Positions 1 to 64,000 of a stretch of DNA of 64,000 nt are shown here, in pieces. This DNA comes from Ignavibacteria bacterium (GTDB lineage: Bacteria > Bacteroidota > Ignavibacteria > Ignavibacteriales > SURF-24): contig JAAXKQ010000001.1 in the NCBI GenBank assembly GCA_025612245.1, forward strand, positions 1-64,000, written 5' to 3'. The notes under the pieces are model-generated. The model worked only from the letters and a program-made list of their open reading frames with translations, did not search any database and was not told the origin of the DNA. The translations under genes were made by a program, and so were the position numbers. Positions within the stretch are counted from its first letter, which is position 1. Each line of letters starts with the position of its first letter.

Positions 1-55
1 ACAACACGGACCTCTTCGATAAAGAGACTATTGAAAGGATGTTCAGGCACTATGA
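1..55 (+). repeat. Left-edge copy of a block also found in NRPS gene 5
   Basis: Bases 1–55 are identical to 29086–29140, the end of the second condensation domain of NRPS gene 5. The match stops at base 56 and must continue left beyond the window or begin near its edge. A related but diverged copy lies at about 14550–14610 in NRPS gene 3. Confidence 0.8.
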
Positions 56-3000
56 AAGGATATTAGAGGCGGTAGTATCCAATGTAGAAGTCAGGATCGA
101 AGACATCGGGCTCTTAAGTCCGGAAGAAGAAAGGGCGGTCATTGGGGCTCTGGGAAAAAGGGGCGCTCTTACAAAGGAGAACAAAGTCACTTCCTTGCTC
201 TTAAGTCGTGATGCAACCGAAGAGGTCCTGAAGATGTGGAACAGGCGTGAGGAAAAAGAACAGGACGGTCAGGTGAAGTTTTTCCACGGCATCTTTGAAG
301 AACAGGTACTTAAGAGCCCCCATAGGGTGGCAGTAGTTTCAGACCAGGAAAGCCTCTCATTTAGTGAGATCAACCGAAGGGCCAACCTCATTGCCCATTA
401 TCTGAAGAAAAAGGGGGTAGACAAAGAAGACGTAGTAGGTGTCCTTATAGGAAGGAAGACGGGTTTGATTACTTCAATTCTTGCCGTCATGAAGTCAGGT
501 GCAGGATACCTCCCCTTAGACCCGGTCTACCCGAAAGGGAGAATTGAATACATACTTAAGGATGCTGGTGTTAGATTCCTCATAACTGAGGAGCCTTTGA
601 GAGAGTGGTTCCGTGACTTTACCTTTGAGGTGATATGCATTGACAGCCTGTGGGATGAGATATCAAAGGGAAGTGACAGAAACCCTGAGGTTGAAGTATT
701 ACCCGAAAACACTGCATATGTGATCTATACCTCGGGCTCCACGGGTAAACCGAAGGGCTCAGTAATACAGCATTCAAGCCTTTCTAATTACTGCAGGATA
801 ATCGGCAATACATACTCCTCTTACTTCAGACCAACTTCCCAAAGAGTAGTTATGAATACGACCATAATGTTTGATGCATCCATAGCGCAGATGATTTTTA
901 TGCTCTATGGAAACACACTCTATATTCCTGACGAGGATATAAAACACGACAGCATTGCTTTAATGGAATACATTGTAAAAAATGGAATAAACATTCTGGA
1001 TTGTGTACCCACACAGCTGAAAGCATTCATTTCAGGCGGGCTTTTTAACAGAAGTGATTTTAAGCCCTCACTTGTAATTGCAGGCGGTGAGGCACTGGAT
1101 GAGGCACTTTGGAAAGAACTATGTATGGTAGATAAATGCGATTTCTTCAACTGCTATGGTCCTACCGAATGCACTGTAGATTCAGCAATCTGCCGCGTAG
1201 AGGATTATCCCGAAGGGCCGACAATTGGAAGACCTCCTATGAATGTGAAAATTTACATACTGGACAAACGCTTAAATCTCATACCCGTTGGAGCCGTGGG
1301 GGAATTGTGCATCGGAGGAGCACCCGTAGCAAGGGGATACCTGAACAGACCGGAACTGACGGCAGAGAAGTTCATCCCAGATGCATTCAGCGCTGGTGAG
1401 GGCTCAGCTGGTGAGGGCTCAAGGCTCTACAGGACGGGAGACCTGGCAAGGTATAAGCCTGACGGGACAATAGAGTTCATGGGAAGAAGTGACAACCAGG
1501 TAAAGCTAAGAGGCTTCAGGATTGAGCTCGGGGAGATCGAAGAGGTCTTAATGCAGCATGAAATGGTAAATAGTGCAGCCGTTATACTGAAGGAAAGAAA
1601 AGGCAGGAAGTACATTGCATCGTATGTTACATTAAGAGACACATCAACAGGCAGCTTGGATAAAGCACATTCAGATGAGATTCGTGAGTTCCTGAAAAAA
1701 CAGCTTCCGGAGTACATGATCCCGACCTCAATTATAATACTGAAGGAAATGCCTCTTCAGCCAAGCGGCAAGATTGACCGCAGGGCTCTTCCGGAGGAGG
1801 TGAAGGGAAGCACCCCCGAAGAGGAACTGGTGCCAAAGAGCGTCAAAGAGAAAATACTCCTTGAAGTCTGGAAAGAGGTACTTGGAGTAGAAAAAATATC
1901 TCTTAACGATAACTTCTTTGAAATTGGCGGAGACTCAATTCTGGCAATTCAGGTCGTGGCCAGGGCAAACCTGAAAGGATTGAAAATCCTGACAAAGCAG
2001 CTGTTTCAGTATCCCACAATTTATCAGCTGAGCCGTACGGCACAGGAAAATACGGCTGCGGGAAAAGAAGTGATTAAGGGAAAATATTTCCCGCTGACAC
2101 CAATTCAAAGGTGGTTCTTTGAGCAGGATTTCCCAGAACAGAACCACTATAATCAGTCCATACTTCTGGAAATAAATGGAAAAATAAAAATAAATGAGCT
2201 GAATGAGGCTTTCAGTTTCTTGATCGGTCATCATGACGCCTTCGGCCTCAGATTCAGCACACCGGGCAATGGGGATCCGGGCATGGCGCAGTATTACTCG
2301 GAAACCCCGGCTCAGGCAGAAGTGCAGGTTTTCAGCTTGAAGGAACTTGAAACTTCCAGGATTCCACCTGCAATCAGTGAAATTTCCACGAGCATCCAGT
2401 CGGAACTGAATATCAGAAAAGGCCCTCTAATTAGAATTGGATATTTTGACCTGGGAGAAAAAAGAAGTGCCAGGCTGCTCATCGCGGTACACCATTTAGT
2501 AATTGACGGCGTCTCATGGCGCATTTTACTCAGGGATTTGGAAACGCTGCTTTTGCAGTTAAGATCCGGTCAGGAATTAAAGCTTCCCGAAAAAATGGCT
2601 TCATACCAGGAATGGAGTACGAGGCTTCAGGAATATGCCGGAAATCCCGAGACACTGAAGGATTATGACTACTGGAAAGCCACCAGGAGAAAGCAGCCCC
2701 ATGAGCTGCCAAATGATTTTCAGGGAAATGAAAATCCGGAAGGCGATTGTGAGGCTCTGACCTCTTTTTACGACAGACAAAGAACCTGGCAGCTATTGAA
2801 TGAAATTAATTCGAAGTATCATACAAAAACCAGTGAGATCCTGCTTTCGGCACTGTTACTTGCATTTAAAGACTGGACCGGGAAAAACAGCATGCTACTT
2901 GACTTGGAGGGGCACGGGAGGGAAGACATAGGTAATGGCCTGGACGCCTCTGCCACTGTGGGCTGGTTTACCAGCGTTTATCCCGTTTACCTGGAAACCG

Positions 3001-3512
3001 GGAAAGCCGGCGACATAGGGCAGACAATTTGCATGGTAAAAGAGCAGCTAAGGAATGTTCCCCATAACGGCTTTACGTATCAGCTATTGAAAAATTCCAT
3101 TGAAGCGGAAATATCCCCTGAAAAGAACAGAGTACTCAAGCCCGGGGTAATATTTAACTACCTGGGGCAGTTTGACCAGTTAAAAAGCGTGAGCAGCATT
3201 TTTGAAATTGCGCCTGAAGACAAAGGAATTGAAAGGGGGCTAAAAAATGAGCGCTCTCATCTTCTTGAAATATCCGCCCTCATTGTAAACGGATGCCTGA
3301 ATGTGCAGTGGAATTACTCCAGGCGTTTCCATAAAAAAGAAACTATCCGGAGGCTTTCTGAAACCTTTCTTTTCTCAATTACGAAAATAATCGAGCACTG
3401 CATGTCAAGGGACAGCGTTACATATACGCCTTCGGACTTTCAGGACGTCAAGCTAAGGCCTGATGAGCTTAAAGACATATTATCGGAAATAAATGGAATT
3501 GGCGATGAATAG
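3..3512 (+). CDS. NRPS module 1: (C)-A-PCP-E, 5' end outside the window
   Basis: Nonribosomal peptide synthetase subunit that activates one amino acid, holds it on a carrier protein and epimerises it to the D form. The frame is open at base 3, upstream of the ATG at 39, and encodes the end of a condensation domain, so the true start lies left of the window. Counting from base 39: adenylation domain about residues 80–600 (TSGSTGKPKG near 230), PCP with GGDSI (Ser near 633), epimerisation domain about 680–1130 with HHLVIDGVSW near 818, EGHGRE and NYLGQF. The hand-read ten-residue code is DAADIGCVDK. It is closest to Gln/Glu codes such as DAQDLGVVDK, so a D-Gln/D-Glu-like residue is inferred. 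The C-terminal tail resembles the donor docking region that follows E domains. It overlaps the next gene by 8 bp. A 15-bp tandem duplication lies before the A8 region. Confidence 0.93.
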   Translation, partial: NTDLFDKETIERMFRHYERILEAVVSNVEVRIEDIGLLSPEEERAVIGALGKRGALTKENKVTSLLLSRDATEEVLKMWNRREEKEQDGQVKFFHGIFEEQVLKSPHRVAVVSDQESLSFSEINRRANLIAHYLKKKGVDKEDVVGVLIGRKTGLITSILAVMKSGAGYLPLDPVYPKGRIEYILKDAGVRFLITEEPLREWFRDFTFEVICIDSLWDEISKGSDRNPEVEVLPENTAYVIYTSGSTGKPKGSVIQHSSLSNYCRIIGNTYSSYFRPTSQRVVMNTTIMFDASIAQMIFMLYGNTLYIPDEDIKHDSIALMEYIVKNGINILDCVPTQLKAFISGGLFNRSDFKPSLVIAGGEALDEALWKELCMVDKCDFFNCYGPTECTVDSAICRVEDYPEGPTIGRPPMNVKIYILDKRLNLIPVGAVGELCIGGAPVARGYLNRPELTAEKFIPDAFSAGEGSAGEGSRLYRTGDLARYKPDGTIEFMGRSDNQVKLRGFRIELGEIEEVLMQHEMVNSAAVILKERKGRKYIASYVTLRDTSTGSLDKAHSDEIREFLKKQLPEYMIPTSIIILKEMPLQPSGKIDRRALPEEVKGSTPEEELVPKSVKEKILLEVWKEVLGVEKISLNDNFFEIGGDSILAIQVVARANLKGLKILTKQLFQYPTIYQLSRTAQENTAAGKEVIKGKYFPLTPIQRWFFEQDFPEQNHYNQSILLEINGKIKINELNEAFSFLIGHHDAFGLRFSTPGNGDPGMAQYYSETPAQAEVQVFSLKELETSRIPPAISEISTSIQSELNIRKGPLIRIGYFDLGEKRSARLLIAVHHLVIDGVSWRILLRDLETLLLQLRSGQELKLPEKMASYQEWSTRLQEYAGNPETLKDYDYWKATRRKQPHELPNDFQGNENPEGDCEALTSFYDRQRTWQLLNEINSKYHTKTSEILLSALLLAFKDWTGKNSMLLDLEGHGREDIGNGLDASATVGWFTSVYPVYLETGKAGDIGQTICMVKEQLRNVPHNGFTYQLLKNSIEAEISPEKNRVLKPGVIFNYLGQFDQLKSVSSIFEIAPEDKGIERGLKNERSHLLEISALIVNGCLNVQWNYSRRFHKKETIRRLSETFLFSITKIIEHCMSRDSVTYTPSDFQDVKLRPDELKDILSEINGIGDE
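1392..1421 (+). repeat. 15-bp perfect tandem duplication inside the adenylation domain
   Basis: The unit GCTGGTGAGGGCTCA occurs twice in direct succession (1392–1406 and 1407–1421). It adds five residues, giving AGEGSAGEGS just before RLYRTGD. The homologous stretch in NRPS gene 3 (15941–15956) has no such insertion. Confidence 0.9.
1413..1968 (+). repeat. 556-bp block shared with NRPS gene 3 (copy 1)
   Basis: This block covers the C-terminal subdomain of the adenylation domain and most of the carrier protein. It matches 15949–16504 at a constant offset of 14536 with only two mismatches found by eye (near 1460 and 1936). Flanking sequence diverges quickly on the right and more gradually on the left. 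This is the pattern of recent gene conversion or module duplication. Confidence 0.9.
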
Positions 3513-6500
3513 AAGTAACCAACAAAAAGAAATTGAGGCCATTTATCCCCTTACCTATCTTCAGGAGGGAATGCTGTACCACTGCATCTTTAATTCCGAC
3601 CCTGAATTATATTTTGAACAGACGACATGCCGCCTTGAGGGACCTTTTAACGTCGATGCATTCAGGGCCGCCTGGCAGGAGGTAATAAGGCGCCATGCAA
3701 TATTAAGAACATCTTTTCTCTGGAAAAATACCGAGCAGATGATGCAGGTAGCGTTTAAGAATGTTACGCTGCCTTTCAGGCTCCTGGACTGGGTTTCATT
3801 TTCACAGGAGGAGCAGCAAGCAAAACTAAAAGAACTTCTTGAGGAGGATAGAAAAAATGGGTTCAGGCTCGATTCCGCGCCCTTACTGAACATTACCGTA
3901 ATTAAACTCTCTGAAACGGACTTTCAGTTCATCTTTAATCATCATCACCTGATTATCGATGCATGGTCGCAGTCAATTCTCCTCAAAGAGCTGTTCCAGT
4001 TATATGAGGGATTCTGCCGCTCGGAAAATATACGATTAGAAATTCCAAGACCCTTCCGCGATTTCGTCATGTATCTCAGAAATAGAAAAGACCTGGAGAG
4101 TAAGGAATACTGGAGTAAATACCTGAAGGGTTTTCAGCATCCGGCATCTCTTCCATTTGAACGGAAAAATCCTTCTGGTGAGGGCACGTATAATCATGAA
4201 TTTACATTTCTGTCCGCGGAATTTACCGGCAGGCTGAATGAATTTGCGCGCAGCCAGTCTGTGACAGTAAGTACTGTAATTCAGTGTGCCTGGGCCCTGC
4301 TTTTGAGCCGTTACAATGAGGATGATGACATTGTCTTTGGCATGACTACAGCAGGAAGGCCGCCTGAATTTGAAAAAGTTGAGTCAATAATAGGACTGTT
4401 TATAAATACAATTCCTGTCAGGGTCCGGATTAGGAACACCGAAACACTTCTGGATCTTCTGCAAAGGCTCAATTCAGAACTACTGGAATCCAGGGAGCAT
4501 GAGCATTCGTCCCTGGTTCAGATCCATGCATCAAGTGAATTGCCGGGTGAGGTGCCGTTGTTCAGGAGCATTTTTGTCTTTGAAAATGTTCCGATCGAAA
4601 AAAAAATCACCGAGCAAATCGGCTCATTGAGAATAATGGATATCGGCACGAGCTCAAAGACAAATTATCCTCTGGTGCTGGTTGCAGTGCCGGGTGATAA
4701 AATTTCCGTTGGTTTTGCCTATGATGCAAATTTATTCAGCGCCGGGAATGTAAAGACGGTTTTAGTGCATCTTACAAATATACTCACCTCAATTATGCTG
4801 GCGCCTGAACAGAAGGTAAGGAATCTTTCCATCCTCAGTGAAAAAGAACAGCTGGCACTAATAGAAGGCTTGAACCCGGGTCCTCACTCTGCCTATAGAG
4901 TTAACCTCCTGCACGAAATGTTCGAGCGTCAGGCTGCAATTTGTCCGGCTAATCCTGCCGTGAGGTTTGAAGGTGTAAGCCTTAGCTACAAGGAACTTAA
5001 CGAAAGCTCCAACAGGCTGGCAAATTACCTGCTTGCAGAGGGCGTGCAGGAGGAAGATTATATCGCGTTATATACCGACAGATCCCCGGAGATGATAACA
5101 GGCATTTTGGGAATACTTAAATCCGGGGCTGCTTATGTCCCTGTTGATCCCGGTTACCCGGCAGAAAGGATAAGTTACATACTGAGGGATGCCGGGATAA
5201 GATTTGTGGTTACAAAAGAAGAACTGCTGAAGAAAATGGCGGAAGTCCCTGAAAACGCTATTTGTCTCGACAGAGATAAAGACTTGATTTCTGTTTTCAG
5301 CTCACTGAATCCGGGCAAAGATATCTCCTCAGAAAATGCGGCATACATAATTTATACTTCCGGGTCAACAGGAATGCCAAAAGGAGTAGTGGTTACGCAC
5401 TTTGGAACCCGTAACATGCTTGAGAGCATGAAGCATGGCTGGGGGATTAGTTCCGGGAGCAGAATAATGCAGTTTGCTTCCATAGGTTTCGATGCCTCAG
5501 TGCCTGAAATATTCCTTGCTCTTACAAGCGGGGCAGAGCTCTATATTGCTCCCAAGGAAACGGTTTCTTCCATAGAAAAAATTGCGGAATTTATTACTTC
5601 CAGCGGCATAAGCTTCGCTACAATGCCGCCATCCTTATTGTCTATCCTGCCGTGTGAAAGTATTCCTCATGATGTAACCATAGTTTCAGCCGGGGAGGCG
5701 TGCACATGGGATATAGCCCAAAAGTGGTCTGAAAGGATTAGGTTTATAAATGCGTACGGACCAACGGAGGTCACTGTATGCTGCTGCTATAATGAGTATA
5801 AAAATTCCGCAGCTAGGGATTCATCTTTAACTTTCCCCATTGGCAGGCCCTTTGAGAACATTAAATTGTATATACTGGACCGCTTCCAAAAGGCAGTTCC
5901 TCAGGGAATCCCCGGAGACCTGTACGTGTCCAGTCCCGGTCTGGCAAGAGGATATTTGAACAGGCCTGAATGGACGGCAGAAAGGTTTATCCCGGACCCC
6001 TTCTCCCGTGAGGCCGGCAGGCGGCTTTATAAAACTGGGGATATTGCAAAGTATCTTCCTGACGGGAACATTGAGTTCCTGGGAAGGATCGACGGCCAGG
6101 TTAAGATCAGGGGCTTCAGGATTGAGCTGCCGGAAATAGAGGCTGCCTTAATGAGCTGTAACAAAATCCGGAATGCTGTTGTACTGGTAAAAGAAAGGAA
6201 ATCCGCCGAGAAATACCTCGCGGCTTATCTGACTGCCTCAAGCGAGAATTCTATGAGCCTCATGGAAATCAGGCGTTGTCTTTCAGAAAAGCTTCCGGAT
6301 TATATGATACCATCAGAATATATTTTTGTGGATGCATTTCCCATTACATCAAATGGAAAGATAGATAAAGACAAGCTTCTAAAAATCAGCCCTGAAGAAA
6401 AGCCTCATGAAGATAATGGGAGTGCACTTACTCATCTGGAAGAGCTGCTTTGCATAATCTGGGCGGAAGTGCTTGAACTGCCGCACGTGGATATTAACGC

Positions 6501-9500
6501 CAACTTTTTCGACCTCGGGGGGCATTCACTTAAGGCTGCAAGAGTCATTTCACGCATAAGAAAGGCTTTGGGCGTAAACGTTTCATTAAAAGAACTCTTT
6601 AATAATCCAACCGTACACTTGCTTGCCGGGATAATCCAAAAAGGCACGTCTTTAGCTGAAGAGGATAATTCAGGAGGGCAAATAAGGAAATCTGAAAAGA
6701 GGGATAACGGGAATAAACAGTTCAGTCTGTCATTTTCTCAGCAAAGGCTTTGGTTCCTGGAGCAGATGTCACCGGAGGAAGGCGTTTTCAACCTTCCTCT
6801 GGCACTGCGCCTGAAAGGAAAGATAGACCATGAGGCCTTAAGGGCAAGCCTGTCTAAGATTATGGAACGACAGGAATCATTAAGAACTGTTTTCATAGCG
6901 GATAAGGGGCAGCCCTTTCAGATAATTAAGGAGGCGCGGGAGATAGATCTAAAGTATATGGATTTTTCGGGCATGGGAAAATCTGAAGCCGAAGAGGAGC
7001 TAAAGAAGATGGCTTCAGCAGAGCTCAGCATTAGGTTTAATCTCTCGGGTGATCTCTTAAGCAGGTTTACCCTCGTTAAAATAACGAATGATGAGCACGT
7101 TTTACTCGTAATAATGCACCATATTATAACAGACGGATGGTCGATGAGCATTTTTATCCGGGAACTGATCCATTTTTACGGGTCATTTAACGGCGGTCAG
7201 GCCATGCCATTAACCGAACTTCCTGTTCAGTATGCCGATTATGCCGAGTGGCAAAGGGGATGGTTTAGCGGACATGTGGCTGAAGAACAGTTTGAGTACT
7301 GGAAAAATGAGCTCTCAGGAATAAAACCCCTCCTGGAACTGCCGCTGGATTTCCCAAGGCCGCAGGTCCAGACTTTTAACGGCGGAGCTGAGAAGTTTTT
7401 TATCGGGAGGAGTTTAGAGGACAGGCTGCGTGAATTCTGCAGGAAAGAATCTGTTACGCCGTACATTGCGCTACTTTCGGCCTTCCAGATACTTCTAGCT
7501 CGCCTGTGTGACACCGAAGACGTTCTTGTGGGCTCTCCCGTAGCCAACAGGACGAGGCATGAGACAGAAAAGATTATCGGCTTCTTTGTCAATACGCTCG
7601 TCATGAGGGCAAATCTTAGCGGCAGCCCGGGCTTTCAGGACGTAACCAGGGCCAACAGAAAAAAGGTGCTGGCTGCCTTTGCGCACCAGGATCTGCCGTT
7701 TGAGCAGCTGGTGGAAAAACTTCAGCCCGAACGAAACCTGAGCTACTCACCCATATTCCAGGCGGCCTTCGTCTTCCAGAATTTTGCTTCCGCCATTTAT
7801 GAGCTGCCGGGCCTAAAGGCGGATTTGATGGAGCTTGAGAGTAATAGGACAGAATATGACATAACACTCACAATCTCGGAAGATTATAGCGGTGGACTTA
7901 CTGCCTACCTGGAATACAACAGGGACCTCTTTAAGAAAAGTACCGCGCTTAGAATGATAGGGCAGTTTAATACTCTTCTGGAAAACCTGCTGGAAAGCCC
8001 GGATAAGAGCATCTGGGAAGCCCGGATCATGAATCCCGAAGATTTTAGCCTCCTCATGAATAGCTCGATTTCTGAGAAGTACGCCATTCCGGAAGACTGC
8101 TGCGTAAACCATGTTTTTGAAAATGTTGCCCGGAAGCATTCCAGCCAGACTGCAGTTATATATTCCGGGATTCATTATTCGAAGGTTATTTCGCACGAAA
8201 TAACCTATAACGAGCTGAACATAAGGGCGAACCGCCTGGCAAATTACCTGAAGAGAAAGGGCCTTCGGCCTGAAGGCAATGTTGCCGTCTCACTACCAAG
8301 ATCCATTGACATGATTGTTGCCGTTATGGCGGTCTTAAAGTCGGGCGGAGTCTTCCTTCCACTGGATCCGGCCTATCCAAAGGAGAGGCTATATTTCATG
8401 CTGAAGGACTCGGGCACCGGATTTCTGGTTACAACAGGACAGATTGCAGAAGAGCAGTATCCGGAGTTTAATGGAACTCTAATTAAAACGGATAAAGAAG
8501 ATATCCTGATCCAGCAGGAGGATTCCGAAAATCCGGGAAGCGAAATATCCCCGGACAACCTGGCCTATATCATCTATACTTCCGGATCTACCGGAAGACC
8601 CAAAGGGGCAATGCTTTCTCACAAGGGGATGTGCAATCTTTCGAAGTTTCAGCGTGTATTTGAAATTGAAGAGAGTTCCAGAGTCCTGCAGTTCGCTTCA
8701 TCAAGTTTTGATGCCTTTATATGGGAGCTCATTATGGCCCTTTTAGGAGGGGCAAAGCTGTGCATAATTCCGCAGGAGGTGGCTTCTTCCGTAGATGACA
8801 TCGCAAAAATGATTCATGAGACAGGAATTACCGCCGTTACATTGCCCCCTTCAATACTATCCAGGCTGCCGGAGAAAAATGAATTGGGAGAAGACTTATT
8901 CTCCAGCCTCAGGACAATCATCGTTGCGGGAGAAAAAATTCCGGTTGAACTGGCAAATTACTGGTCCAGGCGTATTAAGTTCTTCAATGCATACGGGCCT
9001 ACGGAGGCAACCGTATGCGCCTCAGTGCATCACTGCTTAGAAAAATATGAACATATAGTCCCGATCGGGCGCGCGGTGCAAAACTATGAGCTCTACGTCC
9101 TGGACAAGCATATGAATCCCGTTTCAGTTGGAACTCCCGGGGAATTGTTCATAGGCGGAGCAGGTTTAAGCCGGGGTTATATAAATAATCCTGCACTTAC
9201 GGCTGAAAGATTTCTGCCGAATCCATTCAGTCCCATAAAAGGGGAACGCCTCTATAGGAGCGGGGATCAGGTAAGATATAATGAAAATGGAGTCCTGGAA
9301 TTCATTGGAAGAATTGATTGTCAGGTTAAGATTCATGGCCTCAGGATTGAAACGGGTGAAATCGAGGCTGTCATGCTTGAGCACCCGGGAATTCTGCAGG
9401 CTGCTGTAACAGTTTATGACGACAGTTCAACAGACGGCAGGCTTGTCGGTTACCTGGTTCCAAGGAACGGGGAGGACGTGTCAACTGACACCTTAAGAAA

Positions 9501-10008
9501 GTTCCTGAGGAAAAAGCTGCCTGAATATATGGTGCCGTCTATGATGATTCCCCTGGCTGAATTCCCCCTTACAAGGAGCGGGAAGATAGATTACAAGGCA
9601 CTGCCTTCAGCAGGTCTGGAAAGTGCGGGACGTAAGGCCAGATACGTTGAGCCCGGAAACGACATTGAAAGAAAGCTGGCTGAAATTGCCGGACAGCTTC
9701 TTAAGGTTGATAAGATCGGGATCTACGACAATTTCTTTGAAATGGGCGGGCATTCACTCCTCATTACACGCCTGATTTCCAGGATCAGGGATGAATTTGA
9801 GGTGGATATTCCGCTGCGTGCGATTTTCGAATATCCCGCAATTTCCGAAATTGCCCGGCTCATCTCCGGGCTGAAAGCAGAACGGACAAGTGGACGAGAA
9901 AAGGTGGAAAAAGCTTCCAGGGGAGAAGGAACAATTCTGGACCTCATAAGGGAAATTGAAAATTTGCCTGAAAGTGAGGCTCGGAATCTATTGGGCGAAA
10001 GTGAGTAG
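3505..10008 (+). CDS. NRPS modules 2 and 3: C-A-PCP-C-A-PCP
   Basis: Two-module synthetase. From ATG 3505: C1 residues 1–440 (HHLIIDAW), A1 about 469–960, PCP1 with GGHSL near 1005, C2 about 1073–1510 (HHIITDGWS near 1205), A2 about 1534–2030, PCP2 near 2084, short C-terminal tail. C1 opens with IYPLTYLQEGML, the start typical of condensation domains that accept a D-residue from an upstream epimerase; C2 is of the LCL type. Hand-read codes: A1 DAPTVAAVCK, one residue from a Tyr code I recall (DASTVAAVCK), so Tyr or another aromatic; A2 DAWTIAAVCK, a standard Phe code. An in-frame ATG at 3493 is possible, but 3505 has GGAA six bases upstream and overlaps the preceding stop. It should receive the D-aminoacyl chain from module 1. 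Confidence 0.95.
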   Translation: MNRSNQQKEIEAIYPLTYLQEGMLYHCIFNSDPELYFEQTTCRLEGPFNVDAFRAAWQEVIRRHAILRTSFLWKNTEQMMQVAFKNVTLPFRLLDWVSFSQEEQQAKLKELLEEDRKNGFRLDSAPLLNITVIKLSETDFQFIFNHHHLIIDAWSQSILLKELFQLYEGFCRSENIRLEIPRPFRDFVMYLRNRKDLESKEYWSKYLKGFQHPASLPFERKNPSGEGTYNHEFTFLSAEFTGRLNEFARSQSVTVSTVIQCAWALLLSRYNEDDDIVFGMTTAGRPPEFEKVESIIGLFINTIPVRVRIRNTETLLDLLQRLNSELLESREHEHSSLVQIHASSELPGEVPLFRSIFVFENVPIEKKITEQIGSLRIMDIGTSSKTNYPLVLVAVPGDKISVGFAYDANLFSAGNVKTVLVHLTNILTSIMLAPEQKVRNLSILSEKEQLALIEGLNPGPHSAYRVNLLHEMFERQAAICPANPAVRFEGVSLSYKELNESSNRLANYLLAEGVQEEDYIALYTDRSPEMITGILGILKSGAAYVPVDPGYPAERISYILRDAGIRFVVTKEELLKKMAEVPENAICLDRDKDLISVFSSLNPGKDISSENAAYIIYTSGSTGMPKGVVVTHFGTRNMLESMKHGWGISSGSRIMQFASIGFDASVPEIFLALTSGAELYIAPKETVSSIEKIAEFITSSGISFATMPPSLLSILPCESIPHDVTIVSAGEACTWDIAQKWSERIRFINAYGPTEVTVCCCYNEYKNSAARDSSLTFPIGRPFENIKLYILDRFQKAVPQGIPGDLYVSSPGLARGYLNRPEWTAERFIPDPFSREAGRRLYKTGDIAKYLPDGNIEFLGRIDGQVKIRGFRIELPEIEAALMSCNKIRNAVVLVKERKSAEKYLAAYLTASSENSMSLMEIRRCLSEKLPDYMIPSEYIFVDAFPITSNGKIDKDKLLKISPEEKPHEDNGSALTHLEELLCIIWAEVLELPHVDINANFFDLGGHSLKAARVISRIRKALGVNVSLKELFNNPTVHLLAGIIQKGTSLAEEDNSGGQIRKSEKRDNGNKQFSLSFSQQRLWFLEQMSPEEGVFNLPLALRLKGKIDHEALRASLSKIMERQESLRTVFIADKGQPFQIIKEAREIDLKYMDFSGMGKSEAEEELKKMASAELSIRFNLSGDLLSRFTLVKITNDEHVLLVIMHHIITDGWSMSIFIRELIHFYGSFNGGQAMPLTELPVQYADYAEWQRGWFSGHVAEEQFEYWKNELSGIKPLLELPLDFPRPQVQTFNGGAEKFFIGRSLEDRLREFCRKESVTPYIALLSAFQILLARLCDTEDVLVGSPVANRTRHETEKIIGFFVNTLVMRANLSGSPGFQDVTRANRKKVLAAFAHQDLPFEQLVEKLQPERNLSYSPIFQAAFVFQNFASAIYELPGLKADLMELESNRTEYDITLTISEDYSGGLTAYLEYNRDLFKKSTALRMIGQFNTLLENLLESPDKSIWEARIMNPEDFSLLMNSSISEKYAIPEDCCVNHVFENVARKHSSQTAVIYSGIHYSKVISHEITYNELNIRANRLANYLKRKGLRPEGNVAVSLPRSIDMIVAVMAVLKSGGVFLPLDPAYPKERLYFMLKDSGTGFLVTTGQIAEEQYPEFNGTLIKTDKEDILIQQEDSENPGSEISPDNLAYIIYTSGSTGRPKGAMLSHKGMCNLSKFQRVFEIEESSRVLQFASSSFDAFIWELIMALLGGAKLCIIPQEVASSVDDIAKMIHETGITAVTLPPSILSRLPEKNELGEDLFSSLRTIIVAGEKIPVELANYWSRRIKFFNAYGPTEATVCASVHHCLEKYEHIVPIGRAVQNYELYVLDKHMNPVSVGTPGELFIGGAGLSRGYINNPALTAERFLPNPFSPIKGERLYRSGDQVRYNENGVLEFIGRIDCQVKIHGLRIETGEIEAVMLEHPGILQAAVTVYDDSSTDGRLVGYLVPRNGEDVSTDTLRKFLRKKLPEYMVPSMMIPLAEFPLTRSGKIDYKALPSAGLESAGRKARYVEPGNDIERKLAEIAGQLLKVDKIGIYDNFFEMGGHSLLITRLISRIRDEFEVDIPLRAIFEYPAISEIARLISGLKAERTSGREKVEKASRGEGTILDLIREIENLPESEARNLLGESE

Positions 10009-10074
10009 AGTTCAGTCCCGGCAGAAAGAAGTACCACATTATCAGTTTAATGAACGTGAATGGAGAAAAGCTCT

Positions 10075-13000
10075 ATGGCAGACATTCTGAATATCTTAAA
10101 CTCTCTTTCAACCGAGAAGAGGGTTTTACTGGAAAAGAGGCTCAGGGAAAACGGCAGCCAGTACAACATTTTCCCACTGTCTTTTGCACAGCAGCGAATG
10201 TGGTTCATAAATCAGATGAACCCGGAAAGTACAGCCTATAATATTCCTGCCGCAGTTGAGCTTACGGGTGCACTGAATCTGGAGGCGCTGGAAAGAAGCA
10301 TAAATGAGATTATAAACAGGCATGAAATTCTCAGAACCGTTTTCCGTGTCTTTGACAGCCTCCCGATGCAGATAATTCTGCCTTTTACGCCGAAAAAGCT
10401 GAAAGTAACGGATTTAAGCGGCATCAGTTATTCTGAAGGGAAAAATGCCGCGCTAAGACTAATTGAAAATGAAAAAGAGCACGCGTTCGACCTGGTTGCG
10501 GGACCTTTGTTTTTAAGCCATCTTTATAAAATTGCCGACGGGAAATATATCCTCTTCCTTTTAATGCATCACATTATCACAGACGGATGGTCGATTGACA
10601 TTTTTATCCGTGAACTTGGAATACTTTATGAAGCCTTCATTAACAATTTACCTGCTGATCTGCCCCCATTGCCCGTACAGTATGCCGATTTTGCGGTCTG
10701 GCAGAAAAAATGGATGGAGGGTGAGGTTAAACATAAGCAATTGGATTACTGGAAGAAAAAGCTCTCTGAACTTCCGGCTCCCCTAAGGCTTCCGGGAGAA
10801 ACGGCTCTAGGAAAAAGTCACAGAGAGGAATGTACCGAGAGGTCTCTTTTTCTGCCTGAAAGGTATTTGGCTGAAATAAAGAAACTAAGCGCCCTTGGGG
10901 GAACGACAAACTACATGGTGTTTCTGGCTATCCTGCAGGTGCTCCTTTTCAGGCACACAAGGCAGAACGATTTCTGCATCGGCACCCCGGTTGCAAACAG
11001 GAACAGAAGTGAAATTGAAGGCCTGATAGGTTTTTTTGTAAACACGCTTGTGCTCAGATCAGTAATAGACGAGGAACAGACGTTTCAGGAATACCTCAGG
11101 GAAGTCAGGAAAACCTCAGTTGAGGCTTATGCAAACCAGGACCTACCGTTTGAAAAGCTCGTTGAGGAATTATATCCCGGGCGGGACAAGAACAATTCAC
11201 CGTTTTTTAAGATCATGTACGTTCATGGAAGCAATCTGCACTCAGGACTTGAATTGTCGGGAGTTAAGATATCCCCACTGGAGATCAAAAGCGAAAAGAC
11301 AAAGTATGACCTCACTTTTACAGTAGCAGAAGACCATGGTAATGGTCTTACCGTAACTTTTACTTATATGAGCGATCTTGTTCCCGATCAGTCAATTGAC
11401 TATCTGCTGAGGCACTTCCACGTTCTGCTGGACGAGGTCATCAGTAATCCGTCAAAAAAGATCCGTGACTTATCCATAATGACAGAAGAGGAATTAAATA
11501 AAATTATTTTCTCGTGGAATGACCGTTATTATGGCATAAAATCTGACAAAGAACCATTTCCTCGCACATTTGAACGTCAGGCCCGTCTAGTGCCGGAGAA
11601 CCTTGCGGTTTCAGCAAACGGAAGGCACCTTACATACGCAGAGCTTAATTCAAGGAGCAACAGGCTCGCACGCTTTCTTATAAAAAAAGGTGTGGCTCCG
11701 GAATCGATGGTAGGAATATGTACTGCCAGGTCAGTCGATATGATTGTTGCAATCATTGCCGTAATGAAAGCAGGAGGGGCTTATCTGCCCTTGGACCCAT
11801 TCTATCCTAAAGACAGGTTTTCCTACATTCTTGAAGATGCAGGTGCACGGATACTGATAACGGAGGAATCATTGTTAAAGGAACTGCCCGAAAGTAGCTG
11901 CAAGCTGATCTGCATCGACAGTGACTGGGTGGAGATCTCGAAAGAAAGCGATCTTAATCCTGAGGTTATGGTAGACATGCAGAATGCAGCCTATGTAATT
12001 TATACTTCCGGATCTACTGGCAAGCCAAAGGGTTCCATAATACAGTACGGCTCGCTCTGCAATCTGCACAACATACTTGAACACTGCTTTTTATCAGGAT
12101 ACACGCGTGAAAAATTCAGGGTCAGCCTGAATACGACAATAATGTTCGATGCCTCTGTAGTTCAGCTGCTTTTTCTCCTTTCGGGCCACAGCCTGTACAT
12201 TGTTCCCGAAGAGATTAGAAAAGACATACACGAACTTGCAAATTTCGTGAGGGAGAATAAACTTGACGTCCTGGATAGTGTCACCGGAATTCTCAGGATC
12301 CTGATCGAAGAAAAACTATTTGAGGGTGAAGGGAAACCACGCATGGTGCTCACCGGGGGAGAAGCTTTTGATGAGGTAACCTGGCGCAAACTTGGCAGGA
12401 TACAGGGAACGGAGTTCTGCAACATGTACGGACCCACGGAATGTACCGTTGAGGCTGCAATGTGCAGGGTCAGCCTTCATCCGGAAAGCCCTTCGATCGG
12501 GCGCTCCCTTCCAAATGCACCGGTCTATATACTTGACAGGAATTTTCATCCCGTTCCGGTCGGAACACCGGGTGAACTTTTCATTGGCGGCATTGCTGTT
12601 GGAAGGGGATACCTGAAAAGACCCGAGATGACGGCGGAAAAGTTTATCCCGGATCCTTTTGCATCCGGGGGCAGGCTTTACAGGACGGGGGATTTGGTCA
12701 GGTATAATTTTGACGGGACTATTGATTACCTGGGGAGGCTGGACCACCAGGTGAAAATGAGGGGCTTCAGGATAGAGCTTGGTGAGATTGAATCGGTTAT
12801 AAGGAAGTTCCCGGCAGTAAAGGAAGCCGTGGTGGCATTGAGGGAAAATGGAAACGGGAAATATCTCTGCGGATACCTTGTCCCAAAGAATGGCTCAGGG
12901 TTGAACATGGCTGAAATAAGGGAGTTTTTGAAAAAAGAGCTCCCGGAATATATGCTCCCTTCTGCCTTTATGACAATGAATACGATACCCTTGACCCCGA

Positions 13001-16000
13001 ACGGGAAAATTGACAGGAAATCCTTGCCGGAACCCCGGGCTGAGGACCCCGAAAGCAAGATACGCTTACTTGCGCCCCAGACTGCGACAGAAGAAATGGT
13101 GTGCGGAGTAATGGCAGGCGTTCTGAACAGAAAGGAAGTGGGTGTAAATGAAAGCTTCTTTGACATCGGGGGGCATTCATTGCTGGCGGCACAGGTAATC
13201 TACAGGCTCCGTGAAATATTCCGGATAAAGCTGCAGCTAAAGGAGATATTCGACTTCCCGAGTGCCCGTGCTCTTGCAGAGAGGATAGAAAAGGCCAGGA
13301 AATCAAGTGCAGGCATTTTTCAGGAACCCATCAGCCGCGCCTCAAGAGAGGAAAATCTGGCATTGTCCTTTGCACAGGAAAGGCTCTGGTTCTTGAGCCA
13401 GCTGAGCCCGGAGAGTACGGCTTATAACGTTCCGGAAGCTCTCAGGATTTCAGGCAAAATTAGTCCTGAAATGCTCCAAGAAAGCTTTAATATAATTGCA
13501 AGGCGGCATGAAATCCTGAGAACGGTTTTTATAACTCTTGAAGGCAAACCTTTTCAGAAAATTATGCCGGAGTTTAAGGTACCTCTGCCCGTAATTGAAG
13601 CCTTAGGCTTAAGTCCGGAAGAACAGGAGAGGTTTATTGAAGAATTCATTTCAAAAGAGGTCGATAAACCGTTCCTGCTGGATACGCTGCCCTTATTCCG
13701 CGCCATATTGATCAGACTGTCCGAGGAGGAAAGTGTCCTTATACTGACATTCCACCATATCATAACAGACGGATGGTCGTCCCGGAAATTGTTCAACGAG
13801 TTGATGAATAACTACAGTTATCTTGAAAGGGGGGAAAAGCCCGCCTTCTGCGAGCTCCCGGTTCAATATGCAGACTATGCCTCATGGCAGAGGCAGAATT
13901 TTACGGGTGAAAACCTGAAAAGGCATATAGAATACTGGAGGGGAAAACTAAAAGACAGTCCGCAGTTTCTTGAGCTTCCAGTAGACAGGCCGCGTCCTCA
14001 CGTTCAGAGCTACAACGGAAGCTTTATCAGCTTTTTGCTGTCCAAAGAAGTGAGCGATTCCGTAAAAAAGATAGATAGAAATTACGGCGTTACCTTATTT
14101 ATGTCCTTGCTCTCGGTTTTCCAGGTGCTGCTCTTCAGGTATTCCAGACAGAATGATATTTTAATCGGGACACCGATTGCAAACAGGAACAGGGGGGATA
14201 TCGAGGATTTGATAGGCTTTTTCGTAAATATCCTCGTCCTGAGAGTCCATGTTACGGACGGAATGAAATTTTCCGACCTTCTAAGGCAGACGAAGGAAAC
14301 TGCACTGGAAGCTTATACTTATCAGGACCTTCCCTTTGAAATGCTCTTAGACGCCCTGCAACTGGAACGCTCAATGAGCTATACGCCTTTGTTCCAGGTG
14401 ATGTTTTCAGCGGAGAATATGCAGACAGATGAAAATATTGAGGATAACAGCATAGTCGTGCAGCAGCTTGAAATACCTGCAAATACGTCGAAGTACGACA
14501 TCTCTCTTTCTGCTGTGGAAGAAAAGGATGGCCTGAGGCTGGCATTTGAGTACAATACGGATCTCTTTGATAAAGAGACCATGGAAAGGATGTTCAGGCA
14601 CTATGAAAGGATTCTGGAGAGCATAATAGACAATCCGGAGCTGAGGATCAGGGATATAGGTCTGCTCAGTAAAGAAGAGGAAAAAAATGCAATAGAGGCG
14701 CTTACGGGTAACTTGAAGTGCAATTCCCTTGCCTCAGACAGGCTTAGCCCCTTACTCTTAAAAGAGCATTCAACAAAAGAAATCTTCAGGAGGTGGAATT
14801 CCATGGAATCTGAAGAAAGCTCTCCAAAGCTTTTTTCGGAAATATTTGAAGAACAGGCAGCAAAGTCCCCGGATGAAATAGCCGTAGTAACTGAAGCCGG
14901 AAGCCTTACTTATTCAGAGCTAAATAAAAGGGCCAACAAGCTTGCCCGTTACCTGAGGAGGAAGGGCGCTGGTCCTGATGCAATTACAGGAATACTCCTT
15001 GGCCGGAATCCCAACCTGATTACTTCAATTCTTGGCATTATGAAGTCCGGGGGAGGCTACCTCCCCCTAGACCCGGTCTACCCGAAAGGGAGAATTGAAT
15101 ACATACTTAAGGATGCGGGTGTTAGAACACTTATCACTGAAGAAGCCTTGATAAAAGAGCTCCCGGCGCTCAGCTGTGAAATAATACTAATTGACCGCGA
15201 TTGGGATTTGATTAAACTTGAAGAGGATGATAACCTTGAGGCGGATATTTCGCCTGAAAACATTGCATACGTGATCTATACCTCGGGCTCCACGGGTAAA
15301 CCCAAAGGATCAGTAATACAGCACAGGAGTCTTTATAATTATTACCGCATAACCGGGGGCTTATACTCCAAATATATCCGTTCGGGACCGGTAAAGGTGG
15401 CAATGAACACAACTATTATGTTTGACGGCTCCATACTGCAGCTGATGTTTTTACTATTTGGACACACGCTTTATCTTCCGCCCGAGAATATAAGACGCGA
15501 CGGGCTTTCTTTGGCTGAATATATTTATAATAACAGAATTGACATACTGGACTGTGTGCCTGCACTCCTTAGAGCCTTCATGTCAGGCGGATTATTCAAT
15601 AAAAGCTCATGGAAGCCCAAACTGGTAATTACTGGCGGTGAGGCACTGGATGAGGCGCTGTGGAAAGAGCTGTGCTCTGTTGAAAAGACTGACTTCTTTA
15701 ATGCATACGGCCCCACCGAGTGCACGGTTGACGCTGCAATATGCAGGTTGAAGGACTATCCTGAAAAAGTAACCATTGGAAAACCCCCTCTGAATGTAAG
15801 AATATTTATACTGGACGGTGCGCTGAACCTTCTCCCAATTGGAGCCATTGGAGAGCTCTTTATAGGCGGAATATCGGTTGGAAGGGGATACCTGAACAGG
15901 CCGGAACTGACGGCAGAGAAGTTCATCCCCGATGCATTCAGCGATATAGAGGGCTCAAGGCTCTACAGGACGGGAGACCTGGCAAGGTATAAGCCCGACG

Positions 16001-18051
16001 GGACAATAGAGTTCATGGGAAGAAGTGACAACCAGGTAAAGCTAAGAGGCTTCAGGATTGAGCTCGGGGAGATCGAAGAGGTCTTAATGCAGCATGAAAT
16101 GGTAAATAGTGCAGCCGTTATACTGAAGGAAAGAAAAGGCAGGAAGTACATTGCATCGTATGTTACATTAAGAGACACATCAACAGGCAGCTTGGATAAA
16201 GCACATTCAGATGAGATTCGTGAGTTCCTGAAAAAACAGCTTCCGGAGTACATGATCCCGACCTCAATTATAATACTGAAGGAAATGCCTCTTCAGCCAA
16301 GCGGCAAGATTGACCGCAGGGCTCTTCCGGAGGAGGTGAAGGGAAGCACCCCCGAAGAGGAACTGGTGCCAAAGAGCGTCAAAGAGAAAATACTCCTTGA
16401 AGTCTGGAAAGAGGTACTTGGAGTAGAAAAAATATCTCTTAACGATAACTTCTTTGAAATTGGCGGAGACTCCATTCTGGCAATTCAGGTCGTGGCCAGG
16501 GCAAGGGAGAAGGGAATTAAGATTCAGCCGCTGAATTTATTCCAGCACCAGACTATCCCGGAACTGGCGCTTCAGGTTTCAGATTCGTCTGAAGAAAACC
16601 CAAATGAAGAGGATTATTCAGATGCCGGTATAGAATTGACACCCGTTCAGCAGTCATTCTTTGAGCAGGATCCGGAGCAAAGAAACCACTGGAACCAGTC
16701 GGTTTTCTTTGAGACAAGCGACAGGGTCGATTTACAGGCACTCAAAGAAATAATTAAATCCGTCATTCGTCATCATGACATTCTGCGCTCGGTCTTTATA
16801 AGCGAAGGCGGCAGGTGGAAGATGCGTGTTAAGGCTATGGAAGAAGATCTGCCTTTGGATTACTTTGACCTGACCGAATTAAGTCCGGAGCAAGTGAAGC
16901 CTGAAACCGAATCAAAGATTTTGGACGCTCAAGGCAGCCTCAACATTGAAAATGGCCCTGTAATAAAATTCGCTTACTTTAAGCTCAGTGAGCCGGGGAA
17001 AGATAAACTTTTGATAGCAGCCCATCACCTGGTAATTGACGTCGTATCGTGGCGCATACTACTGGAAGACATACTGACTGCTTACAGCCAGGTAAGGCAA
17101 AATGAACCCGTTTTACTGCCGCCAAAGACTACGTCTTATAAAAAATGGAGTGAATTTCTGGGAAAATATTCAAGGTCAGTGGAATCCGGAAAAGAGGCGG
17201 AATACTGGCTGAAACAAGCTTATTACAAGTGGACGCCAATATTAAGGGACTATCCGGACGAAAAAGGCCGGGAGAAGGATTCCCTGGAGGTTACTGCATC
17301 ATTGAACAATGCCGATACGCTCTTTCTTACACATGAAGCCCCGAAGATGCTTCATGCCAATTTGCCTGAAGTCCTGCTTACCGCACTGGTAAGAGCATAT
17401 TCATTCTGGTCGGAAAAAAGGACTCTTATGGTTGACATGGAAGGGCATGGCAGGGAAGTCCTATTTGAAAACTGCGACCTTTCCAGAACGGTCGGATGGT
17501 TTACAAGCATTTATCCCGTGCTGCTGGATCTGAAGACTTCAGTCTATCCTTTGGAAGCCTTAACCGAGGTCAAAGAGCAACTCCGGGGTGTCCCGCATCA
17601 CGGGATAGGATTCGGAATATTAAAATATTTATCAGATGACGGCCAGGTAAGGGAAAAATTAAATTCACTGCCTCAAAGTGAAATTTCTTTTAATTACCTG
17701 GGACTTCTGAATCAGTTCGTGGAGGAAGAAAATCAGGTCTTCAGACCCGTGGACAATAATAAAGTGCATGACAGGGGGCCGCTTAATTCTTTGAGGTATC
17801 TGATCGACATTATATGTTTTGTCTCCGGCGAACGCTTTCAGATGCAGATGAGGTATAGCCGGAAGGTTTTCAGGAGCGACAGGATACAAAGGCTTTCGGA
17901 GCTCTTTATAGAAGAGCTGAAGCTTATCCTTGAAAGCTGTAAAAACGGAAATGTTGAAATTACCGGTTCCGACTTCCCGCTGGCGCAGTTAAACCGTGAA
18001 AAATTTGACAAGGTGCTGAACCGATTAAACAAGAAAACATCAAGGGCTTAA
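10075..18051 (+). CDS. NRPS modules 4 and 5: C-A-PCP-C-A-PCP-E
   Basis: Two-module synthetase ending in an epimerase. From ATG 10075: an N-terminal helix-like docking stretch, C1 about 34–470 (HHIITDGWS), A1 about 495–985, PCP1 near 1032 (GGHSL), C2 about 1095–1560 (HHIITDGWS), A2 about 1586–2080, PCP2 near 2133 (GGDSI), E about 2187–2658. Hand-read codes: A1 DAVDLGMVEK and A2 DGLDIGAVDK. Both share Asp278, Gly301 and an acidic residue at 331 with Gln/Glu-type domains. The E motif reads HHLVIDVVSW, with Val where Gly is usual; EGHGRE is intact. An ATG at 10060 adds five residues but has no ribosome site, while GGAGA lies eight bases before 10075. It follows gene 2 after 66 bp and is one base from gene 4. 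Confidence 0.95.
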   Translation: MADILNILNSLSTEKRVLLEKRLRENGSQYNIFPLSFAQQRMWFINQMNPESTAYNIPAAVELTGALNLEALERSINEIINRHEILRTVFRVFDSLPMQIILPFTPKKLKVTDLSGISYSEGKNAALRLIENEKEHAFDLVAGPLFLSHLYKIADGKYILFLLMHHIITDGWSIDIFIRELGILYEAFINNLPADLPPLPVQYADFAVWQKKWMEGEVKHKQLDYWKKKLSELPAPLRLPGETALGKSHREECTERSLFLPERYLAEIKKLSALGGTTNYMVFLAILQVLLFRHTRQNDFCIGTPVANRNRSEIEGLIGFFVNTLVLRSVIDEEQTFQEYLREVRKTSVEAYANQDLPFEKLVEELYPGRDKNNSPFFKIMYVHGSNLHSGLELSGVKISPLEIKSEKTKYDLTFTVAEDHGNGLTVTFTYMSDLVPDQSIDYLLRHFHVLLDEVISNPSKKIRDLSIMTEEELNKIIFSWNDRYYGIKSDKEPFPRTFERQARLVPENLAVSANGRHLTYAELNSRSNRLARFLIKKGVAPESMVGICTARSVDMIVAIIAVMKAGGAYLPLDPFYPKDRFSYILEDAGARILITEESLLKELPESSCKLICIDSDWVEISKESDLNPEVMVDMQNAAYVIYTSGSTGKPKGSIIQYGSLCNLHNILEHCFLSGYTREKFRVSLNTTIMFDASVVQLLFLLSGHSLYIVPEEIRKDIHELANFVRENKLDVLDSVTGILRILIEEKLFEGEGKPRMVLTGGEAFDEVTWRKLGRIQGTEFCNMYGPTECTVEAAMCRVSLHPESPSIGRSLPNAPVYILDRNFHPVPVGTPGELFIGGIAVGRGYLKRPEMTAEKFIPDPFASGGRLYRTGDLVRYNFDGTIDYLGRLDHQVKMRGFRIELGEIESVIRKFPAVKEAVVALRENGNGKYLCGYLVPKNGSGLNMAEIREFLKKELPEYMLPSAFMTMNTIPLTPNGKIDRKSLPEPRAEDPESKIRLLAPQTATEEMVCGVMAGVLNRKEVGVNESFFDIGGHSLLAAQVIYRLREIFRIKLQLKEIFDFPSARALAERIEKARKSSAGIFQEPISRASREENLALSFAQERLWFLSQLSPESTAYNVPEALRISGKISPEMLQESFNIIARRHEILRTVFITLEGKPFQKIMPEFKVPLPVIEALGLSPEEQERFIEEFISKEVDKPFLLDTLPLFRAILIRLSEEESVLILTFHHIITDGWSSRKLFNELMNNYSYLERGEKPAFCELPVQYADYASWQRQNFTGENLKRHIEYWRGKLKDSPQFLELPVDRPRPHVQSYNGSFISFLLSKEVSDSVKKIDRNYGVTLFMSLLSVFQVLLFRYSRQNDILIGTPIANRNRGDIEDLIGFFVNILVLRVHVTDGMKFSDLLRQTKETALEAYTYQDLPFEMLLDALQLERSMSYTPLFQVMFSAENMQTDENIEDNSIVVQQLEIPANTSKYDISLSAVEEKDGLRLAFEYNTDLFDKETMERMFRHYERILESIIDNPELRIRDIGLLSKEEEKNAIEALTGNLKCNSLASDRLSPLLLKEHSTKEIFRRWNSMESEESSPKLFSEIFEEQAAKSPDEIAVVTEAGSLTYSELNKRANKLARYLRRKGAGPDAITGILLGRNPNLITSILGIMKSGGGYLPLDPVYPKGRIEYILKDAGVRTLITEEALIKELPALSCEIILIDRDWDLIKLEEDDNLEADISPENIAYVIYTSGSTGKPKGSVIQHRSLYNYYRITGGLYSKYIRSGPVKVAMNTTIMFDGSILQLMFLLFGHTLYLPPENIRRDGLSLAEYIYNNRIDILDCVPALLRAFMSGGLFNKSSWKPKLVITGGEALDEALWKELCSVEKTDFFNAYGPTECTVDAAICRLKDYPEKVTIGKPPLNVRIFILDGALNLLPIGAIGELFIGGISVGRGYLNRPELTAEKFIPDAFSDIEGSRLYRTGDLARYKPDGTIEFMGRSDNQVKLRGFRIELGEIEEVLMQHEMVNSAAVILKERKGRKYIASYVTLRDTSTGSLDKAHSDEIREFLKKQLPEYMIPTSIIILKEMPLQPSGKIDRRALPEEVKGSTPEEELVPKSVKEKILLEVWKEVLGVEKISLNDNFFEIGGDSILAIQVVARAREKGIKIQPLNLFQHQTIPELALQVSDSSEENPNEEDYSDAGIELTPVQQSFFEQDPEQRNHWNQSVFFETSDRVDLQALKEIIKSVIRHHDILRSVFISEGGRWKMRVKAMEEDLPLDYFDLTELSPEQVKPETESKILDAQGSLNIENGPVIKFAYFKLSEPGKDKLLIAAHHLVIDVVSWRILLEDILTAYSQVRQNEPVLLPPKTTSYKKWSEFLGKYSRSVESGKEAEYWLKQAYYKWTPILRDYPDEKGREKDSLEVTASLNNADTLFLTHEAPKMLHANLPEVLLTALVRAYSFWSEKRTLMVDMEGHGREVLFENCDLSRTVGWFTSIYPVLLDLKTSVYPLEALTEVKEQLRGVPHHGIGFGILKYLSDDGQVREKLNSLPQSEISFNYLGLLNQFVEEENQVFRPVDNNKVHDRGPLNSLRYLIDIICFVSGERFQMQMRYSRKVFRSDRIQRLSELFIEELKLILESCKNGNVEITGSDFPLAQLNREKFDKVLNRLNKKTSRA
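15949..16504 (+). repeat. 556-bp block shared with NRPS gene 1 (copy 2)
   Basis: Partner of 1413–1968, spanning the end of the second adenylation domain and its carrier protein. By eye 554 of 556 bases agree. Divergence starts abruptly after GCAA at 16504, inside the carrier-protein helix that follows the Ser site. Confidence 0.9.
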
Positions 18052-18052
18052 A

Positions 18053-21000
18053 ATGAACAATATCGAAGACATCTATCCTCTTTCACCAATGCAGAAGGGT
18101 ATGCTTTTTCACAGCCTGCTGTCTTCCGAAAAAGGAGTTTATATTGAGCAGACGAGCTGTACTTTCCAGGGGAAAATGGACATAAGTGCCTTTAAGTATG
18201 CGTGGGAAAAAGTTGTCGAACGGCATTCCATCCTGAGAAGTGCCTATGTATGGGAAGATGTGGATGAGCCCTTGCAGATAGTGTTTAAGTCAGTTGAACT
18301 GCCTTTTAAGGTTTTTGACTGGCAGAACATTGCAGATAAGAAAGTGAGGCTGGAAGAGACGCTGAGGCAGGAGGTGGAAGAAGGATTTGACCTGGAAACT
18401 GCTCCGCTAATGAAACTGGTTATGATTAAGGCGGACGCCGAGACGCATTACTTCGTTTGGACTCAGCACCACGTACTCTTCGACGGCTGGAGCGCACAGA
18501 TAATCATTAAAGAGGTATTTGAAATCTATAATGCCCTGATAAATAAAAGCAGCATTCAACTTAACGCCGCCCGTCCTTTCAGGGACTATATTTCCTGGCT
18601 TCAAAGACAGGATATCCATAAGGCTGAAGAATACTGGAGGAATTTGCTTCGGGGCCTGAGCGGCACTACTTCATTAAGACCTCATGCCTCTCAAAAAAAG
18701 GACGGAGCTTACTTTAGAAAACGCGTGGATATAGATAAGGAGATTTCAGTAGCTGCCCTTGCTTTCTGCAGGAACAACAGGCTTACTGTAAACACACTTT
18801 TTCAGGGGCTCTGGGCCTTTATACAGGGGGTATATACGGGGCAGGATGACATACTCTTCGGTTCTACCGTTTCCGGAAGACCCGCAGAGCTGCCGGACAT
18901 AAATTCCACGGTGGGGCTTTTTATCAATACACTGCCGGTAAGAATTAAGATTGATCATGAAATGAACGTTGCCGACTGGTTAAGAGATATCCAGATTCAG
19001 CAGGCCGAGCAGAGGAAATATGAGTATTGCTCTTTAACAGATATACATGGCTGGAGCCAGATACCGCGGGAGGTGCCACTTTTTGAAAGCATTATTGTAT
19101 TTGAAAACTATCCCGTTTCCGCGGCTTTAAGTGCTCAGAAAGGGAGTATTGAGATTAAAGACGTAAAGTCTCATACGAGGACCAATTATCCCCTGACAAT
19201 TGCCATTGGAGCAGCAGGAGAGGAAATTTCAATTGAGATGGCTTTTGATGAATCTTATTTTGACCATGATGACATTGAAGCACTCTTTTTACGCTTTAAG
19301 GTTCTGCTCTCTGAAATTTCCACAATTGCCGAAAAGAAGCTGAAGGAAATAAGCGTCCTCTCGGACGTGGAAGAAAACAGGATTTTAAGAGAATTCAGCC
19401 AGGGGAAGCAGCTTAGCCTTGAGTATAGCTCTATACCCGAATGCTTTGAAGCCGTTGCTGCCATGTATGGGGATTTGACGGCCTGCTATAAAGACGGCGT
19501 TGAACTCAGCTACAAGGAGCTCAACAGTAAGGCAGACCTGCTTGCAAGGCTTCTGCGTTCAAAAGGTATAGTCAGAGAGGAAGTAATAGGAGTAATGGCG
19601 GAGAGGTCGATAGAGATGGTGACGGGGATCATGGGGTGTCTGAAGTCCTCTGGGGCATTTCTGCCGATTGACCCATACTATCCTGAGGAAAGGATAAGCT
19701 ACATGCTGGAGGATTCAAAGGCAGGGCTGATACTTACACAGAGCCGTCTTTTGGATAAGGTTCCCGCTTCCTGGTTGGATAAGGTGGTCTTACTGGACAG
19801 TGAGGAAGCTTATTCCCATGAAGAAAGCAACGGGGAAGTAAAACCATGTCCTGAATTAAAGTCATATCCTGAAGTAATAATATATCCTGAAAGCCTGGCC
19901 TACTTAATCTACACGTCGGGATCAACCGGGAAGCCCAAGGGCACCATGCTCAGCCACCGGGGAGTCGTTAACCTCTCGCAAGTGCAGAGGGAGGCTTTCA
20001 GGCTATTCCCGGGAGAAAGGATACTCCAGTTCTCCTCCCTCAGCTTTGATGCTTCGGTATGGGAGATATTCATGGCGCTCTTAAACGGGGCCACATTATA
20101 CCTGTGCAGCAGGGATACGGTAGTCTCGGGAGAAAAGCTGAGGGATTACCTGAAGAGTAACAGAATAAACATCCTTACAGTCCCGCCATCGGTGCTGTCG
20201 TATCTGCCGGATGAGCTGTCACTGCCGGATCTTGAGGTACTGGTAACGGCAGGTGAGGCCACATCGTGGAGCCTCTTTGAGAAGTGGGGTCATGGAAGGA
20301 GGTATTTCAACGCTTATGGTCCAACGGAGGCCACGGTCTGCACAACGCTTCAGGAGTGCAGGACTGAGCAGAAGAGTGGGAATTCACAGACTCCTCCGAT
20401 CGGAAGGGCAATTTCAAACGTGAGGACATACGTACTGGACGACCGGATGCAGCCGGTCCCGGTTGGTGTAGCCGGTGAGCTATATATAGCAGGAAGTGGG
20501 CTTGCAAGGGGCTACCTTGGCAAGCCGGACCTGACGTCAGAAAAGTTCTTACCCGACCCGTTCTCATCAGAGAAAGGGAGCAGGCTCTACAGGACGGGAG
20601 ACTGGGTGAGATACCTGAAGGACGGGGAGATTGAATTCCTGGGAAGAATGGACAGGCAGGTAAAGCTAAGGGGCTTCAGGATAGAGCTCCAGGAAATAGA
20701 GTCACAGATCATGGCATTTCCCGGCATCAGCCAGGCAGCCGTCCTTCTTAAGGAGGATAAGACTCACGAGAGGAGTTTCCTGGTAGCTTACCTGGAGACA
20801 AAGGATGAGGAGTTTGACTCATCCAGATTGCAGCAGTTCCTGAAATGGAAGCTCCCCGAGTACATGCTTCCTTCTTCCTTTACGAGGCTTGAAGTTATGC
20901 CCCTTACCACTAGTGGCAAAATTGACAGGAAGAGCCTTCCTTTTCCCGTCATAAATCAGGAGGCCGTTCAGGAAAAAAGGCGGAAAAGCGTGACCGAAGA

Positions 21001-24000
21001 AATACTGGCGAACATTTGGGCCGATATACTGAAGCTGGAAAATGTAAATCCCGGTGATAACTTTTTTGAGCTCGGGGGGCATTCACTCCTGGCAACGCAG
21101 CTTATTTCAAGGATCCGTGACGCCTTTGGAGTTGAAATTCCTTTCAGCATACTTTTTGAAGAAAAGAAGCTTTCGGAGATGGCCGGAAGAATTGATCGCA
21201 TAGTCAGGCAAGATAAGGAAATTCCGGATAAACCGGTTAAATGTGAAGTAACAGGTAGCATACCCCTTTCGTTCCCGCAGCAGAGACTATGGTTTTTAGA
21301 TAAGCTTCAGCCCGGTATGACGTCCTACAATATTCCATCTGCAATAAAACTCCGGGGGGAAATAAACGCAGGGCTTCTTTGCGAGGCCGTAGATATTGTT
21401 TCAATGCGCCACCAGGTGCTCAGGACCGTCTTCAGGGAAATTGACGGGCAGCCTGTGCAGGCAATTAAGGACAATTACAGGACGGATATAAAAATTGTAA
21501 ATATAAAGGGAGAAACAGAAGAAAATAAATCAGAAGAAGTAAACGGCATTATGGATGCTGAAATTTCAAGGCCCTTTGACTTAAAGGAGGGACCTCTCTT
21601 CAGGATTCATATCTTAATTCTTTCCAAAGATGAATGCATTGTGCTGTTTGTCATTCACCACATCATTGCCGACGGATGGTCAATAGCCATACTAATACAT
21701 GAAATTGCTGCTGCCTATGAAGCGCTAATAAAGAAAAAAAATCTTTCTCTACCGGAATTAAACCTGCAGTACTCGGATTACTCTATATGGCAGAAAAAAA
21801 TGTATGAACAGGGAAAATTCGGGGCGCAGCTTAATTACTGGAAAGAGAAGCTGAGCAATGTCCCGCAGGTAATCGGGCTTCAGACAGACTACCCGAGAAA
21901 ACCCATACTTTCGACCAGCGGAAATACCATTACAGATATTTTAGAAGAACCTCTTCTTAAGGAATTGCTGGCTTTAAGCCGGAAGGAAGGTGCGACACTG
22001 TTTATGACACTGTTAGCCGCCTTTAACGTGCTTTTGCACAAATATTCGGGGCAAAATATCATTTCCGTCGGAGCTCCCGTTGCAGGCAGGGTCAGAACAG
22101 AAATCGAAAACCTGATCGGATTTTTTGTCAATAATATCGTACTGATAACTGAATTTGAACGCGGCATGACCTTTAAGGACCTCTTAAAAAAGGTAAGGAC
22201 AGTTTCCCTGGAAGCATACGCAAACCAGGACGTGCCTTTTGAAAAGGTGGTTGAGGCAATTGCACCGGTAAGGGACTTAAGCCGCTCTCCGTTGTTTCAG
22301 GTCATGTTTGTTTTCCAGAACTTCCAGGCAAGGGAGTCTGCCCCGGAGGATTTGAAGATTTCTTATTACCCCCTTAGGAGCCAGGCTTCCAATTTCGACC
22401 TTTCAATGGTATTAAACGAATCCGAAGAGGGCTTATTGATGGCGGCGGAATACAATTCGGATCTTTTTAAGGCTGAGACAATTGAAGGAATGATCTCCCA
22501 TTATAAAAATATTATTAGCTCGGTTCTTGCAGATCCTGAAATAAATATCGATGACCTCAAGGTGCTGAGCCCTGCGGAAGAGGATAAAATCCTTAATAGA
22601 TGGAACCATACGGCCAAACAGTACTCATCTTCCAATTTAATTACCGGAAGGTTCGATGAAATAGTTAAGGAAAATCCGGATGCCGATTCGGTTATTATGG
22701 CAACTTCCCAGGGTGAAATCACAGGAAAATTAACCTATTCGGACTTAAATTTTCGTGCAGATCGACTGGCTTTATTTCTGCGTTCAAAAGGTATAGTCAG
22801 AGAGGAAGTAATAGGAGTAATGGCGGAGAGGTCGATAGAGATGGTGACGGGGATCATGGGGTGTCTGAAGTCCTCTGGGGCATTTCTGCCGATTGACCCA
22901 TACTATCCTGAGGAAAGGATAAGCTACATGCTGGAGGATTCAAAGGCAGGGCTGATACTTACACAGAGCCGTCTTTTGGATAAGGTTCCCGCTTCCTGGT
23001 TGGATAAGGTGGTCTTACTGGACAGTGAGGAAGCTTATTCCCATGAAGAAAGCAACGGGGAAGTAAAACCATGTCCTGAATTAAAGTCATATCCTGAAGT
23101 AATAATATATCCTGAAAGCCTGGCCTACTTAATCTACACGTCGGGATCAACCGGGAAGCCCAAGGGCACCATGCTCAGCCACCGGGGAGTCGTTAACCTC
23201 TCGCAAGTGCAGAGGGAGGCTTTCAGGCTATTCCCGGGAGAAAGGATACTCCAGTTCTCCTCCCTCAGCTTTGATGCTTCGGTATGGGAGATATTCATGG
23301 CGCTCTTAAACGGGGCCACATTATACCTGTGCAGCAGGGATACGGTAGTCTCGGGAGAAAAGCTGAGGGATTACCTGAAGAGTAACAGAATAAACATCCT
23401 TACAGTCCCGCCATCGGTGCTGTCGTATCTGCCGGATGAGCTGTCACTGCCGGATCTTGAGGTACTGGTAACGGCAGGTGAGGCCACATCGTGGAGCCTC
23501 TTTGAGAAGTGGGGTCATGGAAGGAGGTATTTCAACGCTTATGGTCCAACGGAGGCCACGGTCTGCACAACGCTTCAGGAGTGCAGGACTGAGCAGAAGA
23601 GTGGGAATTCACAGACTCCTCCGATCGGAAGGGCAATTTCAAACGTGAGGACATACGTACTGGACGACCGGATGCAGCCGGTCCCGGTTGGTGTAGCCGG
23701 TGAGCTATATATAGCAGGAAGTGGGCTTGCAAGGGGCTACCTTGGCAAGCCGGACCTGACGTCAGAAAAGTTCTTACCCGACCCGTTCTCATCAGAGAAA
23801 GGGAGCAGGCTCTACAGGACGGGAGACTGGGTGAGATACCTGAAGGACGGGGAGATTGAATTCCTGGGAAGAATGGACAGGCAGGTAAAGCTAAGGGGCT
23901 TCAGGATAGAGCTCCAGGAAATAGAGTCACAGATCATGGCATTTCCCGGCATCAGCCAGGCAGCCGTCCTTCTTAAGGAGGATAAGACTCACGAGAGGAG

Positions 24001-24523
24001 TTTCCTGGTAGCTTACCTGGAGACAAAGGATGAGGAGTTTGACTCATCCAGATTGCAGCAGTTCCTGAAATGGAAGCTCCCCGAGTACATGCTTCCTTCT
24101 TCCTTTACGAGGCTTGAAGTTATGCCCCTTACCACTAGTGGCAAAATTGACAGGAAGGCGCTTGACGGAATGGATATGGCAGTTAAAGCTAATAACTCCG
24201 AATACGTGGAACCAAGAACAAAAGTTGAAAAAGAGGTCGCGGAAATCACTAAAGAGCTCTTAAAAGCCGACAGAGTTGGAATGTGTGACAATTTCTTTGA
24301 GCTCGGGGGCCATTCACTTCTGGCCTCACAGTTTGTAAGCCGCATAAGGGAGGCAGCGGGAATTGAAGTTCCTTTGCGCCTGGTTTTTGAAAAACCCATT
24401 TTGGCCGACTTATCCCTGGAAATAGAGCTGCTTGGAAAAGGAAATGGAGGTAAGAAGGATGAAGCGATTAAAAGCGTGTCAAGGGATTCCTATCGCATAA
24501 TGAAATCGGATTTAATGAAATAA
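18053..24523 (+). CDS. NRPS modules 6 and 7: C-A-PCP-C-A-PCP with duplicated A domain
   Basis: Two-module synthetase. C1 residues 1–440 (IYPLSPMQKGML start, HHVLFDGWS), A1 about 461–960, PCP1 near 1011, C2 about 1071–1500 (HHIIADGWS), A2 about 1529–2035, PCP2 near 2088, tail to 2156. C1 follows an epimerase-ending subunit and is inferred to be of the DCL type. Both adenylation domains carry the hand-read code DAWTVAAVCK, one residue from Phe DAWTIAAVCK, so two aromatic residues (Phe) are predicted. About 460 residues of A1 and A2 are identical, and the underlying 1382 bp are the same base for base. The N-terminal 90 or so residues of each A domain and all C and PCP domains differ. AGGG lies seven bases before the ATG. 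The gene starts one base after gene 3. Confidence 0.95.
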   Translation: MNNIEDIYPLSPMQKGMLFHSLLSSEKGVYIEQTSCTFQGKMDISAFKYAWEKVVERHSILRSAYVWEDVDEPLQIVFKSVELPFKVFDWQNIADKKVRLEETLRQEVEEGFDLETAPLMKLVMIKADAETHYFVWTQHHVLFDGWSAQIIIKEVFEIYNALINKSSIQLNAARPFRDYISWLQRQDIHKAEEYWRNLLRGLSGTTSLRPHASQKKDGAYFRKRVDIDKEISVAALAFCRNNRLTVNTLFQGLWAFIQGVYTGQDDILFGSTVSGRPAELPDINSTVGLFINTLPVRIKIDHEMNVADWLRDIQIQQAEQRKYEYCSLTDIHGWSQIPREVPLFESIIVFENYPVSAALSAQKGSIEIKDVKSHTRTNYPLTIAIGAAGEEISIEMAFDESYFDHDDIEALFLRFKVLLSEISTIAEKKLKEISVLSDVEENRILREFSQGKQLSLEYSSIPECFEAVAAMYGDLTACYKDGVELSYKELNSKADLLARLLRSKGIVREEVIGVMAERSIEMVTGIMGCLKSSGAFLPIDPYYPEERISYMLEDSKAGLILTQSRLLDKVPASWLDKVVLLDSEEAYSHEESNGEVKPCPELKSYPEVIIYPESLAYLIYTSGSTGKPKGTMLSHRGVVNLSQVQREAFRLFPGERILQFSSLSFDASVWEIFMALLNGATLYLCSRDTVVSGEKLRDYLKSNRINILTVPPSVLSYLPDELSLPDLEVLVTAGEATSWSLFEKWGHGRRYFNAYGPTEATVCTTLQECRTEQKSGNSQTPPIGRAISNVRTYVLDDRMQPVPVGVAGELYIAGSGLARGYLGKPDLTSEKFLPDPFSSEKGSRLYRTGDWVRYLKDGEIEFLGRMDRQVKLRGFRIELQEIESQIMAFPGISQAAVLLKEDKTHERSFLVAYLETKDEEFDSSRLQQFLKWKLPEYMLPSSFTRLEVMPLTTSGKIDRKSLPFPVINQEAVQEKRRKSVTEEILANIWADILKLENVNPGDNFFELGGHSLLATQLISRIRDAFGVEIPFSILFEEKKLSEMAGRIDRIVRQDKEIPDKPVKCEVTGSIPLSFPQQRLWFLDKLQPGMTSYNIPSAIKLRGEINAGLLCEAVDIVSMRHQVLRTVFREIDGQPVQAIKDNYRTDIKIVNIKGETEENKSEEVNGIMDAEISRPFDLKEGPLFRIHILILSKDECIVLFVIHHIIADGWSIAILIHEIAAAYEALIKKKNLSLPELNLQYSDYSIWQKKMYEQGKFGAQLNYWKEKLSNVPQVIGLQTDYPRKPILSTSGNTITDILEEPLLKELLALSRKEGATLFMTLLAAFNVLLHKYSGQNIISVGAPVAGRVRTEIENLIGFFVNNIVLITEFERGMTFKDLLKKVRTVSLEAYANQDVPFEKVVEAIAPVRDLSRSPLFQVMFVFQNFQARESAPEDLKISYYPLRSQASNFDLSMVLNESEEGLLMAAEYNSDLFKAETIEGMISHYKNIISSVLADPEINIDDLKVLSPAEEDKILNRWNHTAKQYSSSNLITGRFDEIVKENPDADSVIMATSQGEITGKLTYSDLNFRADRLALFLRSKGIVREEVIGVMAERSIEMVTGIMGCLKSSGAFLPIDPYYPEERISYMLEDSKAGLILTQSRLLDKVPASWLDKVVLLDSEEAYSHEESNGEVKPCPELKSYPEVIIYPESLAYLIYTSGSTGKPKGTMLSHRGVVNLSQVQREAFRLFPGERILQFSSLSFDASVWEIFMALLNGATLYLCSRDTVVSGEKLRDYLKSNRINILTVPPSVLSYLPDELSLPDLEVLVTAGEATSWSLFEKWGHGRRYFNAYGPTEATVCTTLQECRTEQKSGNSQTPPIGRAISNVRTYVLDDRMQPVPVGVAGELYIAGSGLARGYLGKPDLTSEKFLPDPFSSEKGSRLYRTGDWVRYLKDGEIEFLGRMDRQVKLRGFRIELQEIESQIMAFPGISQAAVLLKEDKTHERSFLVAYLETKDEEFDSSRLQQFLKWKLPEYMLPSSFTRLEVMPLTTSGKIDRKALDGMDMAVKANNSEYVEPRTKVEKEVAEITKELLKADRVGMCDNFFELGGHSLLASQFVSRIREAAGIEVPLRLVFEKPILADLSLEIELLGKGNGGKKDEAIKSVSRDSYRIMKSDLMK
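19551..20932 (+). repeat. 1382-bp exact repeat, copy 1 (adenylation domain of module 6)
   Basis: This block is identical to 22776–24157 at a constant offset of 3225. It starts inside the A-domain N-terminal region (LRSKGIVREE) and ends right after GKIDRK, so it carries nearly the whole substrate pocket. Flanks on both sides differ at once. Confidence 0.93.
22776..24157 (+). repeat. 1382-bp exact repeat, copy 2 (adenylation domain of module 7)
   Basis: Second copy of the 19551–20932 block in the same orientation. The boundaries fall at the same codons of the A-domain fold, consistent with domain replacement by recombination rather than tandem duplication of a whole module. An assembly artefact is less likely because the flanking unique sequences differ. 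Confidence 0.93.
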
Positions 24524-24605
24524 AAGAAAGAGAATAGTTTGGGGTTTAGTTAAAGGATATTAAAATGGTTGCTGCCTGGAAAATAAAGCAATAGGAGACT
24601 GCCTG

Positions 24606-27600
24606 ATGAATAGGAATGATACCGGTATGCAGAAAGAAGAAAATATTGAAAGTAATGAAGAAGTTTATGTTTTTCCTGCCTCATATGCACAGCAGAGGCT
24701 GTGGTTTTTGGACCAGTTTGAGCCGGGCAGCCCTTACTATAACATCCCTTCAGCAATGAGGATAAAGGGAAAATTCAATATTGCGGCATTTAAGAGCGCA
24801 ATTGAGGAAATTGCCAGGCGCCACGAATCTCTAAGGACTAATTTCTCTACCGTGGAGGGGAAACCTGTACAGGTAATTTCCAAAGGCGTTAAGGTCCCCT
24901 TTGACATTATTGACCTTAAAAGCCTGGCAGAGGCGGAAAAAGGGCCTGAAGTAAGCCGCCTTCTGACAGAAAAAGCCAAGCATTCATTTAATCTTTCCAG
25001 CGAACCATTGATTAGAATTACGGTGCTTGAGATTGCCCCTGAAGACCATGTGGTAATGGTGGTAATGCACCACATAATTTCCGATGGCTGGTCGATGGGC
25101 GTTCTTGTGCAGGAAATGTCGGCCCTTTATAACGCTTATTCTTTCGGCCGCCCCTCGCCTTTAGACGAACTGACGCTCCAGTATGCGGATTACTCACTCT
25201 GGCAGAAGGAATTCCTGCAGGGTGAAAGGCTGGAAAGGCAGCTTGACTACTGGAAAGAAAAGCTCGGGGATGCATCACAGTACCTTGACCTGCCTTTTGA
25301 CCGGCCGAGGCCCGCGGTATGGACAAATAACGGCTCGACTCTGTCCAGGACAATTCCGCAGGCGACCTTTGACGCCTTAATGGAATTCAGCCGGTCGGAA
25401 AGAGTTACCTTATTTATGACCTTAATGGCGGCCTTCCAGGTGCTGCTCCACAAGTACTCCTCTCAGGAGGATATCAGCGTCGGGACTCCGGTTGCAAACC
25501 GCACACGCAGGGAAGTGGAAGGCATTATAGGGCTATTTATCAATACAATTGTAATTAGAACCGGAGTATCCGGAAGAGATACATTCCGAAGCTACCTTCA
25601 GAAAGTAAGGTCAGCTACGCTTGAAGGCTATGAAAATCAGGACCTGCCATTTGAGTTCCTGGTTGAAAAGCTGCAACCGGGCAGGGATATGAGCTATCAG
25701 CCCTTTTTCCAGGTTATGTTCATTCTGCAAAACCTTCCCTTGAACTCGCAGCCCTTTAACGGCCTGGAGCTTTCAACGGCCGAGGTTAGTATGGGCACCT
25801 CTACTTTTGACATTACGCTTACTGTAGCCGAAACTTTTGAAGGGCTGGATTTGACCATGGAATATAATACAGATCTTTTTGACGGAAGTACCATAAGCCG
25901 GATGCTGAAGCACTATGAAAACCTGCTTGATAACATTTTACTGCACCCTGAGGCACTGATAAGTAACCTGGGACTGATGGACGAGGAAGAAAAAAACAGG
26001 GTCCTTTATGAATGGAATAATTCAGAAAGGGAGTTTGAAAAGTGCAACTCCATTCACAGTCTTTTTGAACGGCAGGCAAAAATTAACCCGGGCAAAATTG
26101 CAGCTGTTTACGAGGAAGAGGCGATATCATACGGGGAGTTAAATGAAAAATCGAACCGGCTTGCACGCAAATTAAGAAAGCTGGGCTTGGGACCGGAAGG
26201 CATTGCCGGAATATGTATCGATAGGTCGCTCGAAATGATAATTGCCGTTCTGGGAGTGCTGAAAGCAGGCGCAGCTTACCTCCCCCTGGATGCCTCTTAC
26301 CCTGAGGACCGCCTGAAGTTTATGCTTACGAACGCGGATGTCGGCCTGCTGATTACACAAAGCCACCTGGAAGAAGCCATACCATTTCATGAAGGGCCGG
26401 TCGTCTATATTGACAAAGACTGGGAAGAAATTTCCCGTGAAAATAGCCTTAATCCAGCAATTGCGCTGGATGAAAGCAACCTGGCTTATGTCATCTATAC
26501 TTCCGGTTCTACGGGAAAGCCAAAAGGCACGATGGTTTCACACGCGAGCCTTATAAATGCATATATGGCCTGGGAAGAGTCGTATGAACTTACAACACGC
26601 GCCACAACTCACCTACAGATGGCAAGCTTTTCCTTTGATGTTTTTGCGGGCGACTGGACGCGAGCCCTGTGCTCGGGAGGAAAACTTGTAATTGCTCCAA
26701 GGGAAATACTGCTCGAAGGCGAAAAGCTCTACAGCCTGATGAGGAAAGAAGGGGTAAATATAGCAGAATTTGTTCCGGCTGTCCTCAGGAATTTGATCGA
26801 TTACCTCGAAGAAAGCAGGAAGAGCCTCGAGTTCTTCAACCTCTTAATTGCAGGCTCTGACGTCTGGTACTCGGGTGAATACAAGAAATTTCAAAAATTT
26901 TGCGGCAGGAATACGCGCCTGATTAATTCCTTCGGCCTGACAGAAGCCACCATTGACAGCTCATTTTTTGAAAGCACAAACCTTGAGCTCCCGGATGAGC
27001 GCCTTGTTCCTATAGGGAGGGCGTTTTCAAATGTGACTTTATATATACTGGACAAGAATTTCCGGCCCCTGCCCCCCGGCCTCAAAGGTGAGCTTTATGT
27101 CGGCGGCAAAGGGCTCTCAAGAGGATATCTGAAGCTGCAGGAGGTAACGGCCGAAAAATTTATTCCTGACCCTTTTTCTGGAATTCCGGGCATGAGGCTT
27201 TACAGGACGGGTGACCTGGCGTGCTATCTGCCCGACGGGAATATCGAATTTTTGGGAAGAATGGATAACCAGATTAAGTTAAGAGGGCTCAGAGTTGAGC
27301 TGGGTGAAATTGAAACTGCCATCCTGGAATTTGAAAACATAAAGAGCGCGGCCGTAATTGCAAGGGAAGACATACCGGGGGATAAGAGGATAGTGGCCTA
27401 TTACGTGACACGGGACGGAAAAGCTATTCTGACTTCCGCGCTGAAGCAATTTCTGTCCGAAAGGCTTCCTGAATTCATGCTCCCCTCGGCATTTGTCATG
27501 CTCTCCGGGTTGCCGATTACGCCGAATGGGAAAGTTGACCGGAGATTTTTACCCGCGCCCGACAAAAATGAACTTCTGAAAGAACTTGAGTCCAACTATG

Positions 27601-30600
27601 TCGCCCCGCGTTCAGTCGTAGAAGGCGTCCTTGCCGCAATATGGTCCGATATACTGAAAATTCAGAAAGTCGGCGTAAATGACAACTTCTTTGAGCTCGG
27701 AGGCCATTCGCTCCTGGCTACACAGGTGATCTCAAGAATTAGAAATGCCTTTAAGCTGGAGATCCCTTTACGCAGCATTTTTGAAAACCCGACCGTAGCC
27801 AGGCTGGGCTATGTGGTTGAAAATGAAAAACTAAAGGAAACCGGGCTTATGAATAAGGCCGTCCTGCCTGCATCCCGCGGGGACAGCATTCCTTTATCCT
27901 TCGCACAGGAAAGGCTCTGGTTTTTGGACCAGCTTGAACCCGGTAATTCATTCTATAACATACCTGAAATTTACAGAATTAAGGGGAAGCTCGATAAGGA
28001 CATTCTTGAAGAAAGCTTAAATGAAATTCTAAAGCGCCATGAGATTTTGAGAACTTCCTTTTTCTCCTTGAACGGCAAGGCTAGGGCAGCAATAGCTCCG
28101 GAATTAAAAATTAAGATTAGTTTTACGGACCTGTCAATCTATTCTCTGGAAGAACAGGAAAAAATTATTGAGGCCAGGTCAACCGATGAGGCACAGGAGT
28201 ACATCCCCCTTGCAAAAGCTCCATTATTCAGGACTTCGCTTCTTAAGGTTTCTGAAGAAGAATATGTTGTTATTATGGTAATGCACCACATTATTACGGA
28301 TGAATGGTCATCTGCCATAATGTTAAAGGAAATAGCCCTTACTTATAATGCGCTGTCTTTAAGCACTAAGCCTTTACTTCCAGAGCTAAAGATCCAGTAC
28401 GCGGATTATGCCATCTGGCAGAGGGAATATCTTCAAGGAGAGAACCTGGAGCATCAGATGGAATACTGGAAAAGAAAGCTCACAGGAATACCCACTAGAC
28501 TCGAACTTCCCTATGACCACCCGAGACCACTGGTTCAGAGCTACAGGGGTGATTACATGAGCCGGGAACTGGATCAAAGAATGGTAAAACTCATAAGGGA
28601 GTCTGCGAGGCAATATGGAGTGACACTCTTCATGATGATGCTCTCGGTCTATGAAGTGCTCCTCTACAGGATGAGTAACCAGAATGACCTTGTAATAGGG
28701 ACACCCGTAGCCAACAGGAACAAAGAGGAACTGGAGCCACTGATAGGGTTCTTTGTCAACACGCTAGTAATAAGGAGTAACCTCGACGGCAGCATGAGGT
28801 TCCGTGAGCTCCTTCAAGAGACCATGCAGACCTCGCTTGAGGCATATACATTTCAGGACCTTCCCTTTGAGATGCTGGTCGATGCCTTGGAACCCGAGAG
28901 GACTCTCAGCCATTCACCCATTTTCCAGGTCATGTTTGCGCTGCAGAACGCTCCTGAAGAAGAATACGAGTTTACTGCGGACCTGAGGCTTACCCCATAT
29001 GAAGTGCACTCAATGACCTCAAAATTCGACCTTACCATGTTGATCTCGGACAAGTCGGAAGAGAGTATTTCAATGGCATTTGAATACAACACGGACCTCT
29101 TCGATAAAGAGACTATTGAAAGGATGTTCAGGCACTATGAGTTAATATTGGAATGCGTGCTAAAAAATCCTGACTCGATTCTTTCCGGCATCTCTCTTTT
29201 AAGCCGTGAAGAGGAAAGGGCGATACTGGAGAAAATGTCCGGCATAAATGCCTCACCATTCAGCCCCGGCGAAATGGTACACGTGGCATTTGAAAACACC
29301 GCCTCACTCATGGCCGGCAATACTGCACTGATATTTATGGGCAGTAAAATGACCTTCGGCGAACTGAACAGCCGAAGTAACAGGCTTGCGCATTACCTGG
29401 TGAAAAGAGGAATAGGTCCGGAAACTGTTGTTGGCGTTGCGCTCAGGAGATCACCCGAGCTTATAATCAGCCTTCTGGGGGTACTAAAAGCCGGGGGCTG
29501 CTACCTTCCACTGGATACAAATTATCCTGAAGACAGGCTGCACTATATTATTGCGGATTCAAACTTAAAACTGCTGATAACTGAAAAAGACTTGAGCTCA
29601 AAATTTGGCGCAGGCATGGCAGAAACCGTTCTTGTTGACCTTCAATGGAAGGAAATTGAACAAGAAAGCAGCCTGAACCCGGAGATACAAGGGCCCTTCC
29701 CTGATAACCTGGCATACATAATTTATACGTCAGGCTCTACAGGCAATCCCAAGGGAACGATGATCACGCACAAAAATCTCACAAACTACCTTTCCTGGTG
29801 CCAAAATGCCTATCCTCTGAGTGAAGAAACCGGGTCGGTATTCCACCTAAGCATTTCCTTTGATGCTGCCATTACCTCCATATATCCTGCCTTACTTTCA
29901 GGCACCCCTGTTAGAATAATACCAGAAGGTAAGGATATTTACCTGCTGGGTAAAGAGCTTATGGAAAGCGGAGCAACCGGCACACTTAAGATAACACCTG
30001 CTCACCTGGACATACTGGCCGAAAACCTCAGGAATGAAGCCTCAGATGGAAGACCAGCTGATGAAAAAATTAAGGTCGGGGCACTGGTAGTAGGAGGGGA
30101 GAACCTTACGGGTAAACAGATTGCCTTCTACCAGGATAATTATCCCGGGACATTAATATTTAATGAGTACGGGCCTACTGAGGCCACCGTGGGCTGCATT
30201 GTCCATGAAGCCTCCAGACATAAAACCGTGGGATCAGTCCCGATCGGTAGGGTGATACCGGGCGTATATGCCTGCATACTGGATGATAACATGAGCCTCG
30301 TTGGGGAGAATACTCCGGGTGAACTCTACATCGGTGGGCTTGGCATATCGAGGGGCTATCTTGCCAAACCGGAGCTTACGGCTGAAAAGTTCATCCCCGA
30401 TCCTTTCAGCGGCGTTCCGGGGATGAGGATCTATAGGACAGGTGACAAGGCAAAGCTCCTAAAAGACGGCAATATTGAATTCCTGGGCAGGCTTGACGGG
30501 CAAGTAAAACTGCACGGATATAGAATTGAGCCGGGTGAAATTGAGGCAGTTCTGAAGCAACACCCTGAGGTTAAAGAAGCACTCGTCTTGAAGCATGATT

Positions 30601-32510
30601 TGGAAGAAAAACTTGTGGCATATTGCATCCCTAAAAATGAACACGATCCTGAGATTAAGGAATTAAGAGAATTTCTGGAGAAGAAGGTTCCGGGCTACAT
30701 GGTGCCTTCAATATTCGTGTTCATTGAACAGTTTCCCATTACCGTAAACGGGAAAATTGACAGGAAAAAGCTTCCTGAAGCGAGGCTTGAGCGAAGCGGA
30801 CTGATAAAAGGCTATGTCGCTCCTGCCTCGGAAGCCGAACTTATTATGACGGGTATATGGCAGAGCGTATTGAATATTGACAACATCGGTATAACGGACA
30901 ACTTTTTTGAGCTTGGAGGGGATTCAATTATTTCAATTCAGCTGGTTGCAAGGGCAAACCAGGCGGGCTTCCGCCTGACACCCAAAGACATCTTCCAGAA
31001 TCCCACCATTAAAAGCCTGGTCAGGGCCGCAAATAGCGAACGGATCATAAATGCCGGTCAGGGCATTGTCACCGGTGAAATCCCGCTTTCTCCGGTACAG
31101 CACTGGTTCTTTGATCAAAAGTTGTTTAATATCCATCACAACAACCAGTCCGTTCTCTTTGAAGTTGATGAGTCTCTGAATCCGGAGCTGCTGGGACAAG
31201 TGTTAAAGGAAATATTGCTTCACCACGACGCTTTAAGAATAAGCTTCCAAAAAAATAAAGAAGGCTGGCAACAGTTTAACCGGGGAACCGGTCTGAACAT
31301 CCCTCTTGAAGGCCTGGACGTGTCAGCTTTTTCGGATGAAGAGCTTCCGGGGAGGATTCGAAAGCTCTCAACTGAATTGCAGGGAAGCCTTAATATTAGC
31401 AATGAGCTTTTCAAAGTGGCTTACTTTGATACGGGGAAAAACAGGAAGCATTATTTGCTCATAGTAATTCATCATTTAATAATAGATGCCGTTTCATGGA
31501 GAATATTGCTGGATGACTTCCAGACCGCATACGAGCAGGCATCCAGGGAAAGACAGATCAGGCTGCCTCTAAAGACGAGCTCATTTATGGAATGGTCCAA
31601 AAGGTTAAACGAATATGCGCAGTCGCCTGAAGTTATCGCTGAGTTTAATTTCTGGCAGAAGCTTGAAAACTGCCAGGCCCGAACGGTTCCTTCCGATTAC
31701 CTGCCGGGTGAAGAATATTTCCGGGATAGGAACCTGGAAAGTTCGGTCAGGACTGTTCACACTTCACTTGAAACCGAGGAGACCGCAGCCATGCTCAAAG
31801 AGGTTCCGGCGGTGCTGAACGCGGAAATTATGCACTCTCTTTTGGCGGCGCTGGTAAGAGCTTTCGGCAGAAAAACCGGTATGGCGGGACTTCTTTTTGA
31901 GCTTGAGAACCACGGGAGGGTGGACATATTTCCTGAACTGGATCTTTCGCGTACAATCGGCTGGTTTACGAGTATCTATCCTGTTTATCTTGATCTGGAG
32001 GGCTCCTCCGATCTGAAGGGCTCAGTTGAAAAGGTAAAAGAGCAGCTAAGCCTCATCCCGAATCATGGCATCGGTTTCGGGGTTCTGAAATACCTCTCAA
32101 AAGACGAAAGCCTAAGATCCGGAATGCGGCTTCTGCCAAGTCCGGAAATAGCCTTTAATTACCTGGGGCAATTTGAGGAAAATCCCTCTTTGTCCGGCTC
32201 TTCAACAATGCCTGTAGAGTTATCTAAAGGACCGGAGAGGGATCCCGGCAATAAGCGCTTATATCTCATAGAGATAACTGCGGCCATAGTAAGCGGCAGG
32301 CTTGAGGTAGACTGGTCGTACAGCAGCAACATATATAAGGAAAGTACAATCCTTGAACTTGCCGGGGCCTACCTGGAAGAGATCAGGGCAATAGTAAATC
32401 TCGTGAAATCGCAAAAGATAGATCTTAGAGCAAAGGATTTTTCGGAATTTGGCTGGAACCAGCAGGAAGTAAATGATATACTCTCGGTAATAAACGGCTT
32501 AAAGGAATAA
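24606..32510 (+). CDS. NRPS modules 8 and 9: C-A-PCP-C-A-PCP-E
   Basis: Two-module synthetase ending in an epimerase. C1 about 23–460 (HHIISDGWS), A1 about 482–980, PCP1 near 1035 (GGHSL), C2 about 1096–1540 with HHIITDEWS near 1227 (Glu where Gly is usual), A2 about 1558–2055, PCP2 near 2108 (GGDSI), E about 2160–2634 (HHLIIDAVSW, ENHGR). Hand-read code of A1 is DVGELASIDK, eight of ten positions as in the Orn code DVGEIGSIDK, so a basic residue is likely. A2 reads DATKVGEVGK, eight of ten as in Asn DLTKLGEVGK, so D-Asn is inferred. AGGAG stands eight bases before the ATG. The 82-bp gap before it is the widest within the six-gene NRPS run. The stop codon abuts the next ATG. Confidence 0.95.
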   Translation: MNRNDTGMQKEENIESNEEVYVFPASYAQQRLWFLDQFEPGSPYYNIPSAMRIKGKFNIAAFKSAIEEIARRHESLRTNFSTVEGKPVQVISKGVKVPFDIIDLKSLAEAEKGPEVSRLLTEKAKHSFNLSSEPLIRITVLEIAPEDHVVMVVMHHIISDGWSMGVLVQEMSALYNAYSFGRPSPLDELTLQYADYSLWQKEFLQGERLERQLDYWKEKLGDASQYLDLPFDRPRPAVWTNNGSTLSRTIPQATFDALMEFSRSERVTLFMTLMAAFQVLLHKYSSQEDISVGTPVANRTRREVEGIIGLFINTIVIRTGVSGRDTFRSYLQKVRSATLEGYENQDLPFEFLVEKLQPGRDMSYQPFFQVMFILQNLPLNSQPFNGLELSTAEVSMGTSTFDITLTVAETFEGLDLTMEYNTDLFDGSTISRMLKHYENLLDNILLHPEALISNLGLMDEEEKNRVLYEWNNSEREFEKCNSIHSLFERQAKINPGKIAAVYEEEAISYGELNEKSNRLARKLRKLGLGPEGIAGICIDRSLEMIIAVLGVLKAGAAYLPLDASYPEDRLKFMLTNADVGLLITQSHLEEAIPFHEGPVVYIDKDWEEISRENSLNPAIALDESNLAYVIYTSGSTGKPKGTMVSHASLINAYMAWEESYELTTRATTHLQMASFSFDVFAGDWTRALCSGGKLVIAPREILLEGEKLYSLMRKEGVNIAEFVPAVLRNLIDYLEESRKSLEFFNLLIAGSDVWYSGEYKKFQKFCGRNTRLINSFGLTEATIDSSFFESTNLELPDERLVPIGRAFSNVTLYILDKNFRPLPPGLKGELYVGGKGLSRGYLKLQEVTAEKFIPDPFSGIPGMRLYRTGDLACYLPDGNIEFLGRMDNQIKLRGLRVELGEIETAILEFENIKSAAVIAREDIPGDKRIVAYYVTRDGKAILTSALKQFLSERLPEFMLPSAFVMLSGLPITPNGKVDRRFLPAPDKNELLKELESNYVAPRSVVEGVLAAIWSDILKIQKVGVNDNFFELGGHSLLATQVISRIRNAFKLEIPLRSIFENPTVARLGYVVENEKLKETGLMNKAVLPASRGDSIPLSFAQERLWFLDQLEPGNSFYNIPEIYRIKGKLDKDILEESLNEILKRHEILRTSFFSLNGKARAAIAPELKIKISFTDLSIYSLEEQEKIIEARSTDEAQEYIPLAKAPLFRTSLLKVSEEEYVVIMVMHHIITDEWSSAIMLKEIALTYNALSLSTKPLLPELKIQYADYAIWQREYLQGENLEHQMEYWKRKLTGIPTRLELPYDHPRPLVQSYRGDYMSRELDQRMVKLIRESARQYGVTLFMMMLSVYEVLLYRMSNQNDLVIGTPVANRNKEELEPLIGFFVNTLVIRSNLDGSMRFRELLQETMQTSLEAYTFQDLPFEMLVDALEPERTLSHSPIFQVMFALQNAPEEEYEFTADLRLTPYEVHSMTSKFDLTMLISDKSEESISMAFEYNTDLFDKETIERMFRHYELILECVLKNPDSILSGISLLSREEERAILEKMSGINASPFSPGEMVHVAFENTASLMAGNTALIFMGSKMTFGELNSRSNRLAHYLVKRGIGPETVVGVALRRSPELIISLLGVLKAGGCYLPLDTNYPEDRLHYIIADSNLKLLITEKDLSSKFGAGMAETVLVDLQWKEIEQESSLNPEIQGPFPDNLAYIIYTSGSTGNPKGTMITHKNLTNYLSWCQNAYPLSEETGSVFHLSISFDAAITSIYPALLSGTPVRIIPEGKDIYLLGKELMESGATGTLKITPAHLDILAENLRNEASDGRPADEKIKVGALVVGGENLTGKQIAFYQDNYPGTLIFNEYGPTEATVGCIVHEASRHKTVGSVPIGRVIPGVYACILDDNMSLVGENTPGELYIGGLGISRGYLAKPELTAEKFIPDPFSGVPGMRIYRTGDKAKLLKDGNIEFLGRLDGQVKLHGYRIEPGEIEAVLKQHPEVKEALVLKHDLEEKLVAYCIPKNEHDPEIKELREFLEKKVPGYMVPSIFVFIEQFPITVNGKIDRKKLPEARLERSGLIKGYVAPASEAELIMTGIWQSVLNIDNIGITDNFFELGGDSIISIQLVARANQAGFRLTPKDIFQNPTIKSLVRAANSERIINAGQGIVTGEIPLSPVQHWFFDQKLFNIHHNNQSVLFEVDESLNPELLGQVLKEILLHHDALRISFQKNKEGWQQFNRGTGLNIPLEGLDVSAFSDEELPGRIRKLSTELQGSLNISNELFKVAYFDTGKNRKHYLLIVIHHLIIDAVSWRILLDDFQTAYEQASRERQIRLPLKTSSFMEWSKRLNEYAQSPEVIAEFNFWQKLENCQARTVPSDYLPGEEYFRDRNLESSVRTVHTSLETEETAAMLKEVPAVLNAEIMHSLLAALVRAFGRKTGMAGLLFELENHGRVDIFPELDLSRTIGWFTSIYPVYLDLEGSSDLKGSVEKVKEQLSLIPNHGIGFGVLKYLSKDESLRSGMRLLPSPEIAFNYLGQFEENPSLSGSSTMPVELSKGPERDPGNKRLYLIEITAAIVSGRLEVDWSYSSNIYKESTILELAGAYLEEIRAIVNLVKSQKIDLRAKDFSEFGWNQQEVNDILSVINGLKE

Positions 32511-35500
32511 ATGATGAACAGCAAAGAAGTAGAAGATATTTATCCGCTTTCGCCAATGCAGCAGGGAATGATGTTCCATAGCCTCCTTTCCCCTGAATCC
32601 GGAATGTACGTGGAACAGTTTAGCTGTGTTATTAGCGGAAAATTTGACGTGGTGGCTTTCAGGCTGGCCTGGCAGCAGCTGGTGGACGAGGATGCCGTAC
32701 TGAGGACTTCATTTCAGAGTAAAGGCCTAAAGGAACCCCTGCAGGTTGTTTACAGGAAAGTCGAAATGCCTTTCGGAATCCTTGACTGGCAGTCTTTGAC
32801 TGACTATGAAAGAGAAATTGAATTTGAAAACTACTGCCTCACTGAGCAGATGAAGGGATTCGACCTGGCTAAACCCCCGCTGCTCAGATTTACTATAGCC
32901 CGTGCCGGCAAGGAGTCTTACTACTTTATATGGACCTTTCACCACATTCTTTTGGATGGATGGTCCATGCCCTTGCTTTTCCGCGAGGTTCTGCTCAGGT
33001 ATGAGGCTCTTGCAAACGGAAGGCAGTACTCATTCAGACCCGTCAAGACATACAGGGACTATATTGTCTGGCTGAAAAAACAAAATCTAAAGGAAGCCGA
33101 AGTATTCTGGAGAAATGCGCTAAAGGGACTGGAAGCACCTACACTCCTTGGCAACAAAGGCGGCAGCGGAAAAGAGGAATCATGTTCTGACATAAAGTAC
33201 AGCTTGCCGGAAGAAATTATGAAGGGCGTTCAGGCATTTGCCGTTAAAAACCAGCTCACAATGAACACGATTGTCCAGGGGGCATGGACAATGCTCCTGG
33301 GGGCATACACGGGGCAGAATGACGTTGTCTATGGAACAACCGTATCCGGCAGGCCTGTGGATCTGCCGGGATCCGAAAACATAATCGGCTTATTAATTAA
33401 TACTCTTCCTGTCAGATCCTGCATTTTGCCAGAAGAACCGCTTTGCGAATGGCTTGGGAATTTGCAGGCGAAGCTGCTTGAAATGAGGCAGTATGAATAT
33501 ACTCCTTTAAGCGAGATTCAAAAGTATTCCGGAATCCACACTTCACAGCCTTTGTTCGACAGCCTGCTCGTTTTTGAAAACTATCCCGAGGACGCGCTTA
33601 AAGATTCTGAAATAAAAGGGCTTCAAATTGAGAAACTGAAAACGGCTGAAAGAACAAATTTCCCGCTCGTACTGGTTGTTGTGATGAGTAAGAGCCTGGA
33701 GTTCCGCCTGATTTATGAGGCGGGAAAAATTGAACCTTCGGCTGCCGGAAATATGATGCAAAACCTGAAGGCACTTATTACATCTTTCATAAAGACTGAA
33801 ACAAGGACCCTCAGCGATGTGGAATTTATAAGTGAGGCTGAAAAGCAGGAGATTCTGAAAAAATCGGGCCACATTACGGGGGAAAAGAAACATTGCCTTC
33901 ATGAGCTTTTTGAGCTCCAGGTAGAGAAAACGCCTTACAATACGGCCGTCATTTTCAAAGGGCAGAAACTTTCGTATCTGGAGCTGAATAAAAAGTCCAA
34001 CCAGCTGTCTCATTACCTAATCCGGAAGGGGATTAAAAAAGAAGCACTTGTAGGGGTCATTGTTGAAAAGTCCATTGAAATGATAATTGCAATCCTGGGC
34101 ATCCTGAAGGCCGGGGCGGCTTATGTGCCCATTGATCCTTCCTTACCCGCTAAAAGGGTAAGTTTCATCTGCGAGGATGCGAAGATCAGGGAGATTATAA
34201 CACAAAGCAATTTCTTGGATAGGCTGCCGGGAGTAAGTGCGCGGAAAACGTGCATTGATAAGTTTATGGAAGAACTAATCTATGAGGACGCCAATAACCC
34301 CGAAACAGGCTGCTTGCCTGAAAATCTTGCCTACGTGATCTATACTTCGGGCTCGACCGGTAAGCCCAAAGGGGTCCTGGTTATGCATTCAGGAGCATGC
34401 AATTTTGTACGCGCTCTTTCAGGATCAGTAAATGCCGAGCCATGGGAAAGGTGGCTGCAATTTTTCTCGCTGAGTTTTGACGGTTCAGTCGGAGACATCT
34501 TTCCGCCACTTATCAGCGGGGCAGCGCTGATAATTCCGGAACGAATGGACCTCTTTGACCTTAAGAACCTGGATAAATTCATCAGGGATCATGCAATCAG
34601 CACGATATTTATGACGCCAACGGCGTTGTCGATGATGGCTGAAAATGGAGTACCATGCCTGAAGAAGATCATCTCAGGGGGTGAGGTATGCAACAAGGAT
34701 CTGGCTTTGGCACTCTGCCGGGAAAGAGAGTTTTTTAATGCTTACGGTCCCACCGAAGCCTCGGTTGCTGTTTCTTTATTCAAAGTGAATTCTTCCCGGG
34801 AGAATTACGACTCGCTCCCGATTGGAAGGCCCTTATTAAACTCCAAAATGTTTGTATTGGATCAATTCCTTAGAATTGTGCCTGAGGGCTGCATTGGCGA
34901 ACTATACGTGGGCGGATACGGCATAGTACGGGGTTACTTAAACAACCCGGAGCTGACGGCAGAAAAATTTGTTCCCAACCCTTATCAGACATCCCCGGGT
35001 GAGAGGCTATATAAAACGGGCGATCTGGTGCGCCTTTTGCCGGACGGCAATTTCGAGTTCATAAAGAGAATTGACGAACAGGTTAAAATCCGGGGCTACC
35101 GCATTGAACTCGGAGAAATTGAGTCGGCGATCCGGAAGTGTGATGGGGTGCGTGATGCCATAGTAAAAGTGACAAACGGCAGGGGTGGTGAAAGTAAGAT
35201 ATCGGCTTATATAGTTGCTGATGAGGCAGAGCAGTTTATTGTAGAAAAAGTAAAAAAAGAGCTTGCAAGAAACCTCCCCGGGTACATGGTCCCATCCAGA
35301 GTCATAGTGTTAAAGGAATTTCCGCTTAACAGCAGCGGCAAAATAGACAAAAAGGCCTTGCCGGAACCCGAGGAGGAAAAGCTTGATAACCGCCAGATCT
35401 ATATAGCCCCAAAGGATACCTGGGAATGCAGCCTTGTCCTGCTTTTCGAGGAAATTCTTCAGGTGCACCCCGTTGGCGTAAAAGACAATTTCTTTGACCT

Positions 35501-36464
35501 CGGGGGGCATTCTCTCCTGGCAATCAGGCTAATGGACCTCGTACAGGAAAGGCTTAACCGTGCGATCCCCCTGGTTACAATTTATCAAAATCCGACCATA
35601 GAGGGACTGGCTCCATTTCTGAAAGACAATGGTGAAAATAAAAAGTCTTCGCTTTTAATGGAGCTGAAAAAAAGCGGGGATAGTGAACCCCTGTTTTTCA
35701 TGCACCCTTCCGGAGGAAGCGTGCACTGGTATTCTGAGCTGGCAAAGCTTGTTGACCCCGGGACGCCTTTCTTTGCCATGCAGGCCCTGGGTATAGACGG
35801 CAAGGAAAAACTGGACGATTCCATTGATGTTATGGCCTCAAGATATGTCGGCGGCATTCTACAGAAGCAGCCCCGGGGCCCATATTACATAGGCGGGTGG
35901 TCGTTTGGCGTAATTCCGGCCTTTGAGGTTGCCCGGCAGCTGATGGCACTAGGGGCTGAGGTAAACATGCTGGCTTTGCTGGATTGCGGCCCATTTGTAC
36001 CTTTTGAGGAGCCAAAGGACAGCGCTGAGCTTCTGTCGGACATGTTCAAGAAAAACTTCCCGATCGATGCTGAATTCTTGCGTCAGATGGGGGAGCAGGA
36101 GCGTTTTACTTATGCCTTTAAGATGGCCAAGAAAAATGGAATGATCCCGTTTTACGTCAGGTTGTCGGAATTCTCCTTCTATATTCACATTCTAAAAACC
36201 ATGCAGCAGGCATGGCGCAAATATAAGATAAAAACATATCCCGGGCAGATTACCCTCTTCCGTTCCGAGGAAAGCAAAGCCGATCCCGCTCTGGCTGCGG
36301 ATATGTGCTGGGGGCAGTTTACCTCAAAGCCCGTCAATGTTATTGACGTTCCGGGCAACCATATCAGCATGATGCAGCCGCCGGATGTAAAAGTGCTGGC
36401 CGGAAAACTGAACTCCCTAATCAGAAACTTCAGGGAGAACCCGGATAAAATAAGTGTGAAATAG
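32511..36464 (+). CDS. NRPS module 10 (termination): C-A-PCP-TE
   Basis: Last synthetase subunit, adding the final residue and releasing the peptide by hydrolysis or cyclisation. C residues 1–440 (IYPLSPMQQGMM, HHILLDGWS), A about 463–950, PCP near 1001 (GGHSL), type I thioesterase about 1060–1317 with GWSFG (Ser near 1130), LLDCG for the likely acid, and NHISMM for the likely His. C follows an epimerase-ending subunit, so it should take a D-residue donor. The hand-read code DGGFIGAVAK has no close match that I recall; Ile-type DGFFLGVVYK agrees at six of ten positions, so an aliphatic residue is only a guess. Two ATGs stand at 32511 and 32514; AAGGA sits seven bases before the second. The thioesterase marks the end of the assembly line. 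Confidence 0.95.
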   Translation: MMNSKEVEDIYPLSPMQQGMMFHSLLSPESGMYVEQFSCVISGKFDVVAFRLAWQQLVDEDAVLRTSFQSKGLKEPLQVVYRKVEMPFGILDWQSLTDYEREIEFENYCLTEQMKGFDLAKPPLLRFTIARAGKESYYFIWTFHHILLDGWSMPLLFREVLLRYEALANGRQYSFRPVKTYRDYIVWLKKQNLKEAEVFWRNALKGLEAPTLLGNKGGSGKEESCSDIKYSLPEEIMKGVQAFAVKNQLTMNTIVQGAWTMLLGAYTGQNDVVYGTTVSGRPVDLPGSENIIGLLINTLPVRSCILPEEPLCEWLGNLQAKLLEMRQYEYTPLSEIQKYSGIHTSQPLFDSLLVFENYPEDALKDSEIKGLQIEKLKTAERTNFPLVLVVVMSKSLEFRLIYEAGKIEPSAAGNMMQNLKALITSFIKTETRTLSDVEFISEAEKQEILKKSGHITGEKKHCLHELFELQVEKTPYNTAVIFKGQKLSYLELNKKSNQLSHYLIRKGIKKEALVGVIVEKSIEMIIAILGILKAGAAYVPIDPSLPAKRVSFICEDAKIREIITQSNFLDRLPGVSARKTCIDKFMEELIYEDANNPETGCLPENLAYVIYTSGSTGKPKGVLVMHSGACNFVRALSGSVNAEPWERWLQFFSLSFDGSVGDIFPPLISGAALIIPERMDLFDLKNLDKFIRDHAISTIFMTPTALSMMAENGVPCLKKIISGGEVCNKDLALALCREREFFNAYGPTEASVAVSLFKVNSSRENYDSLPIGRPLLNSKMFVLDQFLRIVPEGCIGELYVGGYGIVRGYLNNPELTAEKFVPNPYQTSPGERLYKTGDLVRLLPDGNFEFIKRIDEQVKIRGYRIELGEIESAIRKCDGVRDAIVKVTNGRGGESKISAYIVADEAEQFIVEKVKKELARNLPGYMVPSRVIVLKEFPLNSSGKIDKKALPEPEEEKLDNRQIYIAPKDTWECSLVLLFEEILQVHPVGVKDNFFDLGGHSLLAIRLMDLVQERLNRAIPLVTIYQNPTIEGLAPFLKDNGENKKSSLLMELKKSGDSEPLFFMHPSGGSVHWYSELAKLVDPGTPFFAMQALGIDGKEKLDDSIDVMASRYVGGILQKQPRGPYYIGGWSFGVIPAFEVARQLMALGAEVNMLALLDCGPFVPFEEPKDSAELLSDMFKKNFPIDAEFLRQMGEQERFTYAFKMAKKNGMIPFYVRLSEFSFYIHILKTMQQAWRKYKIKTYPGQITLFRSEESKADPALAADMCWGQFTSKPVNVIDVPGNHISMMQPPDVKVLAGKLNSLIRNFRENPDKISVK

Positions 36465-36508
36465 AAGATGACCTTAGAACCGCTTGAAATTTTTAGGAGT
36501 AAGAAGTA

Positions 36509-37804
36509 ATGCCGAAAAAACTTTTAAACAGGAATTTCATTTTGCTCATGCAGGGGCAGTCGATAAGCCTTCTTGGTAACCAGGTTTTTTCAATTGCCGC
36601 AATCTTCTGGATCAAGCATCTTACAGATTCAGCCAGCCTGATTGGCCTGATCGGGATGATTTCCAGTATTCCGGCCATTCTGCTTTCTTCTGTAGGAGGT
36701 GCAGTTGCCGACAGGTATTCAAGAAGAAAAATATTGATTTACTGTGACGCCTTAAATGGAATTGCGGTGCTTGTCCTGGCAAGTGTCCTTTATCTGAGTC
36801 CGGGGAAAACGGATCTCGTGCTGGCTTCATTTTTTGCAATTTCTCTGTTGATGTCTGTTGTTAATTCATTCTTTCAGCCTGCCATCAGCGCTGCTGTTCC
36901 GGACCTTGTCCCGCGTGAAAAGATTACGGGGGCCAATTCACTGGACCAGGCTTCCGAGCAGGTAATGACCTTTTTGGGGCAGGGTATAGGAGGGGTTCTC
37001 TTCAGGATGCTCGGGGCCCCGATGCTGATCTTCTTTAACGGGGTTTCATTTCTCTTTGCCGCCATCTGCGAGGTCTTTATTGAAATTCCGCAGAAAATTC
37101 CGGAAAAAGGGAAGGACTGGAAGGACCAGATGGCGCATTTTAAGAAGGATGTAATTGAAGGTTTCAGGTACGTATGGAACAACCAGGGGCTGAAGAAAAT
37201 GACGCTTCTTTTTACGTTTATCAACTTTATGACTGTGCCTGTAATAGTGCTGCTTCCCTTTTACGTGGAGGATTTCTTGAAGGCCACGGCCGACTGGTAC
37301 GGATTTCTGCTTGCGATGTATGGTATAGGTTCCATGTTAGGCTATATCCTTGCCGGTTTGCTAAAGCTGAAGGGAAGACTAAGGGCCTTTACGGTACTAA
37401 CATTCTTTTTAGCCGAATCCTCCGGCTTTGGATTCCTGGGGCTCATAAGTTCAACTGCAACTGCACTCGTGCTGGCGGTTATAGCAGGAACACTGAACGG
37501 GTTTGTAGGGGTTTATATAATTACAGCATTGCAGGTGACCACTCCAAGCCCTATGAGGGGAAGGGTATTCGGATTCATTTCTTCTTTGAGCGGGGCAATG
37601 GTTCCGCTTAGCATGGGGCTTGCGGGATTTATATTTGATGCAACGGGTAAGAACATACAGCTCATCTATATGAGCTGCGGCCTAATAATGTTCCTTATAG
37701 CCCTTGTTTCCCTGTTTAGCGGGGATATCAGGAATTTCCTTTCCAATGATAATGATTCAGATGAGGTTAAAATAGGCAGCGAAGTAGAAAGCGCGGTGAA
37801 ATAG
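36509..37804 (+). CDS. MFS transporter, likely peptide exporter
   Basis: Integral membrane transporter of the major facilitator superfamily, 431 aa with about 12 hydrophobic segments. The loop ADRYSRRK near residue 70 is the typical MFS motif between helices 2 and 3. The overall look is that of the EntS/DHA3-like exporters often found beside siderophore and NRPS genes. AGGAG lies nine bases before the ATG. The gene follows the thioesterase-bearing synthetase after 44 bp with no terminator between, so it is probably cotranscribed and exports the peptide or protects the producer. The substrate cannot be read from the sequence. Confidence 0.88.
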   Translation: MPKKLLNRNFILLMQGQSISLLGNQVFSIAAIFWIKHLTDSASLIGLIGMISSIPAILLSSVGGAVADRYSRRKILIYCDALNGIAVLVLASVLYLSPGKTDLVLASFFAISLLMSVVNSFFQPAISAAVPDLVPREKITGANSLDQASEQVMTFLGQGIGGVLFRMLGAPMLIFFNGVSFLFAAICEVFIEIPQKIPEKGKDWKDQMAHFKKDVIEGFRYVWNNQGLKKMTLLFTFINFMTVPVIVLLPFYVEDFLKATADWYGFLLAMYGIGSMLGYILAGLLKLKGRLRAFTVLTFFLAESSGFGFLGLISSTATALVLAVIAGTLNGFVGVYIITALQVTTPSPMRGRVFGFISSLSGAMVPLSMGLAGFIFDATGKNIQLIYMSCGLIMFLIALVSLFSGDIRNFLSNDNDSDEVKIGSEVESAVK

Positions 37805-37889
37805 ACAATAAAAGTAAGAGTACTCAACGGTCATTTTACGTTACAATTAACACTATTAAAGTTATTAATCACAAAACAGTGAGGGCAAA

Positions 37890-38123
37890 ATGAGAGAGGA
37901 TGAAAAAGAAGATACCACAATCTATAAGGTGGTTGTAAATCATGAGGAACAGTATTCCATCTGGCCTGCGGACAGGGAAAACCCCCTGGGCTGGAAAGAC
38001 GCCGGGAAAGTGGGACTGAAGCCTGAATGCCTGTCATACATTAAAGAAGTGTGGACTGATATGCGTCCTTTAAGCCTGAGAAAAAAAATGGAAGAAGCAC
38101 AGGCAAAAAAAGGTGAGAGCTGA
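37890..38123 (+). CDS. MbtH-like NRPS accessory protein
   Basis: Small (77 aa) protein that binds NRPS adenylation domains and supports their folding or activity. It has the family signature: [10 protein letters not shown] near residue 17, GW before the centre, then [18 protein letters not shown]. The conserved Trp residues are present. The start has GAGGG five bases upstream. It lies 85 bp after the exporter and before the phosphopantetheinyl transferase, as expected for an NRPS operon. Which of the ten A domains need it is unknown. Confidence 0.93.
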
Positions 38124-38265
38124 GGCGGAGAAGAGTTAAAGCCGGATGTAATGACCTAAACTGGCGGCCATTCCCTTAGAAAAAATGAGGATGCGCCGCC
38201 TTTTGAAGCCCGGTTATTTCTCCCATTTGGAAAGAACAAGGATTAAGTTTTAACGAAAGCGGAAA

Positions 38266-39054
38266 ATGCAAGAAGAAAAATATCTGTTAAAGGAAGATGA
38301 GGTTCACGTTTGGCATGTTGATGCCGGTTTAGTCTCTTCCTCGGAGTTTTGGAATGTCCTGAACGGCGAGGAGACAGAAAGAGCCCGGAGGTACCATTTC
38401 TCCAAAGATAGGGAGAATTTCCTGGTTTCAAGAGGGGTGCTCAGAAGCCTTATTGCCCATTACACAAATAATTCTCCTGAAAATGTGGAGTTTCACTATA
38501 ACAAGTATGGTAAACCTTTTCTAAAAGGGGAAGAGAGCCTGAAATTTAATGTGTCTCATTCAGGCAGAATTTTGCTTTTTGCATTTGCCCGGAATAAAGA
38601 GCTTGGAATTGACGTCGAACAGATCCGACATGACTTTGCAGAGCTTGAGATCGCAGGCAGCTTTTTTTCCAGCAGTGAGGTCCTTCAGCTTTCTGTTTTG
38701 CCTGAAGAAATAAGAAAGCTTGCTTTCTTCAAGTGCTGGACGCTCAAGGAGGCATATATAAAGGCAAAGGGAAAGGGGCTATCCGTCCCCCTCGATTCAT
38801 TTGACGTTTCAGTCTGCCCCGAGGCTGCATCTGAAGTCAAGGAACTTCTCAGAGTGCCTGATGACCCGGAGGAAAGCAGGAAATGGAAAATCTTCAGCCT
38901 TAGTGTTGCCCTGGGCTATTGTGCCGCACTTGCAGTTGAGGGGGAGCCCCTGGAAATAAGGCACTTTTCCTGGACTGATGAAGTTACCAGCGGTCCATCT
39001 TTTTTAGGCCGGCAGAAATTCGGTTGCAATAAACCGGTAAATTCCATTAAATAA
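38266..39054 (+). CDS. Sfp-type 4'-phosphopantetheinyl transferase
   Basis: Transfers phosphopantetheine from CoA to the Ser of each carrier protein, turning apo-PCP into holo-PCP. 262 aa, two-lobed Sfp family. Visible motifs: VSRGVLR near residue 55, FNVSHSG near 95, GIDVE (Asp116 and Glu118, Mg binding) and WTLKEAYIKAKGKGL from Trp158 (Glu162). The length fits Sfp/Gsp enzymes, which activate secondary-metabolite carriers. The ribosome site is weak (GGAAA directly before the ATG), so a slightly later start cannot be excluded. It is the last recognisable gene of the NRPS cluster. Confidence 0.93.
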   Translation: MQEEKYLLKEDEVHVWHVDAGLVSSSEFWNVLNGEETERARRYHFSKDRENFLVSRGVLRSLIAHYTNNSPENVEFHYNKYGKPFLKGEESLKFNVSHSGRILLFAFARNKELGIDVEQIRHDFAELEIAGSFFSSSEVLQLSVLPEEIRKLAFFKCWTLKEAYIKAKGKGLSVPLDSFDVSVCPEAASEVKELLRVPDDPEESRKWKIFSLSVALGYCAALAVEGEPLEIRHFSWTDEVTSGPSFLGRQKFGCNKPVNSIK

Positions 39055-39100
39055 TCATATAGATGTTTAGTGATAAAATAAAATGGATAGGAGGTTCATT

Positions 39101-39394
39101 ATGCCGTCCTGGAGCAGTAAAGATGAAAGAAAATTTCAGCACATAAAGGATAGTCAGGAAAAGCGCGGAACAAAGGAAAAAAGGGCTGAAGAAATTGCAG
39201 CAAGTACGGTTAATAAGTCAAGGCGTCTTGAAGGCCGGACTCCGAACAAAAAAACTGAAGGAACGGGCAACCCGCGTCTCGACCTGCACAGCCGCACTAG
39301 AGATGAGCTGTATAACCGCGCAAAAAAGATGAATATCCGCGGCCGCAGCAAAATGTCAAAAGATGAACTGATTAAAGCAATAAGGAGTAAATAA
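39101..39394 (+). CDS. Small basic protein with Rho-N-like C-terminal motif
   Basis: 97-aa, highly charged protein. The N-terminal half is Lys/Glu-rich and likely flexible. The C-terminal 35 residues (RDELYNRAKKMNI, then MSKDELIKAI) resemble the short helix-extended-helix fold of Rho N-terminal/SAP-like domains, which bind nucleic acid. The start is set by a perfect AGGAGG six bases before ATG 39101; an upstream ATG at 39083 would place that site inside the coding region. Function is unknown; a nucleoid- or stress-associated role is only a guess. A hairpin terminator follows. Confidence 0.75.
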   Translation: MPSWSSKDERKFQHIKDSQEKRGTKEKRAEEIAASTVNKSRRLEGRTPNKKTEGTGNPRLDLHSRTRDELYNRAKKMNIRGRSKMSKDELIKAIRSK

Positions 39395-39407
39395 GACTGC
39401 AAAAAGA

Positions 39408-39437
39408 AAGCCGGCGTAAAACCGGCTTCCTTTGCTT
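39408..39437 (+). terminator. Intrinsic terminator
   Basis: AAGCCGG (39408–39414) pairs with CCGGCTT (39422–39428) around a 7-base loop, followed by a pyrimidine/T-rich run. It lies just downstream of the small Rho-N-like gene and may end the whole NRPS-side transcript. Confidence 0.7.
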
Positions 39438-39507
39438 CCAAAAATAAAACCAGTTCCAGCCCCGGAATGAGTGAAGAATAAGAATTGAAAAATGTACCAA
39501 ATTAAAT

Positions 39508-39536
39508 TTGACAATGCCTTTTTATGTGACTACAAT
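39508..39536 (+). promoter_or_regulatory. Sigma-70-like promoter for the T9SS-exported protein
   Basis: TTGACA (39508–39513), a 17-base spacer and TACAAT (39531–39536). The predicted start of transcription is near 39543, leaving about 85 bases before the ATG at 39628. Confidence 0.7.
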
Positions 39537-39627
39537 ATAACACACTGCTTTATAGTGAATTTGGATTGCGTCCTTATGCGGCTTGATTTTGACCCGATTT
39601 GTAACAATAAATATGTGAGGATGCGTT

Positions 39628-40740
39628 ATGAAAGGAAACCTGCTAAGTTTGGTGCTCTTCTTAAGCCTGGTTGCTTATTCGGCAACTTATTCACAGATAA
39701 CAATTACCAAAGATGACCTCGCCCGGTATTATGCAAAGGGACACGTAATAACAAGTTACATGCACACTACGGCCGTGGATGTCAACATTGGCAAGGAAGG
39801 AGGAGGAAACCTCTGGGACTTTTCATTCCTTGAGCCAAAGCTCGTCAGTTCAACCATGACAGTCCAGGAGCCTTCTTCGACGCCATTTTTGAAGGATTTC
39901 CCCGGGGCAAACCTGGCGTTCTATGTCACTTCTTTCGGGGAGGAAAATGATTCCGAGTTCTTTTATCCCGACGTCTGGCTTTACAACGCTCTGGGTGATA
40001 ACCTTGTCACACTGGGAAACGGCGGCAGGGGTAATGTGATGGGAATGGACGTAGTCAGCCTGACTTACAACAAGCCATCTTATATCTTTATGAAACTTCC
40101 TGCCGCATACGGTCAGTCCTGGACTCAGAAGTATACCGACAGCACGGTAAGCAAAATGGGCGGAATTACTTCGTATACTACCGGGAGTTCAACGGTTAAT
40201 ACTTCCGTAGACGCCTACGGGACGATGAAGATGCCAGGAGGCTACAGCGTAGAGGCCATAAGAATTAAAAGAGATATTGAAGGCTACCTGAAATCGCAGT
40301 ACGGACAGGACTCGAGAAGAATTGTAAAGGAATACGTCTTCCAGGGAAAGAACGGGGATATGGTCAACGTTTCTGCCTCTGACCTGACGCCTCCGCCCGG
40401 AGGGATTCTAAGAACAGGGGATATTGTCTGGACACAAAGCAAGGCAACCGATGTAGATGAAAAGATTCCGTTAGCAAATGAATTTTCTTTGAGTAGGAAC
40501 TACCCTAACCCTTTCAATCCGGAAACAATACTGGAATACTCGCTTCCCGAGGAGGCTTTTGTGGATATAAAGGTGTATGATGCCCTGGGAAAGGAGGTCT
40601 CGCGGCTTGTCAGCAAAACTGAAAAGCCTGGTTTTTATAAAGTCAGCTTCAATGGGAGTGCTCTGTCCAGTGGAGTTTATATACTGCTGATGAAAGCCGG
40701 AGACTTCAGCGCCATCCGCAAAATGACACTCATCAAATAA
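39628..40740 (+). CDS. Secreted protein with T9SS type A sorting domain
   Basis: 370 aa. Residues 1–22 form a Sec signal peptide (hydrophobic core LLSLVLFLSLVAYS). The middle part, about 23–280, is a beta-rich domain I do not recognise. The last 80 or so residues are a type IX secretion sorting domain: NYPNPFNPET, then DIKVYDALGKEVSRLV, GFYKVSFNG, SSGVYILLMKAG and a basic end (KMTLIK). Such domains direct export through the outer membrane and surface attachment or release in Bacteroidota and Ignavibacteria. GAGGA lies six bases before the ATG. It has its own promoter and terminator, so it is a single-gene unit and not part of the NRPS operon. Confidence 0.88.
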   Translation: MKGNLLSLVLFLSLVAYSATYSQITITKDDLARYYAKGHVITSYMHTTAVDVNIGKEGGGNLWDFSFLEPKLVSSTMTVQEPSSTPFLKDFPGANLAFYVTSFGEENDSEFFYPDVWLYNALGDNLVTLGNGGRGNVMGMDVVSLTYNKPSYIFMKLPAAYGQSWTQKYTDSTVSKMGGITSYTTGSSTVNTSVDAYGTMKMPGGYSVEAIRIKRDIEGYLKSQYGQDSRRIVKEYVFQGKNGDMVNVSASDLTPPPGGILRTGDIVWTQSKATDVDEKIPLANEFSLSRNYPNPFNPETILEYSLPEEAFVDIKVYDALGKEVSRLVSKTEKPGFYKVSFNGSALSSGVYILLMKAGDFSAIRKMTLIK

Positions 40741-40753
40741 AATATTTAATTAA

Positions 40754-40793
40754 ATGCGCTGCAATGGGTGCGCCCCGGGCAGCGCATATTTTT
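40754..40793 (+). terminator. Intrinsic terminator
   Basis: ATGCGCTGC (40754–40762) pairs perfectly with GCAGCGCAT (40779–40787), followed by ATTTTT. It sits 14 bases after the stop of the T9SS-exported protein. Confidence 0.88.
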
Positions 40794-40795
40794 CC

Positions 40796-41142
40796 CCCTT
40801 CATGCCGCCACGACTGCAATAATCCTTAAGGAGCTTGGTCTATTCTGTAAGGCATTATTGTGACACCGGTCAAAGTATTTTTTCTAAAGGAGCCAAGTGA
40901 CAAAACGGCTTTGTTTTGGACCTTGTTTTGTTTAAATCATATTATGTGTCTGCAAAAATGTAAATGCCGATAAAAATTGCCGAGCTTATCCAGGCCTTAC
41001 TTACATTTTTTGCTGTAAGGCTCTACCCCCTCGGGGTAGTAAAGTTTTTTGAAATGCAAGTGGCTACCGGAGAAGTTTCCAGTCCTTTCTTTTTGAAATA
41101 ACTCATTGTTTTGAAATATATTTCATAAAATTTGGAAGGCCT
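40796..41142. other. Non-coding leader region with hairpins
   Basis: About 350 bases without a credible gene before the Ig-repeat protein. It holds two adjacent inverted repeats: CCTTAC/GTAAGG (about 40994–41020), then CTACCCC/GGGGTAG (41023–41029 with 41033–41039, 3-base loop). The second is followed by TAAAG and six T. The second hairpin could be a terminator or attenuator in the leader of the next gene. No known riboswitch was recognised. Confidence 0.45.
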
Positions 41143-44100
41143 ATGAAAAAAGCATTGGTACAATTTGCTATTATAACAGGGTTGCTGCTTAATCTTTTAT
41201 CCGTAGCTATTTATGCAAAAAGCACACTTACTTTAGCTCATCCTTCCGCCGGGGGATTTTTCCCCGGTGAAAACCCGGCTATGAGTGACAGAGTGACTGT
41301 AATTAAAAGTTCAGTTCAGGAGGAAAGTTCCGCCGGAACTCTCCTGTCCGGAGGAGCCCTCTTTCCGGATACAGATTCGCGCGCTGACACGTTGCTTAGC
41401 GCGGATACTTCTGAAGCCGATCCCCCGATCCGGAAAAGCGGGAGTCAGGCATCTCTTTTTGCCAGCAATACCTGGATTGAGGTTTCTGCTGTGTCAGGAC
41501 CTTATACCGGAACAGTAAATTTGTCGGCTACTCTTAGAAAGCTGATCCCCCCGACCTCCACAATAAGCGGCAGGCTGATAAGCTTCACGCTGGATGGCCG
41601 GGCAGTCGGCAGTGCAACAACTGATAAAAATGGTGTTGCCAGGATTTCTGATGTCCGTTTGCCGGAGGATCTTAACATCGGACTCCACCTGGGCGCCATA
41701 CAGGCCGATTTTGCCGGAGATGCCGATTATAAGAAAAGTTCAGGCTCCGGACTTTTGACGATAACCTATGCGCCTACGACACTTACTGTAGATGATGTAA
41801 ATGCTCCCTATGGAAGTACAGTACCCATCAGAGCCAGGCTTATATCTTCATTAAACGGTGCGGGGCTTGCGGACAGGGTGGTTACTGTCCTGGTTAATAA
41901 TTTAATCAGGGGCATGGCTGTAACGGATGCAAACGGAATAGCAAGCCTGGATGTCGACCTGGGCAAAATGGAGATGGGAACCTACCCGATTTTAGTGACT
42001 TTCCTTCAGGTGGTGGGGAATTATTCTCCCAATACGGCGTCTGCCACGCTGAAGGTTCTGGAAATTCCGACAAGCCTGGTCCTAAGCAGTTCAAAGGGTA
42101 CTTACGGCGACTCCGCCAGGCTTGAGGCTACCCTTACTTCCTCTGGCCTCCCGCTGAAAGACAAGACGATCAATTTTACTGTAAACGGAAACCCTGCCGG
42201 ATCGGTAAAGACGTCTTCCGACGGCAGTGCCTCTCTTAAGTTCAGCCTTTCCGGATTAAATGCAGGCTTATATACTGGCGCTATAAAGGCGGAGTTTACT
42301 GCGGCAGGGAACTATGGGGCAAGTTCTGCTACAGGCGACCTTACGGTTGATCCGGCACCGACTTCAATAATTGTGTCTGATGCAGCGGGAACATACGCTG
42401 GCAAAGTCAGCCTCAGTGCTGCAATTACTACATCGCCGGGCATTCCATTGGAAGGAGTGGCAATTTATTTTAAGCTTAATGGCGAGGAAAAAGGCAGCGC
42501 CATTACCGGTGTTAACGGAGTGGCGGTTTTACCCGAAGTCAGTTTAGCAGGTATTTCCGTAGGGAAATATGACTCCGGTATAGAGGCTTACTTTTCTCCC
42601 TCGGGCGGCAATTATGCCCCTTCTTCCGGAAAAGGCCGCCTCGAAGTCAGCCTGGTGCCAACGAGTATTTCGATAAAGAAAATTACAGCAACCTTTGGCA
42701 GCAAAGCGGATCTGGAAGCAACCCTTACCTGCTATGGCGTTCCACTTGGTGGCAAGCCCGTGGAATTTATGGTTAACGGCATCGCTGTTGGAAGCGCGGT
42801 AACGGATGCCAATGGCCTGGCAGTCAAGAGCTGTATCGATCTGACCGGAATCAGTGCAGGCCTTCATACCGATTGCATAAGCGCAAGTTTCCTGGAGGCT
42901 GAGCCTTATAAAGGCTGCAGCTGCAAGGCAGACCTCGAAATAACCAAAGCATCTACTTCAATTTCACTCCTGCACTCACAGGTGCAATATTCCGATGAGG
43001 CTTCGCTTATTGCCACTGTTACTTCCGGGGCACAGGAAAACCTTAACAAATCCGGCGGCAGCGTGGAATTTAAGTATCAGCTTGGTAACGGACCAGTGCA
43101 TAAGCTGGAAACTGTTTGTGCTTCAGGCGTTGTTAATGGCAAGCTGACTTTCAGCTATAAATTCCTCTGCAACCTTGATCCCGACAGCTATAAAATATTT
43201 GCCTTCTTCAGGCCCAATGACCAGGAAAATTTCACCGGCTCGTGCAATCCTGCCCCATATGGGCCCCTGATGGTGGAGCCCGAGGATGCCATTGCTGAAT
43301 TTTCAGGAGAACAGTACTTTTCCGCATCCTCTTCCGGCAGCGCTTCTGTTATCATGTCTTCTGCAATAATGGATACTGCAGATTCATTCCGCGGAGACAT
43401 TACAAAGGCAAGGGTTGAATTTCGGGAGGCAGCATTGGGGTCCTTATACAATGACTGGATCATTCAGGCTACAAATCTTCCCGTAAATTTAATTAATGCG
43501 TCTGACATGACAAATGGAAACTCAACCTCGCAACCCTACTGCAGGGATCTGAGCCAGTCCGAGATGAGCACCTCCGGCGTCAGTTTTGATGTTTATACAA
43601 AAGTCAGGGGCTATTACACGAAGTTGAGCGGTCCGTTGCTTGTTACCATAGGCATGCCCGGTGATGATGTTGTCTCGGGCGGAGGCTTTATTGTCCCGAA
43701 ATCACCAGCAGGGAAGTACCGCGCTAAGTCGGGCGCCAGGACGGATTTCGGCTTCACGATGAGGTATGACCAGTCGTGTAAAAATGCCCCGGGACAGGCT
43801 AGCATAATAATCAGAAGCGAGGATGGCAGGATATACCAGGCTAATAGCAGAACAATCAGTTCGCTTTCTGCCTATACGATAGATAATATGCCCGGAAAAG
43901 CTGCCGGCTTTACTGCCGTGGCAGACCTGATTGACGTTACGGATCCTTTTAATCAGTTTACTTTGTCTAGCGGGCTTTCCCTTGCAATTGAAATGTATGA
44001 CGACGCTAAAGATCATCAGACGGATGCTATTGCAATTACACTTAAAGGGTCCGGTGATACAGAGCTGCTATATTCAAATAACTGGGACGGCTCCAAGACA

Positions 44101-44487
44101 GCCCTGCAAACCTTCGACAAACAAAAAGGCCTTGGGACCATTAAGGTATTGGGCTCATCGGTAATTTCAGCTGTGGAGAAGGATAAGCTTATTCCCAAGG
44201 AGTATGCTCTTTTCCAGAATTATCCTAACCCGTTTAACCCGAGTACTACAATACAGTATGATTTACCCGAGAACAGCCGTGTCAAAATTGCGGTTTATGA
44301 CGTGCTGGGTAAGGAAATCTCTCAGATTGTCAACGGTGAAGTTCCGGCCGGAAGGCACCAGGCCGTATGGAATTCACAGGAGCATGGTTCTTTTGCCTCC
44401 GGGATCTACATCATACGCATAGCTGCCGAATCCCTGAGCAGTAAAAGAAGCTTGATTTCTGCAAAGAAAATGCTGTTGATAAAGTAA
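41143..44487 (+). CDS. Large secreted Ig-repeat protein with T9SS sorting domain
   Basis: 1114 aa. Signal peptide about residues 1–25. A Ser-rich stretch follows to about 105. Then come six Ig-like repeats of about 95–110 residues starting near 107, 208, 307, 404, 503 and 602. Each reads roughly PTS-I, TYG, L-ATL-S-G-PL, V-F-VNG, GSA-TDANG-A, L-G, G-Y, I-A-F, and the later ones are more diverged. A beta-rich region runs to about 1010. The last 90 residues form a type IX sorting domain (NYPNPFNPST, YDVLGKEISQIV, SGIYIIRI). It probably forms an extended, exported cell-surface or adhesin-like fibre. Repeats 5 and 6 contain several Cys (CSCK, CNL, SCNP), possibly disulfides. GGAAGG precedes the ATG by four bases. 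Confidence 0.88.
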   Translation: MKKALVQFAIITGLLLNLLSVAIYAKSTLTLAHPSAGGFFPGENPAMSDRVTVIKSSVQEESSAGTLLSGGALFPDTDSRADTLLSADTSEADPPIRKSGSQASLFASNTWIEVSAVSGPYTGTVNLSATLRKLIPPTSTISGRLISFTLDGRAVGSATTDKNGVARISDVRLPEDLNIGLHLGAIQADFAGDADYKKSSGSGLLTITYAPTTLTVDDVNAPYGSTVPIRARLISSLNGAGLADRVVTVLVNNLIRGMAVTDANGIASLDVDLGKMEMGTYPILVTFLQVVGNYSPNTASATLKVLEIPTSLVLSSSKGTYGDSARLEATLTSSGLPLKDKTINFTVNGNPAGSVKTSSDGSASLKFSLSGLNAGLYTGAIKAEFTAAGNYGASSATGDLTVDPAPTSIIVSDAAGTYAGKVSLSAAITTSPGIPLEGVAIYFKLNGEEKGSAITGVNGVAVLPEVSLAGISVGKYDSGIEAYFSPSGGNYAPSSGKGRLEVSLVPTSISIKKITATFGSKADLEATLTCYGVPLGGKPVEFMVNGIAVGSAVTDANGLAVKSCIDLTGISAGLHTDCISASFLEAEPYKGCSCKADLEITKASTSISLLHSQVQYSDEASLIATVTSGAQENLNKSGGSVEFKYQLGNGPVHKLETVCASGVVNGKLTFSYKFLCNLDPDSYKIFAFFRPNDQENFTGSCNPAPYGPLMVEPEDAIAEFSGEQYFSASSSGSASVIMSSAIMDTADSFRGDITKARVEFREAALGSLYNDWIIQATNLPVNLINASDMTNGNSTSQPYCRDLSQSEMSTSGVSFDVYTKVRGYYTKLSGPLLVTIGMPGDDVVSGGGFIVPKSPAGKYRAKSGARTDFGFTMRYDQSCKNAPGQASIIIRSEDGRIYQANSRTISSLSAYTIDNMPGKAAGFTAVADLIDVTDPFNQFTLSSGLSLAIEMYDDAKDHQTDAIAITLKGSGDTELLYSNNWDGSKTALQTFDKQKGLGTIKVLGSSVISAVEKDKLIPKEYALFQNYPNPFNPSTTIQYDLPENSRVKIAVYDVLGKEISQIVNGEVPAGRHQAVWNSQEHGSFASGIYIIRIAAESLSSKRSLISAKKMLLIK

Positions 44488-44512
44488 AATTAGATGGCTT
44501 GGTCTGATTAAT

Positions 44513-44558
44513 AGGTGAGGCAAGGAAATCTGCTAAAAAATGAAAACCTGCCTCACCT
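44513..44558. repeat. Inverted repeat after the Ig-repeat gene
   Basis: AGGTGAGGCA (44513–44522) and TGCCTCACCT (44549–44558) are a perfect 10-bp inverted repeat around 26 bases. No T-run follows, so it is not a standard terminator. A second, 8-bp inverted repeat, AACTGTGC/GCACAGTT, lies at 44615–44622 and 44662–44669. The rest of the 317-base gap (44488–44804) shows only the promoter at 44708. Confidence 0.55.
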
Positions 44559-44707
44559 AAAACTTCCGGAAGAAATGCTATTGAACCATTCTTAAGTATG
44601 CTTATCTTGTTTTTAACTGTGCCATTTCGCCACGCCCCGAGAAGGAACTTTTAATAATTTAGCACAGTTCTCAGATGAATGACCATGTAAAAGGAGCTAA
44701 GGAGAAA

Positions 44708-44736
44708 TTGACCCTATTCCCTTTTTGCCCGATAAT
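44708..44736 (+). promoter_or_regulatory. Sigma-70-like promoter
   Basis: TTGACC (44708–44713), a 17-base spacer and GATAAT (44731–44736), placed about 70 bases before the start of the next gene. Confidence 0.65.
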
Positions 44737-44804
44737 GCTTTGGTCTAAAATTGCCTCTGGAAAAATAAGACAAAATATCTAAATTACTAGGAGATTAAGC
44801 AGGA

Positions 44805-45530
44805 ATGCGCAGAATGGATAAGCTAACAATAAATACGTTTATTGCCGCAATTGACGACCTGGAATCGGGCCAGTACAAGGTGCTCAGTGTGCTCAAAGGC
44901 TACAAAGATCAGCTGCGCCAGCACAAGATTTACCCGGTTTTAACAGATCTTGTTGAGCTGATGAACCTCCTGGAGGAGCTATCCAACAAGAAGAACCGTT
45001 TCCAGAGCATATTTCCGAAGAAAATTGAAAAGATCGACCTGAAAAACAAGAAGATAATCTACAGCAACGAGGAAATTTCCGATGCCGAAGTGGAAAAGCT
45101 TTTTGAGTTTATTTACTGGGCTCATCCGGAAATTACCGAGGCGTTAAATGAAGCGAGGGCGATTCTGGATTTTGTAAAGCAAAACCTCAGGGTTGAGGAA
45201 ATAGGGATTGTGCCAATTTATAGAAACGAAGGCTACTTTTTTGTTCCTGATAACAGGCAGGAGCAGGAGCAGGTCTACAGGTTTGAAATGTCGTTTCTTC
45301 CTACGGGTAACGTATCCTTTAACGTAATGAAGACTAACCTCGTTGAAACGCTGCGTAATTCTGAGCGTTCGGAAAAGGAATTTGCCGAGTTTAAGCTGGA
45401 TTTGATAAAAAGGCATCCTGAAATGCCGAACCCGGCTACCTTCAGGTGCCAGACGGATCTGGATTTCCCGTTTGCCGAGACGATCTTCCCGGTTGCAAAA
45501 AGCATTCTGGCTTCCAAACTGGCTGCCTGA
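44805..45530 (+). CDS. Conserved-looking hypothetical cytoplasmic protein
   Basis: 241 aa, not recognised. It lacks a signal peptide and membrane segments. The N-terminal 90 residues are predicted helical and rich in Leu, Lys and Glu (YKDQLRQHKIYPVLTDLVEL). The middle contains an alternating stretch (EEIGIVPIYRNEGYFFVP) that looks like beta strands. The C-terminal part includes RHPEMPNPATFRCQTDLDFP. A second ATG at 44814 has AGGA nine bases upstream, while 44805 has AGGAG eleven bases upstream, so either start is possible. A good promoter precedes it and it is convergent with the M23 peptidase gene. No function is proposed. Confidence 0.75.
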   Translation: MRRMDKLTINTFIAAIDDLESGQYKVLSVLKGYKDQLRQHKIYPVLTDLVELMNLLEELSNKKNRFQSIFPKKIEKIDLKNKKIIYSNEEISDAEVEKLFEFIYWAHPEITEALNEARAILDFVKQNLRVEEIGIVPIYRNEGYFFVPDNRQEQEQVYRFEMSFLPTGNVSFNVMKTNLVETLRNSERSEKEFAEFKLDLIKRHPEMPNPATFRCQTDLDFPFAETIFPVAKSILASKLAA

Positions 45531-45577
45531 AAAAAAATCTTCATCGATTTAGGTGGAAAATGCTTTTAATAAAATGG

Positions 45578-46900
45578 CTACTTGGCTATCCAGCCGTATC
45601 CATTTTTGTATCCAACCAGGTAATATTCGTTAAATTCACCGTACAAAGGCAGGTCAGTATCTTTGGAAAGTGAGGCAATTCTAAGGGCCTTAACTTCCGG
45701 CAGGTCCACAATTTCCTGCTCTTTCCTGAAGTTTTTCCTTAAAATTGGCTTTTCAATTTTCTCCACTACGGCATTCGAAACAAAGCCGGTCCTTCCGTCC
45801 GGAAGCTCTACCCTGTAGGAGTTTTTGCTCGCGGCATAAACCGTCAGAACAGAGTTTCGCTCGAGCGGCATAATAATTTTGCCTCCTTTTTCCATGGAAT
45901 GCCTGAGGACGGCTTTCTTCGACTGTAACCTGACAAATTCTCCCACCACCGCAGAGGTGCTCATTTCCGGGTCTGCAGGTGCTTTCTGAAGGTTAAAGAT
46001 AAAAGGGTAAGGGTCGATTGCGCCGTGTCCCGAGGCATAAATTCCAAAATGCAGGTGTGAAGGGGTAAAACGGGCATTGCCCGTATTTCCGACCAGTCCA
46101 ATTACGTCACCTTCTTTTACGTATGTTCCTACGTTTACAAGCTGTGAATCCAGGTGTGCATAGTAAAAGCTCAGGTCCTTAAGGTTGCTGATGAGTACAA
46201 TTTTTCCACCCAGGCGGTCTTCTCCTGTTCTTATGACGAGCCCGCTGGAGGCAGAAAGGACGGGTGTATCCCGGCGTGCAAAAATATCTACTCCTTCGTG
46301 TCTTCGTTTTCCGCCGTCTCTTCCGTCGCCGAAAACGCTTCCAATGGCGCTGGCGTTTTTCCCTTTGACCGGGAAGTGGAGCGAAGGAGCAGTGGTAACA
46401 ACAAGCCTGTAGTACCCGCCTTTTAGGAGTTCGGGCTGAAGCCTGAGTAAGAAGGTTTGGTCCTTTTCAATTGAATGCTCAAAATGTATGAAGTTTCCCT
46501 CATCGGCAAAATCCACCCGTTCCGTCCTGCCCCCGTCAATGCTGAAGAGCTCGGCAAAGATGGAAAACCTTGCAAGAGTGTCTTTTTCCACGCTGACAAC
46601 GAGTTTTTCGCCTCTTTTGGCCTTAAAGCGGTAGCTTGCGGCCTGGGCCCTGTCTGAAAAAAAGTAGCCTTCTTCCTTGTAAGGGAGTAAAATTACAAGT
46701 GAATCCTTCAGAGCCCTGGCGCCGGCTTCAACCCAGGCGCGGCCCATTGCGGTTTCAAGGAGTCCTGCCTGCTTTATTTTTTGTTCATACTGGTCCCTCG
46801 GGCTTAAGCCCTTAAAGACCCTAGTAACTGTGCTGCATCCGGCAACAAGGGATAGGAGTAAGAAAAGATAGCTTAACTTTTTCATTTTACTTACGATCAT
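45578..46900 (-). CDS. M23-family peptidase lipoprotein with SH3-like C-terminus
   Basis: Probable envelope endopeptidase acting on peptidoglycan cross-links. 440 aa from the first ATG. The lipoprotein signal ends at LVAGC (Cys22). If translation begins at MKKLSYLF (46885), the signal is more typical. After a beta-rich region the LytM/M23 core carries HEGVD near residue 203 and HLHFG near 281, the zinc ligands of active enzymes. The last 100 residues contain two SH3-like segments (VYAASKNSYRVELPDGRTG; LYGEFNEYYLVGYKNGYGW) that may bind the wall. All core ligands are present, so it should be catalytic and not a degenerate EnvC/NlpD-type activator. It is divergent from rpoD. Confidence 0.88.
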   Translation of the reverse strand: MIVSKMKKLSYLFLLLSLVAGCSTVTRVFKGLSPRDQYEQKIKQAGLLETAMGRAWVEAGARALKDSLVILLPYKEEGYFFSDRAQAASYRFKAKRGEKLVVSVEKDTLARFSIFAELFSIDGGRTERVDFADEGNFIHFEHSIEKDQTFLLRLQPELLKGGYYRLVVTTAPSLHFPVKGKNASAIGSVFGDGRDGGKRRHEGVDIFARRDTPVLSASSGLVIRTGEDRLGGKIVLISNLKDLSFYYAHLDSQLVNVGTYVKEGDVIGLVGNTGNARFTPSHLHFGIYASGHGAIDPYPFIFNLQKAPADPEMSTSAVVGEFVRLQSKKAVLRHSMEKGGKIIMPLERNSVLTVYAASKNSYRVELPDGRTGFVSNAVVEKIEKPILRKNFRKEQEIVDLPEVKALRIASLSKDTDLPLYGEFNEYYLVGYKNGYGWIAK

Positions 46901-47300
46901 AACATAGATAAGGTGAGATAAATATTAAAACCTTGATTTCAAAGAATAATTATGCAAATATAAATTCAGTGTCCTTACAAAAATTCCGGAAATAAAGTTC
47001 CGGAACTATAATTCCGGAAAATGAATTTGTTCTTATATCAGGCAGCAAAATGGTAAAATCCATTGTCAATCTCAAGGATGTACTTTTTTGTCATTGCAAA
47101 ATGAAACTAATTAGAGTCCAAAATTGTATTATTAATATCGAATAAATCTCTGAAAACCGGGAACAAAGCCGTAAATGAGTTGTTTTATGGCTGAAAAGGT
47201 TGATTTTTGCCGGAAAAAGTGTTATTTAGTGAATTTGATATTTTGGATTATGAAGATTTATTGTATTTAGAATGGAAATAATATCAGGAGTTAAGGTCTA
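46901..47300. other. Divergent intergenic region between M23 lipoprotein and rpoD
   Basis: 400 AT-rich bases with no gene. It must contain promoters for both flanking genes. No consensus pair stands out by eye. The notable content is the triple TTCCGGAA array at 46984–47019. Confidence 0.6.
46984..47019. promoter_or_regulatory. Three phased TTCCGGAA palindromes (possible operator)
   Basis: Perfect 8-bp palindromes TTCCGGAA occur at 46984–46991, 46998–47005 and 47012–47019. Starts are exactly 14 bp apart, with six-base spacers of different sequence. The sites lie about 90 bases from the M23 start and 280 from rpoD. Conserved sites with non-conserved spacers suggest binding of a dimeric regulator. 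The regulator is unknown. Confidence 0.55.
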
Positions 47301-48161
47301 TTGAAGATAACAAAGCAATTTACTAACAGGGAAAGTCAGTCTCTCGATAAGTATTTACAGGAAATTGGGAAAGTAGAACTTTTAACCGCGGATCAGGAAA
47401 TTGAGTTAGCCCGAAGGATCAGGAATGGAGATCAGGTCGCTCTTGAGACTTTAACAAAAGCCAACCTCAGGTTTGTTGTCAGTGTGGCAAAACAGTATCA
47501 GAACCAGGGTTTGTCTTTGGGAGATTTAATTAACGAAGGCAATCTGGGTCTAATCAAAGCCGCAAAGAGGTTTGATGAGACGAAAGGTTTTAAGTTTATT
47601 TCTTATGCAGTATGGTGGATCAGGCAGTCAATCCTTCAGGCAATTGGCGAGCATTCGCGTATAGTGCGCTTGCCGCTTAACAGGGTGGGCGTTCTTAATA
47701 AAATTGGTAAAGCATATAATTCACTGGAGCAGGAATATGAAAGACAGCCCAGTGCAGATGAATTGGCAAAAGAACTGGATATGGATGTAAGTGAAGTTAC
47801 CTATGCTTTGGAAATAGCCGGGCGTCACGTTTCTATGGATGCTCCTTTTTCACAGGGAGAAGATAACAGCAACAATCTCCTTGATGTTATACCTAACGAA
47901 CAGGAGGCTGCACCGGATACCAGTTTAATGAGCGAGTCACTGAAAAGCGAAATTGAAAGTGCACTTTCCACGCTGACTGAAAGAGAGGCTATAGTAATCA
48001 GGTATTACTTCGGTCTTGATACTGAAAACTCACTTACTCTCGAAGAGCTGGGCGAAAAGCTGAACCTGACCAGGGAAAGAGTTCGCCAGATCAAGGAAAA
48101 AGCACTTCGCAGACTGAGACATGCTTCCCGCAGCAAAAATCTTATGGTCTATTTAGGCTAA
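47301..48161 (+). CDS. rpoD: RNA polymerase principal sigma factor RpoD (Bacteroidota-type)
   Basis: Sigma-70 family factor of 286 aa that directs RNA polymerase to housekeeping promoters. It has region 1.2 ([15 protein letters not shown]), region 2 ([48 protein letters not shown]), region 3, and region 4 with helix-turn-helix ([30 protein letters not shown]). The long non-conserved region and region 1.1 of proteobacterial RpoD are absent, as is normal in this phylum. The start is TTG at 47301, with AGGAG ten bases and AAGG four bases upstream; no ATG upstream fits. A strong terminator follows. The gene stands alone. Confidence 0.95.
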
Positions 48162-48196
48162 AGAAAAGATTTCTGCTTTAACATAATATTCGCGAT

Positions 48197-48230
48197 AAAC
48201 CGTCTTTTTCACCAAAAAGACGGTTTTTTT
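48197..48230 (+). terminator. Strong intrinsic terminator of rpoD
   Basis: AAACCGTCTTTTT (48197–48209) pairs with AAAAAGACGGTTT (48214–48226) around a four-base loop, and the T-run continues to 48230. Its A-rich left arm could also serve the opposite strand, where the permease gene ends at 48274. Confidence 0.92.
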
Positions 48231-48273
48231 GTAAAAGTGTACCTCAATTATCATTTTTATACAGACAGAATGC

Positions 48274-50649
48274 TTATTCATATTTCAGGTTACGTGCCGG
48301 ATTGGCTGTAGCTGCCTTTAGTGCCTGGAAGCCTACAATGAGAAATGTTAATGCGAAGACTGACAGTATGGAAAAGGGTATTAGCCAGAATGGAAAGCGA
48401 ATCCTGAAGGAGAACTGCTCAAGCCAGTCCTGCATAAAATAGTAGGCCGGAGGTATTGCCAGAAGGCTGGAAATGGCTATCAGCTTCATGAAATCACCCG
48501 AAAGCAGCACAATTATCTGAAAAACCGAAGAGCCCAGGACTTTCCGGATTCCGACCTCTTTGGTCCTTTTTTCGGCTCCGAATGAAGCAAGCGCAAAAAG
48601 TCCCATACAGGCAATGAGTACCGAAAGAAGCGAAAACAGGTCAAAAATGTTTTTCATCCTGTTATCGGCCTCGTACTGCTTTTCCAAGACGTCATGCGGA
48701 AACATGAAGTCAAAAGGGTAGCCTGGAACCAACTGCGCCCATTTCTCCTTAAGACGGCTGATGGTTCCCTGAACGTCTTCCGGGGCAAGCTTTATCTCCA
48801 CATTATTCCTGAAATTCCTGGTAATGTATAATACAAGAGGTTCAACGGGATAGTAAAGCGGCCTGAAATTGAAATCATTTACAACACCTATTATCCGCAG
48901 CCCTCTCCGGGCATAAGGATCATCGAAGTATGAACCGAATTCCTTATCGAACAAATGCATGGCTTTTAGTTTCCTGGCAGCCGTTTCGTTTACAATAATA
49001 GCATTCACTGAATCCGAGGAGTATTTTTCCGAGAAATCACGCCCTGAAATAATGTTTAACCCCATTGTCCCGATAAAGTTATAATCTATACCCATGAACT
49101 TTATATCCAGAACGGATTTATCCTGAAGGTCAAGCGTTGACATAAAGTTCATGTTTACAGGGTTAACCGAGGAAGCTGTCACATCCCTGACTCCCTTAAT
49201 CTTTAAGAGTTCGTCCCTTAAAAGAGTGAATTTTTTCGTCAGGTAATCGTGCCTTAAGGGAATAATGATAGTTTTTTCAATATTGATTCCCAGATCCTTG
49301 TTTTGAATAAAACGAAACTGCTCGTTTACTATTAGTGTGCATATAATAAGCGCAATGGTAATTGTAAACTGTAGAACCATAAGGCCTTTTCTGATTCCGT
49401 TCCCGCCTTTACCCGGCAGTTTTGCCTTCCCGAAAATCTGAGCTGGCTGAAATGATGATAGGAAAAATGCCGGATAAGCTATTGAAAAAAGCGAACACAG
49501 TAACCCTGTCAGCATTGCCGGAAAAAGGTTGCTGAAGCTTAAGGCGATAAGTTTCCCGGTAAGAATGTTAAAAGATGGCTGCAATACTCCCACCATAACA
49601 ATAGACATCAGCAGTGCAGTTAAAAGCAGTATTGTATTTTCAAACATAAACTGTAAAACAATATCTTTCCCTCCGGCTCCAAGTGTCTTTCTGATTCCTA
49701 TTTCTCCGGTTCTTTCCGTATACCTCGCATTTGAAAGAGAAATAAAGTTGATCAGTGCCACAAAAAGCAGCAGGAATCCTACAGATGTGAAAATATAAAT
49801 ACTTGTTATGCTCCCGTTCGGATCGATATCAAAGATGTAATGCGACTTCAGGTGAATATCCTTAAGCCTTATGGCCTTAAGTGTCCATGAGCCGTTTGAT
49901 TTTGGCACAGATTCCTTTATAAGCTTGGATAACCTCGCATAAAAGTCGTTTACCCGTGCATTGGGTGATAAAAGCACGTAAGTATATACCTGAACGGACC
50001 CCCATTCAGAGCTGTAGCCGGGGTTTTGGGCTTCAATAGTTGAAAATGAGGCGAGGAAGTTTGCGTGGAAATGTGAATTCCCGGGCATGTCTTTCATTAC
50101 ACCTGTAACGGTATAGTTGTTCTCCGCTCCGTAAAGTTTTATGTTCAATACCTTGCCCATGGGGTTCTGGTTTTCGAAATATTTAGCCGCCATCGATTCG
50201 GATAAGACAATTGAGTAAGGATTTATTAAAGCCTCATTGGGGTTTCCGTTTACAAGGGGTAAAGTGAAAACCTGAAATACTGAGGCGTCTGCACTGTAAA
50301 AATCATTCTCATTGAAAAGATTGTTCCCGTACTTAACTACAACATTTTTCCCCGGCCCGTTCAGCCTCACGGCGTTTTCCACACCGGGGAGGTTTTTTAA
50401 TGCCCCGGCCGCGGCAGGAGCCGTCATTACCATCTCCATGTCCGCCGGATCCTGCTTTATATAACTGTGTATCCTGTAGATCCTGTCCGCTTTTTCATTG
50501 AATGCATCATAGCTCTTTTCATTTTCCACCCATAGCATAATGAAAGTAAATGCGGTAAGCGCCATTGAAAGGCCCAGTACGCTTATGAATGAGTATGACC
50601 ATCTTTTTTTAAGATTTCTTGAGGCAATAATCAGGTAGTGCTTCAGCAT
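48274..50649 (-). CDS. FtsX/MacB-type ABC transporter permease
   Basis: Inner-membrane permease of 791 aa from ATG 50649 (MLKHYLIIASRNLKKR), the usual opening of this Bacteroidota family. The frame is open for 41 more codons upstream, but these look non-coding. The layout is duplicated: a first transmembrane helix near residues 20–40, a large periplasmic MacB-like domain, a block of three helices about 290–430, a second leading helix (GLMVLQFTITIALIICTLIV), a second periplasmic domain, and three final helices. The signature TGEIGIRKTLGA and KEVGIRKVLGSS loops precede each three-helix block. No ATPase gene is adjacent, as is common for these orphan permeases. Roles in lipoprotein or peptide export are inferred from the family only. 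Confidence 0.9.
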   Translation of the reverse strand: MLKHYLIIASRNLKKRWSYSFISVLGLSMALTAFTFIMLWVENEKSYDAFNEKADRIYRIHSYIKQDPADMEMVMTAPAAAGALKNLPGVENAVRLNGPGKNVVVKYGNNLFNENDFYSADASVFQVFTLPLVNGNPNEALINPYSIVLSESMAAKYFENQNPMGKVLNIKLYGAENNYTVTGVMKDMPGNSHFHANFLASFSTIEAQNPGYSSEWGSVQVYTYVLLSPNARVNDFYARLSKLIKESVPKSNGSWTLKAIRLKDIHLKSHYIFDIDPNGSITSIYIFTSVGFLLLFVALINFISLSNARYTERTGEIGIRKTLGAGGKDIVLQFMFENTILLLTALLMSIVMVGVLQPSFNILTGKLIALSFSNLFPAMLTGLLCSLFSIAYPAFFLSSFQPAQIFGKAKLPGKGGNGIRKGLMVLQFTITIALIICTLIVNEQFRFIQNKDLGINIEKTIIIPLRHDYLTKKFTLLRDELLKIKGVRDVTASSVNPVNMNFMSTLDLQDKSVLDIKFMGIDYNFIGTMGLNIISGRDFSEKYSSDSVNAIIVNETAARKLKAMHLFDKEFGSYFDDPYARRGLRIIGVVNDFNFRPLYYPVEPLVLYITRNFRNNVEIKLAPEDVQGTISRLKEKWAQLVPGYPFDFMFPHDVLEKQYEADNRMKNIFDLFSLLSVLIACMGLFALASFGAEKRTKEVGIRKVLGSSVFQIIVLLSGDFMKLIAISSLLAIPPAYYFMQDWLEQFSFRIRFPFWLIPFSILSVFALTFLIVGFQALKAATANPARNLKYE

Positions 50650-50804
50650 TTCCAACCGGTTTAATTTTGAATAATTAAATTCTCCGCAATTAATATACCA
50701 GATACAAAACCTCCCATAATAAGAAAATAATGGCAGAATTCCATGGGGCATCCGGCTCTTGAGTGTGCGCAAGAGGACAGTTTTGTACGGAATCGGACAT
50801 TACC

Positions 50805-50822
50805 GGGGGGCGTTTTCCCCCC
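50805..50822. other. G6/C6 hairpin in divergent intergenic region
   Basis: GGGGGG (50805–50810) and CCCCCC (50817–50822) flank CGTTTT. The region 50650–50972 between the divergent permease and dehydrogenase genes has no convincing gene. The hairpin lies about 150 bases before the dehydrogenase start and could be part of its leader. Confidence 0.4.
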
Positions 50823-50972
50823 TGCAGGGTCTGGAGATCCCCTTTTAGGAGACTTAATCCAAAAACAAAACAGAGATGCCACATGGGGCACAGGCTTTTC
50901 TTTTGGCTTAAAAGCACGATTTTTATTATTTTGGTTCATGAATGATTCTCTTAAAAAAAGAAAGGGATCACT

Positions 50973-52013
50973 GTGAAATCGGTTTTACTTACAGGAACAA
51001 AAAAGCTTGAACTAAGGGAAGTTCCAAAGCCCGAAATTCTGCACGGTAAAGATGTGCTCCTCAGGCCTGCCTCTGTGGGCGTCTGCGGCTCCGACATACA
51101 TTACTTTAACGAAGGGAGGATTGGCGACCAGGTAATTACTTTTCCATTCAGCATTGGGCATGAGTGCTCGGCTGTTGTAGAAAAGACGGGCCCTGAAGTG
51201 AAAAACCTGAAACCCGGCGACAGGGTTGCCGTGGAGCCCGCAATCTCCTGCGGTAAGTGCGACCAGTGCCTTTCCGGCAGGCGCCATACATGCCGCAGTC
51301 TGCGCTTCATGGGCGCTCCCGGCCAGTACGATGGCTGCCTTTCCGAGTACGTCATCATGCCTGAAGAAAACTGTTTTTTACTTCATGGTGACATGCCGCT
51401 TCTTACAGGAGCCCTCGTTGAACCGCTGTCGATCGGCGCTTATGCAGTTAAGCTTGCAGGAAGTGAGAAATATAAGAACGTTGCCATACTTGGTTCAGGT
51501 CCAATTGGCCTGAGCGTACTGCTTGCGCTTGGAAAGAGTCCTGAAAGAAAAATATTTGTTACAGACAAGCTAAATTACCGTCTGGAGGCTGCCCGCAGCC
51601 TGGGGGCCTACTGGACAGGCAACCCTGATGAAAAGGACATAATAAAAGAAGTCGGCCGGGTTGAACCGCTTCAGATGGACCTGGTTTTTGAATGCTGCGG
51701 AAAGCAGGAAGCGCTTGATCAGGCGCTCGACCTGCTTAAGCCTGGAGCAAAGCTCATGATTGTAGGCATTCCCGAGACTGACATAATACACTTCGACGTA
51801 AGTAAGCTAAGGCGCAAGGAAATTACAATTCAGAACGTAAGAAGACAGAATAATTCGATTCCCGATGCCATAAGGATTGCCGGGGAGAATCCCCGGGCGG
51901 CAGAAATGATGATTACGCACGTTTTCAATCTGGAAGAAGCACAGAAGGCTTTTGAAACCGTAGCAGGCTATAAAGACGGCGTGATAAAAGCCATGATTAA
52001 ACTTGATCGCTGA
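50973..52013 (+). CDS. Zinc-dependent polyol/alcohol dehydrogenase (MDR family)
   Basis: NAD(P)-dependent oxidation of a polyol or secondary alcohol. 346 aa. Catalytic zinc ligands are Cys38 (GVCGSD), His63 and Glu64 (GHE); the four structural zinc Cys are 93, 96, 99 and 107; the Rossmann motif GSGPIG is at 174–179. The mix resembles sorbitol/xylitol dehydrogenases. The start is GTG at 50973 with AAAGGG six bases upstream. The next gene begins 20 bases on and encodes ribulokinase, so a pentitol (such as arabitol or ribitol) oxidised to ribulose is a reasonable but unproven substrate. Confidence 0.9.
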   Translation: MKSVLLTGTKKLELREVPKPEILHGKDVLLRPASVGVCGSDIHYFNEGRIGDQVITFPFSIGHECSAVVEKTGPEVKNLKPGDRVAVEPAISCGKCDQCLSGRRHTCRSLRFMGAPGQYDGCLSEYVIMPEENCFLLHGDMPLLTGALVEPLSIGAYAVKLAGSEKYKNVAILGSGPIGLSVLLALGKSPERKIFVTDKLNYRLEAARSLGAYWTGNPDEKDIIKEVGRVEPLQMDLVFECCGKQEALDQALDLLKPGAKLMIVGIPETDIIHFDVSKLRRKEITIQNVRRQNNSIPDAIRIAGENPRAAEMMITHVFNLEEAQKAFETVAGYKDGVIKAMIKLDR

Positions 52014-52033
52014 GTTTTCTCAAGGTGGTTAAA

Positions 52034-53728
52034 ATGAAAAAGTATTCGTTGGGACTGGATTTCGGCACCAATTCCTGCCGGGCACTTATTGTGGATCTTT
52101 CCGGCGGAAACGAAGTAGCTTCTAGCGTTTTTAAGTACCCTTCAGGCAATGACGGGGTTTTAACAAGCACCATGGACCCATTAATTGCAAGACAGATGCC
52201 GCAGGATTATGTTGATGGCTTGGAGCACGTCATAAAGCAGTCGCTGGAAATTGCCTCGGGCAAAGGCGGCTTTAATCCCAGTGAGGTTGTCAGCATAGGC
52301 GTTGATGCCACCTCAAGCAGCATAATGCCGGTTTCTGAGGCAATGACTCCTCTTTGCCTGCTGCCGGAGTTCAAGAATAACCTTAACGCCATGGTCTGGC
52401 TCTGGAAGGATCATTCAAGTACCGAGGAATCGGAAAAAATAACGGCTCTGGCAAAGGAGTACAGGCCAGAATACCTGCAGAAAACCGGGGGAGCTTATTC
52501 GGCCGAATGGTTCTGGAGCAAGATACTGCACTGCTTAAATGTAGATCCGGAAGTCTTCAGGCATGCATTCAGCTTTATTGAAATAGCAGACTACCTGCCG
52601 GCGGTTTTAACGGGTGTAAATGATGTTAGAAAAGTAAAACGCTGCATTTCTGCTGCGGGCCACAAGGCAATATATAACAGGCAGTGGGGAGGGCTTCCGG
52701 ATGAGAAATTTCTGGATTTGATTCATCCGGATCTTGCATTGCTGCGCCAGAGGCTTTATGAGAAGGCGTATATGTCTGTAGAGCCTGCAGGCTTCCTGTC
52801 GGAACACTGGGCCTTGAGGCTGGGGCTTCCGAAGGATGTCGTGGTATCCGTAGGCTCAGTTGATGCCCACGCAGGGGCAATTGGTGCCGGGATTGAACCC
52901 GGAAGGCTGGTTAAAATCATTGGAACCAGCACCTGCGACATGATGATCTGGCCGGGAGACAAAGAAGTAAATTACCTGCCCGGAATTAGCGGCGTGGTGC
53001 CCGACTCCATTGTGCCGGGCTATTATGGAATTGAAGCAGGACAGGCGGCTGTAGGTGACATCTTGCTCTGGTTCGTTAAAGAGCTGACTCCTTTGAGTTA
53101 TGGAAAAAGCATACAGGATAAATTTAATAACCTGACTGCCGAGGCCTCGCAACTGCAGCCCGGGGAGACGGGACTGCTGGCGCTGGACTGGAATAACGGC
53201 AACCGTTCGGTCCTGATGGACCCTATGCTGGGCGGGCTGCTTATAGGGCAGAGCCTTTATAGCCGTGCCCACGAAGTCTACCGCGCCCTTATTGAGGCTA
53301 CCGCATTCGGGGCACAAATAATTATCAACAGATTAAAGGAAAACGGACTGGAGTTCCAGGAGATCATTGCCTGCGGGGGCCTGGCGATAAATAACCCGCT
53401 GCTTATGCAAATTTATGCGGACGTAACCGGGAAAACAATTCACCTGGCAAAAAGCGAGCAGACGGGCGCCCTTGGCGCGGCAATACTGGGCGCGGTTGCT
53501 GCCGGTAAAGAAAGAGGGGGATTCAGGGACATTAGTGAAGCGCAAAAAAAACTGACCGGAATAGAGAGATCGTACGCCCCGATAGCTGATAACAGCCTGA
53601 CATACAACCAGCTTTATTTACTTTACAGGCAACTGCACGATTCGTTCGGAGATGCAAAATGGCAGGGGAGCCTGTCTGAAGTAATGAAAGCGCTCATCCG
53701 GATACGCGAAGATAAAAGAAAAAATTAA
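52034..53728 (+). CDS. araB: L-ribulokinase (FGGY family)
   Basis: Phosphorylates L-ribulose to L-ribulose 5-phosphate using ATP. 564 aa, near the usual AraB length. N-terminal GLDFGTNSCRALIVD is the phosphate-binding motif. SIGVDATSSSIMPV and the later GTSTCDMMIWP are typical of ribulokinases. The C-terminal lobe has IIACGGLAINNPLLMQIYADVTG and TGALGAAILGA. ATG 52034 is preferred because AAGGTGG stands just upstream; the GTG at 52025 overlaps that site. It is in tight array with the dehydrogenase before it and the CitE-type gene after it. No araA or araD is visible in the window. Confidence 0.92.
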   Translation: MKKYSLGLDFGTNSCRALIVDLSGGNEVASSVFKYPSGNDGVLTSTMDPLIARQMPQDYVDGLEHVIKQSLEIASGKGGFNPSEVVSIGVDATSSSIMPVSEAMTPLCLLPEFKNNLNAMVWLWKDHSSTEESEKITALAKEYRPEYLQKTGGAYSAEWFWSKILHCLNVDPEVFRHAFSFIEIADYLPAVLTGVNDVRKVKRCISAAGHKAIYNRQWGGLPDEKFLDLIHPDLALLRQRLYEKAYMSVEPAGFLSEHWALRLGLPKDVVVSVGSVDAHAGAIGAGIEPGRLVKIIGTSTCDMMIWPGDKEVNYLPGISGVVPDSIVPGYYGIEAGQAAVGDILLWFVKELTPLSYGKSIQDKFNNLTAEASQLQPGETGLLALDWNNGNRSVLMDPMLGGLLIGQSLYSRAHEVYRALIEATAFGAQIIINRLKENGLEFQEIIACGGLAINNPLLMQIYADVTGKTIHLAKSEQTGALGAAILGAVAAGKERGGFRDISEAQKKLTGIERSYAPIADNSLTYNQLYLLYRQLHDSFGDAKWQGSLSEVMKALIRIREDKRKN

Positions 53729-53744
53729 ATTACACCAACTTATT

Positions 53745-54692
53745 ATGGATATAAAATTGATCAACAGGGAAAATTCACCAAAACCCAGGAGGTCTGTTCT
53801 TTCGGTTCCCGGTCACATTGAGAAGATGCACCTTAAGGCAAGCAAGTCTAATGCCGATGTAATAATGCTTGACCTGGAAGACAGCGTACCAGTGGAATCA
53901 AAGGAAGAGGCCAGAAAAAGGGTTATAACTTCACTTAAGGAGATAGACTGGGAAAATAAAACACTTTCTGTAAGGATAAACGGGACTGACACGCCTTTTG
54001 CGTACAATGACGTAATTGAAATTACGGAAGAGGCAGGCAGCATGATTGATTCAATTGTAATCCCGAAGGTAAATGACGCAAAAGACAGCCATTTTGTCAG
54101 CTTGCTTCTCGACGGTATTGAAATGAATAAGGGGCTTAAAAATAAAATTGGTATAGAGCTCAGCATTGAGACAGCCCCGGGTATGGAAAAGGTGAGTGAA
54201 ATTGCCCACTCGAGCGCCAGAGCAGTATCACTTGTTTTTGGAATAGCCGATTATTCGGCCTCCATAGGGGCCCGCTTGAAGTCAATCTCGGGTCATGGTG
54301 AAAAGGAAGAAGAAATCTATCCCGGGCACAGGTGGCATTATGCCTTAAGCCGCCTGGTGATGGCGGGAAAAGCCAGCGGCCTCGCGGTTATTGATGCCCC
54401 TTACGGCAACTTCAGCGATCCCGAAGGCTTAATGAAATCAGCCGGGCTCTCAGCGGCCCTGGGATGTGACGGCAAGTGGGCAATCCACCCCTCACAGATC
54501 GATACAATTAACGAGGTTTTTTCACCTTCGGAAGAGGACGTTGAAAGGGCCCGGAAAATAGTTGAAGCCCACGCGGAGGCTCAGGAGAATGGTCTAGGCG
54601 CAGTCTCGCTTGAAGGCCGGATGGTTGACCGTGCGACAATCAGGATGGCAGAGGACCTACTCTTTAAGGCAAAATACCTGAAGTTGATATAG
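53745..54692 (+). CDS. CitE/malyl-CoA lyase family (HpcH/HpaI) protein
   Basis: TIM-barrel lyase of 315 aa that forms or splits a C–C bond of a CoA thioester such as malyl-CoA. RRSVLSVPGH near residue 15, IMLDLEDSVP near 40 with the Mg-binding acids, GIELSIETAPGM near 136, and GIADYSASIGAR near 166 are family motifs. The stretch GHRWHYALSRLVMAGKASGL and DAPYGNFSDPEGL resembles malyl-CoA/methylmalyl-CoA lyases more than the citrate lyase beta subunit. There is no citrate lyase alpha or gamma gene nearby. It begins 16 bases after ribulokinase, so it is probably in the same operon, and a link between pentose use and C2/C4 acids is only inferred. Confidence 0.85.
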   Translation: MDIKLINRENSPKPRRSVLSVPGHIEKMHLKASKSNADVIMLDLEDSVPVESKEEARKRVITSLKEIDWENKTLSVRINGTDTPFAYNDVIEITEEAGSMIDSIVIPKVNDAKDSHFVSLLLDGIEMNKGLKNKIGIELSIETAPGMEKVSEIAHSSARAVSLVFGIADYSASIGARLKSISGHGEKEEEIYPGHRWHYALSRLVMAGKASGLAVIDAPYGNFSDPEGLMKSAGLSAALGCDGKWAIHPSQIDTINEVFSPSEEDVERARKIVEAHAEAQENGLGAVSLEGRMVDRATIRMAEDLLFKAKYLKLI

Positions 54693-54722
54693 TTTTGCCG
54701 GTGAGATAAATAGTGGATGCAA

Positions 54723-54757
54723 AAAAGGCTGCCAGTGCGTCAGAGAGGCAGCCTTTT
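54723..54757. terminator. Bidirectional intrinsic terminator
   Basis: AAAAGGCTGCC (54723–54733) pairs with GGCAGCCTTTT (54747–54757). It has a T-run on the right and an A-run on the left, so it can end both the pentose operon (+) and the M48 gene (-). Confidence 0.9.
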
Positions 54758-54775
54758 GTTTGAAATAGAAAGACC

Positions 54776-55582
54776 TTAGCTTCTGTTGTAGTACTTCATT
54801 GCTTCTGGGATTTCATCTTTAATTTTATTTATTCTCGTCTGGTCCGAGGGGTGATCACTCAGGAATTCCGGAGGTGCACCCTTGCTTTGTGCAGCCATTC
54901 TCTGCCAGAAATCAAGCGCCCTGTTGGGATCGTAGCCGGCCATTGACATGAAAATCAGTCCAAGGTGGTCCGCCTCACTTTCCTGGGTACGGCTGAAGGG
55001 AAGCAGCACGCCAACCTGTGCCCCAAGGCCGAAGGCTGCCATAAATATCTGCTGCGTCTGCTGAGGCTTTGTCTGCAGAGCCGTCTGCAGTGCAATTCCT
55101 CCCAGCTGCGTAAGCAGTCCCTGGCTCATCCTTTCGTCGCCATGTTTTGCTACGGCATGCGAAATTTCGTGTCCCAGAACGACTGCCAGACCCGACTCAT
55201 CCTGTGTAAGAGGGAGAATACCCGTATAAACAACCACTTTTCCTCCCGGCATGCACCAGGCGTTGACTTCCTTGCTGTCAACAAGATTAAACTCCCATTG
55301 GTAGCCTTTTAACTGGTCGGAGAGGTTGTTATCGGCAAAATATTTTTCTACTGCATGCTGAATTTTTTGTCCGACGCGTTTTACCATTGCCGTCTGTGTG
55401 GCGTCGGTGCTCAATTTATTTTGTTTAAGAAAATCCTGGTACTGCTGAAAGCTCATCGTCAGCATTTGCGAAGCCGGAACCAGGTCCAGCTGCTTTCTTC
55501 CTGTCAGCGGAACGGTACTGCATTCCAGCGAAAACAGAGCAAGCAAAATGAACAATAAGTAATAAATTTTGAATCGATTCAT
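54776..55582 (-). CDS. M48-family zinc metalloprotease lipoprotein
   Basis: Envelope protease of the M48 (BepA/LoiP-like) family, thought to act in outer-membrane protein quality control. 268 aa. The lipoprotein signal ends with SLEC (Cys21). The zinc motif HEISH is at 138–142 with the third ligand in ESEAD (201–205), then HLG. The C-terminal FLSDHPSDQTRI is typical of the family. No TPR domain is attached, unlike full-length BepA. It has a shared bidirectional terminator with the upstream operon. The 250 bases before its start, up to the next gene at 55836, show no gene. Confidence 0.92.
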   Translation of the reverse strand: MNRFKIYYLLFILLALFSLECSTVPLTGRKQLDLVPASQMLTMSFQQYQDFLKQNKLSTDATQTAMVKRVGQKIQHAVEKYFADNNLSDQLKGYQWEFNLVDSKEVNAWCMPGGKVVVYTGILPLTQDESGLAVVLGHEISHAVAKHGDERMSQGLLTQLGGIALQTALQTKPQQTQQIFMAAFGLGAQVGVLLPFSRTQESEADHLGLIFMSMAGYDPNRALDFWQRMAAQSKGAPPEFLSDHPSDQTRINKIKDEIPEAMKYYNRS

Positions 55583-55835
55583 ATCTCTTCCTCTTAAAAG
55601 AAAATGCTAAATTGAAATAATGTCCTATATATTTAAGGTAAAAAGGAAATAGCCTAATTTCAAACCAGCCGGAATTCACACACACGGACCACCAAAAGTT
55701 AAAATTTAAAATATTAAGATCAAAACTTTTCCATCTCCTTTGAATTATTCAGAAATTACTTGTTAAGTTTAGCGGAATATTCTATTTTTCCCACACTAAA
55801 GAGTCTAATTTCCACAACTCCATTGCCGGAACTAA

Positions 55836-57632
55836 ATGAACCTTATAATTTTACTGGTGGTTCTCATTTTTTCATGCGGCCAATGCATTGAGGCCGGGCC
55901 GATGCACTTTGGTAAACCCGAGGAGTCTCTTTCCAGCATAAACCCATACCCGCAGGCCACGGAAATTAAAATCGATAGCTCTTATTTTGTAAAGAATAAC
56001 GGCAAAATAGAGATTTCCTTCAGCCTTTCCAGCCCCCTAAGTCCCGGGGAGGAAATTACACCCGGAAGCCTTCAGATCCTCATGTACGGCCGGGATGGGA
56101 AAACAGACCTCTGTAATTCAAACTTATCCATAGAAAAATCTATGAACGGCAGCAGCCGGGTATATAAATATCATTTTACCGCCCCTGAAGAGCAGCAGCC
56201 CCTTGCATTCATTGTAGATCCCGATAAAAAAACCAGCTTCAGGTATGCTTTATTCTTTTTTGACGGCTTTATCACGGATTCCAGGTACGAAGATATCATG
56301 AACAACAGGATTGCCCGAAAGAGCTTAAAGATTTCAAGCCCCGGACCGGTAATTCCCCGGCCAGAGGAAATGATTTTTAGCGATGAATCCACGGCCTGGA
56401 TTATTTCTGGAGGGGATCTCCTTAAAAGTACGGACCAGGGGAGAAGCTGGAATAAAAATTTACTCATGGATTCACAAGGGCGCAGGCTTGCTGACCCGGA
56501 CAGCGTTCCTGACATCAGACTAAATAGAATATTCTTCCTTGACAGGAATAACGGCTGGATTGCCGCTTATCTGAATCGTACGCCCGGCATTATGCACGCG
56601 GGAGGCACACCATACCCTAAAGGAACTGGCCGCTTTGGTCTTTTCAGTACACGTGATGGAGGAGAAACGTGGCAGTGGTTCCCCATGGACTTTGATGATC
56701 CATTAAGAAACAGTGATCCTGTTTTTGCCAAAATCGATAATTTGTTCTTTTCTGACCAATACCATGGGTGGTTTTACTATACGAATAGCTACAGACTCGA
56801 CTGGGAAAGCACTGACAGCTGGACTTTTGGCCGGACAAATGACGGGGGAAAAAGCTGGTCTTACCAGAGCGGGAGCAGGTCCAGCAATTTTGATGTGGAT
56901 TCCTATAATAATGATGCAACCAGTAAATCACCTGGCGATCCCAGTTTTGTCACCCTTCAGAAAGGGTGGAATATCTTCCATTTCAGTAATAATGCAGGGC
57001 TGGACAGTACGGTTATTTCCCGCACAATTGACGGCGGAAAGAACTGGATAGATGTAAATTCTTCAGGAATCCCAAAGTCTGTCAGGCCTTTTAGTATTCA
57101 CTTCCAGGATGAGAAAAATGAATTGCTACTGTGTGACAGTAATAAAGACTATGCTTACTTCGGGCATATATTAATATTCAGGTCCGGTGACGGCGGCAAT
57201 AGCTGGGAAGAAATAAATTCCCCGCTGCTTAAGGATTCTCTGCGGGACTGTCACATGTCGGGCTATTCATTTGCAAAAGACAACTCTCTTTCAATCCTTT
57301 TCAAAAGTCCAACGGAAAAGGGCTATCCGGCATTTATTTTAAGAACAGATGATGGCGGGAGGAACTGGTTTTTAAGCAGGCTTCCCCGTAGCCGTACGTT
57401 TAGCAGAATATGTTTTCTGAACAGCAAGGTTGGCCTTATAGCTGACGAGGCAACCATTTACCGGACGGCAGATGGAGGCAGAAGATGGGAGATGACTAAC
57501 GGATTCATAGATGAGGATTTAATTTCTGTAAGTGCACTTGACAAACTGAATGCCGTTGCAGTTGGGAAAAGCGGCCTTATAATTGAAACAGATGACGGCG
57601 AAAACTGGAAAAATAAACCCTCAAAGTACTGA
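55836..57632 (+). CDS. YCF48/BNR-type beta-propeller repeat protein, N-terminal part (frameshifted)
   Basis: 598 aa. A hydrophobic N-terminus (residues 1–20) serves as signal peptide; a Cys at 14 may make it a lipoprotein, although FSC is not an ideal lipobox. An N-terminal beta domain of about 150 residues is followed by repeated blades with the Asp-box style motif (S-TRDGGETWQ, GRTNDGGKSWS, SRTIDGGKNWI, FRSGDGGNSWE, LRTDDGGRNWF, YRTADGGRRWE), as in sortilin/YCF48 propellers. It ends in TDDGENWKNKPSKY. The next reading frame continues the same fold, so the stop at 57632 most likely results from a one-base frameshift in the A5 run at 57609–57613. Its role is unknown; such proteins are often surface sensors or assembly factors. 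Confidence 0.78.
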   Translation: MNLIILLVVLIFSCGQCIEAGPMHFGKPEESLSSINPYPQATEIKIDSSYFVKNNGKIEISFSLSSPLSPGEEITPGSLQILMYGRDGKTDLCNSNLSIEKSMNGSSRVYKYHFTAPEEQQPLAFIVDPDKKTSFRYALFFFDGFITDSRYEDIMNNRIARKSLKISSPGPVIPRPEEMIFSDESTAWIISGGDLLKSTDQGRSWNKNLLMDSQGRRLADPDSVPDIRLNRIFFLDRNNGWIAAYLNRTPGIMHAGGTPYPKGTGRFGLFSTRDGGETWQWFPMDFDDPLRNSDPVFAKIDNLFFSDQYHGWFYYTNSYRLDWESTDSWTFGRTNDGGKSWSYQSGSRSSNFDVDSYNNDATSKSPGDPSFVTLQKGWNIFHFSNNAGLDSTVISRTIDGGKNWIDVNSSGIPKSVRPFSIHFQDEKNELLLCDSNKDYAYFGHILIFRSGDGGNSWEEINSPLLKDSLRDCHMSGYSFAKDNSLSILFKSPTEKGYPAFILRTDDGGRNWFLSRLPRSRTFSRICFLNSKVGLIADEATIYRTADGGRRWEMTNGFIDEDLISVSALDKLNAVAVGKSGLIIETDDGENWKNKPSKY

Positions 57633-58458
57633 TGTTCAGTTAAATGAGGTGATTTGTACGAAAGATAAAAATTACTGGATAGCAGGGGATAACGGCACAC
57701 TTTTCTTCAGGGAAGGGAACGAAGGGGAGTTTAAGAAGGTGGATCTAAAGACAAAAGAGAACATCTTAAAGGTAAAATTCCTGAATGAGGATTTGGGTTA
57801 TGTGGTTGCCGACAGCTCGCTTTTTAAGACGCTTAACGGCGGTAAGGACTGGGTGAAAATAAACAGCTTTGGCCTTAATTACTCAATTATGCTTAAAGAC
57901 GTCTGCATAATAGATGAAAACCGTATCAGTATACTTTGGCATCCAAAGGAAGGCAGATTTTCAGACTGCTTATATTTATTGAACTCCTCTGATCAGGGAC
58001 TAACCTGGCAGACGGCATGGTTTGATAAACTGGTTTTTGTTCCTCTTCACGGCGCAAATGATCTTCCAAGCCTTAACCCGCACGGCTTTACAGATTTCAG
58101 GATAAACAAAAGCGGCTTCGGTTATGCAATTGCAGGCGGGATATTCTATCAGATCAGCAATAACGCCAGAAACTGGAAGGAAGCTCAAATCCAAACACGA
58201 GAGGGAAAGGAGTTTTCAGACATCGTCACAATCTCAGGATACAAAGTGCTGCTTCTCAGTGTAAATGGAATATTATGCGCCTCAAATGATCTTATTCACT
58301 GGGCCAAAATTAAATTCCCCGGTTTATACAACCTGCCAGTTGCAATGAGTTTCTATAACGAGAACGAGGGCTGGATTGTAGGCCGCCATGGACTTATTTC
58401 CAAAGTCAAACTTGACTGGGATGAAATTAACATTGCCAAAAGAATCCCGGGTTTCTGA
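57583..58458 (+). CDS. YCF48/BNR-type repeat protein, C-terminal part (frameshifted)
   Basis: The frame is open from 57583 and the credible homology begins at about 57614. Removing one A from the run at 57609–57613 joins the upstream product in frame as NWKINPQSTDVQLNEV, the expected start of a new propeller blade. Further blades follow (YWIAGDNGTLFF, LFKTLNGGKDWVKI, SSDQGLTWQ, GWIVGRHGLIS). No ribosome site precedes the first ATG, whose first ten codons are an out-of-frame reading of the upstream repeat. The complete protein would be about 873 aa, 55836–58458. Whether the shift is real, programmed or an assembly error cannot be told here. Confidence 0.7.
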   Translation: MKQMTAKTGKINPQSTDVQLNEVICTKDKNYWIAGDNGTLFFREGNEGEFKKVDLKTKENILKVKFLNEDLGYVVADSSLFKTLNGGKDWVKINSFGLNYSIMLKDVCIIDENRISILWHPKEGRFSDCLYLLNSSDQGLTWQTAWFDKLVFVPLHGANDLPSLNPHGFTDFRINKSGFGYAIAGGIFYQISNNARNWKEAQIQTREGKEFSDIVTISGYKVLLLSVNGILCASNDLIHWAKIKFPGLYNLPVAMSFYNENEGWIVGRHGLISKVKLDWDEINIAKRIPGF

Positions 58459-58590
58459 AGGCAAATTGCACTAAATTATTCTTTATTTAATAAGCATGGA
58501 CGGAGTTTTGATATGTACAGTTTTCCAGGAAGGGAAAAAACTGGAATCAATAATGAGGGATCAATGATTTGGATTTGATTTATCTGCCTA

Positions 58591-59142
58591 TTGCTTATTT
58601 TATTATTTGCTGGTTGTAGTAGAAATGCTGAATACGTTAATAATAATGGACTATTAGCAGGACTTAGGGCAAAAAGTATAGATACGAAGTATATTAAAAG
58701 TTGCATGTTTGCTGTTGAATTAAAGAATACAAAACGGGACACCTTAGGAGCTGTTTTTATAGGGAAATTTAGAAGGAGTTTCGATACAACGGCAATCGGA
58801 CGTTCAATTCATGATTGTATTCTTGAAGTTAAGCAAAATGGAATATTGCGAAGAAGTACAGATTTGAAAGAAATAGAAGCACCATATCTTGGCCATGAAA
58901 TGCCTGTTTTACATAAGTTTATAAAAGACAGTTCTACATTTGTTATTATTCGGTATGTGGGTGATATGAGGAAATATTTTCACTTAAACAGTTCAAGCTA
59001 TTCTGTGAGAGTATTATTAATACCTGAGGAGTTAAATGTTAAGCTTTATAAAAAGCTCTATAAAGAACAATACATCCAAGACTTCCAAAACGTGAAACTG
59101 ATAACAGATACTGTAAAGACTCCTTTTGTAAGTATAGATTAA
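58591..59142 (+). CDS. Small lipoprotein with interrupted signal peptide
   Basis: 183 aa as read from TTG 58591: LILLFAGCS gives a good lipobox (Cys at residue 9), too short an export signal on its own. In the same frame an ATG at 58564, with GAGGG four bases upstream, would supply a proper signal peptide, but its fifth codon is TGA (58576–58578). So the gene is either nonsense-mutated in the signal peptide or miscalled at one base. The mature part is not recognised: mixed alpha/beta, Lys-rich, no repeats. It lies in an AT-rich stretch with other damaged genes. Confidence 0.55.
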   Translation: MLILLFAGCSRNAEYVNNNGLLAGLRAKSIDTKYIKSCMFAVELKNTKRDTLGAVFIGKFRRSFDTTAIGRSIHDCILEVKQNGILRRSTDLKEIEAPYLGHEMPVLHKFIKDSSTFVIIRYVGDMRKYFHLNSSSYSVRVLLIPEELNVKLYKKLYKEQYIQDFQNVKLITDTVKTPFVSID

Positions 59143-59457
59143 AAATAGGAAGTAGATTTCTTAAGAAAAGTTCTGACCCGGAAAGGATTGTGCCTATTCA
59201 TTAATCCGTCTTATATGGAGATTGCATTCTGCTTTTCTTAATACTCTGGCTTCTTTGACTATAAAAATAGAGGGAAAACTACCACATTGCGATACGTAAT
59301 TGGAACAATATTTATATTCTTTGTCTTAAACATCTTAAAATTGATTTTATGGAGTCACTGAATATTATTGTGGCACTTTCCGCAAAACAATAGCCGTTTG
59401 TTTCTGGACTTCAGCTTAACAACATAAGCATTAGATTTTCACGAAAATAAAGATAAA
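59143..59457. other. AT-rich intergenic region, no gene seen
   Basis: 315 bases between the small lipoprotein and the hydrolase. It contains only a short open frame (about 59287–59361, TTG start, one hydrophobic segment) that may be a remnant of a membrane protein. No terminator or clear promoter was found. Confidence 0.5.
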
Positions 59458-60210
59458 ATGAAAAAAATATTTTTAATCACTTTACTTTGGACTCTTTCAC
59501 TGCATGCTATTCCACAGGATAGCCTGAATTATAAATTAAATGAATTATTATCAGCATACGAAAAGGTAAATCTTTTTAATGGAACCGCACTGATTGCGAA
59601 AGGTGGAAAAATTCTTTTAACGAAGGGTTATGGATTTAGTAGAAAAAAAGACAACATTATAAACACATCTAATACAAAGTTCCTGTGCTATTCAATTACA
59701 AAATCAATTACTGCAACCCTGATTCTGAAACTTGTTGAGGAAAACAAACTTTCATTGAGCGATAATCTTTCAAAATTCTATCCGGACTTTCCTAAAGGAG
59801 ATAGTATAACGATAGAACATCTTTTAACCCATACATCAGGAATTTATGCTTACAATAATGATTTCAGCATGCCAGTTGATAATGAAACATCAATGATCAA
59901 TTACTTGAGAAAAAAACCACTGGATTTCTTACCCGGTAACGATTGGAACTACTGCAATACCGGATATTATTTATTGGGTTTCATCATTCAAAAAGTGACA
60001 GGTTTAAGTTATAAAGAAGCGGTTGAAAAATTCATATTTGAACCATTGAAAATGAAACAAAGCGGATTCAATTATAAAAACCTCAAAGATATCAACAAAA
60101 GCACGGGTTATCAATATATCTACAATGATACCTATAAGGAAGCTCCGCTTTATGACGAGGAAGAACTGTTCTCTGCTGGTGGAATGTATTCAACAGTTGA
60201 TGATTTATAA
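59458..60210 (+). CDS. Serine beta-lactamase-like hydrolase (S12), N-terminal part (frameshifted)
   Basis: Family of class C beta-lactamases, DD-peptidases and esterases. Signal peptide residues 1–20. The catalytic SxxK is SITK at 79–82 and the YxN motif is YCN at 165–167; HLLTHTSGI near 121 is also typical. The product stops at 250 with TVDDL. The next frame continues the family sequence after an apparent loss of one base at about 60208–60210: supplying a base gives DDLYKFHRGMQTNKIISKN. The true gene would be 59458–61067, about 536 aa. Codon use is visibly AT-rich compared with the NRPS and housekeeping genes, which suggests recent acquisition. Confidence 0.75.
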   Translation: MKKIFLITLLWTLSLHAIPQDSLNYKLNELLSAYEKVNLFNGTALIAKGGKILLTKGYGFSRKKDNIINTSNTKFLCYSITKSITATLILKLVEENKLSLSDNLSKFYPDFPKGDSITIEHLLTHTSGIYAYNNDFSMPVDNETSMINYLRKKPLDFLPGNDWNYCNTGYYLLGFIIQKVTGLSYKEAVEKFIFEPLKMKQSGFNYKNLKDINKSTGYQYIYNDTYKEAPLYDEEELFSAGGMYSTVDDL

Positions 60211-60224
60211 AGTTTCACCGCGGG

Positions 60225-61067
60225 ATGCAGACTAATAAAATTATTAGTAAGAATATTGCGGAAAAAGCGTATACTCCATTTAAAAAGAATTATGGTTATG
60301 GATGGTTTATTGACAGTACTTATGGATACAGAATAATCAGCCACAGTGGCGGTGCATCGGGCTTTCGAAGCTATTTGATCAGAAATGTTGAAAACGATAT
60401 CTGTATTGTTCTACTCTGTAATAGTGAATATTCAGATGTGGCGGCAATAAAAAATAAAATACTCGCTATTGTTTTTGGAAAACCTTATCATCTTCCAAAA
60501 CAAGTAGAAATATCCGCCAGCCAGTTTGTCGGATATGAAGGAGCTTACAGCATAAATTCTAATTTTACCATTTACATTAACTACAAAAATGGGAAATTGA
60601 TAGCAACTCCATCCAGGCAATCATCAGCAGTATTACTTCCACAATCTGAAAGCAGGTTTTATATAGACGAGATCGATGCGTTTATTGAATTTAGAAAATC
60701 CCAATCTAACACTTATGACACTTTAGTGCTTTTCCAGGATGGGGTCCAATATAATGCAGGAAGGATTAATGCAGCATGGGGTGTCACCGGTAGTTCAATA
60801 CCCAATGGATGGAATGGAACAGATATTCCACTCAAAATCCATCCGTCTAATAAATATATTTGGACCTTTCAAAATCTTCATTTAACCGATGGGGAAATAA
60901 AATTCAGATTTAATAATGACTGGACCATTAATTTAGGTGCGGACATTGATGGTGATGTTTTAATAGAAAATGGACAAAATATTAAAGTGAAGGAGGGCAA
61001 TTATGATATTGAGCTGGACTTTTCTAATCCAGATAATCCGAAGTATTTGATTAAGCCTCATCAATGA
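60225..61067 (+). CDS. Serine beta-lactamase-like hydrolase, C-terminal part (frameshifted)
   Basis: 280 aa in the frame that follows the shift. It carries YGYGWFID and HSGGASGF (residues 40–47 from ATG 60225), the place of the third active-site motif (KTG/HxG) of this family. A C-terminal beta domain of about 180 residues with GNYDIELDFSNPDNPKYLI, like the small outer-membrane SusE/F-type or lipocalin-like tails, follows. The ATG is simply an internal Met of the original protein. Without the N-terminal SxxK it cannot be an active hydrolase. Confidence 0.7.
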   Translation: MQTNKIISKNIAEKAYTPFKKNYGYGWFIDSTYGYRIISHSGGASGFRSYLIRNVENDICIVLLCNSEYSDVAAIKNKILAIVFGKPYHLPKQVEISASQFVGYEGAYSINSNFTIYINYKNGKLIATPSRQSSAVLLPQSESRFYIDEIDAFIEFRKSQSNTYDTLVLFQDGVQYNAGRINAAWGVTGSSIPNGWNGTDIPLKIHPSNKYIWTFQNLHLTDGEIKFRFNNDWTINLGADIDGDVLIENGQNIKVKEGNYDIELDFSNPDNPKYLIKPHQ

Positions 61068-61167
61068 GCTGGCAATAGATTGGTAAAGAGAAATTGAAGA
61101 ACTGCGCAGGTTATTAAAAGTACTGTGGCAGGTTATTGCTGCAATTATTCTGTCTGAAATATCAGGC

Positions 61168-61404
61168 ATGATAATGGGATTTTTACTCAAGCCATACAAA
61201 ATGATATTCTTTAATTTATGGTATGGCGCAGCTTATGCAACCCCGGTAGGATACTTACTTGGTCTTATTTGGCTTAGAATAGCTGAGCCGGGAAGGATAA
61301 CGCAGGAGAAAATCCCATTGATAATCCTTGGGTTTTTCATATTATTTACAGCAATTAACGGCTATTTCTTTAGCCTTTCAATTCCAAATTTTCAGAGGTT
61401 ATAA
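61168..61404 (+). CDS. Small membrane protein, N-terminus uncertain
   Basis: 78 aa from ATG 61168 with two or three hydrophobic segments (WYGAAYATPVGYLLGLIWL; IPLIILGFFILFTAINGYFF). The frame is open upstream to a TAA at 61084, and the 27 codons between also look coding (EIEELRRLLKVLW, then a hydrophobic helix). The original gene therefore probably started further left and has lost its start codon or been cut. The family is not recognised. Confidence 0.45.
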   Translation: MIMGFLLKPYKMIFFNLWYGAAYATPVGYLLGLIWLRIAEPGRITQEKIPLIILGFFILFTAINGYFFSLSIPNFQRL

Positions 61405-61525
61405 ATTGTTTACTAAACTTAGGATCACATGGGGAGCATAAGGCAGATACTCAGGAGAGTTGTTTAGTGATCCATTGTCTACTGCCATATCTTGAGAACG
61501 GAACTTCAATAATAAAGAGTAAAAT

Positions 61526-61879
61526 ATGCCCTTAGGTTTCATAATTATACTTATAGGAATGTTTGGGCTGGCTATATTTATGTATAAACGTGACCTGTTT
61601 ATCAACCCGAAAGCATTCCGGGTTATATTCATAATAAGCCTGATAATGCTTGCGCTGGCTTATATACTGCCGCAATTTGATACTTTCAAAAACACCCCCG
61701 TAAATATTTGGAAGCTGCCCATTATTAGTTTATTGCTTTATAGGATTCTAAGGTGCCCCTTTAAGAAGGCATTTAACCGGGAACCAAAAAATACTTTTTG
61801 GATGATGCATTTGGAAAAAGATATCTGGCAAAATACAGTTTTCAATCTGCTATTTTCTTTATTTGGGCAGGCTTTTTAG
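61526..61879 (+). CDS. Hypothetical membrane protein
   Basis: 117 aa with at least two transmembrane helices near residues 3–20 (FIIILIGMFGLAIF) and 31–48 (VIFIISLIMLALAYIL) and a third weaker one near 68. The C-terminal 40 residues are polar with KNTFWMMHLEKDIWQN. No recognised family. AT-rich codon use as in its neighbours. No clear ribosome site, so expression is uncertain. Confidence 0.5.
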   Translation: MPLGFIIILIGMFGLAIFMYKRDLFINPKAFRVIFIISLIMLALAYILPQFDTFKNTPVNIWKLPIISLLLYRILRCPFKKAFNREPKNTFWMMHLEKDIWQNTVFNLLFSLFGQAF

Positions 61880-62050
61880 TACTTCTAATAACTGAAACAA
61901 TTTGATAGAAAGTCCTATATGGAAGCAAAGTTTTCAAGGTATCTTGCCTCAATAAAATTTCCTTTCTTTATGACCGCCTTTTTTGTAATTTTTAAACGCA
62001 AAAATATCAGATCGCTGATTTCCTTATAAATAACTCAGAATCATTCGAAA

Positions 62051-62338
62051 ATGGCAGAAGATCCTACATACGGCCAGTATAAACCAGAACAGGAAGAGGA
62101 AACGCTCGTTGGCCTCCCTTTTAAGGTTATCCTTTTTAATGACGACTGGCATACATTCGATGAGGTTATAGCCCAGCTCGTTAAGGCGGTTAAATGCTCA
62201 TTTGAAACCGCACGCGATTTTGCATTTGAAGTGCACGTAAAAGGGCAGGCCGTTGTTTTTGACGGCATGCTTCAGGAATGCCTCAAAGTCACCTCAGTAC
62301 TCGAGGAAATTGCGCTCAATACGCAGATAGTTTCTTGA
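62051..62338 (+). CDS. clpS: ClpS-like ATP-dependent Clp protease adaptor
   Basis: 95-aa adaptor that in related proteins delivers N-degron substrates to the ClpAP/ClpCP protease. A flexible acidic N-terminus (about 22 residues) precedes the core: KVILFNDDWHTFDEVIAQL, with the NDD motif that starts the substrate pocket, then the helix SFETARDFAFEVHVKGQAVVF. The His in FEVHVKG sits where ClpS has VHYQG, a further binding residue. The protein is somewhat diverged from proteobacterial ClpS, so the exact specificity is uncertain. It stands alone with a terminator after it. Confidence 0.82.
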   Translation: MAEDPTYGQYKPEQEEETLVGLPFKVILFNDDWHTFDEVIAQLVKAVKCSFETARDFAFEVHVKGQAVVFDGMLQECLKVTSVLEEIALNTQIVS

Positions 62339-62432
62339 GCTTTATTCCCCGGATTATCCCATCCCTTTGCTTTCCGGTATGCATTTAACCGTAAAAATCG
62401 TATATTTATATGATAAATTCTTAAGGCTGATG

Positions 62433-62458
62433 CCGTCCGGTTTCCCGGGACGGTTTTT
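62433..62458 (+). terminator. Intrinsic terminator
   Basis: CCGTCC (62433–62438) pairs with GGACGG (62448–62453), followed by TTTTT, between the ClpS-like and YchF-like genes. Confidence 0.75.
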
Positions 62459-62495
62459 AATTGAATAAAAAGCGGGCATTAAATAAGGAATATAA

Positions 62496-63578
62496 ATGCA
62501 AATAGGCTTAGTTGGCTTACAATACTCCGGAAAAACAACACTATTTAACACTTTAACAAAAACACAGCAATCCGAAGCAGGCACCCAGGCTGATAAGGCA
62601 AATCTTGCCGTGGTGAAGGTGCCGGACGAAAGGCTGGACAAGTCGGCCGCGGTTTTCAACCCTCCAAAGAAAGTATATGCTACAATTGAGGTATATGACA
62701 TCCCGGGCTTAAGGGTATCCGAGGACGGAAAGGTAAAGATTACATCAGAATTTCTGAACAACGTAAAGAACAATGACTCACTTTTTTATGTGGTAAGGCA
62801 GTTTAACAACGATGCCGTTCCTCACCCTGAAGGAAGCGTTAACCCTTTACGCGACTTAGAGTTCCTGGAGACGGAGTTTTTACTGGCCGATATGGCGCTG
62901 CTTGAAACACGAAAGGAAAGGCTGACAAAGGAACTTCAGAAATCGAAGAATGAACAGGCAAAAAGGGAACTTCCTTTAATTGAAAAATGTCTTGAACATA
63001 TAGAGAAGGAACTTCCTTTGAGGCTTCTGGCTTTTGATGAAACGGAAAAAAAGCTTTTGGCTGCATATCAGTTCTTGACTTTAAAGCCCCTGGTTGTAGC
63101 AGTAAATTTTGACGAGGATTCAATTGACAAGGTTGAAAGCGTTGTCTCTGAAATCGAAAAGGCATTCGACAAATATACACTGACTGTAATTCCTTTCTTC
63201 GCTAAATTTGAATATGAGCTTTCGCAGATGAGTGATGAGGAAGCGGAAGCCTTTATGCAGGAATTCGGTATCTCGGAATCGGCTCTAAACAAGATACTGA
63301 AGACTTCTTACCAGGTACTGGGGCTTCAGTCGTTTCTTACGGTGGGTGAGGACGAATGCCGCGCATGGACGATAAAGAAGAATACAACTGCACAGGAAGC
63401 AGCCGGTGTTATTCATACGGATTTTTATAATAAATTTATCAGAGCCGAAGTTGTCCACTACGATGATTTCATGCACTACGGTTCTTTTCAGAAATGTAAG
63501 GAAGCCGGCGTATGGAGGCTCGAAGGGAAAGATTATATAGTTAAGGATGGAGACATTTTATCCATCCGGCATAGTTAA
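62496..63578 (+). CDS. YchF/OLA1-type P-loop NTPase, divergent
   Basis: 360 aa translation- or redox-linked NTPase of the Obg-related YchF family. The P-loop GLQYSGKTT is at 7–15, where YchF usually has GLPNVGKST. YDIPGL near 67 is the DxxG switch. NFDED near 204 sits where the NMNE-type G4 base-recognition motif is found in YchF. A coiled helical insert, about residues 130–180, and the C-terminal TGS-like domain (FLTVGEDECRAWTI, AAGVIHTDF, FIRAEVV, GKDYIVKDGDILSIRHS) complete the family layout. It is therefore a member of a diverged branch. AAGGA precedes the ATG by six bases. The gene lies just before typA. Confidence 0.88.
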   Translation: MQIGLVGLQYSGKTTLFNTLTKTQQSEAGTQADKANLAVVKVPDERLDKSAAVFNPPKKVYATIEVYDIPGLRVSEDGKVKITSEFLNNVKNNDSLFYVVRQFNNDAVPHPEGSVNPLRDLEFLETEFLLADMALLETRKERLTKELQKSKNEQAKRELPLIEKCLEHIEKELPLRLLAFDETEKKLLAAYQFLTLKPLVVAVNFDEDSIDKVESVVSEIEKAFDKYTLTVIPFFAKFEYELSQMSDEEAEAFMQEFGISESALNKILKTSYQVLGLQSFLTVGEDECRAWTIKKNTTAQEAAGVIHTDFYNKFIRAEVVHYDDFMHYGSFQKCKEAGVWRLEGKDYIVKDGDILSIRHS

Positions 63579-63604
63579 TTTTGTAAAGTAATTAAAGGAA
63601 AATT

Positions 63605-64000
63605 GTGAAGGATATTAAAGATAGTATTAGAAATATTGCTATAGTTGCACACGTTGATCATGGAAAGACCACGCTGGTCGATTATATGCTCAGGCAAACG
63701 GGAGTTTTCAGGGCAAATCAGAATGTTGAAAAGCGCGTAATGGATTCCAACCCGCTTGAAAAAGAGCGCGGCATTACCATACTTGCCAAAAATACAAGCA
63801 TCAGATACAATGGGATTAAGATAAACATCGTTGATACTCCGGGCCACGCCGACTTTGGCGGCGAGGTCGAAAGAACTCTTAAGATGGTTGACGGTGTGCT
63901 GCTTCTGGTCGATGCGGCAGAAGGACCTCTTCCGCAGACAAAATTCGTACTTAAAAAATCACTCGACCTGGGACTGAAACCCATTGTTGTAATCAACAAA
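63605..64000 (+). CDS. typA: TypA/BipA ribosome-associated GTPase, 3' end outside the window
   Basis: N-terminal 132 codons of a translational GTPase. G1 AHVDHGKTT at residues 15–23, RGITI (switch I) near 57, [14 protein letters not shown] (G3) near 79, and VVINK, the start of G4, at the right edge. The TypA-specific [14 protein letters not shown] distinguishes it from LepA and EF-G. The start is GTG at 63605 with AAGGA five bases upstream. It follows the YchF-like gene after 26 bases and may be cotranscribed. In other bacteria TypA acts in ribosome assembly at low temperature and under stress. Confidence 0.93.

Follow-up and report, generated by a model that had tools for sequence, protein, structure and literature searches.

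The window, a stretch of 64,000 nucleotides (contig C14:1-64000, its base 1 being the contig start), very probably holds most of a lipopeptide assembly line that starts with a fatty acyl-AMP ligase (FAAL) and comprises seven NRPS genes with twelve modules. This line would run from C30:25610, on a second contig of the same genome, to window position 36464, and is accompanied by an exporter, an MbtH protein and a phosphopantetheinyl transferase (PPTase). We also lean slightly towards the broader reading that it represents an undescribed family of FAAL-lipopeptide lines, united by a conserved Phe-Orn-Asn core and found in two families of a scarcely studied FCB-group order (probably Ignavibacteria). 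According to this reading, gene conversion has acted on C3/C11 and A8/A9 in both congeners, on modules 6/10 in one and on A3/A7 in the other, and the A domain of module 8 was recently replaced, which changed the peptide.

Six NRPS open reading frames, all on the forward strand, fill most of window positions 1-39054, followed by the MFS, MbtH and PPTase genes (Table 1). A search with HMMs built from the NRPS domains of this genome (window and contig C30) gave the domain order (C tail)-A-T-E / C-A-T-C-A-T / C-A-T-C-A-T-E / C-A-T-C-A-T / C-A-T-C-A-T-E / C-A-T-TE, with ten A domains and with E domains after the first, fifth and ninth of these. Five of the six window NRPS proteins were searched with Pfam, and the protein at 24606-32510 was assigned by Pfam Condensation matches and the own-domain HMMs. 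The terminal TE belongs to the thioesterase family PF00975, with 4zxh (107 bits) as its nearest solved chain. Every domain long enough to hold its HHxxxD, carrier-serine or TE motif has preserved it, which together with the very small domain E-values excludes a chance match. With C, A and T domains that keep their catalytic motifs and a TE at its end, the line is a type I multimodular NRPS. The spacing among the nine window genes is only -20 to 142 bases, and hence the six NRPS genes and the MFS, MbtH and PPTase genes are likely to form a single operon. A preliminary description of the window had already recognised six contiguous NRPS genes with ten modules, E domains for three D residues, a terminal TE, and the exporter, MbtH and phosphopantetheinyl transferase, all of which our searches bear out. 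It had also considered the pathway complete except at the left edge, in agreement with a window that begins at a contig start and a front end that lies on C30. Of the decapeptide or longer product that it proposed, the decapeptide did not hold, because two further modules and a FAAL-ACP unit on C30 make this a lipo-dodecapeptide line.

Table 1. Features of the assembly line and its A-domain codes. Positions refer to the window unless a contig is named; "own" is the genome of the window and G001 its congener.
Feature	Position	Strand	Evidence, comparison or predicted residue
X1: FAAL-ACP-C-A-T	C30:25610-31075		Pfam, own-domain HMMs
X2: C-A-T-C, cut at contig end	C30:31157 to end		own-domain HMMs
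NRPS gene 2, 5' part	C30:31157-35076		on C30
NRPS gene 2, 3' part: C3 tail, A3, T (GGDS), E	3..3512	+	left-open ORF; HMM/Pfam
NRPS gene 3: C-A4-T-C-A5-T	3493..10008	+	first C in post-E (DCL-type) clade
NRPS gene 4: C-A6-T-C-A7-T-E	10060..18051	+	Pfam, HMMs
NRPS gene 5: C-A8-T-C-A9-T	18053..24523	+	Pfam, HMMs
NRPS gene 6: C-A10-T-C-A11-T-E	24606..32510	+	Pfam Condensation, HMMs
NRPS gene 7: C-A12-T-TE, TE motif GWSFG	32511..36464	+	Pfam, HMMs
MFS transporter, probable exporter	36509..37804	+	87% identity to G001 counterpart
MbtH-like protein, 77 aa	37890..38123	+	PF03621, E 1e-21; 95% identity to G001
Sfp/HetI-type 4'-phosphopantetheinyl transferase (PPTase)	38266..39054	+	63% identity to G001
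754-base stretch in module 11 C domain	28387..29140	+	both ends equal contig ends of C30/C14
A3-T tract, 556 bases	1413..1968	+	99.6% identity to 15949-16504
A7-T tract, 556 bases	15949..16504	+	99.6% identity to 1413-1968
A8 tract	19551..20932	+	exact over 1382 bases to 22776-24157
A9 tract	22776..24157	+	exact over 1382 bases to 19551-20932
Module 1 code			DAENIGAIT, own = G001; Arg/Lys-like
Module 2 code			DAQDLGMVE, own = G001; Gln
Module 3 code			DAADIGCVD, own = G001; Gln/Glu-like
Module 4 code			DAPTVAAVC, own = G001; Tyr/Phe-like
Module 5 code			DAWTIAAVC own, DAWTIAGVC G001; own Phe-like
Module 6 code			DAVDLGMVE own, DAQDLGTVD G001; own Gln/Glu-like
Module 7 code			DGLDIGAVD own, DARDLGEVA G001; own Gln/Glu-like
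Module 8 code			DAWTVAAVC own, DACLVGAVC G001; own Phe/aromatic
Module 9 code			DAWTVAAVC, own = G001; Phe/aromatic
Module 10 code			DVGEIGSID, own = G001; Orn
Module 11 code			DATKVGEVG, own = G001; Asn-like
Module 12 code			DGGFIGAVA own, DGAVIAAVG G001; own perhaps aliphatic, weak fit

Three further C-domain matches of the same genome lie on C30, the last of them cut by the contig end. The last 55 bases of C30 are identical (100%) to window positions 28387-28441, and the first 55 bases of C14 (window 1..55, + strand) are an exact copy (100%) of 29086-29140. A second copy of this 754-base stretch, belonging to the module 3 C domain, would thus have collapsed at the contig break, and the end matches would be the trace of a 55-base-overlap assembly that broke at a repeat with its other copy intact. 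If the repeat is passed twice, the linear path would be C30, repeat, C14:1-28386, repeat and the rest of C14. X2, the first window ORF and the intact copy share the same codon phase at either end, and gene 2, once joined, would encode 2691 aa, compared to 2697 aa in G001, the sole genome of the same genus among the 96 compared. On contig C18 of G001 the same seven NRPS genes are contiguous, encoding FAAL-T-C-A-T (1814 aa), C-A-T-C-A-T-E (2697 aa), C-A-T-C-A-T (2173 aa), C-A-T-C-A-T-E (2672 aa), C-A-T-C-A-T (2126 aa), C-A-T-C-A-T-E (2628 aa) and C-A-T-TE (1320 aa). Both flanks of this cluster are syntenic, one with C30 genes and the other with window genes. The ~644 bases between C30 and C14 are absent from the assembly, and we infer their content. 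An exact 55-base overlap was found at neither of two other contig ends searched (the right end of C14 and the left end of C30), which leaves k = 55 uncorroborated; both ends lie at repeats, the former resembling C22:1-62 at 98% and the latter a dispersed repeat. The end matches, the agreeing phases and the contiguous G001 cluster with its shared flanks argue for a twelve-module lipopeptide line that begins on C30 and continues in the window, with the complete order FAAL-ACP-C-A-T / C-A-T-C-A-T-E / C-A-T-C-A-T / C-A-T-C-A-T-E / C-A-T-C-A-T / C-A-T-C-A-T-E / C-A-T-TE.

Several neighbouring genes are shared with G001 as well. Directly upstream of the FAAL gene lies a LytTR response regulator (C30:24573-25361; 87% identity in G001), which may possibly regulate the NRPS operon. 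Two proteins adjoining the cluster in the window (39628-40740 and 41143-44487) carry T9SS type A sorting tails, are probably secreted, and are conserved in G001 (78% and 63%, respectively). Such tails suggest a host of the FCB group, and their motif hints at Ignavibacteria. A sigma-70 family factor at 47301-48161 is 99.65% identical to that of G001, the highest value of all ORFs compared.

Residues 16-600 of X1 best matched the solved chains 7r7g (538 bits) and 3kxw (406 bits). The entry name of 7r7g is 'Polyketide synthase', and we take it to be a FAAL. The next matches were FadD23, FadD32 and FadD28 fatty-acid-AMP ligases and a fatty acyl-adenylate ligase (218-296 bits), and the first ordinary CoA ligase chain reached 91 bits. 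Three chains that match X1 in FAAL fashion bear the entry names acyl-CoA synthase or CoA ligase; presumably they are of the FadD32/FadD28 types. X1 is also matched by the NCBIfam FAAL models, at scores below the curated cut-offs. X1 also contains a DIP2-like AMP C-terminal domain and an ACP (FGMDSL at residue ~671), such that an N-terminal FAAL adjoins an ACP, followed by a C domain and then by C-A-T modules in gene order. In the C/E domain tree, the C domain of X1 clusters with the post-ACP C domain of a more distant relative, G067 (99/100). Judged by the sequence features tested, the line belongs to the FAAL-initiated lipopeptide NRPSs.

The A-domain codes consist of nine positions read, to which a script added the tenth letter, K, unread. 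Their columns were set by GrsA motif positions, not by a structure-based predictor, and the GrsA code for Phe and a code for Orn served as references; 1AMU was a match for A8 in the solved-structure search. Seven of the twelve codes are identical in G001, and an eighth differs at one of nine positions. We know of no code near that of module 12. The substrate classes that had been read by hand for the ten window modules all fit the computed codes, although the last (aliphatic) fits only weakly. Set against the codes in PMC12283262, that of module 1 departs from the Arg cluster only at position 278, with Lys as the alternative; module 2 shares seven of nine positions with DAQDLGVVD(K), which is assigned to Glu and Gln; and module 11 shares seven of nine with DLTKIGEVG(K) of the Asp/Asn section. 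The predicted product would be acyl-Arg/Lys-Gln-D-(Gln/Glu)-Tyr/Phe-Phe-Gln/Glu-D-(Gln/Glu)-Phe-Phe-Orn-D-Asn-X.

The stereochemistry of this prediction was compared with a tree of C and E domains (n = 45) from the own genome, G001 and G067, built without the two C fragments that flank the contig break (<300 aa). The E domains (n = 8) form a single clade, and the eight C domains that directly follow an E domain form another (100/99; three own, three from G001 and two from G067). The latter clade supports collinearity with gene order and the predicted D residues at positions 3, 7 and 11. The motif GGDS occurs in all three own T domains before E, and also in that of module 2, where no E follows. 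C3 (on C30, the second C of X2) and C11 (window 27885-29228) carry HHxxxDE, not HHxxxDG, in both the own genome and G001.

In the proposed working of the line, the PPTase would prime the carrier domains, and the FAAL would turn a fatty acid into acyl-AMP and then load it onto the adjoining ACP. The first C domain would couple the acyl group to a basic amino acid (Arg/Lys-like), after which eleven more modules would extend the chain, with gene order as residue order. The E domains would invert residues 3, 7 and 11, a DCL-type C domain opening the next protein each time. The terminal TE would free a lipo-dodecapeptide, linear or cyclised, and the MFS protein would export it. NRPS lines can skip or iterate modules. 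The substrates, stereochemistry, lipid, release mode and activity of the product are those we infer; an ordinary guess would be a membrane-active or antibiotic lipopeptide.

Among 391 genomes, drawn evenly from the class with two candidates scored per genome, the Orn-Asn protein was matched at E 1e-250 in 16 (own included), and identity reached at least 50% only in the own genome, G001, G004, G067, G088 and G094. The TE-bearing last protein was matched at E 1e-50 or better in 25 of 96 genomes (own included), about half of them only via a lone 500-residue adenylate-forming enzyme. A search of this protein against named genomes, from which records of the own genome were possibly left out, gave no close relative; the 17 loci returned belong to Pseudomonas, Pseudoalteromonas and a small number of MAGs, with 34-40% identity in the best segment. 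All five relatives have a match to the FAAL, at 80% in G001 and at 47-49% in G004 (a fragment), G067, G088 and G094, and in G088, G094 and G004 it lies on another contig than the NRPS line; G004 was examined on three contigs. The Phe (or Phe-like)-Orn-Asn block of codes is kept in the own genome, G001, G067, G088 and G004; these five represent three genera from two families. MFS, MbtH and PPTase genes accompany the line in G001, G067 and G088, and are arranged alike in the latter two. G067 starts with FAAL-ACP-KS-AT-DH / ER-KR-ACP (one gene, read in two stretches), KS-AT-ACP-C-A-T and KS-AT-KR-ACP before C-A-T, and both G067 and G088 have two additional modules beyond Asn, with no E behind Asn. 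The conserved block and the different start of G067 suggest an old segment within a peptide whose two ends vary. G002:C9 and G056:C2, from two other genomes of the order, hold another large NRPS line; its codes (DLWN-GMIH, DIYNN--TY, DVQTISQVV) are similar, and it was set aside as a different line.

Within each congener, the repeated tracts are far more alike than between the two. In G001, the exact tracts span 1799 bases (modules 6/10), 678 bases (C3/C11) and 646 plus 323 bases (A8/A9). Between the genomes, the own C11 stretch is ~72% identical to both C11 and C3 of G001, the own A8 tract is 70-73% identical to its G001 counterpart, and A domains at matching positions share 56-79% identity. 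Within-genome copies are thus far closer than the ~72% between genomes, which indicates that C3/C11 and A8/A9 were homogenised independently in both congeners; for module 3 of the own genome, the sameness of C3 and C11 would follow from the contig break. Concerted evolution by recurrent gene conversion between the line's own modules is the natural reading of these sequences. In module 8, the own code equals that of module 9, whereas G001 has DACLVGAVC, and together these point to a natural A-domain replacement.

The main rival to gene conversion would explain the long exact repeats (A8/A9, A3/A7, C3/C11) as artefacts of the assembly, which we consider unlikely. The assembly did break at the C3/C11 copy, so such repeats are hard for the assembler, yet the longer 1382-base tract was passed. 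Moreover, the pairs C3/C11 and A8/A9 recur among the long exact tracts of G001, which is another assembly, while exact tracts of at least 31 bases were absent from the G067 stretches searched and amounted to one of 31 bases in G088:C121. The flanks of the own tracts also drop at once to 0.23-0.50 identity (0.23-0.47 for A8/A9). Decay or silence of the cluster, with no product, is less probable still. The strong divergence of A domains between the congeners would suit it, but the six window ORFs remain open over 3.5 to 8 kb, their catalytic, carrier and TE motifs are intact, and exporter, MbtH and PPTase have stayed with the line in three relatives. That the window holds a self-contained decapeptide system, short of a small gene piece at its left edge, with the C30 genes forming another cluster, is very improbable: the assembly does keep C30 apart from C14 and lacks the bases that would bridge them, but the exact 55-base matches to both ends of one internal stretch, the agreeing codon phases and the contiguous, identically flanked set in G001 tell against a separate C30 cluster.

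The FAAL-initiated line resembles the iturin, mycosubtilin and puwainaphycin lines in having an acyl-AMP ligase start ahead of NRPS modules; as described in the available part of PMC4219810, the ligase of these NRPS/PKS systems activates a fatty acid and hands it to the NRPS, and the puwainaphycin line likewise terminates in a TE. However, X1 consists of FAAL-ACP-C-A-T only, with the FAAL-ACP feeding the first C domain directly and neither a PKS nor an aminotransferase in between, and therefore the line is not of the iturin/puwainaphycin subtype. The clusters of G067, G088, G004 and G094, from the same taxonomic order, share the FAAL match and, in the first three, Phe-Orn-Asn, but the PKS-containing start of G067 differs from our line, which is without PKS. 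The chitinopeptins, cyclic lipopeptides of Bacteroidetes, are also made by large NRPS lines with embedded E domains, yet in the passages of PMC9248904 considered these have 14-15 residues and C-starter domains, with no mention of a FAAL. In the wollamide and desotamide lines, intragenomic recombination inside A domains alters specificity (PMC9205934, in excerpt), similar to what we propose for module 8. Our case differs in that a single line supplies both the donor and the recipient modules, and that C domains are homogenised too. Judged by titles and abstract openings, the papers that our literature searches found describe no such cluster.

The mechanism of the line is ordinary, and it is probably the product and the group that are new. 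The truncated decapeptide is replaced by a complete, checkable prediction of an acyl group and twelve residues, the third, seventh and eleventh of them D. It concerns a group for which our literature searches showed no natural product. Furthermore, two congeneric lines with conserved beside variable modules and fresh exact tracts would offer natural cut sites for A- and C-domain swaps, which may be useful to NRPS engineering.

What the first reader, a model, noticed from the sequence alone, without database searches (positions are those of the whole stretch)
19551..24157. Exact 1382-bp copy of an adenylation domain in two successive modules
Modules 6 and 7 share an identical block that covers nearly the entire substrate pocket, while their C, PCP and A-domain edges differ. 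No synonymous change has accumulated, which points to very recent gene conversion. It would have set residue 7 equal to residue 6 and is a natural example of A-subdomain swapping with visible breakpoints.
Basis: seen in the sequence. Interest (0 to 1): 0.72.

Follow-up and report, generated by a model that had tools for sequence, protein, structure and literature searches.

The report
Copied adenylation domain in peptide synthetase
In a bacterial assembly line that builds a 12-residue lipopeptide, one amino-acid-selecting domain has been overwritten by its downstream neighbour, and relatives show which copy was the source and that the same pair has been re-copied separately in a sister species; this is a clear new case of a known process.

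Summary
The block runs from just after motif A1 to motif A10, so it is nearly the whole adenylation (A) domain, not a pocket subdomain. The modules are 8 and 9 of a 12-module lipopeptide synthetase whose first modules lie on another contig. Module 9's Phe-type pocket is conserved in the sister species and three more distant lineages, while module 8's pocket differs in all four. The donor is therefore module 9 and the acceptor module 8: residue 8 was made like residue 9. It is not a single event either. In the sister species (synonymous divergence >1.2) the same two A domains are independently homogenised, as 323-bp and 646-bp identical blocks that leave a ~305-bp different pocket between them. 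Other module pairs are homogenised in both genomes. Best reading: recurrent gene conversion (concerted evolution), pocket-overwriting here and pocket-sparing in the sister. Precedents: mcyB1/mcyC in microcystin synthetase and concerted evolution of NRPS clusters. Caveat: the assembly looks like a k=55 short-read graph, which can pop isolated SNP bubbles, so "no synonymous change" is not proven.

The parts
18053..24523 (+).
   Evidence: ORF, Pfam domains, ortholog in sister genome G001 at 70% identity
19551..20932 (+). Acceptor copy: A domain of module 8, A1 to A10, overwritten by module 9 sequence
   Evidence: exact repeat; donor/acceptor from identities and trees
22776..24157 (+). Donor copy: A domain of module 9, Phe-type code DAWTVAAVCK
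   Evidence: exact repeat; code; orthologous M9 pockets conserved in G001, G004, L062, L061
19971..20264 (+). Pocket segment of module 8 (approximate; corresponds to the ~305 bp that stay different in the sister species)
   Evidence: 73% DNA identity to G001 module 9 pocket against 60% to G001 module 8 pocket
1413..1936 (+). Second conversion block, module 3 A-domain C-terminal half; partner 15949-16472; 524 bp with 1 mismatch
   Evidence: W_M3 and W_M7 group together in the C-terminal A-segment tree
15949..16472 (+). Partner of 1413-1936 in module 7
28387..29140 (+). Third repeat (754 bp as assembled), C domain of module 11; its other copy, in the C domain of module 3, lies in the gap between contig C30 and the start of this window
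   Evidence: last 55 bp of C30 = 28387-28441 and window 1-55 = 29086-29140; homologous 678-bp block in G001
3..36464 (+). Modules 3 (part) to 12 of a 12-module lipopeptide NRPS, ending in a thioesterase
   Evidence: A-domain search, Pfam

Best explanation
The identical block is the product of RecA-type intragenic gene conversion between two neighbouring NRPS modules. Module 9's A domain (Phe-type pocket) was copied over module 8's A domain, from just after A1 to A10; tract ends coincide with where the paralogs stop being alike, and the C domains, linkers and PCPs stayed native. It is the latest round of recurrent conversion at this pair. An earlier M9-to-M8 copying in the genus ancestor gave module 8 an M9-derived scaffold. 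In the sister species the scaffold was re-homogenised while the module 8 pocket stayed different; in the window species the pocket was overwritten too, so modules 8 and 9 should load the same residue, predicted Phe. Shown: identity, boundaries, donor direction, independent homogenisation in two species. Inferred: the recombination enzyme, the substrates, and selection as the reason for the spared pocket.
For: Exact 1382-bp block with sharp edges. W module 8 pocket is 73% protein identical to G001 module 9 pocket and 56% to G001 module 8 pocket; dN 0.15 against 0.35. Pocket tree: W_M8+W_M9+G1_M9 99%, G1_M8 sister 99%; C-terminal A-segment tree: both M8 copies sit inside the M9-ortholog clade of G004, L062 and L061, 100%, away from those lineages' M8. 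Module 9 code is DAWT(V/I)AAVCK in the four lineages fully read and lacks only the last position in L061; module 8 codes are DACLVGAVCK, DAATIIGVGK, DASTIVGIGK, DAGYAVGIGK in relatives. Flanks (C8, T8, C9, T9) are orthologous in place between species, so this is not a module duplication. G001 has 323 + 646 bp identical blocks with a different ~305-bp pocket. Species dS >1.2 across the C, A-core and T domains, against 0 differences within the window block (<0.0094 per synonymous site, 95%).
Against: No reads were seen. The k=55 graph signature means isolated SNPs inside the block could have been popped, and no isolated SNP with 55 exact bases on both sides survives in any block of either genome. 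Only one congeneric genome exists in the collection. Pocket trees rest on ~100 residues. Whether conversion or double crossover with an incoming allele did it cannot be told.
Confidence: 0.83

Rival explanations
1. Assembly consensus: the two copies are very similar but not identical, and the short-read graph merged SNP bubbles, so the 'zero synonymous change' and hence the extreme recency are artefacts; the conversion itself is real but older. (A qualifier of the best explanation rather than a full alternative, so the confidences overlap.)
For: Contig C14 starts, and contig C30 ends, with 55-bp pieces of the same 754-bp repeat, the sign of a k=55 graph. A 1382-bp repeat exceeds usual short-insert spans and can be passed by loop resolution. 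In eight blocks (~6.2 kb) of two genomes not one isolated SNP with at least 55 exact bases on both sides remains, as bubble popping would leave.
Against: Recent conversion gives the same picture. The 305-bp pocket difference was kept in G001's assembly (different genome, perhaps a different assembler).
Confidence: 0.3
2. Gross misassembly: module 8 really carries another pocket and the assembler walked the module 9 sequence twice.
For: The repeat is longer than short inserts; the module 8 pocket differs in the sister and outgroups.
Against: A divergent ~305-bp branch is too long and too different for ordinary bubble merging; no other contig of the genome carries an orphan module 8-like A fragment; flanks and gene length match the ortholog.
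Confidence: 0.06
3. Module duplication rather than conversion: modules 8 and 9 are a recent tandem duplicate.
For: Adjacent modules, same A sequence.
Against: C domains 22% and PCPs 50% identical within the window species; each flank is orthologous to the matching module in G001; same two-module gene there.
Confidence: 0.02
4. Conversion ran from module 8 to module 9.
For: None found beyond the identity itself.
Against: The pocket and C-terminal A segment of both copies belong to the M9 ortholog clade (99-100%); the M9 code is conserved in all five lineages.
Confidence: 0.03

Closest known systems
mcyB1/mcyC A-domain conversion in microcystin synthetase (Fewer et al. 2007, PMC2174460)
   Same: Recurrent, independent overwriting between A domains of two modules of one cluster; tract spans A1-A10; C domains stay divergent (27%) while A domains reach 97% in one strain
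   Different: Tract there runs into the middle of the T domain; here it stops at A10. Different lineage and product; here an outgroup-resolved donor and a pocket-sparing counterpart in the sister species
Concerted evolution of NRPS/PKS domains (Medema et al. 2014, PMC4256081)
   Same: Cluster-specific homogenisation of A and C domains by internal recombination; the model has functionally diverged domains escaping it
   Different: That study used domain trees; here exact tract boundaries and a spared pocket within one domain are visible
Acore subdomain swaps (Crusemann 2013 hormaomycin, cited therein; Baunach et al. 2021, PMC8097286; Booth et al. 2022, PMC9205934; Calcott et al. 2020, PMC7486941)
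   Same: A-domain recombination independent of C domains; hotspots either side of the pocket (A2-A4, A5) match the edges of the G001 pocket island
   Different: The window tract includes the Asub subdomain, which Baunach et al. find is usually kept native

Membership tests
Intragenomic A-domain gene conversion in an NRPS (mcyB1/mcyC type) | Near-identity confined to the A domain of two modules of one cluster, with divergent C domains | tested here: met
   1382 bp at 100%; C domains 22%, PCPs 50%
Intragenomic A-domain gene conversion in an NRPS (mcyB1/mcyC type) | Phylogenetic discordance: converted segment groups with the donor module's orthologs, flanks with their own | tested here: met
   segment trees and flank identities
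Concerted evolution | Paralogs within a genome more alike than orthologs between species, repeatedly | tested here: met
   W_M8=W_M9 and G1_M8=G1_M9 in the scaffold at species dS >1.2; homologous C-domain block of modules 3 and 11 in both species
A-subdomain (flavodoxin-like/Acore) swap | Exchange limited to the pocket-bearing subdomain with Asub kept native | tested here: not met
   Window tract extends to A10 and so replaces Asub. The G001 pocket island has such limits, but whether it is a swap or a spared segment is open
Very recent event | No substitution since the event in the real genome | tested here: inconclusive
   0 of 318.7 synonymous sites in the assembly, but the k=55 graph may hide SNPs
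Phe-activating A domain | Specificity code of Phe domains | tested here: met
   DAWTVAAVCK, the code given for predicted L-Phe in PMC9866976
Phe-activating A domain | Measured activation of Phe | not testable with these tools
   needs an ATP-PPi exchange assay

The most novel reading that the evidence does not exclude
Two sister species form a natural paired experiment: the same pair of A domains is under continuing conversion in both, but in one the module 8 pocket is spared (identical scaffold on both sides of a ~305-bp different island) and in the other it is overwritten. If the island was kept by selection on the product, conversion supplies interchangeable scaffolds while selection edits only the pocket; the sister's module 8 code DACLVG-AVCK would then be a hybrid specificity, six residues from its own pocket and four from the converted segment.
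Probability: 0.4. Interest if true: 0.55.

Novelty: new member of a known kind. Interest (0 to 1): 0.42.

Why it matters
NRPS engineers copy natural A-domain recombination boundaries. This case gives boundaries, donor and acceptor, and an untouched counterpart in a sister species with nearly the same scaffold limits, so the effect of replacing only the pocket or the whole A1-A10 unit can be compared in a natural context. It is also a warning: exact repeats in short-read NRPS assemblies may overstate identity.

Tried and rejected
The first genome-contig scan with the single protein gave nothing; the second, with the two-species alignment, gave eight loci, of which L061 (Bacteroidetes MAG) and L062 (Calditrichaeota MAG) carry recognisable M8-M9 modules. 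L064 (Archangium, single contig) has only short exact repeats. The G004 and G002 NRPS contigs read show no long conversion block. Module duplication was rejected from the flanks. The code DACLVGAVCK was not looked up in the papers and has no assignment here. The organism could not be named; T9SS sorting domains next to the cluster point to the Bacteroidota/FCB group.

Full report
WHAT IS THERE. The window holds an exact 1382-bp direct repeat, 19551-20932 and 22776-24157, with no mismatch and abrupt ends. Both copies lie in one 2156-aa NRPS gene with two C-A-T modules. The block covers aa 500-960 and 1575-2035, from just after motif A1 to the A10 motif, thus nearly all of each A domain, including all ten specificity positions. 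C domains (22% identical), linkers and PCPs (50%) are different. A search of the whole genome finds no third copy.

WHERE IT LIES. The window begins at base 1 of contig C14 (461,695 bp). The first 55 bases equal 29086-29140, and contig C30 ends with the 55 bases 28387-28441. A 754-bp repeat therefore broke the assembly, and the overlap length suggests a k=55 short-read graph. C30 carries modules 1, 2 and the start of module 3; its first NRPS gene begins with an acyl-AMP-ligase-like domain and ACP, then C-A-T. With the ten modules in the window the line has 12 modules and ends in a thioesterase, the design of a dodecalipopeptide synthetase.

SISTER SPECIES. G001, the only other genome of the genus in the collection, has the complete line on one contig. 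Its module 8/9 gene is 70% identical in protein. NG86 dS between the species is above 1.2 across the C, A-core and T domains (two 20-residue linkers give lower, unreliable values, and the module 8 pocket is saturated). In G001 the same two A domains share identical blocks of 323 bp and 646 bp, with a different stretch of ~305 bp between them; that stretch holds specificity positions 235-301. The outer limits nearly match those in the window. Because the species differ so much at synonymous sites, the identity inside each genome cannot be old: each lineage has homogenised the pair on its own.

DIRECTION. Module 8 is DACLVGAVCK in G001, DAATIIGVGK in G004, DASTIVGIGK in L062, DAGYAVGIGK in L061, but DAWTVAAVCK in the window. 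The window's module 8 pocket is 73% identical to G001's module 9 pocket and 56% to G001's module 8 pocket. In trees of the segments, the C-terminal A segment of module 8 in both congeneric species sits in the module 9 ortholog clade (100%), and in the pocket tree W_M8, W_M9 and G1_M9 form a clade (99%) with G1_M8 as sister (99%). The donor is module 9. The sister's own pocket also descends from an M9-like copy, so at least one older copying probably preceded the species split. DAWTVAAVCK is reported as a predicted L-Phe code (PMC9866976); no activity was measured for either organism.

OTHER BLOCKS. The window has a 524-bp block with one mismatch between modules 3 and 7 (1413-1936, 15949-16472) and the 754-bp C-domain repeat of modules 3 and 11. 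G001 has a homologous 678-bp block in the same two C domains, a 1799-bp block between modules 6 and 10, and a 194-bp block between modules 6 and 7. The whole line is under patchy concerted evolution.

HOW SURE IS 'NO SYNONYMOUS CHANGE'. In the assembly 0 of 318.7 synonymous sites differ (95% bound 0.0094). However, k=55 graphs can merge isolated SNP bubbles (assembler knowledge of my own, not tested here). In all eight blocks of both genomes the only mismatches that survive lie within 55 bases of another mismatch or block edge. Recent conversion and bubble popping predict the same, so the age is open; the conversion itself does not depend on it.

COMPARISON. Fewer et al. 2007 (PMC2174460) describe the same process for mcyB1/mcyC: independent recombination of A domains over A1-A10 with divergent C domains. 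Medema et al. 2014 (PMC4256081) describe concerted evolution in NRPS clusters and propose that diverged domains escape it. Calcott 2020, Baunach 2021 and Booth 2022 map A-domain recombination to sites around the pocket. Including Asub, as here, is the less usual form in Baunach's set. The finding is a new, unusually well resolved member of a known kind.

WHAT IS INFERRED. Substrates, product, the enzymes that did the conversion, and selection as the cause of the spared pocket in G001 are inferences; an alternative for G001 is homogenisation of the whole domain followed by a pocket import.

Noticed in passing
window 1-55, 28387-29140; G000:C30 35022-35076: The contig start and the end of contig C30 are the two edges of one unresolved 754-bp C-domain repeat, so C30 and C14 are neighbours and the missing join can be inferred.
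   Followed up: yes
window 1413-1936 and 15949-16472: Second near-identical A-domain block (524 bp, 1 mismatch) between modules 3 and 7, sparing the upstream part of the A domains; module 7's code differs between the two species.
   Followed up: partly
G001:C18 (reverse-complement coordinates of 1-77000: 29757-31555 and 44194-45992): 1799-bp identical block over the C domain and the start of the A domain of modules 6 and 10 in the sister species only.
   Followed up: partly
window A domains starting near 11578, 14815 and 33915 (modules 6, 7, 12): Specificity codes of modules 6, 7 and 12 also differ between the two species, while modules 1-4 and 9-11 are unchanged and module 5 differs by one position.
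   Followed up: no
L062 and G004:C26 (L031): The codes of modules 9-11 (DAWT.AAVCK, DVGEIGSIDK, DATKVGEVGK; Phe-, Orn-, Asn-like) occur in the same order in a Calditrichaeota MAG and another genus, suggesting an old, widely shared lipopeptide family.
   Followed up: partly
window 39628-44487: Two proteins with T9SS type A C-terminal sorting domains just downstream of the NRPS, MFS exporter and phosphopantetheinyl transferase genes; they place the organism in the Bacteroidota/FCB group.
   Followed up: no
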